Part shown: piece by piece, positions 1 through 64,000 of the stretch | Numbering within the stretch: position 1 is the stretch's first letter | Layout of the letters: each line of letters starts with the position of its first letter | DNA from: a virus | Direction: 5' to 3' (one strand) | Length of the DNA stretch: 64,000 nt | IMG/VR virus record: IMGVR_UViG_3300046694_000136 | Location: 170,504 to 234,503 of that record | Program-made: the position numbers and the translations under genes | The notes under the pieces: model-generated | The model's input: only the letters and a program-made list of their open reading frames with translations | Database searches by the model: none | Told to the model about the DNA's origin: nothing

Positions 1-99
1 AGCTTTGTACGGGATGGCGGTATTATCCCAATCAGTTCCGGGTTCCCTCAGGACAACGGTGTCTTCAAGTTCCTGAAGCAGAGTGAGCTGTTGCCTTAA
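1..99 (+). CDS. C-terminal end of an unidentified protein, cut by window edge
   Basis: The frame starting at base 1 is open for 32 codons and stops at TAA 97-99, ending NGVFKFLKQSELLP. Nothing in this short tail identifies a family. It lies 47 bases upstream of the large putative structural gene on the same strand, so it may belong to the same virion operon. The start lies outside the window. Confidence 0.6.
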   Translation, partial: SFVRDGGIIPISSGFPQDNGVFKFLKQSELLP

Positions 100-146
100 A
101 TGAAATAGGGGGAGGGTTTCCTCCCCTTTACCGATTGGAGCTGTCT

Positions 147-3038
147 ATGATTATTTTTGGTGGAGAACCGCCATTTGTCGAGAAGCCGGAACCACGGTTC
201 GGGGAAGTAATCCTCCGACTCGACCAGATGGCCTATGCGGTAGAGAAGAAGGTTGCTAGCTTCAACGAAGGTACTAAAGAAGCTCTGATCCTGTTCAGTC
301 AGAACATGGCACAGTTTGTTGCTGAAGTAACTCCGGTAATCGACGCTCACTTGGCTCAGCAAGGTGCGGTGCATGGTGAAACCAAAGCCAGTATCGGATT
401 GGGTAACAAGGATAATTACCGGACGGCCACTCTGGCTGAACAACGAGCACTGACTCCGGTATTGGCTTACGTAACTCCTCAAGGGGCCAAGCAAGCTTTC
501 CTGGACCGCAACGCCTCCAACCCTTTGGTAGGTGATGCTTACCAGCAGAACAACGTGTTGCAGTTCGCCTCGTACTTCTACACGAACGAATTCCCAGTGA
601 TGACCCCGACCGTTGCTCAGTCGAGTCGTTATTTTGATTCCAATGCCAAAGTGGCGATGGTCTTTAACGATGACCGGATTGTTTACTCTCCGTCTTCCAA
701 CAAGGCCGTCTACCAAACCGATGTTGGGTTTATCAGTGCCCCTACCAAAGCCCGTAAGGCGTCGCGGTTGGCTGAGATCCCTAACCTGCAAAGCCGGATG
801 CTGCCGGGTGGCTGGAACAACATTGGCGCAGTAACGTCTGATGGTAACGTTGCATTGTTCAAACCATTGGCTGACAAGAAGATCTTTGTTTATAAAGACA
901 ACTTGGGCGATCCAGCCGGGGCTAAGAACTTCCTGTTATTCAGCAGTTACATCGGGACAGCATATCGTGGGTTGTCGGTGTTCCCTCAGCTCACAGGTGA
1001 CTACACGTTCAATCTCCTCCACAAGTTCTTCAAGGTGGATGCGTTTGAGAGCGACCCTACACTGAATCAGTTGGTGACCGCGGCTTACCCTGCTCTGTTC
1101 ACGTTGATGGGCGCTGCACCGTATCAGGCGCCTATCCAGGGCGGCCACACAGTAGACGTTCGTAACTTCGTCACGCTGAGTGCTGGTCAAACCGTCAAGA
1201 TCGGTGTAGAGAACGGTTCCCCTCAAATCAACGTTGGTTTGTACTGGTCGGCTCGTGACTATGAGATCCGGATGTTCGTGGCTGTACCGCTGGTGGTCAC
1301 TGGTAACGGGATCACTAAGTACTTGGCATTGAACTATGTGACATCGTTCATTCCGGGTACGTTGATGGCTGGTGGGTCGGGTACTGTTACGGTAATGGGG
1401 ACTCGTGTTCCTGATACCCTCAACGCAGGAACCTTGGCTCCAACCAATGGCTCGCAGTACCTGTTCGCTCGTGATCCGTTTAACTTCAACGATCCTTCAG
1501 TACTTCCGGGGGTAGTCTTGTCGTCGGGTGACGTAGTCCGGTCTATCTCAACTAAGAACGGTATTCGTGTAAAACGTTTCCGCTCTGGTTTGGCTGGCTT
1601 CCCGGGTTGGATTGCGGGGCCTCGTCCGTATGCGGATCCTAAGCTCCTGCGGACTGAGCTGTACACACCTTCGAGACACAGTCCATTTGGACCAGTCCCC
1701 GATCGCATTATTCCTTTCACTAACCTTAATGAAACACGGTATCTGGTTTATGGGCTTGACAACGGGACAGGTCTCTTCCGGTGGGCGGAGATTACGTGGA
1801 ATTCCGAAAGCATTGTTGGAAGCGTCGCTGGTGCACGGATTGGGGTTCGGGCTCCATCAAGTTTCACCTCTTACTCAAAGATTGACAACTTCCCTAAAGG
1901 CCTCTCGGTTATTGCCAATAAGGTCAGCAGTGGTGTTGGGATTAATTCTCTTGTCTTCACAGCCCAAAATGGTTTCAAAGCCAATGCATCGTTTGGGTAC
2001 GCCAACGGAGTCGTCACACTGGGAGCAGAAGTAACACTTGCTCTCACTACGGTGAACCGCTTGAAGGCATCGGGTAAGAAGGTACTGGATAACGCAGCTG
2101 TCTTTAACGCCGGGATTCCTGACTCTGCTCGTGAAACCATGATCCATGTTTATGCGATCACTCTGAACAAAGCCGTGGTGGTTATCTCTGATGGCTACAG
2201 TTACGCTGAAGGTGGTGCATTCTCCTACAACGTAGCAGCAGGTCAACTCAACCTGATCCTTCCGGGTAGTGCGGATCTGCCATTGCAACGGCTCACACCA
2301 AGCAGCAGTGCCCTGACCGGTCTCAACCGGGTCTCTAAATCGGGTGATGTTGTCTGGAGTACACCAAGTGACATGTTGGCTTCTCAACTGGATGCGGCGA
2401 CTTACGACATCGTTATCACCCGACCTTTCGGGGAAGTGTACGGTGACTTGTCGTTCCGTCTGTCCGGGATGACTTCTGACTCACCGACGTGTTCTCCGTT
2501 TGCAGTGAACCCGGCTCGGTTGTATCAGGGTCAATTGATCATTGATGCGGTGGACGAGTTGCATCCTCCTATCTTGATTCCTAAGAAGGGGCTGTATCAG
2601 GTATCCCCCGGCAATGCTTCTGCTACGTCGACTATCATGGCTGATGTGAGTGGGAACACGACACTGGATGCTTACGAGGTTAACGAAGCTGGTTGGGTTC
2701 GTATCCCTGGTGGTTCTAAGGTGGTAATCGACGGTACGGTGTATCTTCTGGACCGGGAGTATTCGGTCAAGGTGAGAGCTGTGGGTACGTCGTACTGCTA
2801 CCTGCGTCGGGCTAACAACGTCTTGGTGGCTATTGCTTCTGATGTAATGCGAGAAGTGAGCAACACCGAGGTGATGTTCGGTACTGCGGTAAACGGTATC
2901 CTCACTGTTAACGAATCGTACATCGTGATGAACAAGCACGTACTCCGTACAGGGCGTCGTGGTTCGGCTATCCCAGTGTTCGAGGATGATGGTGTAGCGG
3001 GAACTAACAAGTTCTTCACCCGTCGAGATGTGAGCTAA
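147..3038 (+). CDS. Large beta-rich protein, putative virion structural protein
   Basis: A 963-residue protein. I chose ATG 147 because GGAG at 137-140 sits six bases upstream; an in-frame TTG at 135 would overlap that ribosome site. The first 60 residues look helical, and the rest is rich in Gly, Val, Thr, Ser and Asn in alternating beta-type patterns, with few cysteines and no enzyme motif that I can see. This composition and size fit jumbo-phage tail or baseplate proteins, and the convergent neighbour is the spike gene. The structural role is inferred from composition and context only; no family was recognised. A strong hairpin follows at once. Confidence 0.6.
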   Translation: MIIFGGEPPFVEKPEPRFGEVILRLDQMAYAVEKKVASFNEGTKEALILFSQNMAQFVAEVTPVIDAHLAQQGAVHGETKASIGLGNKDNYRTATLAEQRALTPVLAYVTPQGAKQAFLDRNASNPLVGDAYQQNNVLQFASYFYTNEFPVMTPTVAQSSRYFDSNAKVAMVFNDDRIVYSPSSNKAVYQTDVGFISAPTKARKASRLAEIPNLQSRMLPGGWNNIGAVTSDGNVALFKPLADKKIFVYKDNLGDPAGAKNFLLFSSYIGTAYRGLSVFPQLTGDYTFNLLHKFFKVDAFESDPTLNQLVTAAYPALFTLMGAAPYQAPIQGGHTVDVRNFVTLSAGQTVKIGVENGSPQINVGLYWSARDYEIRMFVAVPLVVTGNGITKYLALNYVTSFIPGTLMAGGSGTVTVMGTRVPDTLNAGTLAPTNGSQYLFARDPFNFNDPSVLPGVVLSSGDVVRSISTKNGIRVKRFRSGLAGFPGWIAGPRPYADPKLLRTELYTPSRHSPFGPVPDRIIPFTNLNETRYLVYGLDNGTGLFRWAEITWNSESIVGSVAGARIGVRAPSSFTSYSKIDNFPKGLSVIANKVSSGVGINSLVFTAQNGFKANASFGYANGVVTLGAEVTLALTTVNRLKASGKKVLDNAAVFNAGIPDSARETMIHVYAITLNKAVVVISDGYSYAEGGAFSYNVAAGQLNLILPGSADLPLQRLTPSSSALTGLNRVSKSGDVVWSTPSDMLASQLDAATYDIVITRPFGEVYGDLSFRLSGMTSDSPTCSPFAVNPARLYQGQLIIDAVDELHPPILIPKKGLYQVSPGNASATSTIMADVSGNTTLDAYEVNEAGWVRIPGGSKVVIDGTVYLLDREYSVKVRAVGTSYCYLRRANNVLVAIASDVMREVSNTEVMFGTAVNGILTVNESYIVMNKHVLRTGRRGSAIPVFEDDGVAGTNKFFTRRDVS

Positions 3039-3050
3039 AGCGTAATAGAC

Positions 3051-3085
3051 CCTACCCCTACTCCGGATGCCGGAGTAGGGGTAGG
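3051..3085. terminator. Bidirectional hairpin terminator between convergent genes
   Basis: A 16-bp perfect stem (3051-3066 with 3070-3085, starting CCTACCCCTACTCCGG) with a 3-base loop separates the plus-strand gene ending at 3038 from the minus-strand gene ending at 3098. No long T-run follows on either side. The left flank carries AATAGACCCT, a sequence that recurs at other hairpins in this window. Confidence 0.75.
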
Positions 3086-3097
3086 AAGTCTTCAAAG

Positions 3098-4081
3098 TTA
3101 ACCAACAGGAGGTTGCGGCGTAGGCATTGGGTTACCTGATACACCGTCACCATTTTCAACACCAATGTGTCCGTGCATGTCAAGGTCAACAATCGAAGTT
3201 CTTACACCAGTAAGACCTTGGACAACGCCTGTACTCACAGTGTTACCCGTCTGCTTGGTATTACCGGTGTGGTTCAGGTTCCCCTTCAGGTTAACCTCCC
3301 CTTCCCACTCAGTAGTCCCGATAGCCACCTTGGCGGTCTTTGCCTGAACGTTGATGTCTTCACATTGCAGGGTAAAGACTTTGGTCTTGATGCTGACGCT
3401 TTCATCCCCGTTGAACAGGATAGAGTCTGGAGCGTCAATAATAACCTTCTTTTTATCCACCCCAATAAGCGTTTCTTCTTTGTTGGTGTAGATGAACTTG
3501 CTATTGAAGTCGTCCATGACGATGGAGCTACCACCAGTACCAACCGCTTCAAGTCGACCTTGACCGCCGTCCAACTTGACTTCAAAGCCAGACTTCTCCC
3601 CGTTACTCTGAGAAGAACGATAGGCCATAAACCCACTACGAGTATCCAGTGTAATGGTGTAGAAGTTATCAACGTTGAACTCAGTGTTCTCGTCAAGGTT
3701 GGGGTTAGCCTGAAAGCCCCAGACGATTGTTTCAAGTCTATGTGTCTCACCACTGAATCCATTGGTGGTCCAGTAGATGGTACTTTGACCACTTACTTGG
3801 TACAGCGACACCTGACTGCCTTCCTTTACATCGGGTGCGGTCAGTCGGTTAGGCTCACCGAACGCGTTCCACTTCGCCGGACGGACGTTGCTGATCATCG
3901 TGTTGACTTTAACGGGTTCACCGTTGGCGTTGACAGCAGTTTCTTCCTTGGCCTCAACCTGAGCTACTGTACGTCCATCTGCCATCGGTGAGTTTTTCGG
4001 CAAATGAACCATGATTTCTTTGGTGTTGGTCTGTTTGGTTGCAGCGACAGTACCTACCCCCAACCAGTTAATTAAGTTCAT
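3098..4081 (-). CDS. Baseplate central spike protein (gpV / gp138-like) with HxH tip
   Basis: A 327-residue protein with the layout of membrane-piercing spikes of contractile tails. The N-terminal 150 residues are mixed. The middle is a run of short beta repeats (e.g. KVAIGTTEWEGEVNLKGN and NHTGNTKQTGNTVSTG), typical of an intertwined trimeric beta-helix. The C-terminus has H303-G-H305 followed by a Gly/Pro-rich tail ending PMPTPQPPVG. In the P2 gpV and phi92 gp138 family such HxH histidines bind an iron ion at the spike tip. It is transcribed opposite to its neighbours on both sides. The family call is strong on repeat pattern and tip motif; the exact N-terminal fold is not determined. Confidence 0.82.
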   Translation of the reverse strand: MNLINWLGVGTVAATKQTNTKEIMVHLPKNSPMADGRTVAQVEAKEETAVNANGEPVKVNTMISNVRPAKWNAFGEPNRLTAPDVKEGSQVSLYQVSGQSTIYWTTNGFSGETHRLETIVWGFQANPNLDENTEFNVDNFYTITLDTRSGFMAYRSSQSNGEKSGFEVKLDGGQGRLEAVGTGGSSIVMDDFNSKFIYTNKEETLIGVDKKKVIIDAPDSILFNGDESVSIKTKVFTLQCEDINVQAKTAKVAIGTTEWEGEVNLKGNLNHTGNTKQTGNTVSTGVVQGLTGVRTSIVDLDMHGHIGVENGDGVSGNPMPTPQPPVG

Positions 4082-4131
4082 ACACGAAGACCCATTATCT
4101 AGAGAAGTATACTTTTTAGAAGACCTATACC
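4082..4131. promoter_or_regulatory. Divergent intergenic region between spike and Rad50-like genes
   Basis: Only 50 bases separate the two divergent start codons, so promoters for both must lie here or inside the genes. I see a 10-bp perfect palindrome AAGTATACTT at 4105-4114 and an imperfect match to the early motif (CATTATCTAG, 4093-4102). Neither is strong enough to call a promoter by itself. Confidence 0.3.
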
Positions 4132-6594
4132 ATGCTGACTAAATTGATTCTTGAGAATTACATCCCTTTACAGAAAAACGGGATTAATTATGTTGAGCTG
4201 GACCTTAACGCTATGGTCAACTTGTTCATTGCCCAGAACGGTGTAGGTAAAACAAGCATCCTGAAAGAAGTTAACCAACTCCCTCCCGAAGCAGCCGATT
4301 TTGATACCGGCGGTCGCAAGTACGGTGAGTGGAAGATTGAAGGTAAGCATTACATCTTTGATTCCCGCACTGGGGTATCGGATGGTCACTCGTTTAAACT
4401 GAACGGTGAAGAATTGAACAAGGGTGGAACCTTCATGGCTCAGAAAGAGTTGTGCTGGACCCACTTCAAGCTGGATCGTCCTCGTGCTAAGTTCCTGTCA
4501 GGTTTGAAAGTATACGACCTGTTCAGTAACTTGACTCCAGCGCGCCGTAAGGACATCCTGTTGTGGCTTTACCCAAATGACACCACTTATGCCATGGGTG
4601 TCTTCAACAAGCTCAAAAGCGAACGTAACGAGCTTAAAGCGGTATTGAAGAACCAAGTCTCTCGCTACGCTGATGAAAGCGAGAAACTGAAACGGATTAC
4701 CGAGTGTGGGGTAGATGAACTGGAGGCTCGCATCAAGCACATTGATGAAGAACTCCGTAAGTCTCTCTTGATTCGGGGTTCGTTAGAAGAATACAAGATC
4801 CATCCGGGCCTGCGTCAGAAGATCGAACAGTTCGAGTACCTGTCGACCGCTTTAACGGTTAACAAGGTCAGTGGGTTTATCGAATCTGAAGATGAGCTGG
4901 TAGAAGGCATCGAGATGACCGAGCGGTTGATTGATAACTACGAGGAAAACATCGCAGCTATTCAACACACCATCGGTGAGAACGCTGGGTTACTGGAGGG
5001 GGTAGAGGAGTACTTGCAAGATCCTCTGTTGTTCCAGAATCAAGCTGACCAGTTAGAGACGGAGATCAACCAGTTAAAGAGTTCTATTAAAGAGCAAACC
5101 GTCATCTTGGGTGACTACCCGGTCTTCAATGAAGAAGAGATGAGCTTCCAAGGACTGGATCTGGTTTATGACTCTTTCGTAGCACAATTGCACTGCGTGA
5201 CCAATGCTAATGACAGCAGTATCAATGGAGCCGTCTACAAGCAGATGGAGATCCAGCTGAATAACCTTAATAACCGCATCCGAGACTACGAAGGTAAACT
5301 CTCTGCGGGTGGTCATCAGCTTAAGCATTACAACAGCGCAGAAGCCGTTGAATGTCCTGACTGCAAGCATAACTTTAAAGTGGGGATAAACGAAAAGGAT
5401 ATCCATCGCCTGAGAGCCGACGTGGATAGTTGGACGGTGGCCATTGGTAACTTGGAGAAAGAAAGGGACGTAGTAGCTGATAAGTTGGACAATGACCGTA
5501 GCTGGTATGAAAGTATGGTTGCATTGCATCAGTTTTGTCGCATGCGGTCTGACGCTCCTTGCCTGGGTGTATTGGTTAAAGACTTCAACGTGGGTAAGAA
5601 CGAGATCTCTAACCTCTTGAACGCGCTCAGAGCCTATAAGACGCGTTTCGATGCCACTAAGCGTATCGAGTCCTTGCTGGAAGAAAAGAACCTCATAGAG
5701 ACCCGCATAGGGCTTATGAACAGGGATAACGTTCTGGACGTTGCATCGTTCGTAGAGGGTTGGGAACGGGAACTGGTTAAAGACCAAAAGAAATTGGCTT
5801 TCTACAACCGTCGCCTTAAAACCTTTAACGGTCGTTTAGCGATTATCCGTAACTACGGGAATGACTTGGCTAAGTTGAATGAACTGAAAGAAGAAATCTT
5901 CCAAGGTCTGTTCGACGAAGGTTATGTTAAGTTCCGTAAGCAACTGGATGAACGTATCAGTATCCTGACCGAAGAGAAAGAAGACAACTTAAGGTCCATC
6001 ATTACCAGTCGTTCGTTGTCGGCTGTGGTTGACTCCATTCATGACGAAGTTCTCCGTCTGCGTAAACGGATGATTATCGTTGAAACATGGATGGATAAAC
6101 TGTGTCCCAATAAAGGATTCATTGGGAAATTGTTGACGGACTTTATTAAGACCTTTTGCGGTAATGCTAACGCGATGATCCAAGATGTTTGGAACACACC
6201 ACTTTATGTGAAACCCTGTAATAAAGCTAACGGTGATCTGACTTACAGATTCCCGGTAGTGGTTGGGGATTCCAAACCGGTTCCAGACATGTCTGATTGT
6301 AGTTTAGGTCAGACTGGGATCATTGACTTCGCTATGCGCCTTACTGCGTTGACTTACCATGGGTATTTCCCGTTGATCATGGACGAAGTGGGGACCAACC
6401 TGGACGAAGTTAAGCGAACACGGTTCTTTAACTTTGTTCGGGAGCTGGCTCAGAAGAAAGACGCCCGTCAGATCTTTTGCGTCAGTCATTATCTATCTAG
6501 TTTTGGTGTGTTCTCGAAACCAAACGTAGTCGCCATGAAGCACGATGGCTTGACACTACCTGCGGAGCCGAACAAGAACAACACCATTAATTAA
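4132..6594 (+). CDS. Rad50/SbcC/T4 gp46-like recombination ATPase with zinc hook
   Basis: An 820-residue SMC-type ATPase. Residues 35-42 form a Walker A loop (QNGVGKTS). A long coiled-coil stretch (about 160-620) is interrupted by C408-P-D-C411, the CxxC zinc hook of Rad50. The C-terminal lobe has an ABC-signature-like segment (SLGQTG), Walker B ending in D751-E752 (PLIMDE) and an H-loop in CVSHYLS. In this family the ATPase dimer works with an Mre11/SbcD/gp47 nuclease to process DNA ends for recombination and repair. No such nuclease gene is visible in this window. It heads the plus-strand nucleic-acid block. Function as an SbcC-like ATPase is well supported; the partner is unknown. Confidence 0.9.
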   Translation: MLTKLILENYIPLQKNGINYVELDLNAMVNLFIAQNGVGKTSILKEVNQLPPEAADFDTGGRKYGEWKIEGKHYIFDSRTGVSDGHSFKLNGEELNKGGTFMAQKELCWTHFKLDRPRAKFLSGLKVYDLFSNLTPARRKDILLWLYPNDTTYAMGVFNKLKSERNELKAVLKNQVSRYADESEKLKRITECGVDELEARIKHIDEELRKSLLIRGSLEEYKIHPGLRQKIEQFEYLSTALTVNKVSGFIESEDELVEGIEMTERLIDNYEENIAAIQHTIGENAGLLEGVEEYLQDPLLFQNQADQLETEINQLKSSIKEQTVILGDYPVFNEEEMSFQGLDLVYDSFVAQLHCVTNANDSSINGAVYKQMEIQLNNLNNRIRDYEGKLSAGGHQLKHYNSAEAVECPDCKHNFKVGINEKDIHRLRADVDSWTVAIGNLEKERDVVADKLDNDRSWYESMVALHQFCRMRSDAPCLGVLVKDFNVGKNEISNLLNALRAYKTRFDATKRIESLLEEKNLIETRIGLMNRDNVLDVASFVEGWERELVKDQKKLAFYNRRLKTFNGRLAIIRNYGNDLAKLNELKEEIFQGLFDEGYVKFRKQLDERISILTEEKEDNLRSIITSRSLSAVVDSIHDEVLRLRKRMIIVETWMDKLCPNKGFIGKLLTDFIKTFCGNANAMIQDVWNTPLYVKPCNKANGDLTYRFPVVVGDSKPVPDMSDCSLGQTGIIDFAMRLTALTYHGYFPLIMDEVGTNLDEVKRTRFFNFVRELAQKKDARQIFCVSHYLSSFGVFSKPNVVAMKHDGLTLPAEPNKNNTIN

Positions 6595-6599
6595 TAAAC

Positions 6600-6618
6600 C
6601 TACATTATCAACAGGACC
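6600..6618 (+). promoter_or_regulatory. Weak match to the repeated early-type promoter motif
   Basis: CTACATTATC begins exactly as the motif found at nine other sites, but the second half (AACAGGACC) lacks the GTGAAT part. It lies just upstream of the start codon at 6625. It may be chance or a decayed copy. Confidence 0.3.
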
Positions 6619-6624
6619 TATGAA

Positions 6625-6918
6625 ATGGGATTCCAACAAACACACCCAGCTGTAATGACGCAAAACGGGGGGTTGACTATTGTCGCTCCCGGTAACGGTG
6701 GAGAAGGGCAGGTATCGCTCAGCTTCAACCGTAACCAAGCCAATGAACTCACTGCCATCATCACCTTCGGTGGTCACAACCAAGCGTTGGTCACCTTTGA
6801 TGCTTCTGGCACTGCACCGGTTAGCTACTCGTTGTATAACCCTGCTCCGAACCAATTTATCGAGCAGTCAGTACGGAATATCGTACAACAACTAAGTGGG
6901 TACGTCCCACAAATGTAG
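6625..6918 (+). CDS. Small protein of unknown function (97 aa)
   Basis: A small acid-poor protein rich in Gly, Asn and Thr, with alternating hydrophobic beta-strand patterns in residues 15-70 (GLTIVAPG, AIITFGG, ALVTFDAS) and a short helical C-terminus. No family recognised. ATG 6625 is used because ATG 6620 opens a different frame that stops after 11 codons; AGGA 6612-6615 is the likely ribosome site. It sits between the Rad50-like gene and the nucleotidyltransferase-fold pair, ten bases before the next start, and is probably co-transcribed. Confidence 0.65.
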   Translation: MGFQQTHPAVMTQNGGLTIVAPGNGGEGQVSLSFNRNQANELTAIITFGGHNQALVTFDASGTAPVSYSLYNPAPNQFIEQSVRNIVQQLSGYVPQM

Positions 6919-6928
6919 AGAGAACGCT

Positions 6929-7378
6929 ATGGACAAGGCAGCAGTGATTGAACGTTATAAGGCTCTGTTGAATGAACTCAACGAGCCTGCCCACAGTGTG
7001 GTGCTTTCATCAGGTAGTGCGTTGGTACTTTTGGGCGTCCGCATGACAACCAGTGATCTGGATGCGGACATCCCCGAAGGCGTCTTCAAGATGTATGAAA
7101 GAAGTGGGAAGTTCCCTGTACTGGAAGCGGCCGAGGGCGATGGCAAACACGTCAAGTTCGATGGGGATGTTGATCTCAATATCCTCGATACCGATCGTGG
7201 GGTTGTTTGTCTGGGTGGGGTATGGTCGTACAGCCCGAGTGAGTTACTGGCACAGAAGCGTTATCTGTCCAAACTCCCGGGTCGTAGTGAAGGTAAGCGC
7301 GCTGCTGATTTGTTGGACATTGCTTCATTAGAAACCCTTATTAAAGAACGGAGCCTCACAGCTCGAGCATTGGCGTAG
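6929..7378 (+). CDS. Nucleotidyltransferase-fold protein with intact catalytic acids
   Basis: A 149-residue protein showing the minimal nucleotidyltransferase signature: G29-S30 in SSGSALVLLG, then S42-D43-L44-D45-A46-D47, and a third acidic strand at D80-V-D82-L. The C-terminal segment (LLAQKRYLSKL ... GKRAADLLDIASL) matches the helix seen after the core in AbiEii/MNT-like nucleotidyltransferases. Such enzymes move NMP groups onto proteins, RNA or small molecules; the substrate here is unknown. ATG 6929 follows AGAGAG; an upstream in-frame codon at 6896 would overlap the preceding gene. The next gene, six bases on, looks like a relative lacking the acids. The fold call is from motif reading, not from a search. 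Confidence 0.65.
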   Translation: MDKAAVIERYKALLNELNEPAHSVVLSSGSALVLLGVRMTTSDLDADIPEGVFKMYERSGKFPVLEAAEGDGKHVKFDGDVDLNILDTDRGVVCLGGVWSYSPSELLAQKRYLSKLPGRSEGKRAADLLDIASLETLIKERSLTARALA

Positions 7379-7383
7379 ACCGT

Positions 7384-7875
7384 ATGACACTTAACGCAAC
7401 AACACTTATTGCATCATTGGGCATGGTAAGTACCCGTGAGGACATTCCTGAAACGGCTTTCGTTATCGGGGGTTCTTCGGCGCTGGTAGTACAGGGGTTA
7501 CGTGAATCGTGTCCGGTTCTCTCGGTTTGGGTAGAGCGAGAGTATTTCGGCCGGTTGTGTGAGACGCACGGGGTTACTAATCATCCGATGACGGACACGT
7601 TGGTGAACCTGGAACTGACTCGGTGTGCTGGGAACGCACCTGTTCAGGTAGAAGTGCGTGAACGTAACCATTATTACGGTACAGTCCATCTGGAAAACAC
7701 GGTTCCTCCGATCACCGTCTTCGATGATCTGACCCTGACGATCCAGAAACGTACCGAACATACGAAGTTGAAGGAAAGTTCTGCCTCTCCGGAAGAGGTA
7801 CAGCTGGCGATCCGCGATATCCAAGTACTGAACGCGCGACTGGCTGAAAAGAACAAGGTGAAGGAAGTCGCCTAA
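7384..7875 (+). CDS. Probable inactive nucleotidyltransferase-fold partner
   Basis: A 163-residue protein whose segment IGGSSALVVQGLR lines up with the GS-containing loop of the preceding gene, with the same distance to the following strand. At the position of the catalytic D-x-D the sequence reads SVWVE, so the metal-binding aspartates are missing. The C-terminal third is helical and charged. I infer a duplicated, catalytically dead or re-purposed copy, perhaps a regulatory or substrate-holding partner of the active enzyme. It could instead be an unrelated alpha/beta protein with a chance GGSSAL match. It follows the upstream gene by five bases and is followed by a GCAA-loop hairpin. Confidence 0.5.
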   Translation: MTLNATTLIASLGMVSTREDIPETAFVIGGSSALVVQGLRESCPVLSVWVEREYFGRLCETHGVTNHPMTDTLVNLELTRCAGNAPVQVEVRERNHYYGTVHLENTVPPITVFDDLTLTIQKRTEHTKLKESSASPEEVQLAIRDIQVLNARLAEKNKVKEVA

Positions 7876-7881
7876 GGAGGT

Positions 7882-7901
7882 GTCAGGGGGCAACCCCTGA
7901 C
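7882..7901 (+). terminator. Hairpin with GCAA tetraloop before ligase gene
   Basis: GTCAGGGG (7882-7889) pairs perfectly with CCCCTGAC (7894-7901) around a GNRA-type GCAA loop. The downstream sequence is pyrimidine-rich but not a clean T-run, so it may only attenuate read-through into the ligase gene. Confidence 0.55.
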
Positions 7902-7933
7902 CCTTACCCTTTATAGTGCATTGGAGAATTTTG

Positions 7934-9958
7934 ATGTCTAATAACTCACCAAATGAGCGCATGCGTCTGCTTGACGAGCAGTTGCGCCATCATGATTGGA
8001 AGTACCACGTCGAGGATGCACCGGAGATCGAGAATGATGCGTACGACGCACTCGAACGGGAATTCCGTGGTCTGTGTGAAGAATACCCTGAATTGGCTAT
8101 TCAGTTTGATAGCCACACCAAAACGGTTCCTATTGATTTACCTGCTGACGGTCCGTTGGAGATTATCAAGTTCAACGACCCCATGCTCAGTGTGAAGAAG
8201 ATCCACACACTGGAGGATCTGGCTAAGTTCATCAGTAAACTCCCTGATGATACTCAGTTGGTCCACGAGCTCAAGCTGGACGGCATGGCATTGCGTCTGC
8301 TGTACAAGCAAGGGCTTCTGGTCAGCATGGCCACTCGCGGAGCTGGTATGGTGGGCGAAGAGGTTATTCACGCACTTCCTCTTTTCGCCAAGGATGTTAT
8401 CCCTGAACGGATCGAAACAGATCTGGACGAATTGGAGATTCGTGGTGAAGCTTGGATCTCCATGCGGGATTATCTCGAGTACAACGAGTCGGTAGAAGCC
8501 GCTGACCGTAAGAAAGATCCCCGTAACGCAGTAAGTGGATGGATCAGAACACACCCTAGCCGAATGGACCACAAGGTGCTGGATACCTTGCAGTTCTCTG
8601 CTTACTGGTCAGACGAAACCTTTGGTCTTGAAACCTATCGGGAAGTCAAGGAGAAACTGCGCAGTCTCCGGTTCGATACTCCTAATGAAGTCACCCACGA
8701 CCACATCGTAAAGAATCTGCGTAGTGATATGATTCCTACTGATGGGATCATGGTTAAGGTTGACTCCCTTAAACTTCAAAAGGAACTCGGTGTTGGTAAC
8801 CGTCACCCTAACTGGAGTGTGGGGTATAAGTTCCCCCCAGCCGAAGGTACTCCCAAAGTCGTAACCGTAGAGTGGAGTACCAGTGGCTACGGTCGTGTGG
8901 TCCCGGTGGTGATCTATACCCCCATTAAGCTGGGCGGGGCTATGTTCACTCGGGCTTCCTTGGACAACTACGGGAACTTCATGGAACTGGGGTTGGGTGA
9001 AGGCGACACTGTTTCGGTAACACGGAACAATGACGTTATCCCTCGGTTGAACCACGTTATCTCCTCTGGTGATGGTGTAGCACTGGAAGCCCCTACAGAG
9101 TGCCCTAGCTGCTCTGCGTTGCTTGAGGTTAGGATAGGGAAGACTGGTTCCGAACTCGTGTGTAACAACCTCTCTGGCTGTCCTGGCCAGTTGATCAACC
9201 GCACGGTGATCATGGGTGACAAGTTCGGGCTTGATATTGATGGATTGGGTCCAGTTATTGTCCACGACTTGGTTCAACGTACCTACATCAAACAACCCGC
9301 TGATGTATTCAGTTTGGGGGCTGGTGCGAATAACTTGATGTCCGATCTGTTGAAAGCGAACATCGAGAAGGTTAAGAACCAACCTGTTCCACTTCATCGA
9401 TTCATTAAAGCTCTGTGCCTTCCGGATATCGGAACGGTATTGTCGAAACGTATTGCCAACGCAATCATTAGTGGTAGCGACGGCTTCGCTAGTTCTATGG
9501 TTCTGGCTTATCACGAGAACTCTGACAAAGACGTGTTTAAGTCGATGTTTGAAGTCCTCATGACCAAGCTCAGCTTCCTGAACAGCGTTCAAGGGATCTC
9601 TAACGGGATTGCCATGAGCGTGGTCCGGTCTATCTCCAGTCCTATGTTCGACGATAACTTCAGCGCGATGGTAGACGCTTTGGTTCTCGACTTCGGGAAG
9701 ATGGAGGAGTCCGGATACAAGGTAGCCATCACTGGTTCTTTCGATCAGGGTAAAGATGCGTTGATCAAGTACTTTGCTGAGCATGGCATTGAACTGACCG
9801 ACAAACTGACTCTGGATTGCAAGTACCTTATTGTGGGGGAACGTGCTGGTAAAGCTAAAACTTTAAAAGCAACTGATAACGCTATACCTATGCTGGATGT
9901 GAATCAGTACCCGAGTATTGAACACCTCATTAACTACATCAAGGAAAACTCAGTATGA
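7934..9958 (+). CDS. ligA: NAD-dependent DNA ligase, full length
   Basis: A 674-residue ligase with the complete bacterial LigA domain order. The N-terminal Ia helix pair that binds nicotinamide mononucleotide is residues 15-40 (HHDWKYHVEDAPEIENDAYD). The adenylation domain carries the nucleotide-binding lysine K114 in ELKLDGMALRL and the TRGAGMVGEE motif. An OB fold follows around 300-380. A four-cysteine zinc finger uses C390, C393, C410 and C416, followed by helix-hairpin-helix repeats and a C-terminal BRCT domain from about 590. It seals nicks using NAD as AMP donor during replication and repair. ATG 7934 follows GGAG 7923-7926; the in-frame ATG at 7916 lacks a ribosome site. It overlaps the next gene by ATGA. 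Confidence 0.96.
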   Translation: MSNNSPNERMRLLDEQLRHHDWKYHVEDAPEIENDAYDALEREFRGLCEEYPELAIQFDSHTKTVPIDLPADGPLEIIKFNDPMLSVKKIHTLEDLAKFISKLPDDTQLVHELKLDGMALRLLYKQGLLVSMATRGAGMVGEEVIHALPLFAKDVIPERIETDLDELEIRGEAWISMRDYLEYNESVEAADRKKDPRNAVSGWIRTHPSRMDHKVLDTLQFSAYWSDETFGLETYREVKEKLRSLRFDTPNEVTHDHIVKNLRSDMIPTDGIMVKVDSLKLQKELGVGNRHPNWSVGYKFPPAEGTPKVVTVEWSTSGYGRVVPVVIYTPIKLGGAMFTRASLDNYGNFMELGLGEGDTVSVTRNNDVIPRLNHVISSGDGVALEAPTECPSCSALLEVRIGKTGSELVCNNLSGCPGQLINRTVIMGDKFGLDIDGLGPVIVHDLVQRTYIKQPADVFSLGAGANNLMSDLLKANIEKVKNQPVPLHRFIKALCLPDIGTVLSKRIANAIISGSDGFASSMVLAYHENSDKDVFKSMFEVLMTKLSFLNSVQGISNGIAMSVVRSISSPMFDDNFSAMVDALVLDFGKMEESGYKVAITGSFDQGKDALIKYFAEHGIELTDKLTLDCKYLIVGERAGKAKTLKATDNAIPMLDVNQYPSIEHLINYIKENSV

Positions 9959-11424
9959 CTGATAAGAAGGTCGACAAGGCAGCTGACGTAGCGGTTAAGG
10001 ACGCCGTTGTCAAAGTAAAGAAAGCGGCTGAGGCTGTGGCTGTTGCTGAGAAGGGCGCTCCGCCAGCACCTGTCGAAACCAAACCGAAAGAGAAACTGGT
10101 CATTCCTGATTTCGGTAAGTACCACGGCAGTTCTCGAATGAGAAAGGCGGTTGAAGACGCCCGGAAGAGCGGTCTTTCCGTAACCCCTGTAGAAAAGATC
10201 AAGGGCCCTACCGTCGTTATTTCTGGCATGAGCATCAGCCCGGTCGCCACCGGTCTCAAGCCCACTGGTTCGTCGGGTGATACGTACGTCCACGACGGCA
10301 AAGAGTTCTACCTGCCCGGTCACTTGTTGTACAACGCTCATACCCGTCAAGGTGTTCTCGAAGACGAGCCGTGGATCCGGACCAGCAGTTATCAAGGTCC
10401 GGAAATGTCGTTGTTTGCCTTCGTGTACGACAACGATACGTTCTGGTTGCTGATGGACGAGAACTCTACATTCACTCGTGATGCGGATTCTTACTACTGC
10501 CGTACCAAAGGCGGTCAGTTGGTCATGATCAACTCGGAAAGCCACAACGACCAGTTCATCGGCAATAACGTACTGGTTAACGTCGAGTCCCATGACAACA
10601 TCCTCAACCAGACCAACATCATCGTCAACTCGGCCCGTGTCGGTCAGGAACGTGGCTGGGGCGACTCCAGTCCGTTCAAGGTCGGTAGCAAGCGTCAGGT
10701 GTACAAACATCTCCGCATGAAGAAGGTGGACGCTATCGACTCGGAGCTGACTCGTGGTCGTTACTTCTCCAGTAACTTCACCAAGTCCACTGTTGAAGGC
10801 ACCGGTACTTACGAAAGCTCTGTTGAAAGTACTTTCCTGACCGAATGCCGTATCCGCGGTAGCCGTGTTCTGTTGACAGGACTTACCGGTGAAGCGTTGA
10901 ACTTTGACGCTGAAGGCGAGATCCTGGTCAAGGGTGTGGGTAACCTGAAACACCAACACTGGTCTTTCCCGAGCATCCACGTTACCAACCGGTTTGCTTT
11001 CACCGAGATCGACCACATTACCCGTCATGATCGCGGTATCAAGATGGTACGTATCAGTCCTACTGAAGTTGAAGTTGGGCTGGCCATGTGGAAGGACGGT
11101 GTCAAGGTAACTATCAACGCTCCGCGCTTCACGGTGGAGAATGCGATCCTCGACGGCCTGCGCGATAGCCGCGACAAGAAGCCTGAGCCTGCTCCGGCAC
11201 CGGTAGGTCCTTTCGGCTCGTACATCCCTCCGTATCAGTCGTTGGGCCCCCGTAGCTATTACGGCGAGAAGCCGGGTGAAACCATTCGCAACTTCATGGA
11301 CAACTACATCGTTGACCAAGTGGTATCGCGTCTGGGCGTGATCCAAATGCTGGATGAGGTCGAAAGCACTGCCAAAGACCTCGATCGTACCCACCCCCAC
11401 GATCACATTAACTTCCTCGAGTAA
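9955..11424 (+). CDS. Unknown protein with Lys/Ala-rich N-terminus, paralog of the next gene
   Basis: A 489-residue protein. Residues 1-45 are a charged Lys/Ala/Val-rich stretch. The body (about 90-400) is beta-rich and aligns by eye with the following gene: both share RGWG(D/E)S, a central part-helix region of T/S/N-rich strands (NFTKSTVEGTGTYESSVEST) and a later PSI..N-F..T-ID block ending in a (M-V/I-RI) strand. The repeat pattern resembles a right-handed beta-helix, but no catalytic motif is evident. Codon third positions are G/C-rich compared with the early genes. It overlaps the ligase stop by ATGA and ends at a perfect palindrome. No family recognised. Confidence 0.65.
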   Translation: MTDKKVDKAADVAVKDAVVKVKKAAEAVAVAEKGAPPAPVETKPKEKLVIPDFGKYHGSSRMRKAVEDARKSGLSVTPVEKIKGPTVVISGMSISPVATGLKPTGSSGDTYVHDGKEFYLPGHLLYNAHTRQGVLEDEPWIRTSSYQGPEMSLFAFVYDNDTFWLLMDENSTFTRDADSYYCRTKGGQLVMINSESHNDQFIGNNVLVNVESHDNILNQTNIIVNSARVGQERGWGDSSPFKVGSKRQVYKHLRMKKVDAIDSELTRGRYFSSNFTKSTVEGTGTYESSVESTFLTECRIRGSRVLLTGLTGEALNFDAEGEILVKGVGNLKHQHWSFPSIHVTNRFAFTEIDHITRHDRGIKMVRISPTEVEVGLAMWKDGVKVTINAPRFTVENAILDGLRDSRDKKPEPAPAPVGPFGSYIPPYQSLGPRSYYGEKPGETIRNFMDNYIVDQVVSRLGVIQMLDEVESTAKDLDRTHPHDHINFLE

Positions 11425-11433
11425 CCCTCTGTA

Positions 11434-11461
11434 CCTAAGTAACCCCTAGGGGTTACTTAGG
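11434..11461. terminator. Perfect 28-base palindrome, probable terminator
   Basis: CCTAAGTAACCCC and its exact complement meet at a central TA, giving a 13- to 14-bp symmetric stem between two paralogous genes. The right flank reads AGGGTCTAATTA, the reverse complement of the TAGACCCT flank seen at other hairpins here. There is no T-run. Confidence 0.65.
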
Positions 11462-11482
11462 GTCTAATTAAGGAAATGAGCT

Positions 11483-12841
11483 ATGACCAAGAAAACTGAA
11501 ACCACTCCTGTTGAAAAGAAAGAAGTAGTTGCTCCGGTAGAAAGACGCCTGATCGGTCAAAAGGGTGTTATCGCTATTGGCGGGAAGATTCTGGAGCCCA
11601 TTGCCCAGTTCGATAAGACTAACGGGCCGCTTTCCCATAACGGGGTTCTGTTAGTTGACTACAACTTTTCGCTGATAGGAGACAAGGCAGCCAAGCTTAG
11701 TCTCTATTCGTATACCGTGCGTAAAGACGGTAATGCGGAGGCAGTGGACCTTTTCATTCTGGCCGATGAATTATCCAGTCTGGATATGGAGGTTCCTGAG
11801 TATTTGGATTTTCAGGACCAGTCGTTTGCGGTTCTTACCCTGGTCAACTCATCCAGTAGGAATGACTACCTCCGTGGTGGGGTGGTATTGGTCAACGTGG
11901 CTACCACCGAGAATGCCTTTCAGGATTCTATTATTCAGATGCAAGGGCGTGGTTGGGGCGAGTCCCACGAAGTGATGCGGACTGACCCACTTTCTCGTCG
12001 TATTACCGTTAACAACGTCGACGCAAACAAGCTGAAGCTCCAGGGCCGACAACTGCCGCCGGGCATTTACCATGACGCTGACTTGTTCGAAAACACGTTC
12101 ATTCGTGGTGAGCTGGAAGATGACGAACGACTCGTTACTATCAGCAACAGTACGATTCGCTGGAGTAGCTTCCGCGAGGGCGACATTACCATCACCAACT
12201 CAATGGTCTCGCACACCGGTTTCCATTTCACCGGTGACGTTAAGTTGCACGGGGTTACTGTAGAGAGTGAGAACTTCGGTCATCTTCCGAGCATTTATCT
12301 GAACAGTAAGTTTGACATGACGGCCATTGATGTAGCAGGTAAGAGTCAGGCCAAGATGATCCGGATTAATCAGGACAGAGTGATGATCACTCTTCCTTTA
12401 TCCGAGGACAAGTATGGCACGCCCGGTCATACGCTTTGCACCATGTCTTTCCGTAATCCGCGTTCTCGCCGGGGTCTGCGTAACCAAGCCAATGACGTGT
12501 TGTTCGGGGATGACATGCCAAGTGAGATGGAGGAGAGTGTTCTCGACTATTTCGTGGATACCGTGTTGTCTCGTTGCAGCATGATGAACTTGGTGGACAG
12601 CGCCAAGCGTCTGTTGAGTGGTAACTTGTTGGGAGTAAAAGAACCGCGTGCCCCACGTCCCCCAAGAGAGATGGGTCCTATGCAGCTTGCCCAGTCTGGA
12701 CCTACCGGAGCTTTCTTCAGTCCGGGGCGTATGGACGAACGCGGGTTCGCGGAAAGTGCCGGTGATCTTTACGGCACTAGCACTGCCTTAGCAAATGAAT
12801 ACGACAAGACCATTTATATTGATAAGGTCACCAAATTTTAA
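11483..12841 (+). CDS. Unknown protein, paralog of the preceding gene
   Basis: A 452-residue protein aligned by eye with its upstream neighbour (shared RGWGES, an LPSIYLNSKFDMTAID block and a following MIRI strand). The central part (about 190-260, e.g. FENTFIRGELEDDERLVTIS) has repeated short beta strands suggestive of a solenoid. The N-terminus begins with a Lys/Glu/Val-rich linker shorter than that of the paralog, and the C-terminus is Pro/Gly-rich. Its job is unknown. A pair of solenoid-like proteins next to the ligase and RNase H could be either structural or DNA-associated; the sequence does not decide. Confidence 0.62.
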   Translation: MTKKTETTPVEKKEVVAPVERRLIGQKGVIAIGGKILEPIAQFDKTNGPLSHNGVLLVDYNFSLIGDKAAKLSLYSYTVRKDGNAEAVDLFILADELSSLDMEVPEYLDFQDQSFAVLTLVNSSSRNDYLRGGVVLVNVATTENAFQDSIIQMQGRGWGESHEVMRTDPLSRRITVNNVDANKLKLQGRQLPPGIYHDADLFENTFIRGELEDDERLVTISNSTIRWSSFREGDITITNSMVSHTGFHFTGDVKLHGVTVESENFGHLPSIYLNSKFDMTAIDVAGKSQAKMIRINQDRVMITLPLSEDKYGTPGHTLCTMSFRNPRSRRGLRNQANDVLFGDDMPSEMEESVLDYFVDTVLSRCSMMNLVDSAKRLLSGNLLGVKEPRAPRPPREMGPMQLAQSGPTGAFFSPGRMDERGFAESAGDLYGTSTALANEYDKTIYIDKVTKF

Positions 12842-12854
12842 ACTCGAGGTATAA

Positions 12855-13346
12855 ATGTCCAAGCCCAAGCAAGATAACTACATCATCTATACGGATGGTG
12901 CTTGTAAGGGTAACCCGGGACGCGGCGGGTATGGTATCTATGCTCAGCTCGGGGATGTATTTACCGAGCTGAGTAAAGGCTATCACCACACCACCAACAA
13001 CCGTATGGAAATGATGGCAGTAATCGTAGCACTGGAAGAGTTCGGTCCTGGTATTAAGGTCGACATCTATACTGACTCCGATTACACCATCAAGTCCGCC
13101 ACTAAGTGGGCTCGTGGGTGGGCGCGCAATAACTGGGTTACGTACAAGACTGGCCTACCGGTGAAGAACAAAGATCTTCACATGGTTATGTTCGAGTTGT
13201 TGAAACTGAACAAGGTCAAATTCCATTGGGTCCGTGGTCACTCCAAGATCCATGGTAACGAAGTAGCTGACAAACTGGCATCTGATGCCTGTGCAAAACC
13301 AGAACTACAAGATACAGGTTACCTGCGGTCGATAGGGGCTATCTAA
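12855..13346 (+). CDS. rnhA: Ribonuclease HI
   Basis: A 163-residue RNase HI with the standard fold signatures. IIYTDGACKGNPGRGGYG carries D14, NNRMEMMAV carries E52, IYTDSDYTIK carries D74, and HWVRGHSKIHGNEVADKLA provides the histidine loop and the fourth acidic residue. These are the DEDD two-metal catalytic residues. The enzyme cleaves the RNA strand of RNA:DNA hybrids, which in phages removes primers and R-loops; together with the nearby ligase it could mature lagging-strand fragments. Length and motif spacing are normal. The start follows GAGGT 12845-12849. Confidence 0.95.
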   Translation: MSKPKQDNYIIYTDGACKGNPGRGGYGIYAQLGDVFTELSKGYHHTTNNRMEMMAVIVALEEFGPGIKVDIYTDSDYTIKSATKWARGWARNNWVTYKTGLPVKNKDLHMVMFELLKLNKVKFHWVRGHSKIHGNEVADKLASDACAKPELQDTGYLRSIGAI

Positions 13347-13377
13347 GCCCCTCTTTAATTGGATTAGGAGAAAAAGG

Positions 13378-13800
13378 ATGGATGGTACAGCTGTAGTAGA
13401 GGGCAACGCCAAAGTACAAGCGCTTTTTGAAGAGATCATGGGCATCGACAATAAGCGTAAGCACATCACCATACGCAACAAGTACGCAGTAGGGATAGTC
13501 CGGAAATTTCGAGAGATCTTCATTTACGATTATGATCGCTCGAGCCGCCCGTTGGTCAAGGTTAAGAAAGCCGGTCAGACTGTATTGTTACGGTTAGGGT
13601 TCGGGATCGACGAAACACTGGAGCTCCTGGAGAACCTACTGCGTATCATGCAAGCGTTTGGTACCCCTAAGGAAGAACCGATTGTACATCTTCCCAAGCC
13701 TATCCCTGTTGACGATCCTCGTAGTACCGTGGGGATCAACGAGGCCGGGAAGATCATCATGCACAGCATTACCGCTATTAAAAGACCGATTGCTCAATAG
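13378..13800 (+). CDS. Unknown protein, 140 aa
   Basis: A small basic protein. ATG 13378 follows AGGAG in the short gap after RNase HI. The first 90 residues alternate helix and basic strand (RKHITIRNKYAVGIVRKFRE), followed by a Leu-rich helix (ETLELLENLLRIMQAF) and a Pro-rich linker. No family recognised. The position in a run with RNase HI and ligase suggests a nucleic-acid-related role, but nothing in the sequence proves it. Confidence 0.6.
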   Translation: MDGTAVVEGNAKVQALFEEIMGIDNKRKHITIRNKYAVGIVRKFREIFIYDYDRSSRPLVKVKKAGQTVLLRLGFGIDETLELLENLLRIMQAFGTPKEEPIVHLPKPIPVDDPRSTVGINEAGKIIMHSITAIKRPIAQ

Positions 13801-13826
13801 AACAACGAGAAGAATAAGGATTTTCC

Positions 13827-14111
13827 ATGTATTACTTTTTTAAGCATAACGGGGTATGGCGGTACAAGTACCCAGGGGATTTAAACGCTAAAACGATTGA
13901 CACCTTTGCGTTAGAGCGCGTATTGGGTGTGATGGGTGGTCCTGAAGTTATCGTGGTAAGAGCGCAACCTGATGGCAACGTTTATCATATTAACGTTAAG
14001 CACGGCTTCATCGACAAAGTTGAGCACGCGGATACTACAGTTGGTCCGTTGGCTGACGGCACAAACTACATTGAAGTAACTGAATTCCACGCTAAGGAAA
14101 TTACCCTATGA
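13827..14111 (+). CDS. Unknown protein, 94 aa
   Basis: A compact mixed alpha/beta protein starting MYYFFKHNGVWRYKYPGD, with aromatic residues clustered in the first 20 positions. No recognised motif. AAGGA at 13815-13819 serves ATG 13827, and the stop overlaps the next start (ATGA at 14108), so translation of the two is likely coupled. Confidence 0.62.
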   Translation: MYYFFKHNGVWRYKYPGDLNAKTIDTFALERVLGVMGGPEVIVVRAQPDGNVYHINVKHGFIDKVEHADTTVGPLADGTNYIEVTEFHAKEITL

Positions 14112-14836
14112 CTGTTCCAGCGACTCTTCCGCTTTCTTTGCACCATGTCGACTCCTCTTGGGTTAATCAGCGTGCTAAAGAGCTGAGTGACACCCGTGGT
14201 CATAAACGTCCTGATGTTAAGGGCGCGTTGACTGAGATTGCCGACAAGTTTGTTGATGAGGTTGGTGATAACCTCGACGAATCCCGCGACTTGGCTGTAT
14301 ACCAGCCCTCCGGGGATACTGACCCGTACATCATTGCAGTTCCGATCAAAGATGCCGTGGTCGCTGTTGTAGAAGCTCCTGTGCCGGTTTCTATTCCAGT
14401 CGGTGGTGTGTACCGTCCACACGAAGTTCCTGAGACCATCCAGGAAGACTTCGAGAACTTCCTTTTCGAAACCGAAACGGGTGCAACTCCTGCTGAACTG
14501 GAGAAGGACTCTACCGGACGCTATACCCACAAGAACATTCGACTGATGTGGTACGGGTTCAACCTCTACCACCAGAAGATGACCATGGCTCGCCGTGCAG
14601 AGTTCCGTGCTGCGTACCACAAGGCTCTGGGTAGCTACATCGTCGGTAAGGTGTACGAGAACGGTGCAACTGTCTTCACCAAGGTTCCTGTGCGCTACCG
14701 TAATAAGGCGCAGGCACTGGAAGAGGCAAACCGTCTTCTGGAAGAACAAGGCGAGGCGTGGGCCGTGTGGCGCTGCATCGACATCTTCGGTAAGTTCGAT
14801 GTTCGTGTTCCTGAAGAGGACGCTCCTCAAGAGTAA
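14108..14836 (+). CDS. Unknown protein, 242 aa
   Basis: An acidic protein with a helical N-terminal half, a Val/Pro-rich linker near residues 85-105 (VVAVVEAPVPVSIPVGG) and a helical C-terminal half rich in Arg, Ala and aromatic residues (MARRAEFRAAYHKALGSYI). No family recognised. Coupled to the upstream gene by an ATGA overlap; the Acb1-like gene starts 38 bases after its stop. Confidence 0.6.
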   Translation: MTVPATLPLSLHHVDSSWVNQRAKELSDTRGHKRPDVKGALTEIADKFVDEVGDNLDESRDLAVYQPSGDTDPYIIAVPIKDAVVAVVEAPVPVSIPVGGVYRPHEVPETIQEDFENFLFETETGATPAELEKDSTGRYTHKNIRLMWYGFNLYHQKMTMARRAEFRAAYHKALGSYIVGKVYENGATVFTKVPVRYRNKAQALEEANRLLEEQGEAWAVWRCIDIFGKFDVRVPEEDAPQE

Positions 14837-14873
14837 AGGATTTTATAGATTCTTAACTCGTCCGGGAACTGAA

Positions 14874-15302
14874 ATGGCCAGTAACGCAGGTTATGTCCAA
14901 GTCCTGTTGCAAGAACCAGAGCGAAGCGAAATCCTAGGGTTGTTGGTTCAGGCTAGTATTGAAATGCCCAAGTACCCTCTTCATTGCACTGTTATGTATG
15001 ACGAGCGCGATCTGGATGTTCCATTGTGCACTGTGAACCCCAATAAGGTTTACGAGGCCACTATCCAGAATGTTGAGGTGTTGGGTGACGGACTGGTGTT
15101 CCATTTGATCTCACCGAGTTTGGTGGAGGAACACTTGCGGTTGAAAGACCGAGGTTACCAATCTTCCTTCGCTGCTTATCTTCCTCATATGTCCATGACG
15201 TATAAGTTCGATAAGTACGATACCCTTAAAGCAGACTTCTTGTTTGCTAACTGGGCAGGGCGTAAAGTTACCTTCAGTGAAGAGCAGTTTGGTGATAAAT
15301 AG
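14874..15302 (+). CDS. 2H phosphoesterase resembling anti-CBASS nuclease Acb1
   Basis: A 142-residue protein with the two histidine signatures of 2H phosphoesterases: H37-C-T39 in PLHCTVMYD and H105-M-S107 in PHMSMTYKF. The 68-residue spacing, the segment LVEEHLRLKDRGYQSSFAAY just before the second motif and the total length match what I recall of T4 Acb1 (57B), which uses H44 and H113 to hydrolyse cyclic oligonucleotides and so blocks CBASS immunity. The family also includes LigT-type RNA phosphoesterases, so substrate is inference. ATG 14874 was chosen because the frame upstream runs inside the preceding gene. A long hairpin ends the unit. Confidence 0.75.
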   Translation: MASNAGYVQVLLQEPERSEILGLLVQASIEMPKYPLHCTVMYDERDLDVPLCTVNPNKVYEATIQNVEVLGDGLVFHLISPSLVEEHLRLKDRGYQSSFAAYLPHMSMTYKFDKYDTLKADFLFANWAGRKVTFSEEQFGDK

Positions 15303-15308
15303 GCAATA

Positions 15309-15334
15309 CCTGCCCAGTCCTAGGACTGGGCAGG
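15309..15334. terminator. Perfect 26-base palindrome terminator ending the replication block
   Basis: CCTGCCCAGTCC with its exact complement around a central TA gives a 13-bp stem directly after the Acb1-like gene. The right flank AGGGTCTATT is the reverse complement of the AATAGACCCT flank of the hairpins at 3051 and 20845. A T-rich stretch (15341-15358) follows on the plus strand. Confidence 0.8.
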
Positions 15335-15378
15335 GTCTATTATGCATTTTATTTTTTAAGTTGCAGATTTACTCATGT

Positions 15379-15397
15379 CTATATTACTCGTGTGAAT
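15379..15397 (+). promoter_or_regulatory. Early-type phage promoter motif
   Basis: CTATATTACTCGTGTGAAT, lying after a terminator and 54 bases before a start codon. It matches the consensus built from nine sites in this window. The core CTATATTAC resembles the AT-rich early promoter of phiKZ as I recall it, used by the packaged virion RNA polymerase. Confidence 0.75.
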
Positions 15398-15450
15398 AAA
15401 CAACGCAATGTTTTAAACTCATTGTCTGTTAACTGTACTTGGAGAACGTT

Positions 15451-16776
15451 ATGACTACTACCAAACCGCAAATCGTTTTCGCTGATTCCCTGGAAGTTGT
15501 TAAAGAGCGCATCAAGGCCCTTCAGGCTGAGAAAACTCCTCGCAACGAAATCCTGATCCAACTGAACAAACTGATTCACGATGCCGAGCTGTTCTCCCAG
15601 AAACAACGGGCGAACGTGGTTCGTGAACTCAACAAAGACTTCGGTCTGAAAGTCAGCATGAGTGAAATCAAGCGGGCTATCAAAACCGTGAACACTGCGA
15701 CGAAGCCTAACGAAAAGGCTACGCCGGTGGATGGTCTGGGCGGCAACGCTACTCTGGACCTGGCTGCAAAACCTCCTGTGGCGCCGGCAGCTGAAGAAGC
15801 TGCTGATGTAACTGCGGCTGCCGCTAAACCCGCCGCTGGCAAGGACACCGCCAGCAACAAACCTTCCACCACCACTACTTCGGAAAACACCACCATGGCC
15901 CCTGTAAAAGAAACCCTGAAACTCGTATCCGATCGCATCGCCGTTGACGCTCCTCGTTCCCACGAAGAAAAGGTCGGCGACCTGCTCGCCATCCTGGCCG
16001 GTGCCGGTGCTACCACTGAAGAAGCTCGCCAAGAGCTGATCAATGGTTTCATCGCTGCCAACCCGGCAATGAGCATCACCTGGAACCTGATGAAGAACTA
16101 CCCGCAAGGCGAAGCAGGCATCGTCGGCACTCTGGTTGCCTACATGGAAATCGATCCGGAAAACAAAGCCAAGTTCGAAGCCTACCTGGCCCCGATTGCT
16201 GGTGTTGACCAACCTGCTCCTCCTGCCGCTCCGGTTGCTGATCTCGGTACCGTCACCGCTGCCGCTGCTGTGGCCGCCAGTGCACCTGCCGCTCCTGCTC
16301 CTGGCATTCCTGGTGCCCCTGAAGTTTCGGTTGCTGTTGCGGTCGAAGCTCCTGGTCTGAAAGAACGCGTCATGACCACCATCCGCGGCAATCGCGAAAC
16401 CGGCTTCTCCAGCGGCGTCGTGGCAGCAACTACCGCACTGGTCGGTGGCGGTCTGGAAATGGCATTCAAAGGCAACGCTACCATCGGTTCCGGCGTCGGC
16501 ACTGCTGTAGGTGCTACTGGCGCTTACTTCCTGGCCGAGTCCACTGACAAGCTGATGGACAGCGAAACCGGTCGTTACCTGCTGGCTGGTGCTATCGGCG
16601 TCGTTGCTGGTGGTCTGGGTAGCCGTATCGGTCGCGGTGTGCAAGACGGTTACCTGAACCCGTCGTCTGAAGTTGCCGGCGCTCTGGAGACCCTTCCAGG
16701 CGCTCCGGTACCTGCTCCACAACCAGGCGGTCTGGTAGGTAACTCCGAAGCACTGCTGGGCATGTTCAATCTGTAA
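15451..16776 (+). CDS. Ala/Pro-rich protein with glycine-zipper-like C-terminal membrane segments
   Basis: A 441-residue protein. The N-terminal 100 residues are helical and charged. Two low-complexity Ala/Pro/Thr linkers follow (about 110-150 and 250-305), then a helical domain between them (about 155-245). The C-terminal region carries two small-residue hydrophobic segments, SSGVVAATTALVGGGLEMAF and LLAGAIGVVAGGLGSRIGRG, typical of glycine-zipper pore or membrane-insertion segments. Codon use is strikingly G/C-ending, suggesting high expression. ATG 15451 follows GGAG 15441-15444. It is the only gene between its own promoter and a strong terminator. No family recognised; an abundant early membrane-active protein is one reading, an inner-virion protein another. 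Confidence 0.65.
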   Translation: MTTTKPQIVFADSLEVVKERIKALQAEKTPRNEILIQLNKLIHDAELFSQKQRANVVRELNKDFGLKVSMSEIKRAIKTVNTATKPNEKATPVDGLGGNATLDLAAKPPVAPAAEEAADVTAAAAKPAAGKDTASNKPSTTTTSENTTMAPVKETLKLVSDRIAVDAPRSHEEKVGDLLAILAGAGATTEEARQELINGFIAANPAMSITWNLMKNYPQGEAGIVGTLVAYMEIDPENKAKFEAYLAPIAGVDQPAPPAAPVADLGTVTAAAAVAASAPAAPAPGIPGAPEVSVAVAVEAPGLKERVMTTIRGNRETGFSSGVVAATTALVGGGLEMAFKGNATIGSGVGTAVGATGAYFLAESTDKLMDSETGRYLLAGAIGVVAGGLGSRIGRGVQDGYLNPSSEVAGALETLPGAPVPAPQPGGLVGNSEALLGMFNL

Positions 16777-16799
16777 TCTGTAACTGACACGCCCTTTAT

Positions 16800-16828
16800 A
16801 GGGAGCCTTCGGGTTCCCTTATTTTTTG
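16800..16828 (+). terminator. Intrinsic terminator with UUCG loop and T-run
   Basis: AGGGAGCC (16800-16807) pairs with GGTTCCCT (16812-16819, one G-U) around TTCG, followed by TTATTTTTTG. This is a classic Rho-independent terminator closing the single-gene unit. Confidence 0.88.
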
Positions 16829-16845
16829 TATATGAGGATTTCGTG

Positions 16846-17241
16846 ATGTCTGAAGGTTTTTCTGTAGTACAAGTTGAAGTAAAGAACGAAACAGGGACCA
16901 CCCTGCTTTACGTTAAATGCATTGAAGGGTTGAAAGTGGTTGGTCAGCCAGACATCATCGAGTTCACCGATAAGCCGTGGGAAGCAGATCGTCCGGTACT
17001 CACCCACGACCTGTGGGAACGAGTGTACGCCGAGCTCTGTAACGAAGAACAGACTCAGACCTACCGTCGTCTCCGTGGTTACGAAGGCTGTGACAAGCCA
17101 CGCCAGACCATTCAGGTTAACCGGGTGGATGTCACGGTGGATGGCTGGATCGTAACCACTCACATCTCTAAACGTTCTTCGACTCTGGTTGTCCAGTCTT
17201 TGCCAGAAAACAAGAACAAAATCATCTCCCTCAATTTCTAA
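16846..17241 (+). CDS. Unknown protein, 131 aa
   Basis: A beta-rich acidic protein with N-terminal strands (VVQVEVKNETGTTLLYVKC) and a C-terminal pair (VDVTVDGWIVTTHI). AGGA 16835-16838 favours ATG 16846 over the adjacent GTG 16843. No family recognised. It follows a terminator with no copy of the early motif in front, so it may depend on read-through or on a promoter I cannot see. Confidence 0.6.
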   Translation: MSEGFSVVQVEVKNETGTTLLYVKCIEGLKVVGQPDIIEFTDKPWEADRPVLTHDLWERVYAELCNEEQTQTYRRLRGYEGCDKPRQTIQVNRVDVTVDGWIVTTHISKRSSTLVVQSLPENKNKIISLNF

Positions 17242-17251
17242 GGAATTCTCC

Positions 17252-17776
17252 ATGACAACTGATTCTGTTCCTAAAGATATCTGGCAGGCTACCTTTAAAG
17301 AACTGCTGGAAAAGTTCAATGAGCGTTTCGTTGTGCCAGCTCATACAGAACAACCCCAAGGCGTGTACCAGTGGCCGCTGGGTAGCCACACCCTTGAAGT
17401 AGTGTTCCACGACAACCAGCAACCCTACGTCGTGCCCTTCACTATTTTCAAGAGCAAGACAGAAGTGCTGGGTCAAGGGTGTTTCGATACCCAGTTGAAG
17501 GTGGTGTGCAGTATCGTCTACCCGGACGTCAAGTACCTCACTGAGCTGTGCACTTCGTTGGGGATGATGGTCCAGCAAACCTCGGACGACAGAACCCATG
17601 GCTTCGAGCTGTATCCTCCCCTGATCGCTAAAGACGATATCAATGACAGCTGGGTCGAGAAATATCGACAAGACCATCCTGGGACGAGCTACGCATCGGC
17701 GGTAAGCGCGGCGGTAAAGGAAATCAAACAAACCGCAACCGTTCTGCAACGGATACTCGATAAACACGTTTATTAA
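17252..17776 (+). CDS. Unknown protein, 174 aa
   Basis: ATG 17252 follows AAGGA 17240-17244; a longer frame upstream would overlap the preceding gene. The N-terminal half has an amphipathic helix (FKELLEKFNERFVVP) and beta strands around VYQWPLGSHTLEVVF, and the C-terminus is a helix with repeated small residues (SYASAVSAAVKEIKQ). No family recognised. It forms a two-gene unit with its upstream neighbour, closed by a hairpin. Confidence 0.6.
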   Translation: MTTDSVPKDIWQATFKELLEKFNERFVVPAHTEQPQGVYQWPLGSHTLEVVFHDNQQPYVVPFTIFKSKTEVLGQGCFDTQLKVVCSIVYPDVKYLTELCTSLGMMVQQTSDDRTHGFELYPPLIAKDDINDSWVEKYRQDHPGTSYASAVSAAVKEIKQTATVLQRILDKHVY

Positions 17777-17792
17777 TCCTTGAATGCGGTTG

Positions 17793-17820
17793 GCCTACCT
17801 AGGGTAATACCTGGGTGGGC
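17793..17820 (+). terminator. Hairpin terminator
   Basis: GCCTACCTAGG pairs with CCTGGGTGGGC through two G-U wobbles around GTAATA, followed by TGTTTCTTAAGTTTTC. The wobbles make it stable only as RNA from the plus strand, fitting a one-way terminator. Confidence 0.72.
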
Positions 17821-17850
17821 TGTTTCTTAAGTTTTCATTTATTTTTGGAC

Positions 17851-17870
17851 CTACATTATTACTGTGTAAT
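17851..17870 (+). promoter_or_regulatory. Early-type phage promoter motif
   Basis: CTACATTATTACTGTGTAAT, one base longer than the usual 19-base motif, placed after a terminator and 36 bases before the next start codon. Confidence 0.72.
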
Positions 17871-17905
17871 GTACGTTATTTAATCTTGTTACCAAGGAGT
17901 TATTT

Positions 17906-19033
17906 ATGACAGCTGTAACCATTCGTGGACTTAGCAACACCCTGAAGTATCTCGTTGAGCACAACCGTTTGGATAAGGCTCATCCCATTAAAGCGTGCTC
18001 CGGGAAGAACTCTGGAAGGTACCTCGAGTTTTTCATCGCTCCAGAGAAGGTCAAGAACTCGAAAGACTGCTTCGGGATTACGATCAATGTGGTTCTCCAT
18101 CAAGATCGAGATGCTGCATTGGGGGCGTCACTTACTCAGGAAACGTCGGGTGACGATTTTGTCATGACCACCTATTCGGGTGTTTACCGTAATGACGTAA
18201 TTCGTGCACTCTGCACTTTCGTTGTTGCCAACAACATGAACATCGACGGGGGTGACGTCTCGGTAGACCGTTCCAGCATGAACGAGAAGATCTGGGAGTC
18301 TGCGAGCAAGCGGCCTCTTCCCGGAACCAACATCAACGACGTTATTGATCTGCTGGGTGCTACACTAGACCGAGTCCCGGTAAAGGTTCTGGACAAGGCG
18401 ATGGTTACCCCGCTGAACCTCAAAGATGTTCTGGATGAACTTCGTTGGACGGCTAACCGTTGGGATGTATTTGAGCATGGCCTTGTTCGTCTTGCTCAAG
18501 GTAAGACCAGCGAGGAGCTGAACAAGATTCTTGATGCACGCGCCAGTGTTCTCTACTGGCTGTTCGACCGCGACGACGACGAAAACGGTCCTTCCAACGA
18601 AGAGATCATTGAACTCTGCAAGAGCAGTAACAACCCTAAGTTCACCGACACTATCACCTTCCGTCGTCCACCGGGGTACAAAGGCGGTGAGCCATTGAAG
18701 TTGATGAGCTACGCCTTGGATGCGATTCGGGTATACGAGCGTAACCACGGACCGTTTATCCCTCAACCAGAATACCTGATCGTTCTGGAGCAGGAAGACG
18801 GCGGTACTCGTCGGTTCGTTAATCCCGACTGGATCGAGTGGTGGGGTGAGTACTCCGAGCGTGTCGTTCATCCACTGGATGAGGTACAACGCCGTCTACG
18901 AGAATCCTTCAAGGACCGGGATAATCTGACTGCGTTGGATGTTCATGTGACACATAAAGCTGAAGTGCACGAAATCCTCAAAGACGATATCGCGCGTCAC
19001 GAAGTTATCGTGTCCTATCAAGCCTTCCTGTAA
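17906..19033 (+). CDS. Unknown early protein with a W-x-x-W module, 375 aa
   Basis: First gene behind an early-type promoter. The N-terminal 120 residues are mixed, the middle is helical, and an acidic patch (DRDDDENG) lies near residue 225. Near residues 306-335 is NPDWIEWWGEYSER followed by a helix, a module that recurs in several other small proteins of this block. The C-terminus is helical and charged. No enzymatic motif or family was recognised. The segment just before the module (PEYLIVLEQEDGG) resembles PEVLISVKGLN in the gene at 50941, suggesting a wider relationship between the two. Confidence 0.62.
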   Translation: MTAVTIRGLSNTLKYLVEHNRLDKAHPIKACSGKNSGRYLEFFIAPEKVKNSKDCFGITINVVLHQDRDAALGASLTQETSGDDFVMTTYSGVYRNDVIRALCTFVVANNMNIDGGDVSVDRSSMNEKIWESASKRPLPGTNINDVIDLLGATLDRVPVKVLDKAMVTPLNLKDVLDELRWTANRWDVFEHGLVRLAQGKTSEELNKILDARASVLYWLFDRDDDENGPSNEEIIELCKSSNNPKFTDTITFRRPPGYKGGEPLKLMSYALDAIRVYERNHGPFIPQPEYLIVLEQEDGGTRRFVNPDWIEWWGEYSERVVHPLDEVQRRLRESFKDRDNLTALDVHVTHKAEVHEILKDDIARHEVIVSYQAFL

Positions 19034-19043
19034 CGAGGTGAGT

Positions 19044-19469
19044 ATGGCTGGCGACGTTCCTTATTTGAAACCGGGTGACATTGAAAACGCATCGGAGTTT
19101 ATAAAGCTTTGGCTTGATCTGTATTCGTTTTGTACCGAGACCGGTGGGTTTGCACAAATTGCCTTTGCTGAAACAGACGAGGTGATTAAGTCACTCCAAG
19201 GTCGGGTAGTCACTGTCCGTAATGGATACTGGAAACCTGTAGACGGTAGCCCGGAGTCGTACCTCTTGTCCTTCATTGAAAGTAAGGGGGAAGAGAAAGT
19301 AACCTTGTTCAACATCATGACCCTCAAGAGCGGTAAGGGCGAGGTGTTGGTTATGACGAACGAGCGCAAGCCAGTGACTGAGGAGGATCAAGAAGTAGTA
19401 ACCGGCTTGGTCCACATCCTCAGGCAGTATCTCAAAATGGCTGCTCAACCTAAACATACTGTTCACTAA
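19044..19469 (+). CDS. Unknown protein, 141 aa
   Basis: ATG 19044 follows GAGGTG 19034-19039; the in-frame GTG 19038 lies inside that ribosome site. Mixed alpha/beta, acidic, with strands VVTVRNGYWKPVDG and EKVTLFNIMTL and a C-terminal helix ending KMAAQPKHTVH. No family recognised. Ten bases separate it from the preceding gene, so the two are co-transcribed. Confidence 0.6.
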   Translation: MAGDVPYLKPGDIENASEFIKLWLDLYSFCTETGGFAQIAFAETDEVIKSLQGRVVTVRNGYWKPVDGSPESYLLSFIESKGEEKVTLFNIMTLKSGKGEVLVMTNERKPVTEEDQEVVTGLVHILRQYLKMAAQPKHTVH

Positions 19470-19483
19470 CAGGAGTATTACGC

Positions 19484-20341
19484 ATGATGGATTTAACAAT
19501 CAAAGAAGGTACTAAGCTCGATATCGTTATCGAAGTGAAGACCCTCTGCCGTAAAGCCAAGACCACTACCTGGGCTCAGCTTGTTGAAAGCGGGTTCAAG
19601 ATCGGCGAGAACGACTGGGGTCCCGCTGACACCGCTATTTCCTCGTCTGCGGTAGGTTCTGCTCGAATGGGGTTATTGGCCAGCTTCATGAACGACAGCA
19701 ATAAGGTCATGACCCCTGCGTTCGCCAAAGCAGTTCTTCCTGAAATGACCGGGTTGGCTAACGGTTTGGGCCAGATCAGTTTTGTGGGTCATAAGGAGGG
19801 TGCTGACAAACCTGAGCCTATCCTCACCATCCTGTTCGAGTTCTCGCAGAAGCCGGGTGATCGTATCAAGGTGTCCAAGAATATCCAGGACTACTTTAAC
19901 CGCGAGGAAGAGATCAAGAAAGATACCTCCCTCCTGCTGGTACGTGATCTGTTCTACGCCCTCGAGTCGTACAAGGGCAAGAACAACGGGATCATCCCCC
20001 GAATGCTCTTTGACGAAACCGAAGAAGTTCCTGCTTACATGCGTGGTCGTCGGTTCTCGCCGGATCTTACTCGGATCCAGTTCGAATCGAAAATCAAACC
20101 TTCGGTGGTCATCAACATTCGGGAACACACTACCGAGCCAGCTGGCATCTGTCCACCTATCCTGTTCCAGCTTATCGCAGAAGAAGCGGACGACGGTGTT
20201 CTGTGGCTCCGTTACGAAGGGTCTGATGAACCAACCGCTGAACAGAACCTTATCGTCAAGGAAGTGATGTTCGCTTACAGAGATCTCATCTACGGCGGTG
20301 AAGAAGGTAGTCCAACCACTCACGACACCGTTCAGCATTAA
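19484..20341 (+). CDS. Unknown protein, 285 aa
   Basis: The gene starts with tandem ATGs (19484 and 19487) behind AGGAG 19471-19475, so either may be used. It is an acidic mixed alpha/beta protein with a Phe/Lys-rich middle and a beta-rich C-terminal third (KIKPSVVINIREH, VLWLRYEGSDEP). The strand WLRYEG and the surrounding acidic residues suggest a small-molecule or peptide-binding fold, but no family is recognised. Third gene of the unit starting at 17851, closed by a hairpin. Confidence 0.6.
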   Translation: MMDLTIKEGTKLDIVIEVKTLCRKAKTTTWAQLVESGFKIGENDWGPADTAISSSAVGSARMGLLASFMNDSNKVMTPAFAKAVLPEMTGLANGLGQISFVGHKEGADKPEPILTILFEFSQKPGDRIKVSKNIQDYFNREEEIKKDTSLLLVRDLFYALESYKGKNNGIIPRMLFDETEEVPAYMRGRRFSPDLTRIQFESKIKPSVVINIREHTTEPAGICPPILFQLIAEEADDGVLWLRYEGSDEPTAEQNLIVKEVMFAYRDLIYGGEEGSPTTHDTVQH

Positions 20342-20351
20342 GTTCCAACTC

Positions 20352-20376
20352 AGGGGGTCATTGTACTTGGCCCCCT
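20352..20376 (+). terminator. Hairpin terminator
   Basis: AGGGGGTC and GGCCCCCT pair (one G-U) around a nine-base loop, followed by AATCTTTAACCC. It closes the preceding unit. Confidence 0.65.
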
Positions 20377-20409
20377 AATCTTTAACCCTTTGAGCAGAGT
20401 ACTACCGCA

Positions 20410-20829
20410 ATGAAGCGGATGATTGTTTACCTTAAGCGTCTCCTTTCCCTGTACATTGATCCACCAGTGTTTGTTCCTTCCTCGGTCAGTGGGTTTGAGC
20501 CTATCCCCCACGTCCACTACGTTCCAGCGCTTGATGAGCCATCATTGTTCGGTAACGGTCCTGATGGCATCAGTGGGGCTTGGTTGTCGTGGTATCTCAA
20601 GAACAACACTAGTAAAGGCTACATAGCTGCATTAACGGCCGCTCACAAGATCCGGATAGATTTGGATAACGAACCTGCCCGGATTTACAGTAACAGCTAC
20701 CTCCCAACTCTTCTGATTGGTCCCGGAAAACAGATTTCCTTTGAATGGGTTATCTGGTATCGCTACGAGTTTGATATGGCGTTTGAGGAGGCTCACCAAA
20801 CCGCTGTAAACATTACAGGTAGAGAATAA
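20410..20829 (+). CDS. Small protein built on two W-x-x-W modules, 139 aa
   Basis: After a hydrophobic, Pro-rich N-terminal half, residues about 56-81 read GAWLSWYLKNN followed by an Ala-rich helix, and residues about 111-135 read EWVIWYRYEFDMAFEEA. Both fit the W-x-x-W/Y plus alanine-helix module found in several proteins of this block. No family recognised. It is the last plus-strand gene before a convergent minus-strand gene. Confidence 0.62.
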   Translation: MKRMIVYLKRLLSLYIDPPVFVPSSVSGFEPIPHVHYVPALDEPSLFGNGPDGISGAWLSWYLKNNTSKGYIAALTAAHKIRIDLDNEPARIYSNSYLPTLLIGPGKQISFEWVIWYRYEFDMAFEEAHQTAVNITGRE

Positions 20830-20844
20830 GTAGCACAATAGACC

Positions 20845-20875
20845 CTACCTACTGCACCTAAGGTGCAGTAGGTAG
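20845..20875. terminator. Bidirectional hairpin terminator between convergent genes
   Basis: A perfect 15-bp stem (CTACCTACTGCACCT and its complement) with a single-base centre separates the plus-strand gene ending at 20829 from the minus-strand gene ending at 20889. The left flank is AATAGACCCT, as at 3051. Confidence 0.8.
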
Positions 20876-20888
20876 TTAAGTCTTTGCT

Positions 20889-21983
20889 TTAGCCAGTGAT
20901 CACGCTGAAGTAGCGGTTGATCATGTTGCTGATCCGGCGGATGTTCTCGCAGGTAACACGCAGTTGTTTGATAGCCGAGGTAGTCAGACTCAGAATCAGA
21001 CGGCAAGCTTTCAAGTTACGGTCGAAGGTGGAACGAGCTGCGTCACGCAGATCTTTACGCTTAACCATCTCTTCCAGCTTCTTGATCTGGTTAATAACGT
21101 CAGCCTTGATACCACGGCTGATAGAAGTGGATTCACTGTCCAGATCCTTAATAGCCTTCTCCAGCTCACCTTGAGCGCGAGCAGCGTCGTTCAGAGTACG
21201 CAGGCCTTGAGGGATACGAACCCAGGCTTCGATCTCTTTACTGGCGTTGTGCTTCATCGCAGCGCTGTAGGTACTGTACATGTCGGCAAACGAAGTACCC
21301 ACGAACTCATTGCTGTGGTCCATGGTGACGATGACCTGATAGGTCTTGTACTCGTCCAGTGCACGTTGGCATTGATCGTCGAGAGCGCGCTGCATGCGGC
21401 TGTTGATCTTGACGAACCGTTCGACCACTTCCTTCACGACACGCTGTTGCTCTGGTGCTGGAAGAGCTTTGACTTCTTTCAGCTTGTGCTTGAGCTCCTG
21501 AGCCTCGCTCTTCTCACTTGGAGAGGTTTGAGGACCGTTCATGAAGACGTCGAGGTCAGCCTGAGTGCGAAGCATCTGTTTGGAGATGTCATCGGCGTTG
21601 CTCATCCGGTGACCTGTAAGGACCGCGATGTTCGCTTGGTTCTGTTTCAGGATTGCATCGGTTTGTTCGGTGATACTCGGGCCTTTGTTGCTGTCGCCCA
21701 GACCGAAGAAGTTCAGGATAGCGTTGAACATCTTCATGATGTAACCCCAGACTTTGGCGATGCCGTCAGCCACGTCCGAGAAGAACCCTTCAGTACCAGC
21801 TACACGCTGTTTGTAAGAAAGGTCGCCGCTAGCGTCCAGAACACCCCACATGTAAGTTTGAGCGCGGGTAAGGCCTTCGGTCCCTGCAACCGTATCCAGC
21901 GTATCGGTCAGAGCATCGAATACCTGATCGATATGTTCTGGCTCGTGTAATTCGGTAATCTCACTGTCAATAGTGATGTCCAT
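20889..21983 (-). CDS. Putative inner-head (internal virion) protein with protease sites
   Basis: A 364-residue mostly helical protein on the opposite strand to the surrounding early genes. Two copies of V-A-G-T-E-G occur near the N-terminus (cleavage would follow E36 and E65). The prohead protease of phiKZ-type phages is known to cut after S/A/G-x-E, and proteins injected with the DNA are processed this way. After the second site comes an amphipathic hydrophobic helix (VWGYIMKMFNAILNFFGLG), also common in those inner-head proteins. The remainder is long charged helices without cysteine-rich or enzyme motifs. GGAG precedes the start. The role is inferred from motif and architecture; the protease itself is not in this window. 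Confidence 0.6.
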   Translation of the reverse strand: MDITIDSEITELHEPEHIDQVFDALTDTLDTVAGTEGLTRAQTYMWGVLDASGDLSYKQRVAGTEGFFSDVADGIAKVWGYIMKMFNAILNFFGLGDSNKGPSITEQTDAILKQNQANIAVLTGHRMSNADDISKQMLRTQADLDVFMNGPQTSPSEKSEAQELKHKLKEVKALPAPEQQRVVKEVVERFVKINSRMQRALDDQCQRALDEYKTYQVIVTMDHSNEFVGTSFADMYSTYSAAMKHNASKEIEAWVRIPQGLRTLNDAARAQGELEKAIKDLDSESTSISRGIKADVINQIKKLEEMVKRKDLRDAARSTFDRNLKACRLILSLTTSAIKQLRVTCENIRRISNMINRYFSVITG

Positions 21984-22069
21984 GTAATGCTCCGCGGTCT
22001 TTAAATGTGGTTGATGTTAACATAAAATTATACCCCATTGATAATCTATAAAGTGTGAGGAATACAGTT
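21984..22069. promoter_or_regulatory. Divergent promoter region
   Basis: This AT-rich gap separates a minus-strand and a plus-strand start. On the minus strand GGGTATAATTTTATG (22022-22036) contains a perfect TATAAT, but no clear -35 box accompanies it. On the plus strand CTATAAAGTGTGAGG (22046-22060) is a shortened match to the early motif and also supplies the ribosome site. Promoter assignment is tentative for both. Confidence 0.4.
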
Positions 22070-22669
22070 ATGATACCTTTTAAATTTGATCCAAATGCAG
22101 AGTCAATTGAACAAGAGCGTCAAGTGATCGATTGGTTCCGAGACTGGCCGCCTAAGAACCCTAAGAAACTCTTAGAACGTATTCTTCAGATCTACCATCT
22201 GGTACCCCCTTTCATTCAGAGATCGTTCTGCAACACGCTCCTGAGTCCTAAAGTAACGAACAAGATGGAGGTATTGTCTCAGTTTATTAATGAGATTTAC
22301 AAAATGCCTGATTTGATTGCTCAGCTCAAGGCCGAAGGTAACCACGGGATGGTTATCTACAAGGGCGAGTCTTACGGGATCAACCTGCGGACAATCAATC
22401 CTAAGTGGTTGAGTTCGGATGACATCCATCAATGGACCCCTGAGCAAGAGGACGAGATCTGTAACGAAGCAATCGATGCTTGGATGATCGCTAACCGAGT
22501 TCGTCACTTCACTGAAAAGGTCGTGTTCTTTTCCGAATTCGGTTTCTCTGGAGTCTCTCGCTTGATGGACGTTAAAATGGACGATGAGTCTTGGGAAGAA
22601 GCAAAGCGTCTCAAGATGAACGATGAACTCAGCCGTTTACTCAATATGGAGTCCCCAGATGATAACTGA
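22070..22669 (+). CDS. Unknown protein, 199 aa
   Basis: A helical, charged protein with Pro-rich spots (DWPPKNPKKLL) and many aromatic residues. ATG 22070 follows GTGAGG at 22055-22060. No motif or family recognised. Its last 11 bases overlap the start of the next gene, so the two are translationally linked. Confidence 0.62.
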   Translation: MIPFKFDPNAESIEQERQVIDWFRDWPPKNPKKLLERILQIYHLVPPFIQRSFCNTLLSPKVTNKMEVLSQFINEIYKMPDLIAQLKAEGNHGMVIYKGESYGINLRTINPKWLSSDDIHQWTPEQEDEICNEAIDAWMIANRVRHFTEKVVFFSEFGFSGVSRLMDVKMDDESWEEAKRLKMNDELSRLLNMESPDDN

Positions 22670-23363
22670 TAAACCTACTCCTGAAGAACTCGACACTTTC
22701 CTTAAAGGTTTGTCCGAAGAAGACTTGATCGAACTCATTGTATCTCGAGCTCATCATGATAACCGTGTTCCAGTAGAGTTTGTGTCTAAGTCCAATGGTA
22801 CTCGTTGTGGGATTGATAACGACGGCCATAGGTTGGCTATTAAGGAACAGGGTGATCGCGCTAAGAAGTTCTTTGACACTCTTGGTCTGAAACTCCTGGA
22901 TCCTACCCGGGAAGGCGGTGACAACCGGGTCATGAACCTTCTTAAAGTTAATGCTGTAGCGGCTGGAATGGATGATAACCCTCTCAGATTCCGTAGACAG
23001 TATTTTGCCGAGCGTCTTTCTCGTCCGATAGTTGCCGGACTGGACAAAGGACCTTTGGGTATTCCAGAGCCCCTTACCCGGGGAGATTTACAGCTCGCGG
23101 TCGAACACAGTCGGATGTTGCGCGGAGTGCAGCCCCCACGACGAGTTACCGCAACAGAACGGTTCGAGAAGTTTGTTAAAGGTCTCCCTGTTCATGAGTT
23201 GTTTGAGGTAGGTGATCTGATCGTTAACAATACTGCACATCGCGGTATAGGAAGTTATCGATCTCTGGCACTGGAACAAGAGGAGCGTATCTTCCACACC
23301 GATCTTCCGTTCATCTATAACGAGATCAAATCTCGGGTCAAGTGCATGCCGGAGGTAAAATGA
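22659..23363 (+). CDS. Unknown protein with an internal duplication, 234 aa
   Basis: Residues about 9-35 (LDTFLKGLSEEDLIELIVSR) and 167-195 (FEKFVKGLPVHELFEVGDLI) share the pattern F-h-K-G-L-x-x-x-(D/E)-L-x-E, followed in both by His-rich stretches, so the protein seems to be two diverged copies of one small helical unit. No family recognised. The start has GGAG at 22650-22653 and lies within the end of the previous gene; the stop overlaps the next start by ATGA. Confidence 0.58.
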   Translation: MITDKPTPEELDTFLKGLSEEDLIELIVSRAHHDNRVPVEFVSKSNGTRCGIDNDGHRLAIKEQGDRAKKFFDTLGLKLLDPTREGGDNRVMNLLKVNAVAAGMDDNPLRFRRQYFAERLSRPIVAGLDKGPLGIPEPLTRGDLQLAVEHSRMLRGVQPPRRVTATERFEKFVKGLPVHELFEVGDLIVNNTAHRGIGSYRSLALEQEERIFHTDLPFIYNEIKSRVKCMPEVK

Positions 23364-23641
23364 TTCATACAAACATCAGTTTCTCTTTGGGTGACGGGTC
23401 GATGGGCTGGAGTGGGACTCCCTTTGATCCTGATCCACCTCGTTTCCCATTCGCTTGGCCAGATGAGGATAAGTCGCGTGCTATCATCGAGCGCGAGTTC
23501 CCGCCTAAACCGGGCCAAGTAGTTGTGTGTTCACGGGAAGGCGACTATCTTCGTTTCTCCATGCGGGAACTAAAAGGGGTCTACTACTACTATACCCCGC
23601 TGAAAACGGTGTATAACCCACGCAAGAAGTTGCTGTGGTGA
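23360..23641 (+). CDS. Unknown Pro/aromatic-rich protein, 93 aa
   Basis: GGAGG at 23351-23355 fixes ATG 23360, which overlaps the previous stop by ATGA. The protein is rich in Pro, Phe, Tyr and Trp (e.g. PFDPDPPRFPFAWPDED) and ends with a basic tail. No family recognised. Compact and probably folded around aromatic residues; may be a small binding protein. Confidence 0.6.
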   Translation: MIHTNISFSLGDGSMGWSGTPFDPDPPRFPFAWPDEDKSRAIIEREFPPKPGQVVVCSREGDYLRFSMRELKGVYYYYTPLKTVYNPRKKLLW

Positions 23642-23781
23642 AACCAGTCCCGGTCGGTAAAGATCACAAGGGTAGAACGATTTACTCGGCTACCTATCCG
23701 CACGGGATTGAGTATGGGTTTTACATAAAGGGCGTTTTCTGGTTGTATTGGGATTTGTCCTTTGAGCCTTATTTGGGGTAA
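23638..23781 (+). CDS. Very small protein, 47 aa, GTG start
   Basis: GTG 23638 overlaps the preceding stop (GTGA) and opens 47 codons ending at TAA 23779-23781. The product is aromatic and Gly-rich with a hydrophobic end (YIKGVFWLYWDLSFEP). The tight stop-start coupling on both sides and its composition, like that of its neighbours, support it as a real gene. GTG 23635 in the same frame is an alternative. No family recognised. Confidence 0.5.
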   Translation: MKPVPVGKDHKGRTIYSATYPHGIEYGFYIKGVFWLYWDLSFEPYLG

Positions 23782-23786
23782 AGAAG

Positions 23787-24245
23787 ATGAGTAGTTTTCT
23801 GAATTCATTGGGGGTAGCTGAACTGAATCCCCATATGGCAAAGCTTCCTTTTATCCAGTCCTTTATTGAAGGTGGGGTCTACATTGCTCACCCTTCTGAA
23901 CCTCCGCTGTTCAGCCGGAGAGAAGGATGTTTCAACAAGATCTGGTGTGATTGGTTTGACTTTGTGTTGAAGAACAGTCCTGATAATGGGGACAAGTTCC
24001 ACCACCTAGTTCATGAAGCTGATGAGGTATCCTTAAAGAAGATACAGCCGATCGCTCAAAAGCTAGGTGCGGCTATTCTGGGAGACCTGGATAAGCCGGG
24101 GATAATCCTGCCTGAACAACCTCCATACCTCTGGACCACTAACGGTCGGTATGTGTCGCATGTTTGGGTGCTGGATGCTGCAAGACGGGATAACATGCCT
24201 ATTCACGAGGCTGTTGCATTGGGTTGTTCATTGAGGCCTACTTAA
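23787..24245 (+). CDS. Unknown protein with W-x-x-W-type module, 152 aa
   Basis: Residues about 51-80 (KIWCDWFDFVLKN and a following charged helix) fit the module shared among the early genes, and a second, looser match is YLWTTNGRYVSHVW near residue 114. The rest is mixed and has no enzyme motif. AAGAAG precedes the start. Part of the tightly packed unit 22070-25927. Confidence 0.58.
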   Translation: MSSFLNSLGVAELNPHMAKLPFIQSFIEGGVYIAHPSEPPLFSRREGCFNKIWCDWFDFVLKNSPDNGDKFHHLVHEADEVSLKKIQPIAQKLGAAILGDLDKPGIILPEQPPYLWTTNGRYVSHVWVLDAARRDNMPIHEAVALGCSLRPT

Positions 24246-24262
24246 GCTATGGAGAAGCGTTA

Positions 24263-25348
24263 ATGCTGTATTACTTGCCGTTTGTGTTTATCCCTGCTTT
24301 ATTGGTTGTTGTAGTTTCACGCTTTATGTTTCCGCATCAGATCACATTGAAAGAAGGACTCCTCCAGTTTGGTGGGGTCATCGTCAGTAGTTTGATTGCT
24401 GCCGGTGCGGTGAGTATGTTCAGCGGGATGCTCGCTATGGACTTCAACATCTATAACGGCGAGGTTACCGACAAGGAATCAGTTCATGTTTCCTGCGATC
24501 ACCAGTACCAGTGCGGTGAAACATGCTCTACGGTTACTGATACCGACGCTAAGGGCAATAAGAGTACAAGACAGGTGTGTGAGCCAGTCTATTGCGATGA
24601 ACACGAGTACGACGTCTCCTGGAGGGTTAACAGTACCTTAGGAACGTGGCGGATTAGTCGTATCGATCGTCAAGGCCTGGAAGAGCCTCCTCGCTGGAGT
24701 ATCGTGGAGAAAGGCGAGCCTGTATCTGAAACCCGTGCAACGTCTAACTACCTTTTGCTGGATCCGAAACGTTTCAGTGCAGGGGAAGTGATCAAGGCTA
24801 AGTACAAGGACCAGTTACTGGAATACCCTCAACCTTACGACTACTGGCTCTACAACCGTATTCTCAATGATAACGGTCAGGACTACGACCACATTAAAGT
24901 GTGGCTGGATAATCAGTTGAAGAAAGATGGTGCTCTCAAGGAACTTAACGTTATCTTGGTGGTGACTCTTAACGACACGGATTATTACTATGCGATGATG
25001 GACTACTGGCGTGGCGCTCGTAAGAACGATGTTATTATCTTCTACGGCGTTGACGACCAAGAGAACATCCGCTGGTCCAAGGCTATTAGTTTCGCTGATG
25101 GTCAGAATAATCAGATCATGTTGAAGAATCTGCAAACGATGACTTACGAACGTAAGTTTGATACAGATCTGGTGAAAGAGCAATACAAGCTGATCGTAGA
25201 AAAGTTTCAACGTATCCCGAACGGTTCGTTCGAGTATATGAAGAAAGATTGGGTACCGCCTATGTGGTGGGTGGGCCTGATTGCATTATTCAACCTGCTC
25301 GGTGCCATTGTGGTAGCGTATTGGGTTGTTACTGAAGACGTCGCCTAA
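24263..25348 (+). CDS. Conserved-type phage membrane protein with cysteine-rich loop
   Basis: A 361-residue membrane protein. Two hydrophobic segments lie at about 4-22 and 33-55, and one at the C-terminus (about 335-357, WWVGLIALFNLLGAIVVAYW). The soluble part opens with a Cys-rich stretch (VSCDHQYQCGETCSTV ... VCEPVYCDEHEYDVSW), then RISRIDRQGLEEPPRWS. I recall this layout from membrane proteins of many large phages, often next to a LemA-like gene as here; their function is unknown. ATG 24263 is preceded by GGAG 24251-24254. The cysteines may form disulfides if the loop is periplasmic. Confidence 0.68.
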   Translation: MLYYLPFVFIPALLVVVVSRFMFPHQITLKEGLLQFGGVIVSSLIAAGAVSMFSGMLAMDFNIYNGEVTDKESVHVSCDHQYQCGETCSTVTDTDAKGNKSTRQVCEPVYCDEHEYDVSWRVNSTLGTWRISRIDRQGLEEPPRWSIVEKGEPVSETRATSNYLLLDPKRFSAGEVIKAKYKDQLLEYPQPYDYWLYNRILNDNGQDYDHIKVWLDNQLKKDGALKELNVILVVTLNDTDYYYAMMDYWRGARKNDVIIFYGVDDQENIRWSKAISFADGQNNQIMLKNLQTMTYERKFDTDLVKEQYKLIVEKFQRIPNGSFEYMKKDWVPPMWWVGLIALFNLLGAIVVAYWVVTEDVA

Positions 25349-25366
25349 CTCAAGGAAGTTATCTGA

Positions 25367-25927
25367 ATGAAAGCAGCATTAATTGGTATTGGTTCGTTGG
25401 TCGGTGGTATTGCGCTGATCGCTCTCGCTGTCTTCGGTATGTACGTAAGTGTGCATGACGATGCAGTACAGTGGGAGAACGCTCTGGTAAAGCATAACAA
25501 GGATCGGGAGAACGTGTTGTCCAGCGTAACCCTGACCATCCAGCAAACCGCTGGCGTGAGTGCTAAGTACGCCAATGACCTGAAAGACATCGTGAAGGGC
25601 ACGTATGAGGGTCGTTACGGTAACAACGGTAGTCAAGCCGCTGTACAGTTCATCCAGGAACGTAACGTTAACTTCGATACCAAAATGGCGTTGAAGGTAC
25701 AGGACGTTATCGAGGGCGGTAACAAAGAGTTCCAGATCTACCAGACACGCATGCTGGAAATCTGCAACGCTTATGAAAACGTCATCGGTTCGGCTATCCG
25801 CGGTAGTCTCCTGAAGTACATGGGCTACCCGAAGATCGACGTAGCTGATACCTGTAAAGTGATCTCTGATCAGGACACCAAGGACGCCTTCAAATCTGGC
25901 GTTCGGAAACCTATCGAGTTCAAGTAA
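25367..25927 (+). CDS. LemA-like membrane-anchored protein
   Basis: A 186-residue protein with an N-terminal membrane anchor (residues 5-27) and a helical domain typical of phage LemA-like proteins: NALVKHNKDRENVLSSV, then AKYANDLKDIV, EGRYGNNG, and a C-terminal MGYPKIDVADTCKVI block. LemA-family proteins are membrane-tethered four-helix bundles of uncertain function. It follows the cysteine-rich membrane protein gene by 18 bases, a pairing I recall from other large phages, so the two probably act together at the envelope. Closed by a textbook terminator. Confidence 0.72.
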   Translation: MKAALIGIGSLVGGIALIALAVFGMYVSVHDDAVQWENALVKHNKDRENVLSSVTLTIQQTAGVSAKYANDLKDIVKGTYEGRYGNNGSQAAVQFIQERNVNFDTKMALKVQDVIEGGNKEFQIYQTRMLEICNAYENVIGSAIRGSLLKYMGYPKIDVADTCKVISDQDTKDAFKSGVRKPIEFK

Positions 25928-25934
25928 GCGATAC

Positions 25935-25968
25935 AACCTACCGGCTAACCCCGGTAGGTTTTTTATTT
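25935..25968 (+). terminator. Intrinsic terminator
   Basis: AACCTACCGG pairs perfectly with CCGGTAGGTT (25951-25960) around CTAACC, followed by TTTTTTATTTTC. Strong Rho-independent terminator. Confidence 0.92.
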
Positions 25969-25990
25969 TCTGTAACCAAGGACTTTATTT

Positions 25991-26284
25991 ATGAACATTA
26001 AGAAAGTACGTTGGCGGGTTCAACGGGAACTGGATTCAGTACTCCAGAGCGATCATGTTCTGGAAGTTAAGAAAGAACCTGTTCTCCCGATGCGTCATGA
26101 AGATCGAACTGAGTGGCTGCTCTGGTGCTGCTTTGTCTCCACGTGTTCGATGCAAGAAGCCAACCACCGTTATCTCCACAATTTGGGGATGATGGAGAAG
26201 ATGGCTCAGAACATCAAAGACCGCCAGAAGACAAGGGCTGCCGAGAACCGTAAGAAAGGCAATAAACGTAAACGGAAGAATTAA
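25991..26284 (+). CDS. Small basic protein with W-x-x-W module, 97 aa
   Basis: Residues about 40-65 read EWLLWCCFVSTCSMQEANHR, matching the module seen in other early proteins; the C-terminal 25 residues are almost all Lys, Arg, Asn and Gly (RKKGNKRKRKN), a possible nucleic-acid-binding tail. It sits alone between a terminator and the next promoter. No family recognised. Confidence 0.6.
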   Translation: MNIKKVRWRVQRELDSVLQSDHVLEVKKEPVLPMRHEDRTEWLLWCCFVSTCSMQEANHRYLHNLGMMEKMAQNIKDRQKTRAAENRKKGNKRKRKN

Positions 26285-26303
26285 GTTGTAGTTCCGTTCA
26301 AGT

Positions 26304-26323
26304 CTACATTATTCGAGTGTAAT
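26304..26323 (+). promoter_or_regulatory. Early-type phage promoter motif
   Basis: CTACATTATTCGAGTGTAAT, 35 bases before the next start codon and in the same strand and setting as the other copies. Confidence 0.73.
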
Positions 26324-26357
26324 ACCTTACACTAGTTTCGTTACTGAGGATTGTTCA

Positions 26358-27179
26358 ATGCATTACCTTTCCCCTGATGAAAAGAAACAGGTGACCTATT
26401 CCAATCACCACGCATTCCCACCCCGTCCATTAACGGACATTGAGAAACAGATTCAACGGATTATTCTGGTCCAGAGTCTTCCTGCTGAAGGTAAAGGCGG
26501 CCAAGACACCAAGCGTGAGGAGATCAACTGGAGTCTGCACCAGCTCAAGACCCTGACTGCCAACAGCCGCTTGTCGGATAAAGTGAAGGCTGCTCTGGAG
26601 ACCCCTGAGAAGTTCGACGAGTTCACCGAGGGTTATCCGTACGCTAAGTACACTGACTATATCAACGGTAGTCGTAAGCGGTCTACTCTGGTGCAGTTGG
26701 CAGCCGACGGCTTCAAGGGCGAGTACGTCCATGCGTTGATGCGCTGGGTTAACAAGTTGTGTTTGGCGTTCTACACGGATCTACCTAAAGGTATCGATAC
26801 CTTTATCTGGACACCGCACACCAGGCACTACAAGACCCACACCATGGCGAAGGCTACTGGTGACAAGGCCTTCTACGGTTACACGCTCCCAGCGGACACG
26901 CAGCGTCAGGTGAACGAACTATTCGGTCAGGATGGTTCACCTCTCGGTAGTCTGTGGGCAATGCATCACGTCCGCCGCACCGAGCTCCACAAAGACCGCA
27001 CAGTTTGGGAACGGTTCGGGTTCAACGAGATTGCCAAAGAAACTTTTGACAATGGTCTGGAGATCAACTTCGGTTACGACAGTGTTTATCTCGGTCCTTT
27101 CTCCGCAGAGCCGTACTGGTTCTTGGAGTTGCGTCAGGAAAGCACGAACACCCGGTTGCGCTTCATTATCGAGGGTTAA
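26358..27179 (+). CDS. Unknown early protein, 273 aa
   Basis: First gene of its unit. Mixed alpha/beta, rich in His, Tyr and Trp, with a basic segment NGSRKRSTLVQLAADGF near residue 103 and a beta-rich C-terminus (INFGYDSVYLGPF, YWFLELRQES). GAGGA at 26345-26349 supports ATG 26358. No enzymatic motif or known family was recognised. Five bases separate it from the next gene. Confidence 0.62.
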   Translation: MHYLSPDEKKQVTYSNHHAFPPRPLTDIEKQIQRIILVQSLPAEGKGGQDTKREEINWSLHQLKTLTANSRLSDKVKAALETPEKFDEFTEGYPYAKYTDYINGSRKRSTLVQLAADGFKGEYVHALMRWVNKLCLAFYTDLPKGIDTFIWTPHTRHYKTHTMAKATGDKAFYGYTLPADTQRQVNELFGQDGSPLGSLWAMHHVRRTELHKDRTVWERFGFNEIAKETFDNGLEINFGYDSVYLGPFSAEPYWFLELRQESTNTRLRFIIEG

Positions 27180-27184
27180 GTTTC

Positions 27185-27544
27185 ATGAGCATGGATACAG
27201 AACCCCAATTCATCAAAAAGAACGGCGAGCCTAATCCAGATTGGATGAGCTGGTACATGGCCGTTAACGATTATGACGTGAACAAAGCTCGTTATGATTG
27301 GTGGGTGAAAGTCCGTGATATGCAAGAGCCTGAGTTGATGATCTCTGGTGAGAAGCCCAATCCCATCTGGGTTACTTGGTGGCGAGCGCATAAAGGTTGC
27401 AGTAACAACGTAGCTCGAAATGTTTGCAAAGCCAAAATAGCTGGTGACTATGTTCCGAACAAGAGCACTACTCGCTGGCTGGAACGAAAGAAGACCACTC
27501 GCATGTTGGAGAAGCTGAATGTCAAATGTCAAGTCGATAGTTGA
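27185..27544 (+). CDS. Protein of two tandem W-x-x-W modules, 119 aa
   Basis: The clearest example of the module. Residues about 16-46 read PNPDWMSWYMAVNDYDVNKA and a Trp-rich helix; residues about 57-87 read PNPIWVTWWRAHKGCSNNVA and a helix. A basic C-terminal tail follows (RWLERKKTTRMLEKLNVK). The repeat spacing is about 41 residues. No known family recognised; a small helical binding module is the simplest reading. Its 3' end overlaps the next gene by 26 bases. Confidence 0.65.
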   Translation: MSMDTEPQFIKKNGEPNPDWMSWYMAVNDYDVNKARYDWWVKVRDMQEPELMISGEKPNPIWVTWWRAHKGCSNNVARNVCKAKIAGDYVPNKSTTRWLERKKTTRMLEKLNVKCQVDS

Positions 27545-27929
27545 TGGTAATACAGTTACTGGTTCTTACCCTACCGGTGGGACTGGTAACCTTCCGCTTG
27601 GTAAGGAAATCATTTTCCCGTCAGGTGGTCGAGATGCCCGTTCTATGATTCAACGCGCGGCTACTGCTGGTTACGGACGGTTACTCGAAACAGTAGCGGG
27701 AGGTGCGCTTCCTCCGTCGAGAGCTATGGGTAATATCCAAGCGGGGACTAGCGCGCTGCTGGGTTCGGTTCATGTGGGGAGCTTTATCACTTTCCCCGAA
27801 ATGCCGCTTAGCCAACGCATTATCTCTGGGGTTATGCGCGGGGTGATTGGTCGGACAACTTGTGACCCGTTCTACAAAGCCATGATCGGGTTTAACAAGA
27901 AAGCCAAGAAGTTCAGTAAGAAAATCTAG
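27519..27929 (+). CDS. Unknown Gly/Arg-rich protein, 136 aa
   Basis: ATG 27519 follows GGAG 27508-27511 within the end of the preceding gene. The protein is rich in Gly, Ser and Thr, with hydrophobic glycine-containing segments (IQAGTSALLGSVHVGSF, IISGVMRGVIG) and a basic tail (NKKAKKFSKKI). It could associate with membranes but has no clear transmembrane helix. No family recognised. Confidence 0.58.
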   Translation: MSNVKSIVDGNTVTGSYPTGGTGNLPLGKEIIFPSGGRDARSMIQRAATAGYGRLLETVAGGALPPSRAMGNIQAGTSALLGSVHVGSFITFPEMPLSQRIISGVMRGVIGRTTCDPFYKAMIGFNKKAKKFSKKI

Positions 27930-27956
27930 TACACCTAACTAACAAAGGATCTTGTT

Positions 27957-28379
27957 ATGAAGAAGTCGATTGTTGTGGTACTTGCACTGGCATTCTCTAT
28001 GGGAGCCCATGCAAATGGATTCATGTGTAAAGATTACACTGATAACGTGGTGGACATCAACGCCGCTACACCGGAAGCAGGTACGTTTACCGACGATCCG
28101 GTTAAAGGTCTGGTGACCCACATCCGCAGCAACCCTGACGGTTATACTGTCGTCCAGAATGACCGCTTCAAGAAAGATCTGAAGTTCTCCAGTGAGCGTT
28201 TCAAGGAACTGGGTAACTTCGCTGCCAGTAAGACCGGAATGATCTTCAAGAAGACTGACGGTAATGGCAATCCTTACTTCATCGTCCTGACCACACCAAA
28301 GGACGAGAAGCCGGGCGAGAAGCCAAGTAGCAACCCGATCAACCGTATGGTGACGTTGGGTAACTGCTCCGAGAAGTAA
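27957..28379 (+). CDS. Small exported (periplasmic) protein with signal peptide
   Basis: A 140-residue protein starting with a type I signal peptide (MKKSIVVVLALAFSMGAHA, cleavage expected after AHA-20 or nearby). The mature part has only two cysteines (near its start and end, possibly a disulfide), a beta strand pattern and a Lys/Pro/Ser-rich segment before the C-terminus. No family recognised. Export of a phage early protein to the periplasm suggests action on the envelope, for example blocking other phages, but this is inference. AAGGA precedes the start and a terminator follows. Confidence 0.7.
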   Translation: MKKSIVVVLALAFSMGAHANGFMCKDYTDNVVDINAATPEAGTFTDDPVKGLVTHIRSNPDGYTVVQNDRFKKDLKFSSERFKELGNFAASKTGMIFKKTDGNGNPYFIVLTTPKDEKPGEKPSSNPINRMVTLGNCSEK

Positions 28380-28386
28380 TCAAATG

Positions 28387-28428
28387 AGGGGAGGTAACAC
28401 TCCCCTTGTTTCCTTTTATTTTTTGTTT
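28387..28428 (+). terminator. Intrinsic terminator
   Basis: AGGGGAG pairs with CTCCCCT (28400-28406) around GTAACA, followed by TGTTTCCTTTTATTTTTTG. Closes the unit starting at 26304. Confidence 0.85.
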
Positions 28429-28439
28429 AGGAATGAACC

Positions 28440-28913
28440 ATGAGCATTATGTACACCTACAACAGCAATGTTGGTCTTGTTAAGAACCTGATGTCCAAGC
28501 ATCTGGATCACGGGTTCCTTCAAACCTTCTTGGTAGAAGCAAAGCTACTGGGTAAGACCGACAAAGATTTCAACATGGAAGACATCGAGGAGAAGTGCAA
28601 AGACATGACCGATGCCACACTTAACTTTGTGTTGGCAATGGATGGGGAGAAGTTGGCGGGAGTATTGGCAGTGCATCCTGCGGATCCTCGAGAGATCCAG
28701 ATGATCTGGGTAGAGGAAGAGTACCGCAAGCGCAAGGTGGGGAATAAGCTGGTACTGATGCTGGCTAATGAAGTAAAGGCCCCTCTGAAGGTGGAATGTC
28801 TTCGCGGTAACTTCGGTGCGTTGACCTTCTACAAAGAACAAGGGTTTGAGTTCGTTGATAAGGCGCGCTTCATCACTAACGTGGTGGGTTACACGAAAGT
28901 TAAGTTTAAGTAA
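28440..28913 (+). CDS. GNAT-family N-acetyltransferase
   Basis: A 157-residue GNAT protein. The acetyl-CoA motif A is EEEYRKRKVGNKLVLMLA (the R-x-x-x-G-x-K phosphate loop following the beta4 strand IQMIWV), and motif B is GNFGALTFYKEQGFEFV with the Tyr/Phe typical of the fold. The N-terminal 60 residues are divergent. The acceptor (protein, peptide or small molecule) cannot be told from sequence. Together with the GNAT at 45544 this block has two such enzymes, suggesting host-protein modification or detoxification. Located between a terminator and the next promoter. Confidence 0.82.
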   Translation: MSIMYTYNSNVGLVKNLMSKHLDHGFLQTFLVEAKLLGKTDKDFNMEDIEEKCKDMTDATLNFVLAMDGEKLAGVLAVHPADPREIQMIWVEEEYRKRKVGNKLVLMLANEVKAPLKVECLRGNFGALTFYKEQGFEFVDKARFITNVVGYTKVKFK

Positions 28914-28922
28914 ATCTTAAAC

Positions 28923-28941
28923 CTATATCACCCGGGTGAAT
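28923..28941 (+). promoter_or_regulatory. Early-type phage promoter motif (variant)
   Basis: CTATATCACCCGGGTGAAT departs from the consensus at the centre but keeps CTATAT and GTGAAT. It lies only 19 bases before ATG 28960, the shortest spacing of the set. Confidence 0.6.
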
Positions 28942-28959
28942 TAATAACAGGTATTAATT

Positions 28960-29319
28960 ATGGCTCATTATAACCAGAACTTAAAAGCTGGAGATATCTG
29001 CACAGTGGTTAGGTGCAAAACCAACCCTCGGTATGTCGGGATGTCGGTTGAGCTATTAAAGGCTCTGTCACCCGGGGAGTACTTCAGCATCCCAGATGCC
29101 AACATTGGGTTTAAGGGATCCAGTACCCCTATAGTCTGGGTAGTCAAGGGCGGTCCCTTTACCCACGTCTTTGATATGACAGCATATCAATCGGCGTACG
29201 GTTCTTTCGGGGAGCATTGCTTGATGAAGATCAGCGGTGATCCCGATCAACCCCCAGTGATGGTCGAAAGGGTATTGGATAAATCCTATCAGTTCACTCC
29301 AGTCAAAGAGGGACAATAA
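28960..29319 (+). CDS. Unknown small beta-rich protein, 119 aa
   Basis: Begins NLKAGDICTVVRCKTNP, a beta-barrel-like opening also seen in the gene at 46483 (NLKPGMEAFITSNP), followed by a conserved-looking WVV strand in both. These short barrel proteins occur in many phages as hypothetical proteins; function is unknown. The stop overlaps the next start (TAATG). Confidence 0.55.
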   Translation: MAHYNQNLKAGDICTVVRCKTNPRYVGMSVELLKALSPGEYFSIPDANIGFKGSSTPIVWVVKGGPFTHVFDMTAYQSAYGSFGEHCLMKISGDPDQPPVMVERVLDKSYQFTPVKEGQ

Positions 29320-29558
29320 TGACAACTGTAAACGTGCTGCTTTCGTTCATCCCGCTTCTGGTCATGATGGCTGGTCTCTGGATCAACTGTCATTGCTTGG
29401 ACGTACTGCCTAAGCATGCGTATGCTGAATATCGTCATCACGTACGCTGGGCTACTGTGTTCCTGGCCACGATCGTTATTCAGGTAGCGTTCGCCGGGGC
29501 TATGGCGGTGAACATCGCTGAAACCCAATATCAACAGTCCATGGAAATTGGAAAATAA
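29319..29558 (+). CDS. Small two-helix membrane protein, 79 aa
   Basis: Two transmembrane segments (about 5-25 and 42-63) flank a short His/Arg-rich loop (PKHAYAEYRHHVRW). No known family. Overlap of its start with the preceding stop (TAATG) indicates coupled translation. Confidence 0.68.
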   Translation: MTTVNVLLSFIPLLVMMAGLWINCHCLDVLPKHAYAEYRHHVRWATVFLATIVIQVAFAGAMAVNIAETQYQQSMEIGK

Positions 29559-29559
29559 C

Positions 29560-30117
29560 ATGCGCACTCTTTTTGCCGAACGCCGGCTCGTTTCATCTTT
29601 TCGTAGTCGCTCCGTAGTCTTCACGATGCGTGGGTCGGTAAACGAAAAGAACGTCTTCCTTACTAAGCTCGATCTTGAGTTTGGTACGAATGGCAGCATC
29701 GGCCTGAAGACCATCATCCCGCTCAATGGCTTGACTACTGCTAAAGGTAGTGCCGAGCTGAAAGCGGTGTACAAGTCCATCGTTGAGAAGTTCGATGCTC
29801 ACCTGAAGACTGTCGATGACTACATCCGTCTCTTCAATGAAACGGTAGCGTGGTTACAAGCTCCAGACCGTCGTTTTAATCTGGCGGCTACAGTTGGCTT
29901 CAATCCATTGTTTATCCATGGCAACTTGGGTGAGAAAGAAGCCAAGATCGAAGTATTCGGTCGCTCCACCCGCGAACTTAATCTGGGGTTTGAAATAGGT
30001 ACTCCTGAGCAACTTGCTCAAGGTATCCAACGCCTGGATGACATTCTGGACTGCTTAGTTGAATACCGCACAGGGTTCAGCAGTATTGATCCAGTTAGCT
30101 TTATTCCAAAACATTAA
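29560..30117 (+). CDS. Unknown protein, paralog of the next gene, 185 aa
   Basis: ATG 29560 follows GGAAA one base after the preceding stop. The N-terminus (MRTLFAERRLVSSFRSRSVV) lines up with the next gene (MKLFNRNEITGRSYVVQ), and both continue as a beta-rich half, a central pair of helices with similar spacing and a C-terminal helix; identity is low, so the relation is a by-eye inference. No family recognised. Confidence 0.55.
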   Translation: MRTLFAERRLVSSFRSRSVVFTMRGSVNEKNVFLTKLDLEFGTNGSIGLKTIIPLNGLTTAKGSAELKAVYKSIVEKFDAHLKTVDDYIRLFNETVAWLQAPDRRFNLAATVGFNPLFIHGNLGEKEAKIEVFGRSTRELNLGFEIGTPEQLAQGIQRLDDILDCLVEYRTGFSSIDPVSFIPKH

Positions 30118-30146
30118 TTAATAACTTTTACCTTAGGGGTAGTTTC

Positions 30147-30683
30147 ATGAAACTGTTCAACCGTAACGAAATCACTGGCCGTTCTTACGTAGTTCAATCC
30201 TCCGCTACCAAATGCAACACTGGCAAGATCGCATTGAGCGTCGGTGTTCGTTTGCAAGAGAAAGGTCGTCTGTATCGCACCAACGTTCTTAAGTTCGACG
30301 GCACCAGCATTACTCAGCTGACTGAGTCGATGACCGCTCACTACAAAGAGGTCACCGAACTTGTAAACGCTATGTCCGAAGTACGTGACTGGTGTGAAGA
30401 GCGTCGTGCAACTTACGTCGCTCCTAGCGAGACGGTGACCTTTACCAAGGTGGTTGAGCAAGAATGGCCAACCATGTTCTACGCTGTTCAGAGTAACACT
30501 CGTATCGACCTGTATATCTACGGTCGTGATCTGGACAACGCTTCCATTGGCTTCCGTAAGGATCGTGCGGATAGCTATCAGAACTGGAAGGCTGAAATGG
30601 ACGGGATCATTGATAACTTCTGGACTCACCTGGAAGAAGTCGAAGGTTTGAAAATGCAGGATCTGTTGACTGTTGCTGTATAA
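30147..30683 (+). CDS. Unknown protein, paralog of the preceding gene, 178 aa
   Basis: Same size and strand order as its upstream neighbour, with beta strands at both ends (YRTNVLKFDGTSI, RIDLYIYGRDLDNASIGF) and two central helices. The strand IEVFGRSTRELNLGFEIG in the neighbour matches the latter segment. AGGGG upstream acts as ribosome site. Function unknown. Confidence 0.58.
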   Translation: MKLFNRNEITGRSYVVQSSATKCNTGKIALSVGVRLQEKGRLYRTNVLKFDGTSITQLTESMTAHYKEVTELVNAMSEVRDWCEERRATYVAPSETVTFTKVVEQEWPTMFYAVQSNTRIDLYIYGRDLDNASIGFRKDRADSYQNWKAEMDGIIDNFWTHLEEVEGLKMQDLLTVAV

Positions 30684-30711
30684 CTTACTTTGCCTAACAA
30701 GGATGCTTTTT

Positions 30712-31182
30712 ATGAAACGTTTTGCTACTCTGCTTACTGTACTGTTGTCCTTTAGCGTTAATGCGGAAACTCTGGTTTGCCAACAGTGGGGCTATGCTAA
30801 TTCCCCTGAAGGCTTCCACGATATCAAGCTCGAACAAATCGAGTCTACCTTTTACGTCAGTGACGAGAAGGTAATGAAGTACCCCACTGGAACGACCTAC
30901 AGTAAGGTTGATCCTGCTACAGTGGGGCTTGAAGACATTCAGGCTGAGACCTACAAGGTCGGCCTAGAGCTGTTGTACATCTACAAGGACAAAGATGCCA
31001 TTCGAGTGGGCGTCAGTCACCTGGTAGAAGACAGTGATGTTTACTTCGGAGACAAAGAACTGTTCTCCGATTGCAATTACGAAAAACCAAAAGGGGGAAG
31101 TAAGGATGTCGCTGCTTCCAAATCATTGTTTGTTGTTGAAGGCGTCCGAGTACACCGCGCTCCAGAAGTATACCGTTTTTAA
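30712..31182 (+). CDS. Exported (periplasmic) protein with signal peptide, 156 aa
   Basis: ATG 30712 starts a signal peptide (MKRFATLLTVLLSFSVNA, cleavage after NA-18). The mature protein has two cysteines (in LVCQQWGYA and FSDCNYEKP) that could pair, and is mixed alpha/beta and acidic. No family recognised. It is the second exported protein in this early block, after 27957, with a similar size and two-cysteine layout, so the two may be distant relatives. Its last 77 bases overlap the next gene in another frame. Confidence 0.66.
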   Translation: MKRFATLLTVLLSFSVNAETLVCQQWGYANSPEGFHDIKLEQIESTFYVSDEKVMKYPTGTTYSKVDPATVGLEDIQAETYKVGLELLYIYKDKDAIRVGVSHLVEDSDVYFGDKELFSDCNYEKPKGGSKDVAASKSLFVVEGVRVHRAPEVYRF

Positions 31183-31333
31183 AGTAAAGGCGGTGGCACC
31201 CTCCGGGGTGCTCATCGCCCACGGTACCCAGTGTTTCTTTCTTCGTGGAATTAACACGGGGATAAAGAGCGGTGACACTCTAACGTGGCACAAAGATTTG
31301 CTCGTTCCTAAAGACCAGCCACTTTATATTTGA
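31106..31333 (+). CDS. Small beta-rich protein overlapping the preceding gene, 75 aa
   Basis: ATG 31106 has a good ribosome site (GGGGGAAGTAAGG just upstream) although it lies inside the preceding gene in another frame. The product is basic and beta-rich (YTVFKVKAVAPSGVLIAH, CFFLRGINTG), a plausible small barrel. The clear ribosome site and the ten-base gap to the next gene support it. No family recognised. Confidence 0.58.
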   Translation: MSLLPNHCLLLKASEYTALQKYTVFKVKAVAPSGVLIAHGTQCFFLRGINTGIKSGDTLTWHKDLLVPKDQPLYI

Positions 31334-31343
31334 GGGAATATTC

Positions 31344-31769
31344 ATGACCACTCCATTGTTGAACGCGTTTCAACTGACCGAACCCACGGCTACTCTAATC
31401 TCGGGCGCTCGCATCTACCACCCGGATAAGACAACCAAGGAGGCTTGGGTTGAACTTCCTCTGAGCCAGTACTTCAAGCAGTCTCCTGAAGACCCTTGGA
31501 AAGAAGCGGCGGTTGCGTTGATTGAAGCCCGTCGTGTTGGCTGTACTTCGGTGAGTATGGGTCACCCTTCGTCGTTGATCGGTGAAGTCCGTCGGTGGTT
31601 CCGGGATAACCCTGACCTCTACGAGATCATGAAGAAGGACGAGGAGGTGTTGTACTTGGTGATCCGTCCCGGTACCGAGACGCTGCTGCATAAGTGGCAC
31701 AATGCCCAGAGCGGTACCAGTGAATACATCCCTATCAACCGTTGGTCTATCAAGGTAATACCGAAATGA
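31344..31769 (+). CDS. Unknown protein, paralog of 32233-32817, 141 aa
   Basis: The C-terminal half shares a block pattern with the gene two positions downstream: S-x-L-x-x-E-x-R-x-x-F-x-x-N-x-x-x-Y-x-x-M near residue 75, and IPINRWSIKVI at the end versus IPRKAWSIELV. The N-terminal half differs. No family recognised. The stop overlaps the next start. Confidence 0.58.
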   Translation: MTTPLLNAFQLTEPTATLISGARIYHPDKTTKEAWVELPLSQYFKQSPEDPWKEAAVALIEARRVGCTSVSMGHPSSLIGEVRRWFRDNPDLYEIMKKDEEVLYLVIRPGTETLLHKWHNAQSGTSEYIPINRWSIKVIPK

Positions 31770-32236
31770 ATCCTTCACTTACTTCTGAACTGGTTAAAGC
31801 AATGCCCGATTGTCCAGGTGTGTTTATCGACACCATTACTGTTGCCTTTGTTGTCAATGACCAAAAGCGGTGCCTGTTCATTAACTCCCCGGAGTTGGCT
31901 GGACTGTCCTTTGAACGCGGTAATGAGCCACCTAGCCTCAGAATTAACCAGTTCCCGGCTACATTGTTTGATGGACTGGACGAGGTGCTTGAAGTATTTG
32001 GCCCGGTTTCCCAAACTACTCATACCCCACTGTTTGACGTTTACATCAGACTGGTGAAAGAGGGTGGCGAGTTTCATATCGAGGAAAGCTCTATTACTCT
32101 TTCGTCTTTACGGATTGGTTATAGCGGGGAGATCATTCCTGAAAAGGATTTCGACCAAGAGTTGTTGAAACCCTTGAAAGAGGCTCAAATTCTCTCCGTG
32201 GTTACCAGGACTGTTGTTAAAGGGAGAAAGAAATGA
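31766..32236 (+). CDS. Unknown protein, 156 aa
   Basis: ATG 31766 overlaps the previous stop (ATGA). A beta-rich N-terminal domain (VFIDTITVAFVVNDQKRCLF) is followed by an acidic middle and a basic C-terminal tail (VVTRTVVKGRKK). No family recognised. It sits between two paralogs and is translationally coupled to both. Confidence 0.58.
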   Translation: MNPSLTSELVKAMPDCPGVFIDTITVAFVVNDQKRCLFINSPELAGLSFERGNEPPSLRINQFPATLFDGLDEVLEVFGPVSQTTHTPLFDVYIRLVKEGGEFHIEESSITLSSLRIGYSGEIIPEKDFDQELLKPLKEAQILSVVTRTVVKGRKK

Positions 32237-32817
32237 ACGAGAACACCAGAAAGTTTATGACGTATACCGGTCCCATCAACAATGGGTTCCGGATGCGGAT
32301 GGATACGTCGTTCGCCAATGACTGTGATCTCGATAAAGCGTGGGATATGATACTCGACGGTCTGGTGGCGAATCTCGAAGCAGGGAAATGGCAAGGGGAC
32401 GTCTCACCATCCGCGCTGGCTCAGGAACTGCGAGCTTACTTCGAATGCAACAGCGTGTACGACGTCATGCGTTTGGGTAACGAGGCGGTCTTTATCAAGT
32501 TGGAAAGGGCTTCTCGTTACGCAACGGCGACACTTCGCCCCAGGATGGGGGTGCGTGAGTTAATTCCTCGTAAGGCTTGGTCGATTGAGCTGGTGGATAA
32601 AGATCTTCTGGTTGGGGTGGTGTCGGGTGAAGCTGCCGAGAAATCTCTCCCGCTCCAAAACACCTTCGTTTTCCCTTACCCGGACAAGAACAAAGTTGGG
32701 CAATTGTGGGGGATCACTAAGCAACCAGATGGGATCGTCCACGTTGTTGAAAGGATCAAGCCGGCGGCTCATGACTTGACCCCTACTCCCATCAGTCTTT
32801 ACAACCCCTTGTCTTAA
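32233..32817 (+). CDS. Unknown protein, paralog of 31344-31769, 194 aa
   Basis: Carries the same block as the gene at 31344 (SALAQELRAYFECNSVYDVM ... IPRKAWSIELV) with a 45-residue C-terminal extension. ATG 32233 overlaps the previous stop. The two paralogs are separated by one unrelated gene, suggesting duplication then insertion, or rearrangement. Function unknown. Confidence 0.6.
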   Translation: MNENTRKFMTYTGPINNGFRMRMDTSFANDCDLDKAWDMILDGLVANLEAGKWQGDVSPSALAQELRAYFECNSVYDVMRLGNEAVFIKLERASRYATATLRPRMGVRELIPRKAWSIELVDKDLLVGVVSGEAAEKSLPLQNTFVFPYPDKNKVGQLWGITKQPDGIVHVVERIKPAAHDLTPTPISLYNPLS

Positions 32818-32827
32818 AGGAATGCTC

Positions 32828-32980
32828 ATGGTCGATTATGAAGGCGATACTTACAGCGGGGTTCCTTACATCTCCAGCGTTCGCTTTGCGTTCTCCCGGC
32901 GCTGTAAAGATTTCTTCGACAAGAAACTGGACAAGCGGTTCTCTAAGAACATTGTGAGTGTTCGAGTGTCCGTTAAATAA
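32828..32980 (+). CDS. Very small basic protein, 50 aa
   Basis: ATG 32828 follows AAGGA 32817-32821 and gives 50 codons ending TAA 32978-32980. The product is basic (RRCKDFFDKKLDKRFSKN) with a beta-type end (IVSVRVSVK). Good ribosome site and tight packing support it. No family recognised. Confidence 0.55.
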   Translation: MVDYEGDTYSGVPYISSVRFAFSRRCKDFFDKKLDKRFSKNIVSVRVSVK

Positions 32981-32999
32981 CCCTCCTTTGGAGATTTAA

Positions 33000-33407
33000 A
33001 TGAAAGTTCAGAAGATTGGTATTAAGCTTGAAATAAACGGCGAAGAGAAAAAGCTCTTCGTTGATACATCCAGCATGACGAACATGGAGCTTCCAGCCAG
33101 CGGGGAACTGAATGCCTTTATTCCTCACTACTCGCTCTCCAAGGCGGTACTGGCTCACGACCAACCCGTGACTGATGAAGAGTTGTTCCCTGAGATGGCA
33201 AAGCTCGGGAAGCGTCCTGTACTCGACATTAAGTTCTCGGTTAGTCGCCCCATAACCAGAGGGCTACAAGGTCTTAAGGGTACTGTGAAAGTATCCGGGA
33301 TCGTAACACAGGGTCAGCTGTCTACCATGCAAGCACTGGATCCAGTTGAACGTGACTTGATCCGCGGTATCAAGGCCGGTGAAGTCTTCGCTGTCTGGGC
33401 CGAGTAA
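33000..33407 (+). CDS. Unknown protein, 135 aa
   Basis: A beta-rich protein beginning MKVQKIGIKLEINGEEKKLF, with a later strand pair (KGTVKVSGIVTQGQ) and a C-terminal helix. GGAG 32990-32993 serves the start. No family recognised. Last gene of the unit starting at 28923. Confidence 0.6.
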   Translation: MKVQKIGIKLEINGEEKKLFVDTSSMTNMELPASGELNAFIPHYSLSKAVLAHDQPVTDEELFPEMAKLGKRPVLDIKFSVSRPITRGLQGLKGTVKVSGIVTQGQLSTMQALDPVERDLIRGIKAGEVFAVWAE

Positions 33408-33432
33408 AGCGTAAGTAACAACCCTATTATAG

Positions 33433-33465
33433 AGCGGGCTTAACGGCCTGCTTTATTTTTTTTTT
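33433..33465 (+). terminator. Intrinsic terminator with long T-run
   Basis: AGCGGGC pairs with GCCTGCT (33446-33452, one G-U) around TTAACG, followed by TTATTTTTTTTTT. Strong Rho-independent terminator. Confidence 0.9.
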
Positions 33466-33486
33466 GTGTTCCATCTTTTCTTACAT

Positions 33487-33505
33487 CTACATTATTAGTC
33501 TGAAT
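33487..33505 (+). promoter_or_regulatory. Early-type phage promoter motif
   Basis: CTACATTATTAGTCTGAAT, right after a terminator and 33 bases before ATG 33538. Confidence 0.75.
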
Positions 33506-33537
33506 CAACAACATTTGTTTATTGAGGATTGTTCGTT

Positions 33538-33954
33538 ATGTCCATGATTGATACCTTTAAAGTTGTCAAAAACGAAGTAGGGGTTCCTGCTTCTGATCGT
33601 TACGAGTCAAAGGACTTGGGATGTACGTTGGCGTACTTCAGGGTTAACTCCGATGGGATCATCACCCTGGAAGAAAGCGGTAGTAATTACAACGGCAACC
33701 AGTTCTATGAACATGCCGTAATGGGCGGTAAATTAACTTACCGGAATTTAAACATTTATACTCTCAATGCAGAGGGTAACTTGGACCACTACTTTCTGAC
33801 GGTGGTGGAAAACCAAATTGTTCGAGTCTCTACCCCGGATGCTACGTTGTTCATGAACGACGATTACATGTTTGCGCTGGGTGAATCCAACGAGGTGTTA
33901 ATAGTCGGCAAAATTTGCCATGCTGTTGATGATCTCCAGTCCAACGACAATTAA
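33538..33954 (+). CDS. Unknown protein, paralog of the next gene, 138 aa
   Basis: Shares with its neighbour the block Y-x-x-x-x-LGC-x-L followed by a G-containing turn and E (RYESKDLGCTLAYF here), and later YFLTVVENQIVRV versus YILSIIQNKIEVV. Acidic and beta-rich. ATG 33538 follows GAGGA. No family recognised; a tandem duplication is likely. Confidence 0.6.
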   Translation: MSMIDTFKVVKNEVGVPASDRYESKDLGCTLAYFRVNSDGIITLEESGSNYNGNQFYEHAVMGGKLTYRNLNIYTLNAEGNLDHYFLTVVENQIVRVSTPDATLFMNDDYMFALGESNEVLIVGKICHAVDDLQSNDN

Positions 33955-33966
33955 GGATTATCCATT

Positions 33967-34338
33967 ATGGGTCTTTATGATGAAGTAACTGTGGAGAAGG
34001 ATAACAAGGTCAACATCCCACCGCCCAAAGATGTTTACCAAACCAATAGTCTGGGTTGCAACCTGTTCGGTCTGCACATTGACAAAGAAGGTTATCTCCG
34101 TTACGACACTGAACCGGATCGGGTCATCGAAGATATATCGTTTTCACTGTACGGTGAGGATGAAACGGAGTATTGCCGGAAATACATTCTGTCGATCATC
34201 CAGAACAAGATAGAAGTTGTCTGGGAAATAGAGGACGATGGGAGTCATCGGGAGATCTACATGAACCCACGTATCCGCGCATCTGTGAACAGGCTGGCCC
34301 AGAACATGCTCCCGTTGCATCGTCGGAGTCCCAAATGA
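33967..34338 (+). CDS. Unknown protein, paralog of the preceding gene, 123 aa
   Basis: Carries VYQTNSLGCNLFGLHIDKEG and the YILSIIQNKIEVV strand that match the upstream gene, with a basic C-terminal tail (LPLHRRSPK). Twelve bases separate the two. The stop overlaps the next start (ATGA at 34335). Function unknown. Confidence 0.6.
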   Translation: MGLYDEVTVEKDNKVNIPPPKDVYQTNSLGCNLFGLHIDKEGYLRYDTEPDRVIEDISFSLYGEDETEYCRKYILSIIQNKIEVVWEIEDDGSHREIYMNPRIRASVNRLAQNMLPLHRRSPK

Positions 34339-34790
34339 ACTTCATGCACATTGATGCGTTCGAGCGGTTGGAGAAGCGCTACGTTCAGTTCATGCGTTTC
34401 TTAGAGGATCCGACTCAATGCGATCCCGAGATCGTCACAGCTGTCGTGAACATCAATCGTCATCCCGGCATCGTTACTATCTGGTCCTGCCAAGGTCACA
34501 TCGGTAAAAACCAGCGAGGGCGCGGCAGCTTGATGGTTGGGGTTCGTAATCAATCTGGTTTGGAAGCGCTGTTCCGTTTTCAACATCGGCTGATGGAACT
34601 TCGTGGAAAGGCTTACGAAACAAGTCTGACCACGGAATACAAACGGGACATCACCTTAAACGAGAAGGGTCCTAACGCAGCGGTATGGTCAGTATGGATT
34701 CTTAGCTGGGCTTTTGAGTGCAGAGAAGTTCCTGCTATCTACAGTCATGTCAATAACGCGTCCCTTGCCGTAATGGAGTACACCCCATGA
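34335..34790 (+). CDS. Unknown protein with a TIWSCQGH motif, 151 aa
   Basis: The segment HPGIVTIWSCQGHIGKNQRG resembles the S-C-x-G-H signature I know from phage hypothetical proteins and from wybutosine-type (TYW3-like) proteins, but the rest does not prove that relation. Mixed alpha/beta with a Trp-rich strand (AVWSVWILSW). ATG 34335 overlaps the previous stop, as does the next start with this stop. Confidence 0.58.
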   Translation: MNFMHIDAFERLEKRYVQFMRFLEDPTQCDPEIVTAVVNINRHPGIVTIWSCQGHIGKNQRGRGSLMVGVRNQSGLEALFRFQHRLMELRGKAYETSLTTEYKRDITLNEKGPNAAVWSVWILSWAFECREVPAIYSHVNNASLAVMEYTP

Positions 34791-35350
34791 ACGAAACCCC
34801 TATCCAAGTAACTAGTGAGAATGGCGACTGGTTTGTTAACAGCTCAGCTTGGATGCGCTGGTCTCGTTGTCTGGTTCGCATGGACGATACGCTGAACGAA
34901 GCGATTGATATCTCCATTGAACCACTGAACCACGTGTCGCTTGACCGCGACGAACGTTTCTCCGATTATGAGCTTAATCGCTTGCTGGAGATGCGAATTC
35001 GCTGCCATATGACAATTAACCCGGATCATCGTTTTGCAAAACGTATCCCGGACAGTCTTGCAATCTACCTCAGTCAGTTGCTCGGGGAGTATTACTACAA
35101 CTTCCTCATGCACGAAGACATCCTCAATGAGCTTGACCATGACAAGTTGGCTTACTACGACAGCTGTACTAACTGGCCGTGGGGTGGGGGTATTCCGTTT
35201 GCCATGATCTGTAAAGATCGTGACAAGTATCCGTTGATTGTTAAGCACTGGATAAAGGTCATGGAAAAAGAACCACACTACCTTAAAGTACAAGACGACG
35301 ACATGATCCGTCGTTATAACGATTATCTCAAACAGGAGCCTGCGCAATGA
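34787..35350 (+). CDS. Unknown helical protein, 187 aa
   Basis: Residues about 19-42 (SSAWMRWSRCLVRMDDTLNE) fit the W-x-x-W module loosely. The rest is helical, rich in Tyr, Asp and His. Linked by ATGA overlaps at both ends. No family recognised. Confidence 0.58.
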   Translation: MNETPIQVTSENGDWFVNSSAWMRWSRCLVRMDDTLNEAIDISIEPLNHVSLDRDERFSDYELNRLLEMRIRCHMTINPDHRFAKRIPDSLAIYLSQLLGEYYYNFLMHEDILNELDHDKLAYYDSCTNWPWGGGIPFAMICKDRDKYPLIVKHWIKVMEKEPHYLKVQDDDMIRRYNDYLKQEPAQ

Positions 35351-36000
35351 TGTTATTGTCTATTTTGTTTCTAAGCGTTGCGATCAACATTTACTACCAA
35401 TGTCTGGTAGTAAAGGGCAAACGGCTGTTAGCTAAGGGTAACTGCTGGGATGACTGGAATAAGGTCGAGCAGTTGCGTAAATCGCTACTCCCCTGGACTG
35501 GCTTCCTGCGTTTTGCCGATCCCATCGTCATCGTGCTTATCGCCCAAGACATGTCCAACGCGAGTTATCCTTGGCCGGTCTGGGTAGGTGCGGCGGTCTG
35601 GGGATTTATTTGCAGTTACTGGCAGCTGTTCGCTTGGTTCGGCTGGATGTATAAAGCACTCTTCGTCAAGAGCGCCAATTCCCAGCATGATCGCAAGTGG
35701 CTGGTGTATGTAGCCAACCGTCGCCTGGTACGTGAGTTCGGCACTGAATACCCAAGAACCCACGCCTTCCTTCGGCTGGCTGCTCGTTTGTTCATCTGCA
35801 ACACCATCGGTCACCGCTGGACTCGCTGGGAAATGATCAAGTACGGTAACTTCGGTGATAGTCGTACTTGCAAAGCTTGCATGATCCACGAAACCAAAGA
35901 GAAGGGTGTTCATACCTTCTGTGAGACGCATGGCCGGTCTTGGAGAGGGATTGCTAACCCTAACTCTGTATTCCGTCGTAAGTACGTTAGACCTGAGTAA
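35347..36000 (+). CDS. Membrane protein with cytoplasmic zinc-ribbon-like tail, 217 aa
   Basis: Three hydrophobic segments lie at about 2-19, 54-72 and 77-105 (VWVGAAVWGFICSYWQLFAW). The C-terminal part is basic and holds CKAC and HTFCETH, which could bind zinc. ATG 35347 (or 35350) overlaps the previous stop. No known family; an inner-membrane protein acting on the host envelope is plausible but unproven. Confidence 0.62.
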   Translation: MMLLSILFLSVAINIYYQCLVVKGKRLLAKGNCWDDWNKVEQLRKSLLPWTGFLRFADPIVIVLIAQDMSNASYPWPVWVGAAVWGFICSYWQLFAWFGWMYKALFVKSANSQHDRKWLVYVANRRLVREFGTEYPRTHAFLRLAARLFICNTIGHRWTRWEMIKYGNFGDSRTCKACMIHETKEKGVHTFCETHGRSWRGIANPNSVFRRKYVRPE

Positions 36001-36011
36001 TAGGAGGCTTC

Positions 36012-36293
36012 ATGCCTATCTGGGCAATTTGTTTGGAAGTACTGTTCTGGGTTTTGTTTCCAGTGGTTGTTTATCTCTACGCCAAGATGTGGTTGGTTTT
36101 CAATAAGTTCAATCGGGTTTACGACCTTACTGAGGACGCTCACAGTTTCGGTCGAATCGATGAGCTCCGGGCTATCAACTTGGAAATATCTCGACGGAGT
36201 AAACGCTTCTTCACAGTCTTGGTGGTGTACATGATCGTGGTAGGAGCGTGGACTTATCTCTGGGTAGTTCCTCACGCAGAAGGGTTACGGTAA
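36012..36293 (+). CDS. Small two-helix membrane protein, 93 aa
   Basis: Transmembrane segments at about 3-26 and 68-88 bracket a charged helical loop (DLTEDAHSFGRIDELRAIN). TAATG overlap links it to the next gene. AGGAGG at 36001-36006 serves its start. No family recognised. Confidence 0.65.
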   Translation: MPIWAICLEVLFWVLFPVVVYLYAKMWLVFNKFNRVYDLTEDAHSFGRIDELRAINLEISRRSKRFFTVLVVYMIVVGAWTYLWVVPHAEGLR

Positions 36294-36682
36294 TGGAAGA
36301 GAAGATTGTTCAAAAGTGTGACTTCACTGAAATGGTGGAGTACCTCACCGATCCGGATAACGTTTGGAATCCTGAGAAGTACGTTCCGAACCGAACCCTG
36401 AACGGTAATTCCTTTGGTAAAGAAAGCATGATCCGCATGCAGTACGTTCGCGGTGCTGGCTTCGCAGAAGGTTATGTGGGGAACTATAAGTTCATCCTGT
36501 ACTACAGCAACATCCAAGGCTGGCAATTGCACTGGCTCGGAACTCTGGACGGGGGTATGTTCAGTCCTCCTCTGGTGCGGTCGCTTTCTCCTGATGCAAA
36601 GAGTGAGCTGCTGGAAGTTGTTAAGGAACGGGCTCACTACCTCCCGCTATCCGCTCTCAATCCCAAAAAGGAACAACAATAA
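36293..36682 (+). CDS. Unknown protein, 129 aa
   Basis: ATG 36293 overlaps the preceding stop. Aromatic-rich alpha/beta protein with a strand pair (NYKFILYYSNIQGWQLHWLG) and an acidic helix near the C-terminus. The stop abuts the next start directly. No family recognised. Confidence 0.58.
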   Translation: MEEKIVQKCDFTEMVEYLTDPDNVWNPEKYVPNRTLNGNSFGKESMIRMQYVRGAGFAEGYVGNYKFILYYSNIQGWQLHWLGTLDGGMFSPPLVRSLSPDAKSELLEVVKERAHYLPLSALNPKKEQQ

Positions 36683-36943
36683 ATGGCTCAGGTCAAGATC
36701 AAGCAAAAGATCCCAATGAACACCTTCAAGGCCGTCGGCGAACAGATCAAGTCCGAGGGGATCCACATCATCTCCAAGGGTGTGTTCCAGACCGGTGATG
36801 TAAAAGCCGGACAAACCCATGGTCGGGTGATCTCGGCGTTCAATCTGGGTGCCAAGATCCAGGTTGACGTACAGTCGAACTTTGACTGTTCGGATAGCCG
36901 TTTTGAAATACTGAACGGCGTATATTACTTGGTAATGAAGTAA
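36683..36943 (+). CDS. Unknown small protein, 86 aa
   Basis: A beta-rich protein (GIHIISKGVFQTGDVKAG, KIQVDVQSN) starting at ATG 36683 immediately after the previous TAA, behind AAAGGA. Small barrel-like pattern. No family recognised. Closed by a hairpin. Confidence 0.58.
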   Translation: MAQVKIKQKIPMNTFKAVGEQIKSEGIHIISKGVFQTGDVKAGQTHGRVISAFNLGAKIQVDVQSNFDCSDSRFEILNGVYYLVMK

Positions 36944-36957
36944 GTTGGTTTATTACT

Positions 36958-36981
36958 CTTCCCAGCCTAACCGCTGGGAGG
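36958..36981 (+). terminator. Hairpin terminator
   Basis: CTTCCCAGC and GCTGGGAGG pair (one G-U) around CTAACC; GGTTAATACCTTTTATTTTT follows. Moderate T-content downstream. Confidence 0.65.
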
Positions 36982-37013
36982 GGTTAATACCTTTTATTTT
37001 TAAGGACTCGGTT

Positions 37014-37166
37014 ATGAGAAGAAAGAAGGTCGATAAAGATCCCTTTGACGAATACCACAAAAGTGCTCTGAAGCAAGATCTCTTCGGAATGGTATTTGCT
37101 GTTGCTGGCGCGGTTATTATTGTGGCTCTCCTTTTCACAGGGATCCAGCATTTCGCCAAAGGTTAA
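37014..37166 (+). CDS. Single-pass small membrane protein, 50 aa
   Basis: A basic N-terminus (MRRKKVDKDPFDEYHKSALK) and one transmembrane segment at about 23-42. ATG 37014 follows TAAGGA 37001-37006. Typical of phage small envelope proteins. No family recognised. Confidence 0.62.
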   Translation: MRRKKVDKDPFDEYHKSALKQDLFGMVFAVAGAVIIVALLFTGIQHFAKG

Positions 37167-37190
37167 TGACGAAAATTAAAAGGAATGGTA

Positions 37191-37310
37191 ATGCTTCAGA
37201 AACACGTTGTACCGGGCTTGATGTTTAGCCTGTTAAGGGTAGCTGCAACAGGGGTTATTTTCTTTCTGGTCATGAACATCGGAAAGCTACAACCTTTGCT
37301 GGACAAGTAG
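37191..37310 (+). CDS. Single-pass very small membrane protein, 39 aa
   Basis: ATG 37191 follows AAAGGAATGGTA and opens 39 codons ending TAG 37308-37310. The product is one hydrophobic helix (VPGLMFSLLRVAATGVIFFL) with short polar ends. Good ribosome site and position between two genes support it; small size leaves doubt. Confidence 0.52.
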   Translation: MLQKHVVPGLMFSLLRVAATGVIFFLVMNIGKLQPLLDK

Positions 37311-37322
37311 AATTTCTTAAAC

Positions 37323-37341
37323 CTATATTACTAGTTCGTAA
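37323..37341 (+). promoter_or_regulatory. Early-type phage promoter motif driving the chaperonin
   Basis: CTATATTACTAGTTCGTAA keeps the CTATATTACTAGT half exactly and varies at the end. It lies 37 bases before the chaperonin start. Confidence 0.7.
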
Positions 37342-37377
37342 CAACATTATTGTTTATTTCTGTAAGTGGAGATTATG

Positions 37378-39027
37378 ATGGCTGACAAAATTTTGCTGGG
37401 CGAAGAAGCAACCGCATTGATCGAATCGGTAATGGCAACGGTTGATCGTGCAGTAACCTCCACCATGGGTCCTGATGGTCAAGTGGCTCTGATGGGTAGC
37501 GGCGACTCCAGCTGGACCACCAAAGACGGTGTGACTGTGGCGCGTTCCCTTCAGTTCCCTACGGCCGAAGAAGAAATCATCAACCGCATCATTTCCGAAC
37601 CGGCCATCAAGACTGATGACGAATGTGGTGACGGTACTACCACCACCATCAAGTTGATGTCGGTCATCTATGCACTGCTGCGCAAAGACAACACCTTCAA
37701 AGGCCGTAAGCGGGTTGAGTACATTGTCAACCAGTTTATCGCTGCACTGGAACGCCAAGCGGTCTTCCCTCAACTGGGTGACAACATGCTGTTCAAGGTG
37801 GCGTTGACTACGTCTAACCAAGACCATAATCTGGCCACTCAGGTTATGGACATCTACCGTAGTTCTGTGAAGGGTTATCCTGACGTTGAGATCAAGCCCG
37901 GTCGTGGTTCCAATGATCTGGTAGAACGTGTTGACGGTCGCGTGATCAACATGTACTTCGCCGACCAGTGGTTCGCTGGTGACAACAACGCGAACAAGGT
38001 TAAGCTGGATCAGTACATTCCGGTAATCGTGGATGACCGCATCCTGCAAGCTACTCCTCAAGAGTTTTACGACGGGATCATGAACATCCGGAAGCAGGTC
38101 GAAGACGACACGCAACCATCCGGTGTTCCTCACCCGCCAATCGTTCTGGTAGTCCGCAGTATCGAGAAGGGCGCGATCAACACGTTGGCCAACCTCGTGG
38201 TCAATAACGAGCAGATGAAAGCGTTCAACAACGGCAACCGTCCTGGTGTTATCGTTGCGATGACTAACTTAGGTGGCGGTCTCGGCGCTGCTGAGATGCA
38301 AGACATCGGTAGTATCTTGGGTGCTCCTTATGTGAACGGTGTTGAAGCACTGAAGACAGCTCAAGTGACGCTTCGTAACACTCCGCTGGTTATCGGTGTT
38401 GCACGTTCTTCGATCCACGATCTGACCCCGCAAGACGAAGCTCGTATCGAGAGTCGTGTTGCTGCTATCGAGGAAGAAATCGCGAACTACAGCTATACTG
38501 ATCGCTTCACTACTCGGGCACGTATCAACGAGCGTCGCGTCCGTCGTCTCCGTGGTGAGGTTGTAACCATCCTGGTGGGCGGTGAGACCAACCAAGAGAT
38601 CAAAGAGCGAGTAGACCGTTATCAGGACGTTGTGAAGGCTGTTCGCAGTGCTCTGGAGAACGGCGTGCTACCTGGTTGCGGTATGGGCCTCATTAATGCT
38701 GCTCGAACAGTTGACCACCTGTTGGACAATGAAGAAGACATGCGTATCGTGCACACTATCGGCACCAGCATCTGGCGACACTTGATGAAGAATCACGTTC
38801 CGCTTGATTTCCCTACGGCCAGTGTCCACCAGAAATTCCCGATCATCAACATCGCTACCGGCGAAGAGATGGACCCGGACTATCTGGATCAGTTGGCTGT
38901 GTGGGATACGGCGTTTGCAACCATCACTGCTTTGCGTGGTGGTTTCCAGACTGCTCAGATCTTGGCAACTGCCAGTTCTGTGTTCACTACGGTCAAGTTG
39001 CACGGTCGCACTAGCACTATCTCGTAA
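37378..39027 (+). CDS. groL: Phage-encoded GroEL-type (group I) chaperonin
   Basis: A 549-residue chaperonin of normal GroEL length. KDGVTVAR carries D50 (GroEL D52), ECGDGTTTT carries D85 (GroEL D87) and the 417-region QDVVKAVRSALENGVLPGCG carries D417 at the GroEL D398 position, so all three ATPase aspartates are kept. The apical domain is divergent and there is no C-terminal GGM tail. Such chaperonins are known in phages EL and OBP of the phiKZ-related group, where they fold phage proteins. I see no GroES gene in the window. The start is ATG 37378, six bases after GGAG; ATG 37375 is an alternative. It is the only gene between its promoter and a terminator. Confidence 0.93.
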   Translation: MADKILLGEEATALIESVMATVDRAVTSTMGPDGQVALMGSGDSSWTTKDGVTVARSLQFPTAEEEIINRIISEPAIKTDDECGDGTTTTIKLMSVIYALLRKDNTFKGRKRVEYIVNQFIAALERQAVFPQLGDNMLFKVALTTSNQDHNLATQVMDIYRSSVKGYPDVEIKPGRGSNDLVERVDGRVINMYFADQWFAGDNNANKVKLDQYIPVIVDDRILQATPQEFYDGIMNIRKQVEDDTQPSGVPHPPIVLVVRSIEKGAINTLANLVVNNEQMKAFNNGNRPGVIVAMTNLGGGLGAAEMQDIGSILGAPYVNGVEALKTAQVTLRNTPLVIGVARSSIHDLTPQDEARIESRVAAIEEEIANYSYTDRFTTRARINERRVRRLRGEVVTILVGGETNQEIKERVDRYQDVVKAVRSALENGVLPGCGMGLINAARTVDHLLDNEEDMRIVHTIGTSIWRHLMKNHVPLDFPTASVHQKFPIINIATGEEMDPDYLDQLAVWDTAFATITALRGGFQTAQILATASSVFTTVKLHGRTSTIS

Positions 39028-39037
39028 TGCGGTAAAC

Positions 39038-39078
39038 GGAGAGGGGTAGCGCCCTCTCCTATCCCTTTTATTTTTGGG
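39038..39078 (+). terminator. Intrinsic terminator after chaperonin
   Basis: GGAGAGGG pairs with CCCTCTCC (39052-39059) around GTAGCG, followed by TATCCCTTTTATTTTTG. Isolates the chaperonin as a single-gene unit. Confidence 0.87.
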
Positions 39079-39108
39079 CTAATCTTATACTGACTAGGAG
39101 GCCTTATC

Positions 39109-39717
39109 ATGGCTGGGATTATTCCACTTGAAACACTGTTCCTGAACAAGTTTGTTGAAGTTAACCAAGAACGTTATAAAGACGATCCGGTTATGCTTCC
39201 CCTATTCCAGAACTTGGAAGTGGGTGACATCAATATTACCGATCTGGTTCCCGGAGTAGCCGAGCCTCAAGTCGCTACGGTCTCTTCCGACAACCGCAAT
39301 TTCCGAGGTATCCAGCAACGTTGGTTACCCGCCTTCTTGGCTAAGCCTGACCCATTCACTCTGAAGAACCCAAGTACTCCATTGGCCAGCATTGATGAAC
39401 TGGCTGACCAGGTAGATGCAGGGGTTTACGGTTACCTGAGTGAGGGTGAGGTATTGCCGGGAATGGTACTGCCTAGCACGACTATTCCAGACACCATGGA
39501 AGTCAACGCTAAGGCCACGTTCCAGAGTAACTTCGGTTACGCTATCGGGGATGACGAACTGACTGTCACTTCTGGTGTACTGTCTGTGGCGATGAACGTC
39601 TATACCCGCGGTTCTATTCCCTTTACTGTGGCTAAGGGCGGCGTGATGACGATTCCACCGACCAACTACAAACAGTTGGCTCATCCGGAAGACAAGTTCC
39701 CGTATACCGTTCCATGA
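39109..39717 (+). CDS. Unknown protein, 202 aa
   Basis: AGGAGG at 39097-39102 gives an unusually strong ribosome site. The protein is beta-rich with many Pro and Val residues (VLPGMVLPSTTIPDTMEV, VTSGVLSVAMNVYTRGS) and resembles a small structural or binding protein. No family recognised. It lies alone between two hairpins. Confidence 0.6.
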   Translation: MAGIIPLETLFLNKFVEVNQERYKDDPVMLPLFQNLEVGDINITDLVPGVAEPQVATVSSDNRNFRGIQQRWLPAFLAKPDPFTLKNPSTPLASIDELADQVDAGVYGYLSEGEVLPGMVLPSTTIPDTMEVNAKATFQSNFGYAIGDDELTVTSGVLSVAMNVYTRGSIPFTVAKGGVMTIPPTNYKQLAHPEDKFPYTVP

Positions 39718-39732
39718 TTCCACATTTGACCG

Positions 39733-39759
39733 CTATCTGGGGCATTACGCCCCAGATAG
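39733..39759 (+). terminator. Hairpin terminator
   Basis: CTATCTGGGGC pairs perfectly with GCCCCAGATAG around ATTAC, an 11-bp stem. No T-run follows directly. Confidence 0.72.
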
Positions 39760-39803
39760 TAGGTTATCTATGCAACTGCGTTAATGTTAGGGCTACTTCA
39801 AAT

Positions 39804-39822
39804 CTATATTACTTAGGTGAAT
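39804..39822 (+). promoter_or_regulatory. Early-type phage promoter motif
   Basis: CTATATTACTTAGGTGAAT, 74 bases before ATG 39896, the longest leader of the set. Confidence 0.75.
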
Positions 39823-39895
39823 ACGCTTTGGTATTTAATAACTAACCAGAGTATCTTTTGCAATTAAGTTTGGTTTCTACCAAAGGGTGACGAAC

Positions 39896-40465
39896 ATGCA
39901 AGCCATTTTACCAGATTTTCAGGAGTGTCGGATTAAGAAGGATCGCTTTGACAACATCCATTCGGACATTACCCCTATCGATGTTGCTGAAACCCTCATG
40001 TCTTTCAGTGAGGACTTTGTAGCTAAGTTCAAGCAGGTCAACCTCCCTACCGAGTTGCTGGTAGAGTTTGCACACGCTATCGAACACCTCGACAACATTC
40101 TGGAGATGAACAACTTTCCTAAGGATCGGTTGATCACTACTCCTGACGTTGTCAACTTCGGTGAGCAAGCTATTGCGGCGCTGTCCTCCAACCGAGAAGT
40201 CGGTAAGGGCGTAGCGGTGAGCGATGCGGTTCTGACTAACGTTCAGGACTTCTTCGACATGAAGTACGTTAAAACGATCCACATGGTTCTGGAGAAATTC
40301 AAGATCAAGGGGATCAGCTTCGTTATGGACGGTATCTCTACTTTTGTAGGGTTGACCTACCAGACGAACCACACTCGTTTCGGCATTCTGTCGTATCGGG
40401 TGTTTGACGAGAAGGACGGTAACCCAGGACTGCACATTCCTTTCCTGATTAACCGCTTGTTGTAA
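39896..40465 (+). CDS. Unknown protein, 189 aa
   Basis: First gene of its unit. Helical and acidic in the first two thirds, with a beta-rich end (GISFVMDGISTFVGLTYQTN). ATG 39896 has AAAGGG upstream; an in-frame GTG at 39887 sits at the ribosome site itself. No family recognised. Confidence 0.6.
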   Translation: MQAILPDFQECRIKKDRFDNIHSDITPIDVAETLMSFSEDFVAKFKQVNLPTELLVEFAHAIEHLDNILEMNNFPKDRLITTPDVVNFGEQAIAALSSNREVGKGVAVSDAVLTNVQDFFDMKYVKTIHMVLEKFKIKGISFVMDGISTFVGLTYQTNHTRFGILSYRVFDEKDGNPGLHIPFLINRLL

Positions 40466-40513
40466 ATGGTAACGTTGTAACTTTGTTTGTTTAATTACAT
40501 AAGGATTGTAACG

Positions 40514-41257
40514 ATGACTGTACCGGAAAACGTAGAAAAACAAGAATCGACCGCTCAGCAGGTGAACGTGCCTATGGAGATACAGTTGAGTGACGAGGAC
40601 CTCATCAGGAAGTACTCGTACCCGAACAATCCTCCGATGCTTGGGTCCGTTCAGTACGAGGCTTACAGCGCGGCACTGGAACGGGCTCGTTTGCGGAATG
40701 TTGAGCTTAACCGTAAGACGAGCGAGAAGGACCTGGAAGACGTCTTGTCTGCTAACAGCGGTATTGACGCGGGTGAGCGGCTAAAGCTTGCCCTAGCGAT
40801 CCGTATGCAGCTCAAGAAGAACAAACGTCGTAGTCGGTTCATGTTCTGGTCCGGCTGGTTGTTCTTTCTTTCGTTGCTCAGTGGCTTGGGGTACATGGGC
40901 TACGTTTATGCCATGAACAACATCCATGGCGAGCGTTACACCGTTCCGTACACCTGCAAGTTCCAGTACGGTGACAGTGAACTGGAAGGTCATCGATTCC
41001 TGAGTTTCCCGGTGAAGACTCTCAGTGGGTGGCGCTGGACTCCACCATGGGCAGTCGTTGATGAAAAGGTAGAGATCGTGCTGAAAGGCGATCCTATTAT
41101 TTTCGTGGGGGTCAACGAGAAAGGCAAGACGTGGCGCAAAGAGTTCGGTAAAGGTGAATTCGGGGTAGCTATTCTTCCTATCTCTCCAACTTACTGGGTT
41201 ATCGGTAAGAACTCCAAAGAAACAACGGTCATCCAACACGCTGATTTTTGCAAGTAG
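40514..41257 (+). CDS. Membrane-anchored protein with external beta domain, 247 aa
   Basis: An acidic then basic cytoplasmic part of about 107 residues, one transmembrane segment at about 108-132 (FWSGWLFFLSLLSGLGYMGY), and a beta-rich C-terminal domain probably in the periplasm (YTCKFQYGDSELEG ... ADFCK, two cysteines). AAGGA 40501-40505 precedes ATG 40514. No family recognised. Confidence 0.65.
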   Translation: MTVPENVEKQESTAQQVNVPMEIQLSDEDLIRKYSYPNNPPMLGSVQYEAYSAALERARLRNVELNRKTSEKDLEDVLSANSGIDAGERLKLALAIRMQLKKNKRRSRFMFWSGWLFFLSLLSGLGYMGYVYAMNNIHGERYTVPYTCKFQYGDSELEGHRFLSFPVKTLSGWRWTPPWAVVDEKVEIVLKGDPIIFVGVNEKGKTWRKEFGKGEFGVAILPISPTYWVIGKNSKETTVIQHADFCK

Positions 41258-41282
41258 CACCTGAAGCATTGGGGATAACAAC

Positions 41283-41903
41283 ATGTTGAAATTAGGTTAT
41301 GCCGCAACCGCGCAAGACCTGTCATCGCACATGGCTCGTGGAGTGCGGATCGACAAAATAACAGGGATGCCGCCTAACGCTTATAAACAAGCTATGGCAT
41401 TGCGTTCGCCTGATCACGTAACGCGACCAAGCTGGATCACCCTTCGGCCAGGACTGTCCTCGCCAATGAAGTTCTATGGAGTAATCCATGGTGGTGCAGG
41501 TATTCTGGTCTGCATGTCCGACCGTCACCAAAGTCGTTACTACTGGCTAAGTGAAGGAAAACGGGAAACAGTGCTTATTGATAGTCCTAGTCATGACATC
41601 ACTCAAGCGATCGACACTCTGTTTCGTGGTCTGCTGGTTGATGATAGTAATCCGTTTCGCGTTTTCTACCGCAGTGTAGTGCACTTGATTCTAACACATT
41701 TCGTGGGACTACGTGTCCCTCAATTCTTTACGGTCGAAGGACTCTTCAAGCGAATAGGGCCATCGTTTATTGCCCAGATCGAGTGGCGTCCTGAAGATCC
41801 AACGGAACTCTGTATCTCGAGTACCATGGATCGAAAGCTCCTCCGTAAAGTTTCACTTCTGTCTCATCCTATTGCCGAGGTGCACAAACAATGCCATCGG
41901 TAA
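41283..41903 (+). CDS. Unknown protein, member of a four-gene paralog family, 206 aa
   Basis: The middle segment (SRYYWLSEGKRETVLID, then a helix DITQAIDTLFRGLL and a following FRVFYRSVV) has the strand-helix-strand order of the genes at 41913, 42705 and 46920 (e.g. QTYFAVCKENSGYYFIICQ). Membership is less clear than for the other three. No known function. Confidence 0.52.
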   Translation: MLKLGYAATAQDLSSHMARGVRIDKITGMPPNAYKQAMALRSPDHVTRPSWITLRPGLSSPMKFYGVIHGGAGILVCMSDRHQSRYYWLSEGKRETVLIDSPSHDITQAIDTLFRGLLVDDSNPFRVFYRSVVHLILTHFVGLRVPQFFTVEGLFKRIGPSFIAQIEWRPEDPTELCISSTMDRKLLRKVSLLSHPIAEVHKQCHR

Positions 41904-41912
41904 GGAGTTATT

Positions 41913-42662
41913 ATGTCTATTGTTCAGTCTCCGCGTTTAGCGATCCAATCCGTAACAGTACGTAAGCGGTCTCTTGCTGTAGTCCCCACTCCTGCTCCTA
42001 TCCCAAAGGTGGAGTTTGAGGTGGAGCTTGATTACACCGCTTTGTCTTTGGGTAAAGAGTTCCACAACACGCTCAATACCGAGCTGGGGTTGATGGGTTC
42101 TTTTGTTGGTAGTGATGTACGGCGTTACTTGGCTATTGATGTCTCCAATGCTCGACCGACTCATCGGGCAAACAAGACCAACTTGATGGTGCCTTTCGAG
42201 GATCCCATCATTATGTACACCGTTCTGAAAGCGGTGGACCGCAACTTACGCATTGCTGTAATCGGAACCACCAATCAGACCTACTTCGCGGTTTGCAAGG
42301 AAAACTCCGGGTACTACTTCATCATCTGCCAAAGCTCGGTGGATCTGAAGGAGTCGGTGGTTAACCTGTACGCCAACAGCTTGAATAAAGGTTCGTCGGT
42401 ATTTAACCGTACCGTAGACCCTATCCCTGGATTGTTCGCAGGATTGTTTGCTTCGCTTAAAGAAGAGTTGTTAATCACCCAGTTCACCGTAAAGACGTTT
42501 GGTGATACGCCGGTGAGTGTTCGTGTTTACATTGATAGCAAGAACCCAAAGAACAACATGATCAGTGTCAGTGGTTGGGTTCATGATTTGGATTTGGATA
42601 CCTATCCGTCCGATCAGATTCACAGGGGTTATTTCGGTCGTCCCCAAATCAAGGCCGAATGA
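41913..42662 (+). CDS. Unknown protein, paralog of 42705 and 46920, 249 aa
   Basis: A central block (TNQTYFAVCKENSGYYF, then SVVNLYANSLNKGSSVF) aligns with the next gene (EKRTYFTLLPGPKQFGFF, AVLNLISNNLAKGKDTF), and the C-terminus (WVHDLDLDTYPSDQIHRGY) with that of the gene at 46920 (CWHIDLDQFPNRHISRGY). N-terminal region is variable and Pro/Arg-rich. No family recognised; the fold seems conserved while the ends diverge. Confidence 0.6.
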   Translation: MSIVQSPRLAIQSVTVRKRSLAVVPTPAPIPKVEFEVELDYTALSLGKEFHNTLNTELGLMGSFVGSDVRRYLAIDVSNARPTHRANKTNLMVPFEDPIIMYTVLKAVDRNLRIAVIGTTNQTYFAVCKENSGYYFIICQSSVDLKESVVNLYANSLNKGSSVFNRTVDPIPGLFAGLFASLKEELLITQFTVKTFGDTPVSVRVYIDSKNPKNNMISVSGWVHDLDLDTYPSDQIHRGYFGRPQIKAE

Positions 42663-42704
42663 AACGTAATAATCAACAACACCTTAACTAGAAAGGAACT
42701 CAGG

Positions 42705-43667
42705 ATGAATAACGTTAATGTTGCTGCTAAGGCCGCTGAAGCTGTCGATACCCCGACCCTCAGTGTTGTCAAGAAAGATCAACTGTTCCGGCTGGTCAGT
42801 GAGCTGAATCACGATGACTTCAAAGCTGCGGGGGCAACAGAGCAGGAGCTGTCCCGTAAGCAGGAGCGTATGGTGGCGTTCGACGCCGGCAACGCTAAGC
42901 TGGTATTCGGCAACAAGAACAAAGGCAAGATTCGCGACATCCTGATTGAAGGCCAGATCCTGGGTAGCGCGTCGCTGGTGAGTTCTGAGCTGGATTACAA
43001 GATCCTGCTGGTGTTCACCGAGAAACGCACTTACTTCACTCTGCTGCCGGGTCCAAAGCAGTTCGGATTCTTCGTACCGGCTGCTTCCAAGAACGCGCGT
43101 GAAGCCGTTCTGAACCTGATCAGCAACAACCTGGCCAAGGGCAAAGATACTTTCGAGAAGACCGCCACCCGCCTCTACCCGGACGCTCTGTTCCTGTGGG
43201 AGTTGGTACTGGCTGTTTGCCCGGAAGACACTGCTCTGGAACTGAAGCTGGCCAACGGCGTTCGTGGTGAAGTGTCCAAGGCTGATGGCAAGCTGTTCAT
43301 CTTCCGTGATGACCGCTCGAAGTCTGCACTGACCATCGGCGGCTATCGTTATGACTTCAACTTCAAGGACTATCCGGGTAACTATCTGGATGCGTTCAAG
43401 CGGGTGAAAGTCAACCAAGGCAAGATCAACCACAAGTTGAACGTACTGACGATGGACCTGGGTGCTCAGCTCAAGCCTAAGCAGAAGTCTCGCGCTGAAA
43501 AGAACGCCAAGCTGGACGGCGCTGTAACTCTACCGGGTGTCCTGACTCACGGTACTCTCCCTTTCAACCCTGATGCTCCTGTGCAGGAAGTGAAAGAGAA
43601 ACCGGTCAAGGAAAAGAAGGTGGCCGAGAAGAAAGCTCCTGCCAAAGAAGGCAAGAAAAAGAAGTAA
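42705..43667 (+). CDS. Lys-tailed member of the same paralog family, 320 aa
   Basis: Shares the central strand-helix block and a YDFNFKDYPGNYLDAFKR end with its upstream neighbour. A 35-residue C-terminal tail is nearly all Lys, Glu, Ala and Val (KEKKVAEKKAPAKEGKKKK), a possible nucleic-acid or membrane contact. Codons are more G/C-ending than in its paralogs, suggesting high expression. Strong ribosome site (AAAGGAAC). Closed by a terminator. Function unknown. Confidence 0.62.
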   Translation: MNNVNVAAKAAEAVDTPTLSVVKKDQLFRLVSELNHDDFKAAGATEQELSRKQERMVAFDAGNAKLVFGNKNKGKIRDILIEGQILGSASLVSSELDYKILLVFTEKRTYFTLLPGPKQFGFFVPAASKNAREAVLNLISNNLAKGKDTFEKTATRLYPDALFLWELVLAVCPEDTALELKLANGVRGEVSKADGKLFIFRDDRSKSALTIGGYRYDFNFKDYPGNYLDAFKRVKVNQGKINHKLNVLTMDLGAQLKPKQKSRAEKNAKLDGAVTLPGVLTHGTLPFNPDAPVQEVKEKPVKEKKVAEKKAPAKEGKKKK

Positions 43668-43684
43668 GTTGTAGTGGGTAATAG

Positions 43685-43727
43685 CCTAAGCGGGTAATTC
43701 CGCTTAGGTTTCCTTTTCTTTATTTTT
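43685..43727 (+). terminator. Intrinsic terminator
   Basis: CCTAAGCGG pairs perfectly with CCGCTTAGG (43700-43708) around GTAATT, followed by TTTCCTTTTCTTTATTTTT. Confidence 0.9.
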
Positions 43728-43737
43728 GGAATCGAAC

Positions 43738-44415
43738 ATGAACCAAGTAATTAACGAACTCCCAGAACTCGAAGGCGACCTGATCGAAATCCTGGGACGT
43801 CCCAATTTCCAATGTGCTGCTCTGGCCAATGCACTGCGCTTGAAGGGGCAGGATATCCCGTTCAAGTCTGAACGCGAACAAGCGGCCGTACTGCACTTCA
43901 CTCTGAACCACTTCCTGAAAGACAAAGAAAACTGGCGCCGCCTGTGTCAGGAAGATCTGGGTCGTGGTTTCCAGCAACACAACGGCCGCATGGCTTTCGG
44001 TAACGTCGAGCACGTTGGTACTGCTTGCAGTCTCATCGGCGTGACTGTGATGGGTCAGGAATCCGAGACCTTCAAGTACGAAGCCTTCAATGTCAAAGCC
44101 ATCTTCAAGCAGCCGTATGTCCTGGAAGAGGGTATCTTCTTCTTGGACGACACTCACGCAGCACGCGCCATCGTCAAGAACATGAAGGCCGGCGAAGAGT
44201 TCGATACCTCCAAACTTCCTGAAGGCTGGATGAACTACGACCAGTACCTTGCGAAGCTGGAAGAGCAATACCGTAAACCGGGTGCACTCAATCAGGTAGC
44301 CACGTATCCGGAAACCGTCTACCAGCGTGATGCTGAAGACAAGTTGGTGATGGTAGACGGTTGCCCTGTTGTCTTGCACAACAAAGGTGACGCTATCGAA
44401 TCACCAAAGGACTGA
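43738..44415 (+). CDS. Unknown protein, 225 aa
   Basis: ATG 43738 follows GGAATC. A helical N-terminal half (LRLKGQDIPFKSEREQAAV) and mixed C-terminal half with G/C-ending codon preference like the preceding gene. No motif or family recognised. It lies alone between two terminators with no copy of the early motif, so it probably depends on read-through of the first. Confidence 0.6.
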   Translation: MNQVINELPELEGDLIEILGRPNFQCAALANALRLKGQDIPFKSEREQAAVLHFTLNHFLKDKENWRRLCQEDLGRGFQQHNGRMAFGNVEHVGTACSLIGVTVMGQESETFKYEAFNVKAIFKQPYVLEEGIFFLDDTHAARAIVKNMKAGEEFDTSKLPEGWMNYDQYLAKLEEQYRKPGALNQVATYPETVYQRDAEDKLVMVDGCPVVLHNKGDAIESPKD

Positions 44416-44423
44416 TGACTGCT

Positions 44424-44463
44424 AATAAGGTAGGGGGTAACACCTCTACCTTATTTTTTGTTT
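44424..44463 (+). terminator. Intrinsic terminator
   Basis: AATAAGGTAG pairs with CTACCTTATT (44446-44455) with three further inner pairs, followed by TTTTGTTTC. Confidence 0.88.
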
Positions 44464-44479
44464 CTATATCTTTTTGAAC

Positions 44480-44498
44480 CTACATTATTAGTACGTAT
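44480..44498 (+). promoter_or_regulatory. Early-type phage promoter motif
   Basis: CTACATTATTAGTACGTAT, 40 bases before ATG 44538 and directly behind a terminator. Confidence 0.72.
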
Positions 44499-44537
44499 AG
44501 CCATCCGGTTATCGCAATCCATTAAAAGGAATACCTC

Positions 44538-45479
44538 ATGAAACTTCGTAACTGGCTCCCTACCAAATACCTGACTGAAGATAATCCAGTCATCGGCTTA
44601 AGCTTTGAAGTCGGTTTCCGTCGCTTGCTGGTAATGGTGGGTGAAACCATTATTTTCTCGATGTCGAACATGGTCCGCGGTGACGTTGACAGCGAAGTCT
44701 TCAACTGCATCCCTGCTTGGATGTACCGTTCGCACATGGCTGATGCAATGCTTGCGAATAAACATCAACAGATGGGCGGCGGGTTTCGTCGAACGGGAGC
44801 CGATACATTGGAGGTTCGCTGTGCGCACACTCCCATGGCCAGGAGCCACTTTTCGAAGGACGGGATACTTCAATTTACCGGACGACAGGAGTATTCGGAA
44901 TACAACATAGTGGACAATGATGTACAGGGGGTTTATAGGGATCTGATCTCTTTACGCCGTATGCGTAAGTTGCGCAATGAGCCCTACGTCTACGGGGAGA
45001 TCGCTCACCCTCGTCAGCTTACCAACTATGAGATCTATCGACTGTCAGGTTCTATGCCGAACGTCGGTACAGTAGGTCACATGGATTACGGTCGTCGCAA
45101 CCTACCTCTCTACTTGACTAAAGCAATGTACGAGAAACAAATGCGGGACGCTGGTATTGAAGTAGACGCTATGGCGGAACCACATCACACTATTCGCAAA
45201 CTGCGGAATAACGGACATAACGGGGTCCCTCGTGAACCTATCGGCCACTCTTCTCTGACTGCCATGTGCAGGAACTACAAGTTGACCGATTTGCACGGTG
45301 GCCGGGGAACGGTCGTATCAGTAAAACCTCCTAGACCCCACCTACCCGTTTGGCCTGGAATACATGCCCTCGCTGCTCAGTTAAATGATCCACGTAGACG
45401 AGTACTCCGTCGAGCAGAAGCTTATTTGGCCAACGAGTACTACTACACTGGCGAAGGCATGTTACCTAAGGGCCTGTAA
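44538..45479 (+). CDS. Unknown Arg/His-rich protein, 313 aa
   Basis: A basic protein rich in Arg, His, Met and Tyr, without low-complexity repeats. Early beta strands (FEVGFRRLLVMVGETIIF) precede a helical, basic middle and a C-terminal Arg-rich helix (DPRRRVLRRAEAYLANEY). Its net charge would suit nucleic-acid contact, but no DNA-binding motif is recognisable. AAAAGGAAT precedes ATG 44538. Only gene between promoter and terminator. Confidence 0.6.
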   Translation: MKLRNWLPTKYLTEDNPVIGLSFEVGFRRLLVMVGETIIFSMSNMVRGDVDSEVFNCIPAWMYRSHMADAMLANKHQQMGGGFRRTGADTLEVRCAHTPMARSHFSKDGILQFTGRQEYSEYNIVDNDVQGVYRDLISLRRMRKLRNEPYVYGEIAHPRQLTNYEIYRLSGSMPNVGTVGHMDYGRRNLPLYLTKAMYEKQMRDAGIEVDAMAEPHHTIRKLRNNGHNGVPREPIGHSSLTAMCRNYKLTDLHGGRGTVVSVKPPRPHLPVWPGIHALAAQLNDPRRRVLRRAEAYLANEYYYTGEGMLPKGL

Positions 45480-45491
45480 GAACTTGTAAGG

Positions 45492-45523
45492 ACCTAGGGT
45501 GTAATGCCCTAGGTTTATTTATT
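45492..45523 (+). terminator. Intrinsic terminator
   Basis: ACCTAGGG pairs with CCCTAGGT (45507-45514) around TGTAATG, followed by TTATTTATTTGG. Confidence 0.82.
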
Positions 45524-45543
45524 TGGATCAGTGGATTAGTACC

Positions 45544-46023
45544 ATGGAAATTAAGCAAGTCAAGCGAATAGATTTGACCAAGGAGCAAAAGGGTGTTGTA
45601 CAAGAACTCATGCTCGATCTGTGGGGGATTGAAGAACCTTTCCTGAGCCACATTCCCGAGCAGTATGGCGGATTGGAGTACATGCTCATTTCCTGCTTCA
45701 ACAGACTCGACGATATTCTCTTAGGGTATGTTGACGGGGAACTGATTGGCTTCTTGGGTAATCAAGTTGACCACCATAACGAAGTAGAGAAGTTGGTCAT
45801 TAAAGAAGAACATCGTGGTAAGGGGTATGGTCGTTGTTTGATCCATGCCTTTAAGTTGATGGTAGAAAAACCCATGTTTGTACTTATTGCCCCCGGTAAT
45901 GTTAACGCGTCCAAGTTCTACCGAGCGGTAGGGTTCAACGTGGAAGACAAAACACATAGCACTCCGTCGGGGATAGAACATTATCAATTAGGTGTATTGG
46001 AAGGAGTATTGGTAGATGCCTGA
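45544..46023 (+). CDS. GNAT-family N-acetyltransferase (second copy type)
   Basis: A 159-residue GNAT enzyme. Motif A reads EEHRGKGYGRCLIHA, a canonical R-x-x-G-x-G acetyl-CoA loop after the VEKLVIK strand; motif B is GNVNASKFYRAVGFNVED. The N-terminal 70 residues hold the family's beta1-alpha1-alpha2 region. It is not closely similar to the GNAT at 28440, so it was probably acquired separately. The acceptor is unknown. Its last eight bases overlap the next start. Confidence 0.88.
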   Translation: MEIKQVKRIDLTKEQKGVVQELMLDLWGIEEPFLSHIPEQYGGLEYMLISCFNRLDDILLGYVDGELIGFLGNQVDHHNEVEKLVIKEEHRGKGYGRCLIHAFKLMVEKPMFVLIAPGNVNASKFYRAVGFNVEDKTHSTPSGIEHYQLGVLEGVLVDA

Positions 46024-46462
46024 ATTATCAGAAGAAGAGTTAGAAGCTCAAGCGCTAGACCGTCTGCTCCGGAACATCCCTTTCTTTCGTGAAGCGTTCA
46101 AGATCGTCAACATAGCGACTGACTTGGACGAAGTAGCCGAGCGGATCAGTCGGGAATATGCGTTCCCTACTAGTGCTAACACGTTGGCGACTATCTTGGG
46201 GATCCACACTCCTCATTTGATCTCTCACGTAGCGCAGTGGGATGCTTACTGCAACTACTGCATTAAGGCTATGGGTAACTTCTACATCCCGTTTGTAGAC
46301 GACGGTACAGTAGACGTGATCTTCCGTGGGGAACCGACCGGTTACGTCCAGATCCTTAGCAGTAAAGTCTATCCGTCTGGAAGAACTATGAAGCGTATTC
46401 TGCCTGAAGACGTTGTCAGAGCATTCAAGGTACAAGCCAACGCTTGCCCTTCCCTCCATTAA
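46016..46462 (+). CDS. Unknown protein, 148 aa
   Basis: A helical, acidic N-terminal half (MPELSEEELEAQALDRLLRN) followed by a beta-rich C-terminal third (GTVDVIFRGEPTGYVQIL). GGAG lies upstream within the preceding gene. Overlaps its upstream neighbour, so the two are coupled. No family recognised. Confidence 0.58.
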   Translation: MPELSEEELEAQALDRLLRNIPFFREAFKIVNIATDLDEVAERISREYAFPTSANTLATILGIHTPHLISHVAQWDAYCNYCIKAMGNFYIPFVDDGTVDVIFRGEPTGYVQILSSKVYPSGRTMKRILPEDVVRAFKVQANACPSLH

Positions 46463-46482
46463 TTTATTGTTCGGTACTTACT

Positions 46483-46914
46483 ATGTCTAATTTGAAGCCG
46501 GGTATGGAAGCCTTTATTACTTCCAATCCATATGCAAGCAACATCAACAAAGCAGTAAAGCTGGTGCAGTGGGTTCCTCCTAACGAAAGTTACGGTAACG
46601 ATGCTGTAAAATTCGCTGGCGGGGAATGTGGTGGCTGGGTAGTTCGTCCGGTTAACACTAAGGTCATGCTCTGCACCGTAGGTGGGAATATGGTGATGAT
46701 CTCCAACGTTGCCTTCATTCGGGAGAACGAGCTGGTAGAAACTCCTTTGTTCGAATCGAATGAAGTAGAGCTCACCGCTGAACAACTTGCAGACATGCAG
46801 GTGTATCTGCTGGATGACGACGCGTTCGATAACTTCACTAAGCAATTAGAGGACAACCCGATGTCCGAGAACAAAACCCTGAACGAACTCCTTTCCCGTC
46901 CTAAACCTTGGTGA
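46483..46914 (+). CDS. Unknown small beta-barrel-like protein, 143 aa
   Basis: The opening NLKPGMEAFITSNPYA and the GGWVVRP strand parallel the gene at 28960. An acidic helical C-terminus follows. The ribosome site before ATG 46483 is weak. No family recognised. Confidence 0.52.
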   Translation: MSNLKPGMEAFITSNPYASNINKAVKLVQWVPPNESYGNDAVKFAGGECGGWVVRPVNTKVMLCTVGGNMVMISNVAFIRENELVETPLFESNEVELTAEQLADMQVYLLDDDAFDNFTKQLEDNPMSENKTLNELLSRPKPW

Positions 46915-46919
46915 TTGTT

Positions 46920-47717
46920 ATGCCAGCTCGCGAATCTCGTAAAACAGAAAAACCTGTCGGTCACTACAAGGGTGACAACCGTTCTATCGATTCCACCAAA
47001 CCACTGGGTCCGTTTACTCCGGTGGTGGTTGAGAACTTGAACCAACTCAAGATCACTCACCAGTTCGAACTGGGCGAAGACACCCCTTCTGATCTTGCCA
47101 ACAGTCTTCATGAACGCTTCCGTCGGATCAGTCGGGCTAGTCTGAATACAGCTGGTGAGCGCCGTATTGTGGTTGATCTGGCTACAGGTGAACCTCAGGA
47201 CTCGATCACTGGCGAACACCACGGCTTGATACCTCTGGAAGGCCACGTAACGCTCTATACGGTGATTGAAGACGCTGTAGACCCTACCCTATTCCGATTG
47301 GTCATCATCGGTACACGGAAGGCTACGACGTACGTATTCATTAAAGAGGATACGGCCTTTACTGTTGAGTTCGAACAGTCCTCCGAGTCAACCATTGAAG
47401 CAGTTGCCAATCTGTACGGCACTTGCTTGGATAAAGGCGTGGAGCAGTTCAAGATCGTTATGGAGGCTCTTGACAGTCTGTTCTACAAGCTGTTCTTTGT
47501 AGCGGTAGAGAACCCTTGTCAGATCGACTTCAAAGTCTGGCACAGTAAAGGCGTGGAAGTTAACCTCCGGCTGTATCTGTACCCCGCTGAGCCCAACCGG
47601 AATATTCTGAGCGGTAACGGTTATTGTTGGCACATTGATTTGGACCAGTTCCCTAACCGTCACATCTCTCGCGGCTACAGTCTCCGTCAGTGGGAGCATA
47701 ACAGAAAAAGAGGTTAG
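46920..47717 (+). CDS. Unknown protein, paralog of 41913 and 42705, 265 aa
   Basis: The N-terminal 60 residues are basic and variable. The core (KATTYVFIKEDTAFTVEF, then AVANLYGTCLDKGVEQF) and the end (CWHIDLDQFPNRHISRGY) match the 41913 protein block for block. A basic tail ends NRKRG. It lies 3.2 kb from its relatives, beyond a further promoter, so the duplication is dispersed rather than tandem. Function unknown. Ribosome site weak. Confidence 0.58.
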   Translation: MPARESRKTEKPVGHYKGDNRSIDSTKPLGPFTPVVVENLNQLKITHQFELGEDTPSDLANSLHERFRRISRASLNTAGERRIVVDLATGEPQDSITGEHHGLIPLEGHVTLYTVIEDAVDPTLFRLVIIGTRKATTYVFIKEDTAFTVEFEQSSESTIEAVANLYGTCLDKGVEQFKIVMEALDSLFYKLFFVAVENPCQIDFKVWHSKGVEVNLRLYLYPAEPNRNILSGNGYCWHIDLDQFPNRHISRGYSLRQWEHNRKRG

Positions 47718-47719
47718 TC

Positions 47720-48067
47720 ATGTCCGGTAGTAAAACTGTTTATACCGAAGGGTCTGACAGTACGTTCACCCACATGGGTAAAACGTACAGCGTTGATGAG
47801 CTTTTGTCTCTCACTCAGGATTTAGATGTAGTCCAGCTCTCTTTAGATAAACTGAAGTGGATGGTTGAGGACGACTTCGACATGAAACGGATGAGGGCCG
47901 CTGATACAAGTGTACCTGTACTAGTTTACAGGTTGCCCAATCGTAACTGGGTCACTATGGACGGTTATCATCGGGTTGTTAAAGCTATTCGAGTAGATAA
48001 GCTCAAAAGCATTCCTGCAAAAATTGTAACTGACAAACTATTCCAGCAACTCACTCCTCTTTCTTGA
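47720..48067 (+). CDS. ParB/sulfiredoxin-like domain protein, 115 aa
   Basis: The C-terminal half reads VPVLVYRLPNRNWVTMDGYH followed by R and a helix, then LKSIPAKIV, which is the D-G-x-H-R plus I-P-A-x-I pattern of ParB-type N-terminal domains. In that fold the DGxHR residues bind or hydrolyse a nucleotide. The protein lacks the ParB DNA-binding helix-turn-helix, so a partitioning role is unlikely; phage members are of unknown use. Starts two bases after the previous stop. Confidence 0.62.
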   Translation: MSGSKTVYTEGSDSTFTHMGKTYSVDELLSLTQDLDVVQLSLDKLKWMVEDDFDMKRMRAADTSVPVLVYRLPNRNWVTMDGYHRVVKAIRVDKLKSIPAKIVTDKLFQQLTPLS

Positions 48068-48077
48068 TAGGTGTTTC

Positions 48078-48596
48078 ATGCTCAACGATAATCAAAAACA
48101 TGTAATGCGCGGTCAAACAGTTTTCACCGAAGCACAAGTACAACGCCGTATTGAACAGGCATTGGCTAATCAAACAGTTAAGATGCCAACCCGGGAACAA
48201 ATCTTTGCGCTGGCCCATCAGTATCTGGGCATTACCAAGTACAACTCGGAAAGCACTCCGTCGTCCAACTGGTACGTAAACGGCGATACCGACTTCCACC
48301 CAGACCTGATCGACAAAGAACGCGGTAGTCTGATGCTCGGTGACTATACCGATGACGCCCTGGCTAACGCTGTCTTCCTGCACGGCAATCCATGTGATCG
48401 TGAGAAGACCCAGCGTCTTCTGTCTGGTGAGATCAGTGACATCGCTTACCTGACTGCTGGTAAAGAACGTATCCGCTGGTTGTCCCGTCATCTGGAGCGT
48501 GCGCTGAAACAGCTTCAGGAACAGGCGGTACGAATCCGTGAACTCGAAAACGAACCAGACGTAGTGGGTGATTATCATGAACAACAATCCGATTAA
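48078..48596 (+). CDS. Unknown protein with C-terminal coiled coil, 172 aa
   Basis: A mixed N-terminal part and a C-terminal amphipathic helix with heptad-like spacing (LSRHLERALKQLQEQAVRIR). No motif recognised. Its 3' end overlaps the next gene by 20 bases. Confidence 0.6.
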   Translation: MLNDNQKHVMRGQTVFTEAQVQRRIEQALANQTVKMPTREQIFALAHQYLGITKYNSESTPSSNWYVNGDTDFHPDLIDKERGSLMLGDYTDDALANAVFLHGNPCDREKTQRLLSGEISDIAYLTAGKERIRWLSRHLERALKQLQEQAVRIRELENEPDVVGDYHEQQSD

Positions 48597-48978
48597 AACT
48601 CCGTTCCTCGTGCTGCGTTGTGATGGCGGTGGTCAAGCCAGCGACGCGGCGGTTGCTGTAGTGGAAGGGATGTTCAAGTCCGTTATCCGTGACTTCGAGG
48701 AAATCATCGAGGACGGCGTGAGCGGTGCTTGGATGGACGAGAGCTATGCAACCAAGGCTCAGGACTATCTGGATGAAAAGAATCCAGGGGGTGTGGCCGA
48801 GGACACAGTAGAGGCTGCTGCACTTGAAGCCGAGGAACTTATGTCCAAGCTGATGGTTCAGAACCACCACGCCTTGCAGAACATGTCGGGTTCTTACTTG
48901 GTAGACGAAGTAGCTGTACTGCGTCGTTTCCCTAACCTTTGGGTAGTTCAAGTATTCGGATCCAAATTTCCCTTCTAA
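48577..48978 (+). CDS. Unknown acidic protein, 133 aa
   Basis: ATG 48577 lies within the end of the preceding gene behind a weak GGGTGA. The protein is acidic, Ala-rich and helical (VEAAALEAEELMSKLM) with a beta-type end (VVQVFGSKFPF). No family recognised. Confidence 0.56.
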   Translation: MNNNPIKTPFLVLRCDGGGQASDAAVAVVEGMFKSVIRDFEEIIEDGVSGAWMDESYATKAQDYLDEKNPGGVAEDTVEAAALEAEELMSKLMVQNHHALQNMSGSYLVDEVAVLRRFPNLWVVQVFGSKFPF

Positions 48979-48989
48979 GGAGATAAGTC

Positions 48990-49445
48990 ATGAACACACT
49001 GAATCCAACCAATCCAGCTAACCGTCGTACTGCTAACTTCCAGTTCGATGAAACCCTTAAGCCGGAGTTCGTCTCCACTAAGGACTCGAGCGGTCGTTAC
49101 GTTATTTCGGTTAGTAACGTTCCACTCCTTGACCATGCGGGTAAGGCTCGTTGTCTGACTCGCACTAGCGTGGACTACGATCCTCCGTATGCCGCTCATG
49201 AGCATTATATCCAGCTGAAGGTTAACGTTCTCGATCGTTTCCGTTGGGTTGAACGCTTTAACAAAGAACGTGAGAGCATGCCAGACCAAGAGGCCTTGTT
49301 CTTAGCCAAATGGTTGATGGCAGGTATCCACGGTAACTACGTCGAGTCATTTACTACCGGCGCTTTCTTCAATGACGAGTACATCAAGGAAGAAACCCGT
49401 AAGCTGTACACCCTTAACGTACTCCACCGTTTCGGAGTGAGATGA
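48990..49445 (+). CDS. Unknown protein, 151 aa
   Basis: AAGGAG at 48977-48982 supports ATG 48990. An Asn/Thr-rich N-terminus, beta strands (SGRYVISVSNVPLL) and a helical, aromatic C-terminal half. No family recognised. The next gene starts one base after its stop. Confidence 0.58.
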   Translation: MNTLNPTNPANRRTANFQFDETLKPEFVSTKDSSGRYVISVSNVPLLDHAGKARCLTRTSVDYDPPYAAHEHYIQLKVNVLDRFRWVERFNKERESMPDQEALFLAKWLMAGIHGNYVESFTTGAFFNDEYIKEETRKLYTLNVLHRFGVR

Positions 49446-49446
49446 C

Positions 49447-49761
49447 ATGCCGAGCTTTATTTCAACATTAGGAGCACAAAGAGTAAAAACCATGGCAAGG
49501 AAAACCAACAACGAACTCAGTGCACTGCCTGGGTTCTTCTTCTATCCCCAAGATGTATCGGGACTGGAAGAACTGACGTACGAACAGCGTTGCGACATTT
49601 ACAGCAACCAAGGCTGTTACGGTGTTGACCTCACCAGTAAGGGCGACGTGGAATGCGGTTTGGCTAACGCGCGTATTCCCACTCACCGTCGTCCGGGAAC
49701 AGAGATTCCTGCTTACGGGAAGGTTCCTATCGACCTGCGTGGCGTTCTGGAGTCGAAATGA
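49447..49761 (+). CDS. Unknown protein, 104 aa
   Basis: ATG 49447 follows GGAG 49434-49437. A Pro/Gly-rich small protein with two cysteines (QRCDIYSNQGCYGVDL and a later VECGL). An internal ATG at 49492 is a possible shorter start. The stop overlaps the next start (ATGA). Confidence 0.55.
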   Translation: MPSFISTLGAQRVKTMARKTNNELSALPGFFFYPQDVSGLEELTYEQRCDIYSNQGCYGVDLTSKGDVECGLANARIPTHRRPGTEIPAYGKVPIDLRGVLESK

Positions 49762-49973
49762 TCAGTGCTCACGCTAAAGACTGGTTCAAAGATTACATGA
49801 ACGTAATGGGCGTGGTTGTGTTTCTGGTTATGGGCCTGTCTGGACAATCCAAGGAACTCATCTTGGCGCTGCTCGTCTTTACGTTCTGTGGTCTGGTGGC
49901 TAAGTTCAGCTATCTCAGTAGCTTCGTTGCTGCGATGTTGCTGTCCACCTTCGGAGCTGGTCTGTTCCTTTAG
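49758..49973 (+). CDS. Small membrane protein, 71 aa
   Basis: At least two hydrophobic segments (VMGVVVFLVMGLSG and LILALLVFTFCGLVAKF), with a third near the end (FVAAMLLSTFGAGLFL). Coupled to the previous gene by ATGA overlap. No family recognised. Confidence 0.65.
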   Translation: MISAHAKDWFKDYMNVMGVVVFLVMGLSGQSKELILALLVFTFCGLVAKFSYLSSFVAAMLLSTFGAGLFL

Positions 49974-49991
49974 TTATACGAGAAAGTTGTA

Positions 49992-50180
49992 ATGGCTGAT
50001 AAGAAAAGTGACGAGTACTTGATTGATCCGGTTTACCTGAAGCATCATCAGTTCATTGATAGGTTGTTTATCTTTCTTGTAGTAGGTGGCTCTGTGTTAG
50101 GTGGTCTCATGACATGGTCGATAACTAACATCGACGTTACTGGGACTATCTGCTGGGCCTTGGTTAGTCTGTTTGGCTAG
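49992..50180 (+). CDS. Small membrane protein, 62 aa
   Basis: A polar N-terminus (MADKKSDEYLIDPVYLKHH) and two hydrophobic segments (FIFLVVGGSVLGGLMTW and TICWALVSLF). Last gene before a terminator. No family recognised. Confidence 0.62.
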   Translation: MADKKSDEYLIDPVYLKHHQFIDRLFIFLVVGGSVLGGLMTWSITNIDVTGTICWALVSLFG

Positions 50181-50195
50181 CAGTACCCCGCATAC

Positions 50196-50226
50196 TACCC
50201 TACCAGCCCATAAGGCTGGTAGGGTA
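50196..50226 (+). terminator. Hairpin terminator
   Basis: TACCCTACCAGCC pairs perfectly with GGCTGGTAGGGTA around CATAA, a 13-bp stem. No T-run directly after. Confidence 0.78.
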
Positions 50227-50260
50227 ACTATGTCAATTTAATTTGCACTAGAAGACACAT

Positions 50261-50279
50261 CTATATTACTAGTGTGAAT
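50261..50279 (+). promoter_or_regulatory. Early-type phage promoter motif (best match)
   Basis: CTATATTACTAGTGTGAAT is the closest single copy to the consensus, 57 bases before GTG 50336. Confidence 0.78.
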
Positions 50280-50335
50280 TGAAACCCTTGTTAGGGCATT
50301 GTCCCTTAACGTTTAAAAGAAAAGGATGACTGGTA

Positions 50336-50608
50336 GTGAAGCGTACTGAACAAGAACTTTCCGAGTACCAAGCAGAACTCGCTAAACTGAACCGCATGCT
50401 TAATTGGAATACCAAGGAAGCTGAACGTTTCAGCTCCCAAGGTAACCGAAAGGTAGCCAAGGGTAACAGCGGGGAGTACCTCTTTGCGAAGGCAGCTATT
50501 CACGAGGGTGAGTGCAAGACACTCGATAAGAAAATCGAACAGCATGTTTATGCTTACTATAACCCTCCTCTGATTGCTCGGATTAAGCGTTTCCTGTTTA
50601 ACATATAA
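50336..50608 (+). CDS. Small coiled-coil protein, GTG start, 90 aa
   Basis: The GTG start follows AAGGA 50322-50326; the ATG at 50326 opens another frame that stops after seven codons. The protein is charged and helical (QELSEYQAELAKLNRML) and ends NPPLIARIKRFLFNI, which matches the end of the next gene (NPPSLESRIIACINRVLSF), so the two look like paralogs. No family recognised. Confidence 0.6.
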   Translation: MKRTEQELSEYQAELAKLNRMLNWNTKEAERFSSQGNRKVAKGNSGEYLFAKAAIHEGECKTLDKKIEQHVYAYYNPPLIARIKRFLFNI

Positions 50609-50619
50609 AGGTGTTGGTT

Positions 50620-50925
50620 ATGCTGGACCTAATGAGTGACGAAGAAGTCCATTACTGCCAAGTGACTGTACAGAATCTCCGTATTGAACTTTACAACATC
50701 CAGAATGATCTACGAGTCCTTAAAGCTGGACTGGATAATCAACTGGATCCCCCTAACCAAATGAAAGTCTACGCGATTATTGCTGTACGCGATAAGCTCG
50801 AAGCTCGTCGTCGTTTTAATGGAATGCTGATTGCTGGTATTCGGGAAGTGTTGGTTAACCCACCTTCTCTGGAGTCTCGGATTATTGCTTGCATTAACCG
50901 AGTTCTTTCTTTTCGTTTTATCTGA
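50620..50925 (+). CDS. Small coiled-coil protein, paralog of the preceding gene, 101 aa
   Basis: ATG 50620 follows AAGG 50608-50611. Helical and charged (LRIELYNIQNDLRVLKAGL), ending with the NPP motif and a hydrophobic basic helix as in its neighbour. The shared end could be a membrane- or partner-binding helix. Function unknown. Confidence 0.6.
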   Translation: MLDLMSDEEVHYCQVTVQNLRIELYNIQNDLRVLKAGLDNQLDPPNQMKVYAIIAVRDKLEARRRFNGMLIAGIREVLVNPPSLESRIIACINRVLSFRFI

Positions 50926-50940
50926 ATAAGGATTAAAAAG

Positions 50941-51528
50941 ATGACTGCGCAGAATAATGACCACATGGAACTGATCCGCGGTAAGTTCGCTGAATTCGTT
51001 AACGGACTGGTCGAGCTACAAAAGATCAAGGATACCCTCTATGGGCCTCTTCAGGAGAAAGTATCAAACAGCCTCGACACTATGGTTACGACGGGCGAGT
51101 ACCCACTGCGCGAGCTCACAGGTCTTATTACCTTTGATCCTGAAGACAAGCTCAAGGTACTCAGCACCGATATCCGTATTCCTGAAGGGGAGTTCTGGGA
51201 TTCAGCAACAATGGTCAAAGTACTTACTTCAATGACCGATCAGTTAACGGCCTGCAAGGTACCTGAACCAGAAGTATTGATCTCGGTGAAAGGCCTTAAC
51301 AGGCTCACTTACAAACTTTCTCGCGAATGGATAAACTGGCACGGGAATATCTTTCCTGAGTACCGAGAGCATGGTGGAGCCAACGCAGCTGCGTGGCATG
51401 CCGCGAGAAAGCACTTCAAACGAGGTCCCGCTGACCAGATCAGTCATGAGATATCCCCTCTGGCCGAGCGGCAACTGGAAGGCGATGTGGAAGTTAAGTT
51501 TTTCCGTGTTACACGGGAGGAACTTTAA
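50941..51528 (+). CDS. Unknown early protein with W-x-x-W-type module, 195 aa
   Basis: Residues about 127-160 (SREWINWHGNIFPEYREHGG then an Ala/His-rich helix) fit the recurring module, and the preceding segment (PEVLISVKGLN) resembles PEYLIVLEQEDGG ahead of the module in the 17906 protein. N-terminal half is helical. AAGGA upstream. No family recognised. Confidence 0.6.
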   Translation: MTAQNNDHMELIRGKFAEFVNGLVELQKIKDTLYGPLQEKVSNSLDTMVTTGEYPLRELTGLITFDPEDKLKVLSTDIRIPEGEFWDSATMVKVLTSMTDQLTACKVPEPEVLISVKGLNRLTYKLSREWINWHGNIFPEYREHGGANAAAWHAARKHFKRGPADQISHEISPLAERQLEGDVEVKFFRVTREEL

Positions 51529-51530
51529 CT

Positions 51531-51848
51531 ATGGCTGATTCACCTAAGGAACGTGGGGCTGTAATTACTGTAGTCCGAGAGTTCTTCTCTGCCTTCTTGG
51601 TTGAACTCTTAGTCATACGCGGTATTTTCAAGGACATATTCAATTTTCGTGAAGTGACTGTCACCGAACAGAACGAGAAAGACAAGGAAGCAATTGCCGG
51701 GTACAGTGAAAGCTATGTCTATTGGGAACCCGGTGGCGATTCCGTTACTCTTGACGGTTCTTACGACGTTGACCAGCTAAAGACCGTTATTCGTTTCATG
51801 GAGAACGGTGGACCTGGTAAAGGGAACTGTAAACACGAAGAACTTTAA
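51531..51848 (+). CDS. Unknown small protein, 105 aa
   Basis: A hydrophobic stretch early on (FFSAFLVELLVIRGIF) and an acidic C-terminal half. The start lies two bases after the preceding stop, behind GGAGG. It ends the plus-strand block. No family recognised. Confidence 0.58.
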   Translation: MADSPKERGAVITVVREFFSAFLVELLVIRGIFKDIFNFREVTVTEQNEKDKEAIAGYSESYVYWEPGGDSVTLDGSYDVDQLKTVIRFMENGGPGKGNCKHEEL

Positions 51849-51861
51849 CTTGCGAGCATAA

Positions 51862-51890
51862 CCCTACCTAGCCTTATGGGCTAGGTAGGG
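51862..51890. terminator. Bidirectional hairpin terminator at the strand switch
   Basis: CCCTACCTAGCC pairs perfectly with GGCTAGGTAGGG (51879-51890) around TTATG. It separates the plus-strand early block from the minus-strand tail-protein block. TTTTCTTTTTTG follows on the plus strand. Confidence 0.85.
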
Positions 51891-51913
51891 GATACGCCTT
51901 TTCTTTTTTGTTT

Positions 51914-53251
51914 CTATACTTCTTCGATGATCGGTCTCCAACCCGCATAGGTCTGAGTGGCATTGAGTGCAACATACCAACCAGCAAGGATCTGACGGTT
52001 ACCGTTGTTATCCGCGTCGTTATAACCGCGAACCAAGTGAGTGTTGCCACCGACGTTCAACTCTTGACACCAAGTCATCACACCAGCTCCACCGGACTGA
52101 GCTTTGTTGGTAGACAACCCCAACTCAGCATCTGTGTAAGCGGCCCAGCGAGGATAAGCTTGGATCTCAGGTTGTTGAAGAGACACCCCGCCATAGACAG
52201 GATAGATCAAGTCGTTGTACTCACCGGCCGTTGCAATAGACCCGTAAGAAGCCGGCTCAGACGCAGCGCCAGTAGGAATGCGCAGAGTATGCAACTTACC
52301 ACCAATGGTGAACTGTTGCTGCTTCTTGGTGATCCCAAGAGCGTTTAGCGCTTCCCACGTCATGCCGTGACGCAGTGCTTTCTTCGGCATGTAAACAGTC
52401 TTGCCTTTGTAACGGTACTTCAACCAAGTGGTATTAGCATTCGTTACAGAGCCAACTGAACCCATCCCTACCAAAGCCGTCAACGCAGCAACCGTAATGA
52501 AATCAGCTTCAGCAACTTCACCGTAGAACATGTCTTCTGGCGGAGTTATCCCAACGTATTCCAAGACAGGGCGGAACCCATAAACATCCAAAGTACCCTG
52601 ACCATTACCTTCGTTCGTGTTGGCATCGTTGATGATGGTGTGACGAGCGATTGTGGGTAAGCCAGTGCCGGAGGTGTAATCCCAACCACGAGCAGACAAC
52701 GCTGTGGTAATCGTAGTGTGCTGGTTCTTACACACCGACACCAAACCCTTCTGACCAGCAAGACTGTTATTAAGAACCAGTCCTAGATCCTGAGCCGTAT
52801 AGTACGACCACACTTCAGCACTAGGTCTATCTGCCGCAGAGAAGATCGGCCAAATGTACTGGTCCCATTCCCCACCTCCGTTGTTGTTCACAATGGAGGA
52901 GAAAGGGTCGACGGACATACCGGTCATTAACCGGACTTTATACGTCACACCGCCAATGAGAACATTTTTACCGACTAGCAGGTTGGCCGCTTTATAGGCA
53001 GCTACAGTTGTTCCGTAACGTAATGTTTTCCGTGCAATGTAAAACGTCTTACCTGCATCAATGTATTTAAGCCAACCGACTTTGTCATTGATAGGAGTAC
53101 CAGAGGTCAGTCCCAGTAGGGTAGCCAGCTCAGGGCCCGCAATCAGATCGTCTGAACTGACGTACCCCTGAAAGGGTTTACCGGCAACCACTGCTGGAGG
53201 AACGAAAACTTCCGCTGCTTGGACTCCCTTTAAAAGAAGTGCTTCTAACAT
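51914..53251 (-). CDS. Adhesin-like virion protein with two copies of the amplified domain
   Basis: A 445-residue protein made of two copies of a roughly 200-residue domain. Each copy begins with F-x-G-x-V-x-x-x-D-(F/L)-I, then GWLKYIDAGKTFYIARKTLR-type strands, a GG-x-(T/L)-x-(K/L)-x-R-(L/I)-x-TG strand, a GGEW(N/D)-x-x-I-(W/Y)P turn and a closing GWRPI/VLE. The same domain occurs in the five neighbouring genes upstream (to 59573). Composition and position next to the tail fibre suggest receptor-binding or fibre-decoration proteins. No family name is certain. AAGGTGG precedes the start. Last gene of the minus-strand block. Confidence 0.68.
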   Translation of the reverse strand: MLEALLLKGVQAAEVFVPPAVVAGKPFQGYVSSDDLIAGPELATLLGLTSGTPINDKVGWLKYIDAGKTFYIARKTLRYGTTVAAYKAANLLVGKNVLIGGVTYKVRLMTGMSVDPFSSIVNNNGGGEWDQYIWPIFSAADRPSAEVWSYYTAQDLGLVLNNSLAGQKGLVSVCKNQHTTITTALSARGWDYTSGTGLPTIARHTIINDANTNEGNGQGTLDVYGFRPVLEYVGITPPEDMFYGEVAEADFITVAALTALVGMGSVGSVTNANTTWLKYRYKGKTVYMPKKALRHGMTWEALNALGITKKQQQFTIGGKLHTLRIPTGAASEPASYGSIATAGEYNDLIYPVYGGVSLQQPEIQAYPRWAAYTDAELGLSTNKAQSGGAGVMTWCQELNVGGNTHLVRGYNDADNNGNRQILAGWYVALNATQTYAGWRPIIEEV

Positions 53252-53260
53252 GAGGCCACC

Positions 53261-53719
53261 TTACGCGGCTAGCGCTACGGGCTTGGGTTCTGTTGGGTTG
53301 TTAATGATCCGGTGAAGGTTCACACCCGCCATAATAACTTTCTTCTTCCACGGAGTTACTTCCAATACATCCATGGACTCTTTCAAAATCGCATCAATCT
53401 GCTTACGGTTAACCTTAACCTTGGTCTCCACCCCATTAATCATCTCGAGGATGTAGTAGGTGGTGCAGAGCTTGTCATGCAGCGTGGTGCACTGGGTGTA
53501 CTCGCCAATAGGAGGGAGCAACCACCAGAGGAAGCGTGGAATAGTCGCTCCATCTGTTTGGAATCCGGTTTCCACAGTGACGTACTGGGGAGAGTTCTCC
53601 TTGCCAATGTAATAGTTGAACCCGGGGACAGTATCCCATATATCCTTTTTGTTGAGCACACTCGCTATCTTGTTAAACCGCAACTGCTCTTCAGCGCTAA
53701 AACGGGTAAATGTACTCAT
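53261..53719 (-). CDS. DUF1353 family protein
   Basis: A 152-residue protein with the DUF1353 core: ETGFQTDGATIPRFLWWLLP followed by PIGEYTQ and LHDKL (conserved His-Asp). DUF1353 proteins are common in tailed phages near tail or lysis genes; a peptidase-like active site has been suggested but function is unproven. AAGGAG precedes the start. A C-G closed UUCG hairpin lies between it and the upstream gene. Confidence 0.85.
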   Translation of the reverse strand: MSTFTRFSAEEQLRFNKIASVLNKKDIWDTVPGFNYYIGKENSPQYVTVETGFQTDGATIPRFLWWLLPPIGEYTQCTTLHDKLCTTYYILEMINGVETKVKVNRKQIDAILKESMDVLEVTPWKKKVIMAGVNLHRIINNPTEPKPVALAA

Positions 53720-53745
53720 TGAACAATCTCCTTATTACTTGGAAT

Positions 53746-53765
53746 CCTCCCTCCGAAGAGGGAGG
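53746..53765. terminator. UUCG-type hairpin in the minus-strand block
   Basis: CCTCCCTC pairs with GAGGGAGG around CGAA on the plus strand; as minus-strand RNA the loop is C(UUCG)G, a very stable tetraloop. No T-run follows, so partial termination or mRNA-end protection is likelier than a full stop. Confidence 0.62.
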
Positions 53766-53773
53766 CGCTAACC

Positions 53774-54433
53774 TTACTCTTCCGGAAGGAAGAAGTTAGT
53801 CGGTTCCTCAGGCAGGTCTTCAAAGGTCAACGCTGCGTCGATAGCCGCTTTGTAATCCCACGACACGGCGTAACTTTGCTGCACTTGAACAAAGGTACGG
53901 TCGGCCATGTCAACAACCTGCTGAGCGGTCATGACAACGGTGATGTTCTCATACACACGGAACGGGAAGTCCATCGTCCCACCACCGGCGATAACTTCCT
54001 TCGCAATGGTCCGGTAGTCCGAGATGTTACCGCGGTCAGAAGAACGGACCTGCACGTGCAGTACTTGGTCATTGGCGAACTTGTAAGGGAACCCTTTACC
54101 CAAAGCAGCGATGCGCAGGGATTCAGCCTGAGTACGCATGATGGTCTTACGCTCTTCCAGCTTGTTTGCGGCTTCTACTTCACTGTAGGAACGGGAGACC
54201 CACGTTTGAGTCCAGATCCCGAGGATGTTCTCCGGCTCGCCCTCAGTAACCACGTCACCAGCAGGAGCAGGGGTTTCTTTAACCAGCTCGATACCGAACT
54301 CGTACAGAGTTTCCGAATCACTGGTAGGGCCGAAAGCGGTGTTCGGTGCGTACTTAGCCATATCGGCCAAGAAGACTGGGTAAGTACCGCTATCGCTGTG
54401 GATCAAGCGGGTAGTGCGAGTTACTGTAGTCAT
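53774..54433 (-). CDS. DUF4376-like fibre-associated protein
   Basis: A 219-residue protein whose C-terminal part (MADRTFVQVQQSYAVSWDYK and AIDAALTFEDL) matches the end of DUF4376 proteins, which are often fused to or encoded beside phage tail fibres. The middle contains a strand pattern (VLHVQVRSSDRGNISDYRTI) also typical of that domain. It may act in fibre assembly. AAGGA precedes the start. Family call is from motif memory. Confidence 0.65.
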   Translation of the reverse strand: MTTVTRTTRLIHSDSGTYPVFLADMAKYAPNTAFGPTSDSETLYEFGIELVKETPAPAGDVVTEGEPENILGIWTQTWVSRSYSEVEAANKLEERKTIMRTQAESLRIAALGKGFPYKFANDQVLHVQVRSSDRGNISDYRTIAKEVIAGGGTMDFPFRVYENITVVMTAQQVVDMADRTFVQVQQSYAVSWDYKAAIDAALTFEDLPEEPTNFFLPEE

Positions 54434-54444
54434 GTTTGATTTCC

Positions 54445-55350
54445 TTACAGAACAAGTTCAAAAAGAGGACGCCAGCCGTGCAGGTTGTGCGTTGCGTTAG
54501 TAGTCAACGAGATGTTCAGTAAATCTGGTTGGGTCCCGCTGCCACGGTTGATGCAGGTGCCGGTCTGAAGGTCGGTAGAGAACGTAATCCAAGACCCGTT
54601 AACCAGATCATCCAGTTGCTTATAACCCAGAGTGTCGGGATAAGCACGGTTCTGGAAAGCATACGGAAGGATCAGGTCGTATTCACCACCCATCTGATCG
54701 GCAGGAGTAGCGCTGTTACTGGACATCACTGCACGGGATGTTGGAACCCGCAGGATGAACGAATGGTCACCACGAGTTACACCCTTAGCCTGTGGAATAG
54801 TCCCGAAGGTTGTCTTGGCGTAAGCGGCCCAATCAGAGCTTGGGAAGTTCCCGTAGATCACACCTGCACGATACAGCAGTTCCCACGTAATCGTGGTATA
54901 CAAGGCTTGACTAGCGATGTAGAGGATCTTGCCTTTATAGACAAACTTCAACCACCCCAGTGCAGCATCAGTGTTTTCACCAGAAGCGCTCGTGATAGTC
55001 CCTACAAAGTTCTTACACTCTTGAGTAGAGAACAAATCAGACATTGGCATCTTGCCGAAGTAACCGAAACTCCAATCGCCACGAAGCAATGCCTGAGGAC
55101 CTGGACCGGTGTACGGCATATACGCCAACACCTTGTTAGGAGTCAGCGCGGTATCGGTACCCTTGCGAGAAGCGACGCGATAGTAGTACAGCTGGTTACG
55201 TACTGCGGTGTCATCTGTGTACGTCAACGTCCCAGCAGGCAATACCGCAAGAGCAGCAGGTAATGCACCATCGGCAATGGGAGCGTTCGCTCTGTAAACG
55301 GTGTACTCGTCTGCCGTATTAGGGTCAGTCCAATCAATCTTAATACCCAT
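54445..55350 (-). CDS. FN3-like plus adhesin-like domain virion protein, 301 aa
   Basis: Residues about 1-85 form a fibronectin type III-like sandwich (IKIDWTDPNTADEYTVYRAN, later YTDDTAVRNQLYYYRV). A linker GPGPQALLRGDWSFGYFG joins it to one copy of the amplified domain (WLKFVYKGKILYIASQAL ... GGEYDLILPY ... GWRPLFELV). Two further upstream genes have the same two-part plan. GGAGGG precedes the start. Likely a receptor-binding or fibre-linked protein. Confidence 0.68.
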   Translation of the reverse strand: MGIKIDWTDPNTADEYTVYRANAPIADGALPAALAVLPAGTLTYTDDTAVRNQLYYYRVASRKGTDTALTPNKVLAYMPYTGPGPQALLRGDWSFGYFGKMPMSDLFSTQECKNFVGTITSASGENTDAALGWLKFVYKGKILYIASQALYTTITWELLYRAGVIYGNFPSSDWAAYAKTTFGTIPQAKGVTRGDHSFILRVPTSRAVMSSNSATPADQMGGEYDLILPYAFQNRAYPDTLGYKQLDDLVNGSWITFSTDLQTGTCINRGSGTQPDLLNISLTTNATHNLHGWRPLFELVL

Positions 55351-55361
55351 TTAACCCTCCG

Positions 55362-56309
55362 TTAAGCTGGGATGTATTCGAGAACAGGAACCCAAGACAC
55401 CCAAGCACCTGATGCAGCACCCGTAATTGCTCGAGGAAAAACCCCGGTCCAGTTACTGTTGGTTACCGAGAAATTTGCGGTGCCTTGAAAATGCTGTACC
55501 GCGACCAACGGGTAAGGAACACCTGCAACATCGTTCCAGCGGTTGACGGGGAACACAGCAGCATCCGCCGGATCAGCCGCCATAGACGCCATCATGGCCA
55601 TGGTGGACCACCACTCACACCCAGGGAAGGAAGAACGGTCAGCGACGCTCTGATCTGTGGGGAGTGTGCTGTTCTTTGGTAGACGCACCAAGAAACTGTC
55701 CGATCCAACGGTCACTACTTTCTTCTGGTTAACGGTTACAGGGATAGCTGGTTGCGCGGCTACTGTAGTCAGGTTAAATGGAGCAGCACCCGGACCATCT
55801 ACTCCGTAAGCCAGGCCTAAGTTATAGATCTGAGACCACGTGCAGGTACCCTGTGTACAGCAGATGTTGTTGGGCATGAACAAGATCTTGCCTTTGAACA
55901 CAAACTTGTACCAACCCGTCATCGTTCCGTCAGCAGGAGCACCGCCCAGCCCAGTTGCTGCAAGAGCAGTCCTTAACTGAGAGATGGTAAACAACTGAGC
56001 AACAGGAACGAACCCCATATACCCAGCGTTCCAATCCCCTCGCAAGACCGTATTACCTCCCGGCCCTGTCTTGGAGAAGTTCCCGTACAACATGCACTGG
56101 CTATGCTGTGTATTCGCTCCGGCTTTAATTGCCTCCAGCATGTAGTAACGAACACTTTGGTCAGGAACCGTAGTGTCGGTATACGTGATAGCTGAAGGAT
56201 CCAATACCGCTTTGGTACCTGGGAGTGTCGCTGTAGTAAATGCCGTATCGGACCAATAAAGGGTCAGACTATCAGCAGTCAATGCCGGCCAATCAATTTT
56301 GATGGACAT
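55362..56309 (-). CDS. FN3-like plus adhesin-like domain virion protein, 315 aa
   Basis: Same plan as its neighbours: N-terminal sandwich (IKIDWPALTADSLTLYWSDT, then YTDTTVPDQSVRYYML), linker GPGGNTVLRGDWNAGYMG, then one adhesin-like copy (WYKFVFKGKILFMPNNI). The domain end (SWVPVLEYI) departs slightly from GWRPVLE. Two adjacent cysteines (NICCTQGTC) are unusual in the set. AAGGAG precedes the start. Confidence 0.68.
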   Translation of the reverse strand: MSIKIDWPALTADSLTLYWSDTAFTTATLPGTKAVLDPSAITYTDTTVPDQSVRYYMLEAIKAGANTQHSQCMLYGNFSKTGPGGNTVLRGDWNAGYMGFVPVAQLFTISQLRTALAATGLGGAPADGTMTGWYKFVFKGKILFMPNNICCTQGTCTWSQIYNLGLAYGVDGPGAAPFNLTTVAAQPAIPVTVNQKKVVTVGSDSFLVRLPKNSTLPTDQSVADRSSFPGCEWWSTMAMMASMAADPADAAVFPVNRWNDVAGVPYPLVAVQHFQGTANFSVTNSNWTGVFPRAITGAASGAWVSWVPVLEYIPA

Positions 56310-56318
56310 GAGAGCTCC

Positions 56319-57263
56319 TTAAGCGTCGATCAGTTCCAGCACGGGCCACCAGCCGTATGACATGCCGTTCCACGTCGCGGCGGCGCGGTTAGCGATGCCT
56401 GTACGGTTAGCCGCCGAGTTACCACGGATCAGGTTGTTGGCGACGTTACCGGCCGCGATGCGTTCCTGGACAATGTTCCCGACTGTCACCCCTGTCAATC
56501 CCATACCAAGATCAGCTACAGTAGCTTGCTGAACGTTAGCCATGCGCTGTTGATCCGGGCAATACATCGACAACGGATAAACCAAGTCCATCCATTCGTT
56601 TGGCCATGTTTCCAGCGGTTCACCGATAGCCGGGGTCACTGGGTAGCGAGCCAAGGTATCGTCAAAGCCCGTCATGCAGCGCACACGGAACTGTTCACCA
56701 CCGATGGTAACTTTGGCACTCTGGTTGACGTTAGCGCCGGCATTGGAAGGGCCAGCGTTATCCACGCCGTATACCGCGCCTAAGTCATACAGTGTTTTCC
56801 AAGAAATACTCCCCACCAACGGTCCGTTAGGGACAAAGAGTACTTTGCCGTTACGGATCCATTTGTGCCAGATAGGACCTTGCTGGTTAACAACACCAAC
56901 GGTCATACCAATAGCTGCACGCAAGTCGTTGGTGTTGATGAGCTCACCGGGGGTCAGTGTCCCAAAGTAACCGTAGGTGAAGTCACCCATCTGGATCGCA
57001 GTAGGGCCAGGACCCTTCCGAGGAACAGCGCGGATAGGGATGTTGTCAGTACTTTGTTTATCGGCGCCCACGATGGTTTCGACTACGTAGTAGTACAGCG
57101 TGTCGCGAACAGTGGTGGGGTCGGTTAAGGTGGCTTCGTTGTTGGTCAGGGTAGCAATGGGGTTAGCCAAGTTAGCCCGATCAAGTTTGGAAGTACCGCG
57201 GTAAATCTTGGTGGTGAACGTACCCGGAGCATTCAGGTTAGTCCACGTCAGAATCGTATCCAT
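56319..57263 (-). CDS. FN3-like plus adhesin-like domain virion protein, 314 aa
   Basis: N-terminal sandwich (ILTWTNLNAPGTFTTKIYRG, then LTDPTTVRDTLYYYVV), linker GPGPTAIQMGDFTYGYFG, and one adhesin-like copy (WHKWIRNGKVLFVPNGPL ... RVRCMTG ... GWWPVLELI). Pairwise similarity to its two neighbours is strong in the sandwich and at the strand motifs and weak in the loops, which suggests loop diversification. AAGGAA precedes the start. Confidence 0.68.
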   Translation of the reverse strand: MDTILTWTNLNAPGTFTTKIYRGTSKLDRANLANPIATLTNNEATLTDPTTVRDTLYYYVVETIVGADKQSTDNIPIRAVPRKGPGPTAIQMGDFTYGYFGTLTPGELINTNDLRAAIGMTVGVVNQQGPIWHKWIRNGKVLFVPNGPLVGSISWKTLYDLGAVYGVDNAGPSNAGANVNQSAKVTIGGEQFRVRCMTGFDDTLARYPVTPAIGEPLETWPNEWMDLVYPLSMYCPDQQRMANVQQATVADLGMGLTGVTVGNIVQERIAAGNVANNLIRGNSAANRTGIANRAAATWNGMSYGWWPVLELIDA

Positions 57264-57274
57264 TTTTCAGTTCC

Positions 57275-58291
57275 TTAGGCAACGTATGACCCGGTGATAG
57301 TGAAAGCCTTAAGGCTAGGGGATTCAGACGTACCCCGAGGGGCCGCTACTTTAATCGCCTGATTAACAAAGCTGTAATTAGCTGTAGGTAAAGGAGAAGC
57401 CCAGTTCTTCTGTCTTAAACCAGCCACCTTTAAAGCGGCGTTACCGGTCCACTGACGAACTTCAGTGATGACCGGAGCAAAGGGACCCGGGGTCCGATAC
57501 AGTAGGGCGTACGGGTCTTTAGCCGCATCATCAGGGATCAGTTCCAATACTGGACGCCAGCCGTGGACGTTAGAGGTCCCGGAAAGCTTATCGGTCTTGA
57601 GAATGGTCCGAGCAGCCGCGATAATCTGTGAACTCGATGCGTCACCTCGAACAAAGCAACTGTTGACGTTAGTCGACAAAGTTTCCTGAACAAGGGTATC
57701 GGGACCCGATGAAGGAGAGATCCCGACAGCGGCATAAGGGAAGTTAGCAAACACCGGAGCGCCAACACCCCCGTTGGTGTCGTTAACCGCACGACCAAAC
57801 AACTGGTTCCATTCACCGGTGTAGATGCTACCGCCTGTGGTTGGGTCAGCTGGGTAGCCCTTTATCAATCGAGGCTTTAATACCCAGAGTTTCTGACCCT
57901 CGTACTTAGGCATCTGGATGTACTGATGCTTAGGCGTTGCAAGCGGGTACTTACCGCCATCCCTTGTTCCGTACACCAGTCCAGCCGCGTACAAATCAGC
58001 CCAAGAGATGTTAGAACGGAAAGGCATCTTCGCAACAAAGGTAACAACCCCGTTCCAGATAAACTTCAGCCACATGTTGCCGTTGGCTGCCGCTACTGCT
58101 GTAGGGTTGTCAGTACCCAGATAAAGACCCGCTTGTCCTGCTACCTGTGATGGCGAAAACAACTGAAGGTCAGTAACTTCACCAAAGTAACCCAGTGTTG
58201 CATCCCCAGCCACCAATGTCTTGGGACCGGGTCCTGAGTTAGCAATATAAACGCTTTTGCTCCCTGTAGTTAATAGTGCTTCAATAGGCAT
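57275..58291 (-). CDS. Adhesin-like domain virion protein with C-terminal beta domain, 338 aa
   Basis: Lacks the N-terminal sandwich: it starts close to the GPGPKTLVAGDATLGYFG linker, followed by one adhesin-like copy (WLKFIWNGVVTFVAKMPFRS ... YTGEWNQLFGRAV ... GWRPVLELIP). A C-terminal extension of about 80 residues is beta-rich and replaces the sandwich at the other end. GGAGGG precedes the start. Suggests domain shuffling within the gene cluster. Confidence 0.66.
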   Translation of the reverse strand: MPIEALLTTGSKSVYIANSGPGPKTLVAGDATLGYFGEVTDLQLFSPSQVAGQAGLYLGTDNPTAVAAANGNMWLKFIWNGVVTFVAKMPFRSNISWADLYAAGLVYGTRDGGKYPLATPKHQYIQMPKYEGQKLWVLKPRLIKGYPADPTTGGSIYTGEWNQLFGRAVNDTNGGVGAPVFANFPYAAVGISPSSGPDTLVQETLSTNVNSCFVRGDASSSQIIAAARTILKTDKLSGTSNVHGWRPVLELIPDDAAKDPYALLYRTPGPFAPVITEVRQWTGNAALKVAGLRQKNWASPLPTANYSFVNQAIKVAAPRGTSESPSLKAFTITGSYVA

Positions 58292-58304
58292 GAGATTCCC
58301 TCCA

Positions 58305-59573
58305 TTAGGGGACTAATTCAAGTACCGGTCTCCAGCCATAACCAGCGTGTGTGGTGTTAGCGATCTGGTACCATACGCCGCCAAATCCAGGATAGCCGCG
58401 AGTCGCCCAGCCACCATAGGACGCGTTGAACTCTTGGATAAGAGTCAGCTCGTTATTCCCCGTGCTACCGGTCCAGCCAATGTCGGTCATGGTGTAAGAA
58501 GCCCACGCATTCCCTATTGGGGTGTACTGGTTCGTAACCCTCGTGAAGTAGTCGTTGTACTCACCACCACCCACAGAACCAGGATCAGCTGTCAGGCCTG
58601 TCATCAGACGTACCTTATACGTCAAGCCACCAATAACAATCGTCTTCGTTCCCTTTACCGCCCCTAGTGCTTCTAACTGCTCGTGGGTGATATTGTTCCG
58701 AATAGACATCTTCGGCATGTAGAACGTCTTACCATTATCAATAAACTTAAGCCAAGGCGAGGTGTTGTTAGTCACTGTCCCCGGTACCAAGCCGATAGCA
58801 GCAGCCAAAGCAGTAGCGTTGATAAAGTCAGCCGCTAACACTTCGCCTTTGAACGGAGTAACAGGAACAGGCGGAGAGGTGCCCTTTTCATACAGCATAG
58901 GACGCCAACCAATAAAGAACCCTACGTCCTCTGGGTTGGTGTACCAAACCCCAGCGATGTTCGGCGGAGTAGTCCCCGGGTATTGAACACCGCGCAACGC
59001 ATGACCACCACCTTGACCACCCGCAATAACTTCTTTAACGTGAGACATTGCACCAGGAGTAGTCAGCTTATCCTCAGACCCTAGGGGAATCCCCAGCATG
59101 TGACTGTCGTAAGGACCCCAGTTCTCTTTTGTAACTGGAAGTTCTGCTACCCGCTCACCGTTATAGATGTTGTACATGTAACGGTTCCACTGCCCACCAC
59201 CGTTAGAGGGGGTACCAGGATCCAGACCTTGGCCAGCCATCCCCGTCATGAAATCAACGAGGAATGTTTTGCCGCCAAGAATAATTTCTTTGCCTTGCTG
59301 CGCTTGATCAATCGACGCCCAAGTCAATGCGTGTCGCAAAGGTTTCTTAGCAATGTAGATGTTGTACCCGTTATCCTCTACGAAGTGCAGCCATCCTGAT
59401 TCATTGTTAATGGCAGTACCAGCAGTTAACCCAATTCGTGTGGCTAAGGTAGTTCCATTGATAAAGTCTCTGGATCTAACTACGCCTTTAAACGGGGTAC
59501 CTGCGGGGAATGCTAAATCGTGATCATCTTGTTCCTCTGCGGACGGTCTTGAAGTTAAAAGAGCTTCTAGCAT
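58305..59573 (-). CDS. Adhesin-like virion protein with two domain copies, 422 aa
   Basis: The start is CAT at 59571-59573 (MLEALLTSRPS, matching MLEALLLKG of the gene at 51914), preceded by GGTGGG; the frame upstream of it is only open by chance. Two copies of the amplified domain follow, each with F-K-G-x-V, an IYIAKKPLRH or FYMPKMSIRN strand, FMTG or LMTG, GGGQWNRYMYNI or GGGEYNDYFTRV and GWRPML or GWRPVLEL. The N-terminal identity with the 51914 protein marks these two as a distinct subtype at the two ends of the cluster. Confidence 0.68.
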   Translation of the reverse strand: MLEALLTSRPSAEEQDDHDLAFPAGTPFKGVVRSRDFINGTTLATRIGLTAGTAINNESGWLHFVEDNGYNIYIAKKPLRHALTWASIDQAQQGKEIILGGKTFLVDFMTGMAGQGLDPGTPSNGGGQWNRYMYNIYNGERVAELPVTKENWGPYDSHMLGIPLGSEDKLTTPGAMSHVKEVIAGGQGGGHALRGVQYPGTTPPNIAGVWYTNPEDVGFFIGWRPMLYEKGTSPPVPVTPFKGEVLAADFINATALAAAIGLVPGTVTNNTSPWLKFIDNGKTFYMPKMSIRNNITHEQLEALGAVKGTKTIVIGGLTYKVRLMTGLTADPGSVGGGEYNDYFTRVTNQYTPIGNAWASYTMTDIGWTGSTGNNELTLIQEFNASYGGWATRGYPGFGGVWYQIANTTHAGYGWRPVLELVP

Positions 59574-59595
59574 AATACCCACCGAAAATATAAGA

Positions 59596-59636
59596 CGGGG
59601 GCTAACTGCACAGAAGCCTCCAAATGGAGGCCCCCG
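59596..59636 (-). terminator. Hairpin(s) between the fibre gene and the adhesin cluster
   Basis: GCCTCC pairs with GGAGGC (59616-59631) around AAAT, and an outer CGGGGG/CCCCCG pair (59596-59601 with 59631-59636) could form an alternative longer fold. On the minus strand the inner hairpin follows the fibre stop and is trailed by TTCTG. Likely attenuates transcription from the fibre gene into the cluster. Confidence 0.55.
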
Positions 59637-59647
59637 TGTATTAGCAG

Positions 59648-62600
59648 TTAAGGAACCACAGTACCCGCTGCACCAGTCCACTCCACACCATCCCAAGTGA
59701 AGGTGATGAAGGTACGGCTACCAGTCAGAGACGGAGGCGAACCGCCACCCCAAACCAGAGCAGTGGCACCGGTAGGAGCGAAGGTGATCGCACCCGTTGC
59801 ACCGTTGATCTTGAACACCAGGATCTTGCCACGAGCAGGAGCTTTCGGTCCGTCACTCAGGGTAATGGTCTTGGCAGTTGCAGTCGTGTTGGTCACAACA
59901 ACGAACTGGGTGGTCAAGGCATCGACGTTAGCGGTTGCAGTGAGGGTAGTGATCGCCAAGTCGTAGGTGTTGAACTCAATCCAAGCATTGTTCTTGTACA
60001 CGTACGTCTTGTTATCGACACCACCAGCAGGACCGGAGATACCCTGCGTGATGACCTGCCAGGTCTTATCACCTTTCCGAGCGTACAGGTTAGTGTCCGC
60101 TGGAACATCGGCGAAGCCAGGTACGAATGCGTTGATCTGTGCCTGAATCTTGCCGAAAGCAGTGATCACTGTATCCGCTGGAAGAATCGCACCACCAGTA
60201 GCAGTGGTGAGGCCTGTCAGCAGAGTTCCACGTACACGAGGTTGAGTGAAGTAGAGGTTGGTAGAACCCTCGATCACAGCATCCGAAGTACCAGGCGATG
60301 CAACCAGTGCGGTGTACTGAGTGCCGGTCCAGCGATACTGCACGTTGGTGTTAGTGGCGATGTAGATCTTGCCAGTTTCACCAGTCGCTGGGAACGCGGC
60401 CAAGTTGGCGAATTCCAACACGTCGTCAACATAGCTCGGGAGCTGGCTGGAAGGAATGAACCCACCTACCAGTGTTGCGACCGTGACACCCAGCGCAGTA
60501 GCAGGAACACCACCCAAGCTGCTGATGGTTGGAGGAATGAACTTGAACCAAGAGCCGTCGTCGTCACCGCTAACACGAGTACGCATGTACGTACCGCCGT
60601 CATCGGTAGGTTCTTCGATCCCTTTAGGGAAAGCCAGCTCGATCCACTCACCTTCGTTAGTCAGGCTACCTGCTTTCAACTGACGCACGTAGTACTTACC
60701 ATCGATCATGGCAGGCACTTCGTCAACAGGCAGCATGATCCACTCGTTACCGAGACGAACCACTTTACCAGCCGACAACTGTGGTGAGTTAACATCACCC
60801 GCTACCAGACGACCCCAGTACACCCAGCCACTAACAGCCGACTTGTAGTAGACCTTGAAGGTATCCGATACAGCCCAGTCACCGATGTTACCAGTGAAGC
60901 CAGCACCCGGCTCATCCACACCCGGTGGCAGAGTAATCCAGGACGAACCTTTCTCACCCTTATCACCTTTCTTGCCGATACCAATAGGACCAGGAACACC
61001 CTGAACACCCTGAGGACCACGTACCAGACCGATGTCGATCCACTTCCCGCCATCAGCAGCTGTCCAGATAGCCAGGTTGTTACCAACCAGATAACCATCA
61101 CCCAAGTTACCGGTAGGTTTATCAGCAGCCAGCTCAGCCAAGGTGTTATAAGCACCGAGGATAGAGATCGACTTACCGGCTTCACCTTGGATACCTTGGA
61201 TACCCTGTAGACCTTGCAGACCAGTGATGTCGAACGGACCAGCCCACTCGCCGTCGGTCAAGACATACAGCATCTTGTCGATGGTGGTGAAGTAGCCGTC
61301 GCCTTCAGCAGCGTTGATCGGCAGAGGGAGGAAGTTAGGGTGAGTTACGGTACCGCGTAGCTTGATACCCGTACCCATAGGACCAGTGTCACCACGAGCA
61401 CCTACCGGACCGCCGTCAATCCATTGCCCGTTGAGCGAGATCTGGATGTGCTTGTCCAGGTCGACATAAGCCTTACCCGGGTTCGCAATGGCATCTGGGA
61501 TAGTCGCATCTTCAGGAGTCAGGATCTTGATGATGGTGATCGAGGAACCGTTGGCGCCATCGTTACCATTTTGGCCATCTTCACCTTTGAAGGCACCCAG
61601 AGGGATCCAGTTACCACCGACGAACGCATACAGGGTGTTGGCATCCCGTACCGCATAAACGTCTTGCTCTGCTGGGGTCTCCGGCAAAGCAACAAAGGTA
61701 GCGACAGACCCTTTGATAATGACGTTAGTCCCGTTAGTCCCATTGGTACCTTTCAGCGAGATCAGGAACTCGTTTTCAGAACCACTGTGACCGTTAGCCA
61801 ACCAGAGTTGGTAAGTGGACTGACCACGGAACGGACCCACGTCTTTCCAGATGCTGGAAGTCAGGATGTGCAGGTGACCGTCGTCATTGGTGACGTAGCC
61901 ATCTTGCTCTTCTGGATTGACGATGTTACCCAGCTGACCAGCGTTGGCAACAGTACCTTTAACAGTCAGGTTCTGGCCACGAAGACCTTGAGGACCCGGC
62001 TCGGTCGACTTCAAGGAAGCCAGCCATTGTTGCAGGGTGCCCGGGAAGCCGTCGCTAACAGCCAGCTCGTAAGCGGACATGCCACCAACCGAACCGAGGT
62101 CAACGTATTGGTTTTCGGTAGTTACCCAGACATACAGGTGGCTACCAACGTACCACGCTTCTGCTTCATTACCCGGGGTAGGAAGCTGTCCTTCGGTCGG
62201 AACGGAGCCCTTCACAACGAAAGGACTACGAGCAGGACCCATTGGACCCGGATCACCTTTGGTGGTCGACTTCAGTGTATCGAGGAAGTCTTGCTCAGTA
62301 CCGGAGTTACCCTGACCCAACCAGATCTGGTAGTTCGACTTACCCACCAGGCTAGCCAAGAAGTCAGGCTGAGTACCCGAGTGACCGTTAGCCAACCAGA
62401 CTTGGTAAGCATCCTTACCTTCAGGACCTTCCAGACCGATGGATACCCACTCCGGCAGAGGAACGTCCTCAGGATCTTCAGGAGGAGTACCGTCACCGCT
62501 TGGGACCAACAGCCAGATGTCGCTTTTCCAGATGTACGCATCACCGACGGTTTGCGCAGCAGGAGAAGGCAGAGCCAGTCCATTAGGCCACGAACCCAAC

Positions 62601-63454
62601 AGGGTGATGCCACGAGGACCCAACAGGGAACCCGAATGTACCCACTCTGTTTCACTCCAGATGGAGATACCACCCTCAACGAAGTAAGCACTACCGTTCA
62701 GCAGGCCTTCCGTAGGGATAGCGTTCAGCTCAGCGAAGTTGTTCAGCGTACCGAGCAACTTGATGTTACCTACAGCGCCGTCAGCGCCCTTCAGGCTAGC
62801 CAGGAACTGTGCTTCAGTACCAACGTGGCCATTCGTCAGCCAAACGTCGTAGGCACTCTTACCGACCAGTTTGGTGAGCCATTGGGTTTCAGTACCGGTC
62901 TCGCCGTTTTCAACAGCAACCTCATAGGCACTTTTACCGTCGTCACCTTTCAGACCAATCGATACCCAACCATCCGGTTCAGGGATGAGCAACCAGATAT
63001 CCGACTTCCAGACATAGGCGTCACCTACGGTATTGGAAGCAGGAGCTGGCAGGTCCAAGTTGTCAGGCCATTTGCCGAGCAACGTAATACCACGAGGACC
63101 AAGCAATGAACCGGAGCTGGTCCACTCAGTCAGGTTCCAAACGCGCAGAGCGCCTTCGACGAAGTAGGCATCGCCTTTCTTCAGACCGACCGTTGGGATG
63201 GCATCCAGTTGAGCTTGGTTATCGAGAGTACCGATAACGTTGACCCCGTTCAGGATCAGTGCGCTGAATTCTTTCAGCAGGTAGCGGGTACGAGCATCCA
63301 GTACTCGCGCTTGGAAGTTAGCGGCGCCAGTGCCGTCGGACTTACCTTGTACCTTCACACCAGAGATCAGTGCGGGTAAGTGCTCGACCCAGACTTCCGC
63401 TTCTTCAATAGCCGGCAATTCGCCGGGTGTAACCGAATCATCTGTAATAGACAT
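59648..63454 (-). CDS. Collagen-like tail fibre protein, 1268 aa
   Basis: A very long modular fibre. After an N-terminal segment with a probable attachment role, it alternates three elements: short collagen-type G-x-y runs (GLQGLQGIQGIQGEAG, GPQGVQGVPGPIG), six copies of a roughly 25-residue repeat of type SAYxxWLxxGHxGTxxxFL (e.g. KSAYDVWLTNGHVGTEAQFL), and repeated small beta units with GDAYxVxxxLxVWxxxxW patterns. The C-terminal 330 residues contain the known fibre motif IPSSQLPSYVDDVLEF with ATGETGKIYIATNTN, and end in a beta domain likely to be the tip. Trimerises and recognises the host surface in related phages. AAGGA precedes the start. Confidence 0.9.
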   Translation of the reverse strand: MSITDDSVTPGELPAIEEAEVWVEHLPALISGVKVQGKSDGTGAANFQARVLDARTRYLLKEFSALILNGVNVIGTLDNQAQLDAIPTVGLKKGDAYFVEGALRVWNLTEWTSSGSLLGPRGITLLGKWPDNLDLPAPASNTVGDAYVWKSDIWLLIPEPDGWVSIGLKGDDGKSAYEVAVENGETGTETQWLTKLVGKSAYDVWLTNGHVGTEAQFLASLKGADGAVGNIKLLGTLNNFAELNAIPTEGLLNGSAYFVEGGISIWSETEWVHSGSLLGPRGITLLGSWPNGLALPSPAAQTVGDAYIWKSDIWLLVPSGDGTPPEDPEDVPLPEWVSIGLEGPEGKDAYQVWLANGHSGTQPDFLASLVGKSNYQIWLGQGNSGTEQDFLDTLKSTTKGDPGPMGPARSPFVVKGSVPTEGQLPTPGNEAEAWYVGSHLYVWVTTENQYVDLGSVGGMSAYELAVSDGFPGTLQQWLASLKSTEPGPQGLRGQNLTVKGTVANAGQLGNIVNPEEQDGYVTNDDGHLHILTSSIWKDVGPFRGQSTYQLWLANGHSGSENEFLISLKGTNGTNGTNVIIKGSVATFVALPETPAEQDVYAVRDANTLYAFVGGNWIPLGAFKGEDGQNGNDGANGSSITIIKILTPEDATIPDAIANPGKAYVDLDKHIQISLNGQWIDGGPVGARGDTGPMGTGIKLRGTVTHPNFLPLPINAAEGDGYFTTIDKMLYVLTDGEWAGPFDITGLQGLQGIQGIQGEAGKSISILGAYNTLAELAADKPTGNLGDGYLVGNNLAIWTAADGGKWIDIGLVRGPQGVQGVPGPIGIGKKGDKGEKGSSWITLPPGVDEPGAGFTGNIGDWAVSDTFKVYYKSAVSGWVYWGRLVAGDVNSPQLSAGKVVRLGNEWIMLPVDEVPAMIDGKYYVRQLKAGSLTNEGEWIELAFPKGIEEPTDDGGTYMRTRVSGDDDGSWFKFIPPTISSLGGVPATALGVTVATLVGGFIPSSQLPSYVDDVLEFANLAAFPATGETGKIYIATNTNVQYRWTGTQYTALVASPGTSDAVIEGSTNLYFTQPRVRGTLLTGLTTATGGAILPADTVITAFGKIQAQINAFVPGFADVPADTNLYARKGDKTWQVITQGISGPAGGVDNKTYVYKNNAWIEFNTYDLAITTLTATANVDALTTQFVVVTNTTATAKTITLSDGPKAPARGKILVFKINGATGAITFAPTGATALVWGGGSPPSLTGSRTFITFTWDGVEWTGAAGTVVP

Positions 63455-63471
63455 TGAGTGGTCCTTTGTCT

Positions 63472-64000
63472 TTAATAAGTAATGGTTCCGTCATAGCGGA
63501 AGACACCGTTGTACCGGTTAACTCCGTCATAAAGGGACTCAACAACCTGCAACACACCCCCAATGGTGCGAGAGTCAATCGTCACGAACGTTAAATCTTC
63601 GCTGACAGTGATCTCGCTGTTCTTCAGGATGAAGAGGCACTTTTCTTGGATCAGTTCTTTAAGAGCAGGAACGTTAACCTGCCCTTGCAGCATTACAACT
63701 GCTCCCACTGAGTCCTGTTCACTGGTTCCTAGGAAGTAAACCCCTTGGACCGTCTTGAGTTTCAGATCATCCTTGACGTGGGGTGTTTCATCTACTAGTT
63801 CGGCAGGACCGTGCTTAGCGTAGTCGGCAGGAAGATACTGTTGATCTGCACCCACCAGAATAGCTGGGGAGTCCACGTCAACATAATGAACGACTTGGCC
63901 CGACGGACCTTGGACCTTTCGGAAGTTGAAGAAGGTGGTGTTAGACAGTGTCAATGAAGACAGTTGGGCAACAAACTCAGGGTTGGAGCTATACCGCCGT
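63472..64000 (-). CDS. Virion-type protein, N-terminus beyond window edge
   Basis: The frame stays open to base 64000 without a start that has a ribosome site, so the true start lies outside the window; a TTG at 63954 is only an internal codon. The visible C-terminal 176 residues are mixed alpha/beta (YFLGTSEQDSVGAVVMLQGQ, LTFVTIDSRTIGGVLQVV) and end GVFRYDGTITY. It abuts the fibre gene by 17 bases and may be a fibre-attachment or baseplate protein by position. No family recognised. Confidence 0.6.
   Translation of the reverse strand, partial: RRYSSNPEFVAQLSSLTLSNTTFFNFRKVQGPSGQVVHYVDVDSPAILVGADQQYLPADYAKHGPAELVDETPHVKDDLKLKTVQGVYFLGTSEQDSVGAVVMLQGQVNVPALKELIQEKCLFILKNSEITVSEDLTFVTIDSRTIGGVLQVVESLYDGVNRYNGVFRYDGTITY

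Follow-up and report, generated by a model that had tools for sequence, protein, structure and literature searches.

A one-directional motif as the probable early promoter of the virion RNA polymerase of an EL-like jumbo phage

A motif with the consensus TTTYAAAC-CTAYATTAY-N5-TG, found on one strand only throughout a virus record, is very probably the early promoter of the virion-packaged multisubunit RNA polymerase (vRNAP) of an EL-like, nucleus-forming jumbo phage. The motif belongs to an already described family of phage promoters. Its occurrence, architecture, conservation and downstream genes are described below, together with a covariation between two of its positions.

Sequence record and comparison set

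The window, i.e. the whole stretch of 64,000 nucleotides that was analysed, spans bases 170504 to 234503 of a virus record that is 234,503 bases long and carries no mark of completeness. Positions refer to the window unless given as record positions. Judged by its proteins, the source of the record is an EL-like, nucleus-forming jumbo phage: an SbcC-like and a tail-fibre-like protein of the window showed 52% and 39% identity, respectively, to Pseudomonas phage EL and relatives, the encoded nuclear shell protein is of the EL type, and a PhuZ homologue and homologues of both phiKZ polymerase sets are encoded. Genes were called by a simple in-house selection; the genome is 93% coding, and the plus strand holds 74% of the coding bases. 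Nucleotide searches of the window DNA against phage records returned no matches, and protein and pattern searches were therefore used instead. The comparison set consisted of six genomes with 133 sites in total, namely the phage described here, EL and four more IMG/VR phages.

Genome-wide occurrence of the motif

The nine motif copies listed in a sequence-only reading of the window were all recovered at their positions on the plus strand (Table 1). With the consensus 19-mer and up to 3 mismatches, 6 of the 9 copies were recovered at a chance expectation of 0.05. The nine sites lie in gaps before start codons, as had been noted, at a distance of 18-73 nt, and a ribosome-binding-like stretch precedes each start codon.

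The matrix scan that the same reading had proposed was performed on the whole record with a matrix built from the nine sites, and further plus-strand sites were found. Applied to the remaining 170 kb of the record, this matrix yielded 13 more plus-strand sites and no minus-strand site at a threshold of at least 12 bits, compared to approximately 1.6 in simulated sequence. The first-pass scan returned 21 sites, clearly set apart from the remainder by their scores, all of them intergenic or nearly so and each located ahead of a plus-strand gene. A refined matrix, which takes in an upstream element, gave 26 sites in the record, all on the plus strand, while the best minus-strand match did not exceed 7.9 bits. 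The earlier observation of a strictly one-stranded motif thus extends to the complete record; from gene orientation alone, 26 of 26 plus-strand sites would be expected with a probability of about 5 in 10,000. The motif had also been thought to be confined to positions 15379-50279 and to define an early block there, a view that was abandoned, since it occurs genome-wide with 16 of the 26 refined sites outside the window.

The second half of the motif does not fit the consensus at 6600 or at record positions 21602, 78103 and 136775, and these four sites of the refined set may have little or no activity; a predicted AR9 promoter that carried just one deviation proved silent (PMC5312081). The description of site 6600 as a weak copy holds for the low score of its second half, but an orthologous site is present in all six genomes compared. 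It was retained by the refined matrix because its box is CTACATTAT. The leader transcribed from it would measure only about 10 nt.

Table 1. Predicted early promoters and neighbouring hairpins in the window
Feature	Position	Strand	Predicted start	Downstream gene	Remark
Weak copy, CTACATTAT class	6600..6619	+	6615	from ~6625 (97 aa, phrog_16812)	orthologous to EL annotated promoter 132472-132490
Hairpin	15309..15334	+			5′ of 15379 promoter, probable end of preceding unit
Predicted early promoter, CTATATTAC class	15379..15398	+	15394	from 15451	
Hairpin	17791..17822	+			5′ of 17851 promoter
Predicted early promoter, CTACATTAT class	17851..17870	+	17866	from 17906	
Predicted early promoter, CTACATTAT class	26304..26323	+	26319	from 26358	
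Predicted early promoter, CTATATCAC class	28923..28942	+	28938	from 28960 (phrog_2529)	
Hairpin with T run	33429..33456	+			5′ of 33487 promoter
Predicted early promoter, CTACATTAT class	33487..33506	+	33502	from ~33538	
Predicted early promoter, CTATATTAC class	37323..37342	+	37338	from 37375, GroEL-like chaperonin	
Predicted early promoter, CTATATTAC class	39804..39823	+	39819	from 39896	EL orthologue has annotated promoter 151700
Hairpin with T run	44424..44455	+			5′ of 44480 promoter
Predicted early promoter, CTACATTAT class	44480..44499	+	44495	from 44538	
Hairpin of 13 pairs without T run	50196..50226	+			5′ of 50261 promoter
Predicted early promoter, CTATATTAC class	50261..50280	+	50276	from 50336	

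Hairpins upstream of the sites

Hairpin terminators had been reported next to eight sites, a number that was too high: a strong hairpin within about 50 nt upstream was found at 6 of the 9 sites (15379, 17851, 33487, 39804, 44480 and 50261). The hairpins nearest to 26304 and 28923 are 344 and 512 nt away, ahead of a further small gene, and only a weak hairpin occurs near 37323. With a strict finder, gaps with and without a site did not differ in terminator content (3 of 17 versus 12 of 53). Inspection by eye of sites 17851, 37323 and 28923 for inverted repeats revealed no common hairpin.

Promoter architecture

Relative to the predicted start, TTTYAAAC spans positions -23 to -16 and CTAYATTAY positions -15 to -7, followed by T at -1 and G at +1. 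A at -11 and T at -10 were invariant (100% of 132 sites). The conserved G follows the box at a spacing of 6 nt in 113 of 133 sites and of 7 nt in 18 of 133. In AR9, phiKZ and phiR1-37 transcription begins 6 nt past the box (PMC5312081), and by this rule of the relatives the G at motif position 16 is predicted to be the transcription start. A weaker, distal AT-rich box is located at about -39 to -28; its strongest position is -29, where A occurs in 83%. It often reads TTTAAGTTRYAG and sometimes GGYTAAAT, and it looks as if the box has two alternative forms.

The YATTAY stretch at -12 to -7 bears a loose likeness to the bacterial -10 box, and site 37323 scores as sigma-70-like, so that the sites might be taken for sigma-70 promoters of the host, transcribed by its own RNA polymerase in the early phase of infection. 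This reading is very improbable. In a scan for TTGACA and TATAAT 16-18 nt apart, only 1 of the 10 window sites matched and fewer matches were obtained than in shuffled sequence; no TTGACA is conserved near -35, and neither the conserved CTA before the box nor the TTTYAAAC element nor the T-G start is a feature of sigma-70 promoters. Moreover, relatives infect without need for the host polymerase (PMC7598289; PMC13282480).

Early promoters of the vRNAP type, by comparison, carry an AT-rich conserved box of about 10 nt, centred near -10 and located 5′ of presumed early operons; every jumbo phage encoding RNA polymerases has such a motif before presumed early operons, and it is early wherever transcripts have been mapped (PMC7598289). 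The motif described here has both the AT-rich box near -10 (CTAYATTAY) and the conserved base 6 nt past it (G, the predicted start). By analogy with these relatives, the sites would be used by the vRNAP and would be early.

Genes downstream of the motif

Since homologues of phiKZ gp55, gp71, gp73 and gp74 as well as of gp80, gp149, gp178 and gp180 were found, the genome encodes both multisubunit RNA polymerases; a sequence search for a homologue of phiKZ gp68 found none. The homologues of the non-virion polymerase (nvRNAP) protein gp55 and of gp71, gp73 and gp74 are located in units headed by motifs at record positions 79799 and 93410, and PhuZ and the shell gene are downstream of motifs at record positions 71426 and 79799. 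For the homologues of the vRNAP proteins gp80, gp149, gp178 and gp180 and of the terminase, sheath and protease, either the plus-strand run to which the gene belongs does not begin with a motif or the gene is on the minus strand, in agreement with the earlier remark that the motif is missing from the virion blocks. The motif thus heads the nvRNAP and other early units and not the virion units, a partition as expected if the packaged polymerase reads the motif sites first. The GroEL-like chaperonin gene (phrog_5725, Cpn60_TCP1; 37375-39027) has its own predicted early promoter, like EL gp146.

A phage promoter in a genome that encodes an nvRNAP could also serve as a middle or late promoter for that newly made enzyme. 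We give this very little credence: the genes of the nvRNAP are themselves headed by the motif, the virion gene units are not, and the known late promoters of phiKZ, with TATG at the start, and of AR9, with AACA-N6-TA/G, are unlike it.

Under the vRNAP reading, the virion polymerase would enter the cell together with the DNA and would initiate at approximately 26 motif sites, all in the same direction. The first transcripts would provide the nuclear-shell protein, PhuZ, the chaperonin, the nvRNAP and many small unknown proteins, and the nvRNAP would next transcribe the other genes.

Conservation and direction in related phages

The nine-site matrix found sites in the five relatives as well, almost only on one strand. 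EL has 21 sites, all on the plus strand; 9 EL sites are annotated as ‘putative phage promoter’, several being orthologous to sites of the phage described here. Each of the four IMG/VR phages has 20-24 sites, confined to one strand. When positions were grouped by the downstream gene, 27 groups of orthologous positions held 117 of the 133 sites of the six genomes, the proteins of which are often only 30-60% identical. In all 4 other contigs found for the chaperonin, a motif lies 82-125 bases 5′ of the matched part of the gene, and the same applies to the shell gene at 86-114 bases in 7 of 7 contigs found, which include fragments of nearly identical phages. Several sites of the CTAYATYAC-GTGA type in EL (NC_007623), for example at 27, 139703 and 164550, carry no promoter annotation.

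In 14 jumbo phage genomes, including phiKZ, 201phi2-1, OBP, RisingSun, FishSpeaker and pTD1, the pattern CTAYATTAYN5TG matched 138 times on one strand and never on the other; SPN3US had no match. All strict matches share one direction within each of the 14 genomes, and about a quarter of the coding bases of the phage described here lie on the other strand. A literature search limited to open-access papers found no statement of this one-strand rule. While such a total strand bias might suggest that the motif is a directional DNA signal in packaging, segregation or repair rather than a promoter, this can practically be dismissed, as the first-pass sites keep to the gaps of a densely coding genome and precede plus-strand genes, the spacing from box to G is fixed and the motif position tracks genes across genomes.

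Covariation of positions -12 and -7

Across the six genomes, the bases at motif position 4 (-12) and position 9 (-7) vary together, the box being TATATTAC or TACATTAT and rarely TATATTAT or TACATTAC; read in the order -12/-7, the pair is T/C at 71 sites, C/T at 42, T/T at 9 and C/C at 6. The association was significant with every site counted (Fisher p of about 2.5e-18), with one site per ortholog group (median p 9e-8) and inside every one of the six genomes (p 0.0007-0.009); in RisingSun it was weak (p 0.04). A selection artefact was considered and rejected: matrix positions are independent, thresholding would deplete and not enrich the C/T form, and minus-strand matches of the same octamer, used as control, showed no association (p=0.71). 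Both forms are present in 8 of the 27 ortholog groups, so that the changes at -12 and -7 seem to be paired and not bound to the gene. With these mixed groups, and with no other position strongly dependent on the class, a division into two functional classes of promoter, each belonging to particular genes, was mostly rejected as well.

The nvRNAP genes have their promoter at record position 93410, which is not in the window. This promoter carries T at -12 as well as at -7 in 6 of 6 genomes, which are not independent, as several are closely related; among the other sites, 3 of 127 do so. The EL genome has a transposase gene between this promoter and the nvRNAP genes. We lean slightly towards the view that the EL-type virion polymerase reads -12 and -7 jointly, with promoters carrying TATATTAC or TACATTAT and avoiding the other two combinations and with paired switches between orthologous promoters, and that only the nvRNAP promoter keeps T/T in all six genomes, maybe setting strength or timing. 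Alternatively, selection for intermediate strength may account for the pattern. The covariation and the constant T/T of the nvRNAP promoter look new; for the covariation, a search of open-access papers found no statement.

Comparison with known early promoters

The sequence-only reading had likened the motif to the early promoter of phiKZ, and the comparison it suggested bore this out: the motif matches the published consensuses of phiKZ, EL, OBP and 201phi2-1. It had further taken the second half to be specific to this phage, which was not the case, since GTGAAT after TATATTAC also occurs in phiKZ, 201phi2-1 and RisingSun, and GTG is part of the published OBP, N1M2 and 201phi2-1 consensus (PMC7058600).

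The putative early promoters of EL (WTTTYAAACCTACATTATY) share the two elements, the one-strand rule and many orthologous sites. The published consensus and annotation of EL mainly cover the CTACATTAT class, whereas its unannotated CTATATYAC-GTGAATA sites correspond to the majority class in the phage described here. The phiKZ early promoters (TATATTAC) are alike in box, T at -1, G at +1 and spacing, with T in 28 of 33 and G in 25 of 33 sites after TATATTAC, and TATATTACN5TG shows a similar strand bias of 23 to 0; they differ in that the matches are nearly all of the T/C form, the spacers are A-rich and no clear CTACATTAT class was seen. In 201phi2-1, OBP and N1M2 a TTTRARR/TTTYARR element is followed by a TATATTAC or TATATTAT box and then by TG or GTG (PMC7058600), but OBP and N1M2 prefer TATATTAT, which is rare in the phage described here. 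The AR9 early promoters (AAATATATATTAT-N6-G), ascribed to the virion polymerase (PMC5312081), likewise have an AT-rich box and a start G after six bases; AR9 differs in its longer A/T box, its uracil-containing DNA and the lack of a nucleus.

Significance

An exact map of predicted early transcription starts and a list of early units are provided for an uncultivated jumbo phage, and the early units are where host-takeover proteins are expected. The alignment of 133 sites from six genomes gives a finer promoter description than the published EL consensus. As of 2017 the virion polymerase had been purified from no such phage (PMC5312081), and the paired -12/-7 rule can be tested on this enzyme. 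Finally, the one-direction rule, at 138 to 0 in 14 genomes, calls for a mechanistic reason.

Follow-up and report, generated by a model that had tools for sequence, protein, structure and literature searches.

Phage SPN3US encodes what has been called potentially the largest paralogue family of any phage genome. The 20 members of this paralog family B (gps 83, 138-154, 161, and 237) are found in the heads of a tailless mutant (PMC5694885, PMC5105663), and a later study of a tail-tube mutant assigned 21 paralog B proteins to the head, moved gp237 to the tail, and considered that low-abundance proteins may be parts of the neck (PMC10052503). No function is deduced for these up to 21 virion proteins in the papers that describe them (PMC5694885, PMC5105663, PMC10052503), and our literature search found none for phiKZ gp83 or 201phi2-1 gp456. 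SPN3US family B, the phiKZ gp83-like virion proteins, and phrog_1062 have in common with the proteins described here the same domain, preceded by an FN3-type or longer N-terminal part.

A second group of relatives comprises the variable proteins of diversity-generating retroelements (DGRs), including Mtd of Bordetella phage BPP-1, TvpA, and those we find in the records L105, L109, L115, L121, and L146, which feature a homologous target domain with a C-terminal variable repeat. DGR target proteins of solved structure have the C-type-lectin fold (PMC5006420); among 224 jumbo phages surveyed, none was reported to have a DGR-type domain of this kind (FGS) (PMC7824862). A third is provided by phage tail-fiber tips, the domain being the end of a fiber-type protein in L121 and L126.

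Here we compare with these systems a gene cluster in the window, our term for the whole 64,000-nucleotide stretch analyzed, which is the end of a phiKZ-like jumbo-phage record. The cluster shares its E-D-B gene order with SPN3US gp145-153, but where SPN3US has three tandem triplets the window has one four-gene set and two double-domain genes, placed beside a tail-fiber gene. In contrast to the DGR systems, the record holds neither a reverse transcriptase nor a template repeat, and a sequence search with the domain matches none of the solved DGR proteins significantly; unlike tail-fiber tips, the products of genes A to F lack a fiber shaft or attachment domain, and in SPN3US the related proteins belong to the head. 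We would class the window proteins as phrog_1062 virion proteins rather than as a DGR, and liken them in function to a receptor-binding domain. The virion family itself was already known; what appears to be new is a DGR-type binding domain as a fixed virion component multiplied in sets, and in the literature covered, which is not the whole, we found no link of SPN3US family B to DGR targets.

Results

As transcribed from the minus strand, the genes run in the order tail-fiber-type gene, F, E, D, C, B, DUF4376 gene, DUF1353 gene, A (Table 1). The domain spans about 185-235 residues and occurs in eight copies (A1, A2, B, C, D, E, F1, and F2) in six minus-strand genes (51914-59573): when each gene in turn was left out of the HMM, the omitted one was recovered at 66-225 bits (E 2e-22 to 7e-71) versus 10 bits for the best of 200 shuffles, and the paralogous copies are 22-41% identical in pairwise comparison. 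These searches bear out the eight copies counted in an initial annotation made without database searches, together with its motifs and its allotment of one copy to four genes and of two to the others (A and F). Its description of six adjacent genes holds for F, E, D, C, and B, which are contiguous, but A is separated from B by the DUF4376 and DUF1353 genes. Likewise, the C-terminal extension ascribed to one gene is that of E, but the GPGP..GD...GYFG linker thought to be limited to three genes is present in four (B, C, D, and E), and the N-terminal EALL of the double-copy genes is not confined to these, as E begins with MPIEALL.

All six products match phrog_1062 (function not given; E 3e-37 to 7e-119), and further matches are to phrogs labelled virion structural protein or of unknown function; no tail-fiber family, shaft, or baseplate-attachment domain was matched by A to F, and no Pfam model scored above cut-off for the domain. 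Relatives occur in phiKZ-like phages including 201phi2-1, Noxifer, PhiPA3, and EL. The tail-fiber-type gene, a conserved neighbor of F, encodes many units of the YxxWLxxGHxGTExxFLxSLKG type together with collagen-like linkers.

Table 1. Coordinates of the cluster and its parts (window positions except for the source record).
Feature	Coordinates	Strand	Description
Source record	170504-234503 (window)		234,503-base phiKZ-like jumbo-phage virus record (234.5 kb); window is its end
Tail-fiber-type protein gene	59648..63454	minus	Collagen-like repeats, phrog_3904; upstream of F here and in relatives
Gene F	58305..59573	minus	422 aa; two domain copies, F1 58884-59504 and F2 58308-58862
Gene E	57275..58291	minus	338 aa; GPGP linker and one domain (57533-58237), then C-terminal extension (57278-57526)
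Gene E, DGR-face equivalent	57563-57670		Residues 208-243
Gene D	56319..57263	minus	314 aa; FN3 (57024-57263), GPGP linker, one domain (56325-57017)
Gene D, DGR-face equivalent	56355-56450		Residues 272-303
Gene C	55362..56309	minus	315 aa; FN3-type N terminus, linker, one domain (55368-56069)
Gene B	54445..55350	minus	301 aa; FN3-type N terminus, linker, one domain (54448-55110)
DUF4376 / phrog_4998 gene	53774..54433	minus	Unrelated to domain; member of conserved block
DUF1353 / phrog_1158 gene	53261..53719	minus	'Tail assembly chaperone' in PHROGs; unrelated to domain; member of conserved block
Gene A	51914..53251	minus	445 aa; two domain copies, A1 52550-53185 and A2 51917-52537

AlphaFold models of two proteins, D and F, were obtained from alignments of natural relatives (pLDDT 91.9 and 89.7, respectively). 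In both F copies and the D copy, strands and helices follow one another in a similar order, such that one common domain fold is predicted across the copies in these two proteins and the modelled copies agree rather than differ. The strands had been described as kept and the loops as variable, and strand and helix positions are indeed the more conserved in both D (0.67 vs. 0.54 for loops, reached by none of 313 circular shifts) and F (0.56 vs. 0.45, reached by 2 of 421). The N terminus of D is modelled as a seven-strand sandwich matched by Foldseek to FN3 structures with a probability of up to 1.00, and B and C align with D in this part, in agreement with the FN3-like N terminus proposed for three genes; at the sequence level, Pfam fn3 matched none of the three. 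Sequence searches of solved structures with the domain, DGR proteins included, gave no significant match, and among predicted viral proteins the confident matches to the F model were virion proteins of the same family only. TvpA, PvdO, and an FGE paralogue recur among the Foldseek matches, if weakly (E 0.3-1.2, probability at most 0.20). Membership in the FGE family (13 proteins) was also considered and found not significant by profile comparison, with an hhalign probability of 0.1% equal to that of the reversed control and the aligned part confined to RLP/RLxTG. A C-type-lectin fold for the domain is likely, if unproven.

The domain recurs beyond the jumbo phages. One alignment proved too diverse to serve as a query; with the B-E alignment, the scan extended to other phages, in which an iterated HMM seeded by the eight window copies scores the domain at 203-247 bits. 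In unrelated smaller phages it is the C-terminal tip of fiber-like proteins: in L126 it stands at the C-terminal end behind collagen and fiber segments, and in L121 after a fiber-type N terminus in a gene directly downstream of baseplate genes. It is likewise C-terminal behind Mtd_N, the latter above its Pfam cut-off (L118), and is further found inside a protein with laminin-G-type repeats (L106). In L105, L115, and L121, where the domain scores 203-239 bits, the 3' gene ends are variable repeats. Five contigs (L105, L109, L115, L121, and L146) have, downstream of the domain gene, a template repeat with mismatches at template adenines: every one of 60 core positions is identical or a template A in L105, L109, and L115 (15, 11, and 9 mismatches, respectively), as are 58 of 60 in L121 and all 50 in L146, a Eubacteriales MAG (9 mismatches), and the template codons at changed sites are often AAC or AAT. 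A reverse transcriptase lies approximately 0.9 kb downstream of the domain gene in L105, L115, and L121, with an Avd gene directly behind the domain gene in the latter two. This is the anatomy of a DGR targeting this domain in all five. The variable repeat ends with codons for GWRP[AV]LE, corresponding to the GWRPVLE motif of the initial annotation, and the window copies align through it via their RG and GWRPVLE anchors; the jumbo-phage copies are the same domain as the DGR target, without a DGR.

Among bacterial genomes, relatives were found at two loci only, in a Halomonas genome, where no template repeat was found, and in the Eubacteriales MAG mentioned above. The Mtd_N-bearing protein (L118:5797-6678) belongs to a jumbo-size record, the same as L081, which also has two three-gene sets; no reverse transcriptase was found in it.

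A DGR in the window's own record was rejected. RVT_1 has no match there or in any of 38 related jumbo records, and comparison of all eight copies with the whole record gave best A-tolerant matches of 42-43 of 50 positions with 16-25 identities, which is noise. Absence of a DGR from the phage itself is likely rather than certain, since the record may be incomplete.

A tree built from 128 copies of the domain (short search without bootstrap; inner groups with SH-aLRT values of mostly 95-100) places each of A1, A2, B, C, D, E, F1, and F2 with same-position copies from other phages. The related records L054 and L060 have the identical order fiber-F-E-D-C-B-DUF4376-DUF1353-A, with 67-86% identity for A to E, and gene A is 67-81% identical to its orthologues in L054, L060, L061, and L063. 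Since same-position orthologues are so much closer than the paralogues within the window, the duplications are ancient and predate these phages, and the domain tree rules out a recent tandem expansion. Gene F is the exception in pace: it is 73% identical in L013 and about 46-59% in other phiKZ-like phages, and against L054, L057, L060, and L071 it retains 46-49% while B to D hold 71-86%.

Copy number changes by whole sets. L013 lacks E-D-C-B and has, besides the fiber gene and F, the DUF4376 and DUF1353 genes and another gene with two domains; L073 has a tandem pair of whole sets, and L078 has two sets at least largely complete; and one whole triplet of SPN3US is missing from its relatives EC001 (L170, Escherichia phage vB_EcoM_EC001) and SPLA3 (L171, a Salmonella phage). 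E-D-C-B, or a triplet, thus behaves as a block in gain, loss, and duplication, which suggests that the proteins of one set work together. In EC001, whose listed host is E. coli, and in SPLA3 it is the third triplet (gp151-153) that is cleanly missing, gp150 being followed by gp154. A divergent single-domain copy, absent from the window, lies between the DUF4376 and DUF1353 genes of L054 (L054:13340-13969; 83 bits, very long branch).

We then compared conservation at the positions of DGR-mutable codons, hereafter the DGR face, with that of the rest of the domain. Among close orthologues it is lower at the face of D (0.64 vs. 0.84, p 0.005) and E (0.54 vs. 0.74, p 0.01), with no deficit in A, B, C, or F within the window clade; these are eight tests, of which strict correction leaves D only. 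In other clades the face is less conserved in four of four D-type groups (p 0.0002-0.036), three of four E-type groups, and four of five B/C-type groups (p <0.05), where p-values come from random position draws and may be inflated by loop alignment error, which may also account for part of the signal between distant phages. Rapid change of the face between strains was not seen: among SPN3US relatives 8 of 113 face sites vary versus 120 of 1911 others (p = 0.69). An excess between distant phages but none at strain level indicates that the face diverges over long times and is not hypermutated. F is a candidate variable receptor gene in that it diverges fast overall, though not at the DGR face.

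Evidence for location comes from relatives. Record notes of 201phi2-1 list gp439-442, gp452, and gp456 as identified in virions by mass spectrometry, and SPN3US gp145-153, which score 101-147 bits with the domain HMM, belong to the head-assigned family B; homologs are present, rather than absent, in purified virions (PMC5694885, PMC10052503).

Discussion

We lean, by a modest preference, toward a reading in which several virion subunits form a fixed set for ligand binding, located probably on the head or neck, that changes by ordinary mutation and involves no retroelement. On this view, the products of the six genes would be virion proteins whose ligand lies outside the particle, most likely on the host surface, and a domain homologous to DGR targets forms either the end or the whole of each. 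In B, C, and D, the FN3 sandwich and GPGP linker probably hold this domain off the particle, whereas A and F would present two domains in tandem. Because phages gain, lose, and duplicate B to E as a block, these four would act as one unit, presumably as a physical hetero-complex, whose most likely place, as in SPN3US, is the head or neck, where it would give the phage a further contact to the cell in addition to the tail fibers. Its binding face would be permanently encoded, changing by ordinary mutation. Ligand binding by this phage's proteins, the hetero-complex, and the head or neck location are inferred, and the adhesin-like character first proposed gains strong indirect support from the use of the same domain as the tip of fiber-like proteins and as a DGR target in other phages.

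A wider proposal, which we put forward only tentatively, is that phiKZ-like jumbo phages possess a second, head- or neck-borne adsorption apparatus, a multi-protein array of DGR-target-type receptor-binding domains that are retained, and duplicated, as whole sets; if true, this would explain SPN3US paralog family B. Should that family indeed share a fiber-tip domain that retroelements diversify elsewhere, it acquires a function open to experiment together with specific residues to probe, and the question arises why giant phages keep fixed paralogues where smaller phages hypermutate a single gene.

The strongest competitor, to which we give a rather low probability, is a tail version of the model of the initial annotation, in which the proteins form tips or side branches of the adjacent tail fiber or of the baseplate, one receptor per copy. 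Counting against our preferred reading, the Pseudomonas-phage genes beside a tail-fiber gene do argue for the tail: Noxifer gp133-136 adjoin tail-fiber and sheath genes, EL gp155 adjoins tail fiber gp156, the conserved neighbors in the window are the tail-fiber gene, the DUF4376 gene, and the DUF1353 'tail assembly chaperone' gene, and the domain is a fiber tip in other phages. However, the SPN3US homologues were assigned to heads with two different tailless mutants, gp237 alone having later been moved to the tail (PMC5105663, PMC10052503), and A to F match no tail-fiber family; on balance, the head or neck is favored over the tail for these proteins, clearly if not overwhelmingly. Nor does the expansion of a receptor repertoire fit what we observe: the copies are ancient orthologous lineages fixed by position, in the same order in other phages and changing in number as whole sets, their excess divergence at the DGR-type face is limited here to D and E and does not appear between SPN3US strains, and the SPN3US relatives are assigned to the head rather than the tail.

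It is distinctly unlikely, in our estimate, that ligand binding has been lost in jumbo phages and that the set is a structural cement stabilizing or decorating the capsid or neck. Such a role would accord with the head assignment in SPN3US, with the conserved gene order and distinct types, and with the lack of a DGR-face excess in A, B, C, and F or between SPN3US strains; yet in several groups it is precisely at the DGR-face positions that divergence of the D and E types is fastest, and a set number that varies within one viral genus, or an L013 without E-D-C-B, would be odd for an essential cement. Hardly probable at all is packaging of the set in the head for entry into the cell with the DNA, as the SPN3US head location and the 'head ejection?' label of the abundant family members gp141, gp143, and gp160 might imply (PMC5694885), given that the domain elsewhere is an external fiber tip and DGR target, that the listed substrates of the prohead protease do not include family B (PMC5694885), and that gp141 and gp143 do not match the domain model.

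Two minor observations concern the surroundings and relatives of the set. In eleven deposited genomes of Salmonella phage SPFM, the match to SPN3US gp152 consists of 13-16 joined pieces of 98-99% identity, a fragmentation that perhaps reflects sequencing errors rather than biology. Finally, the DUF1353 and DUF4376 genes travel with the block of fiber and domain genes, and in Noxifer, L073, and L075 the DUF4376 gene directly follows the fiber gene, a position that suggests a role in fiber assembly.
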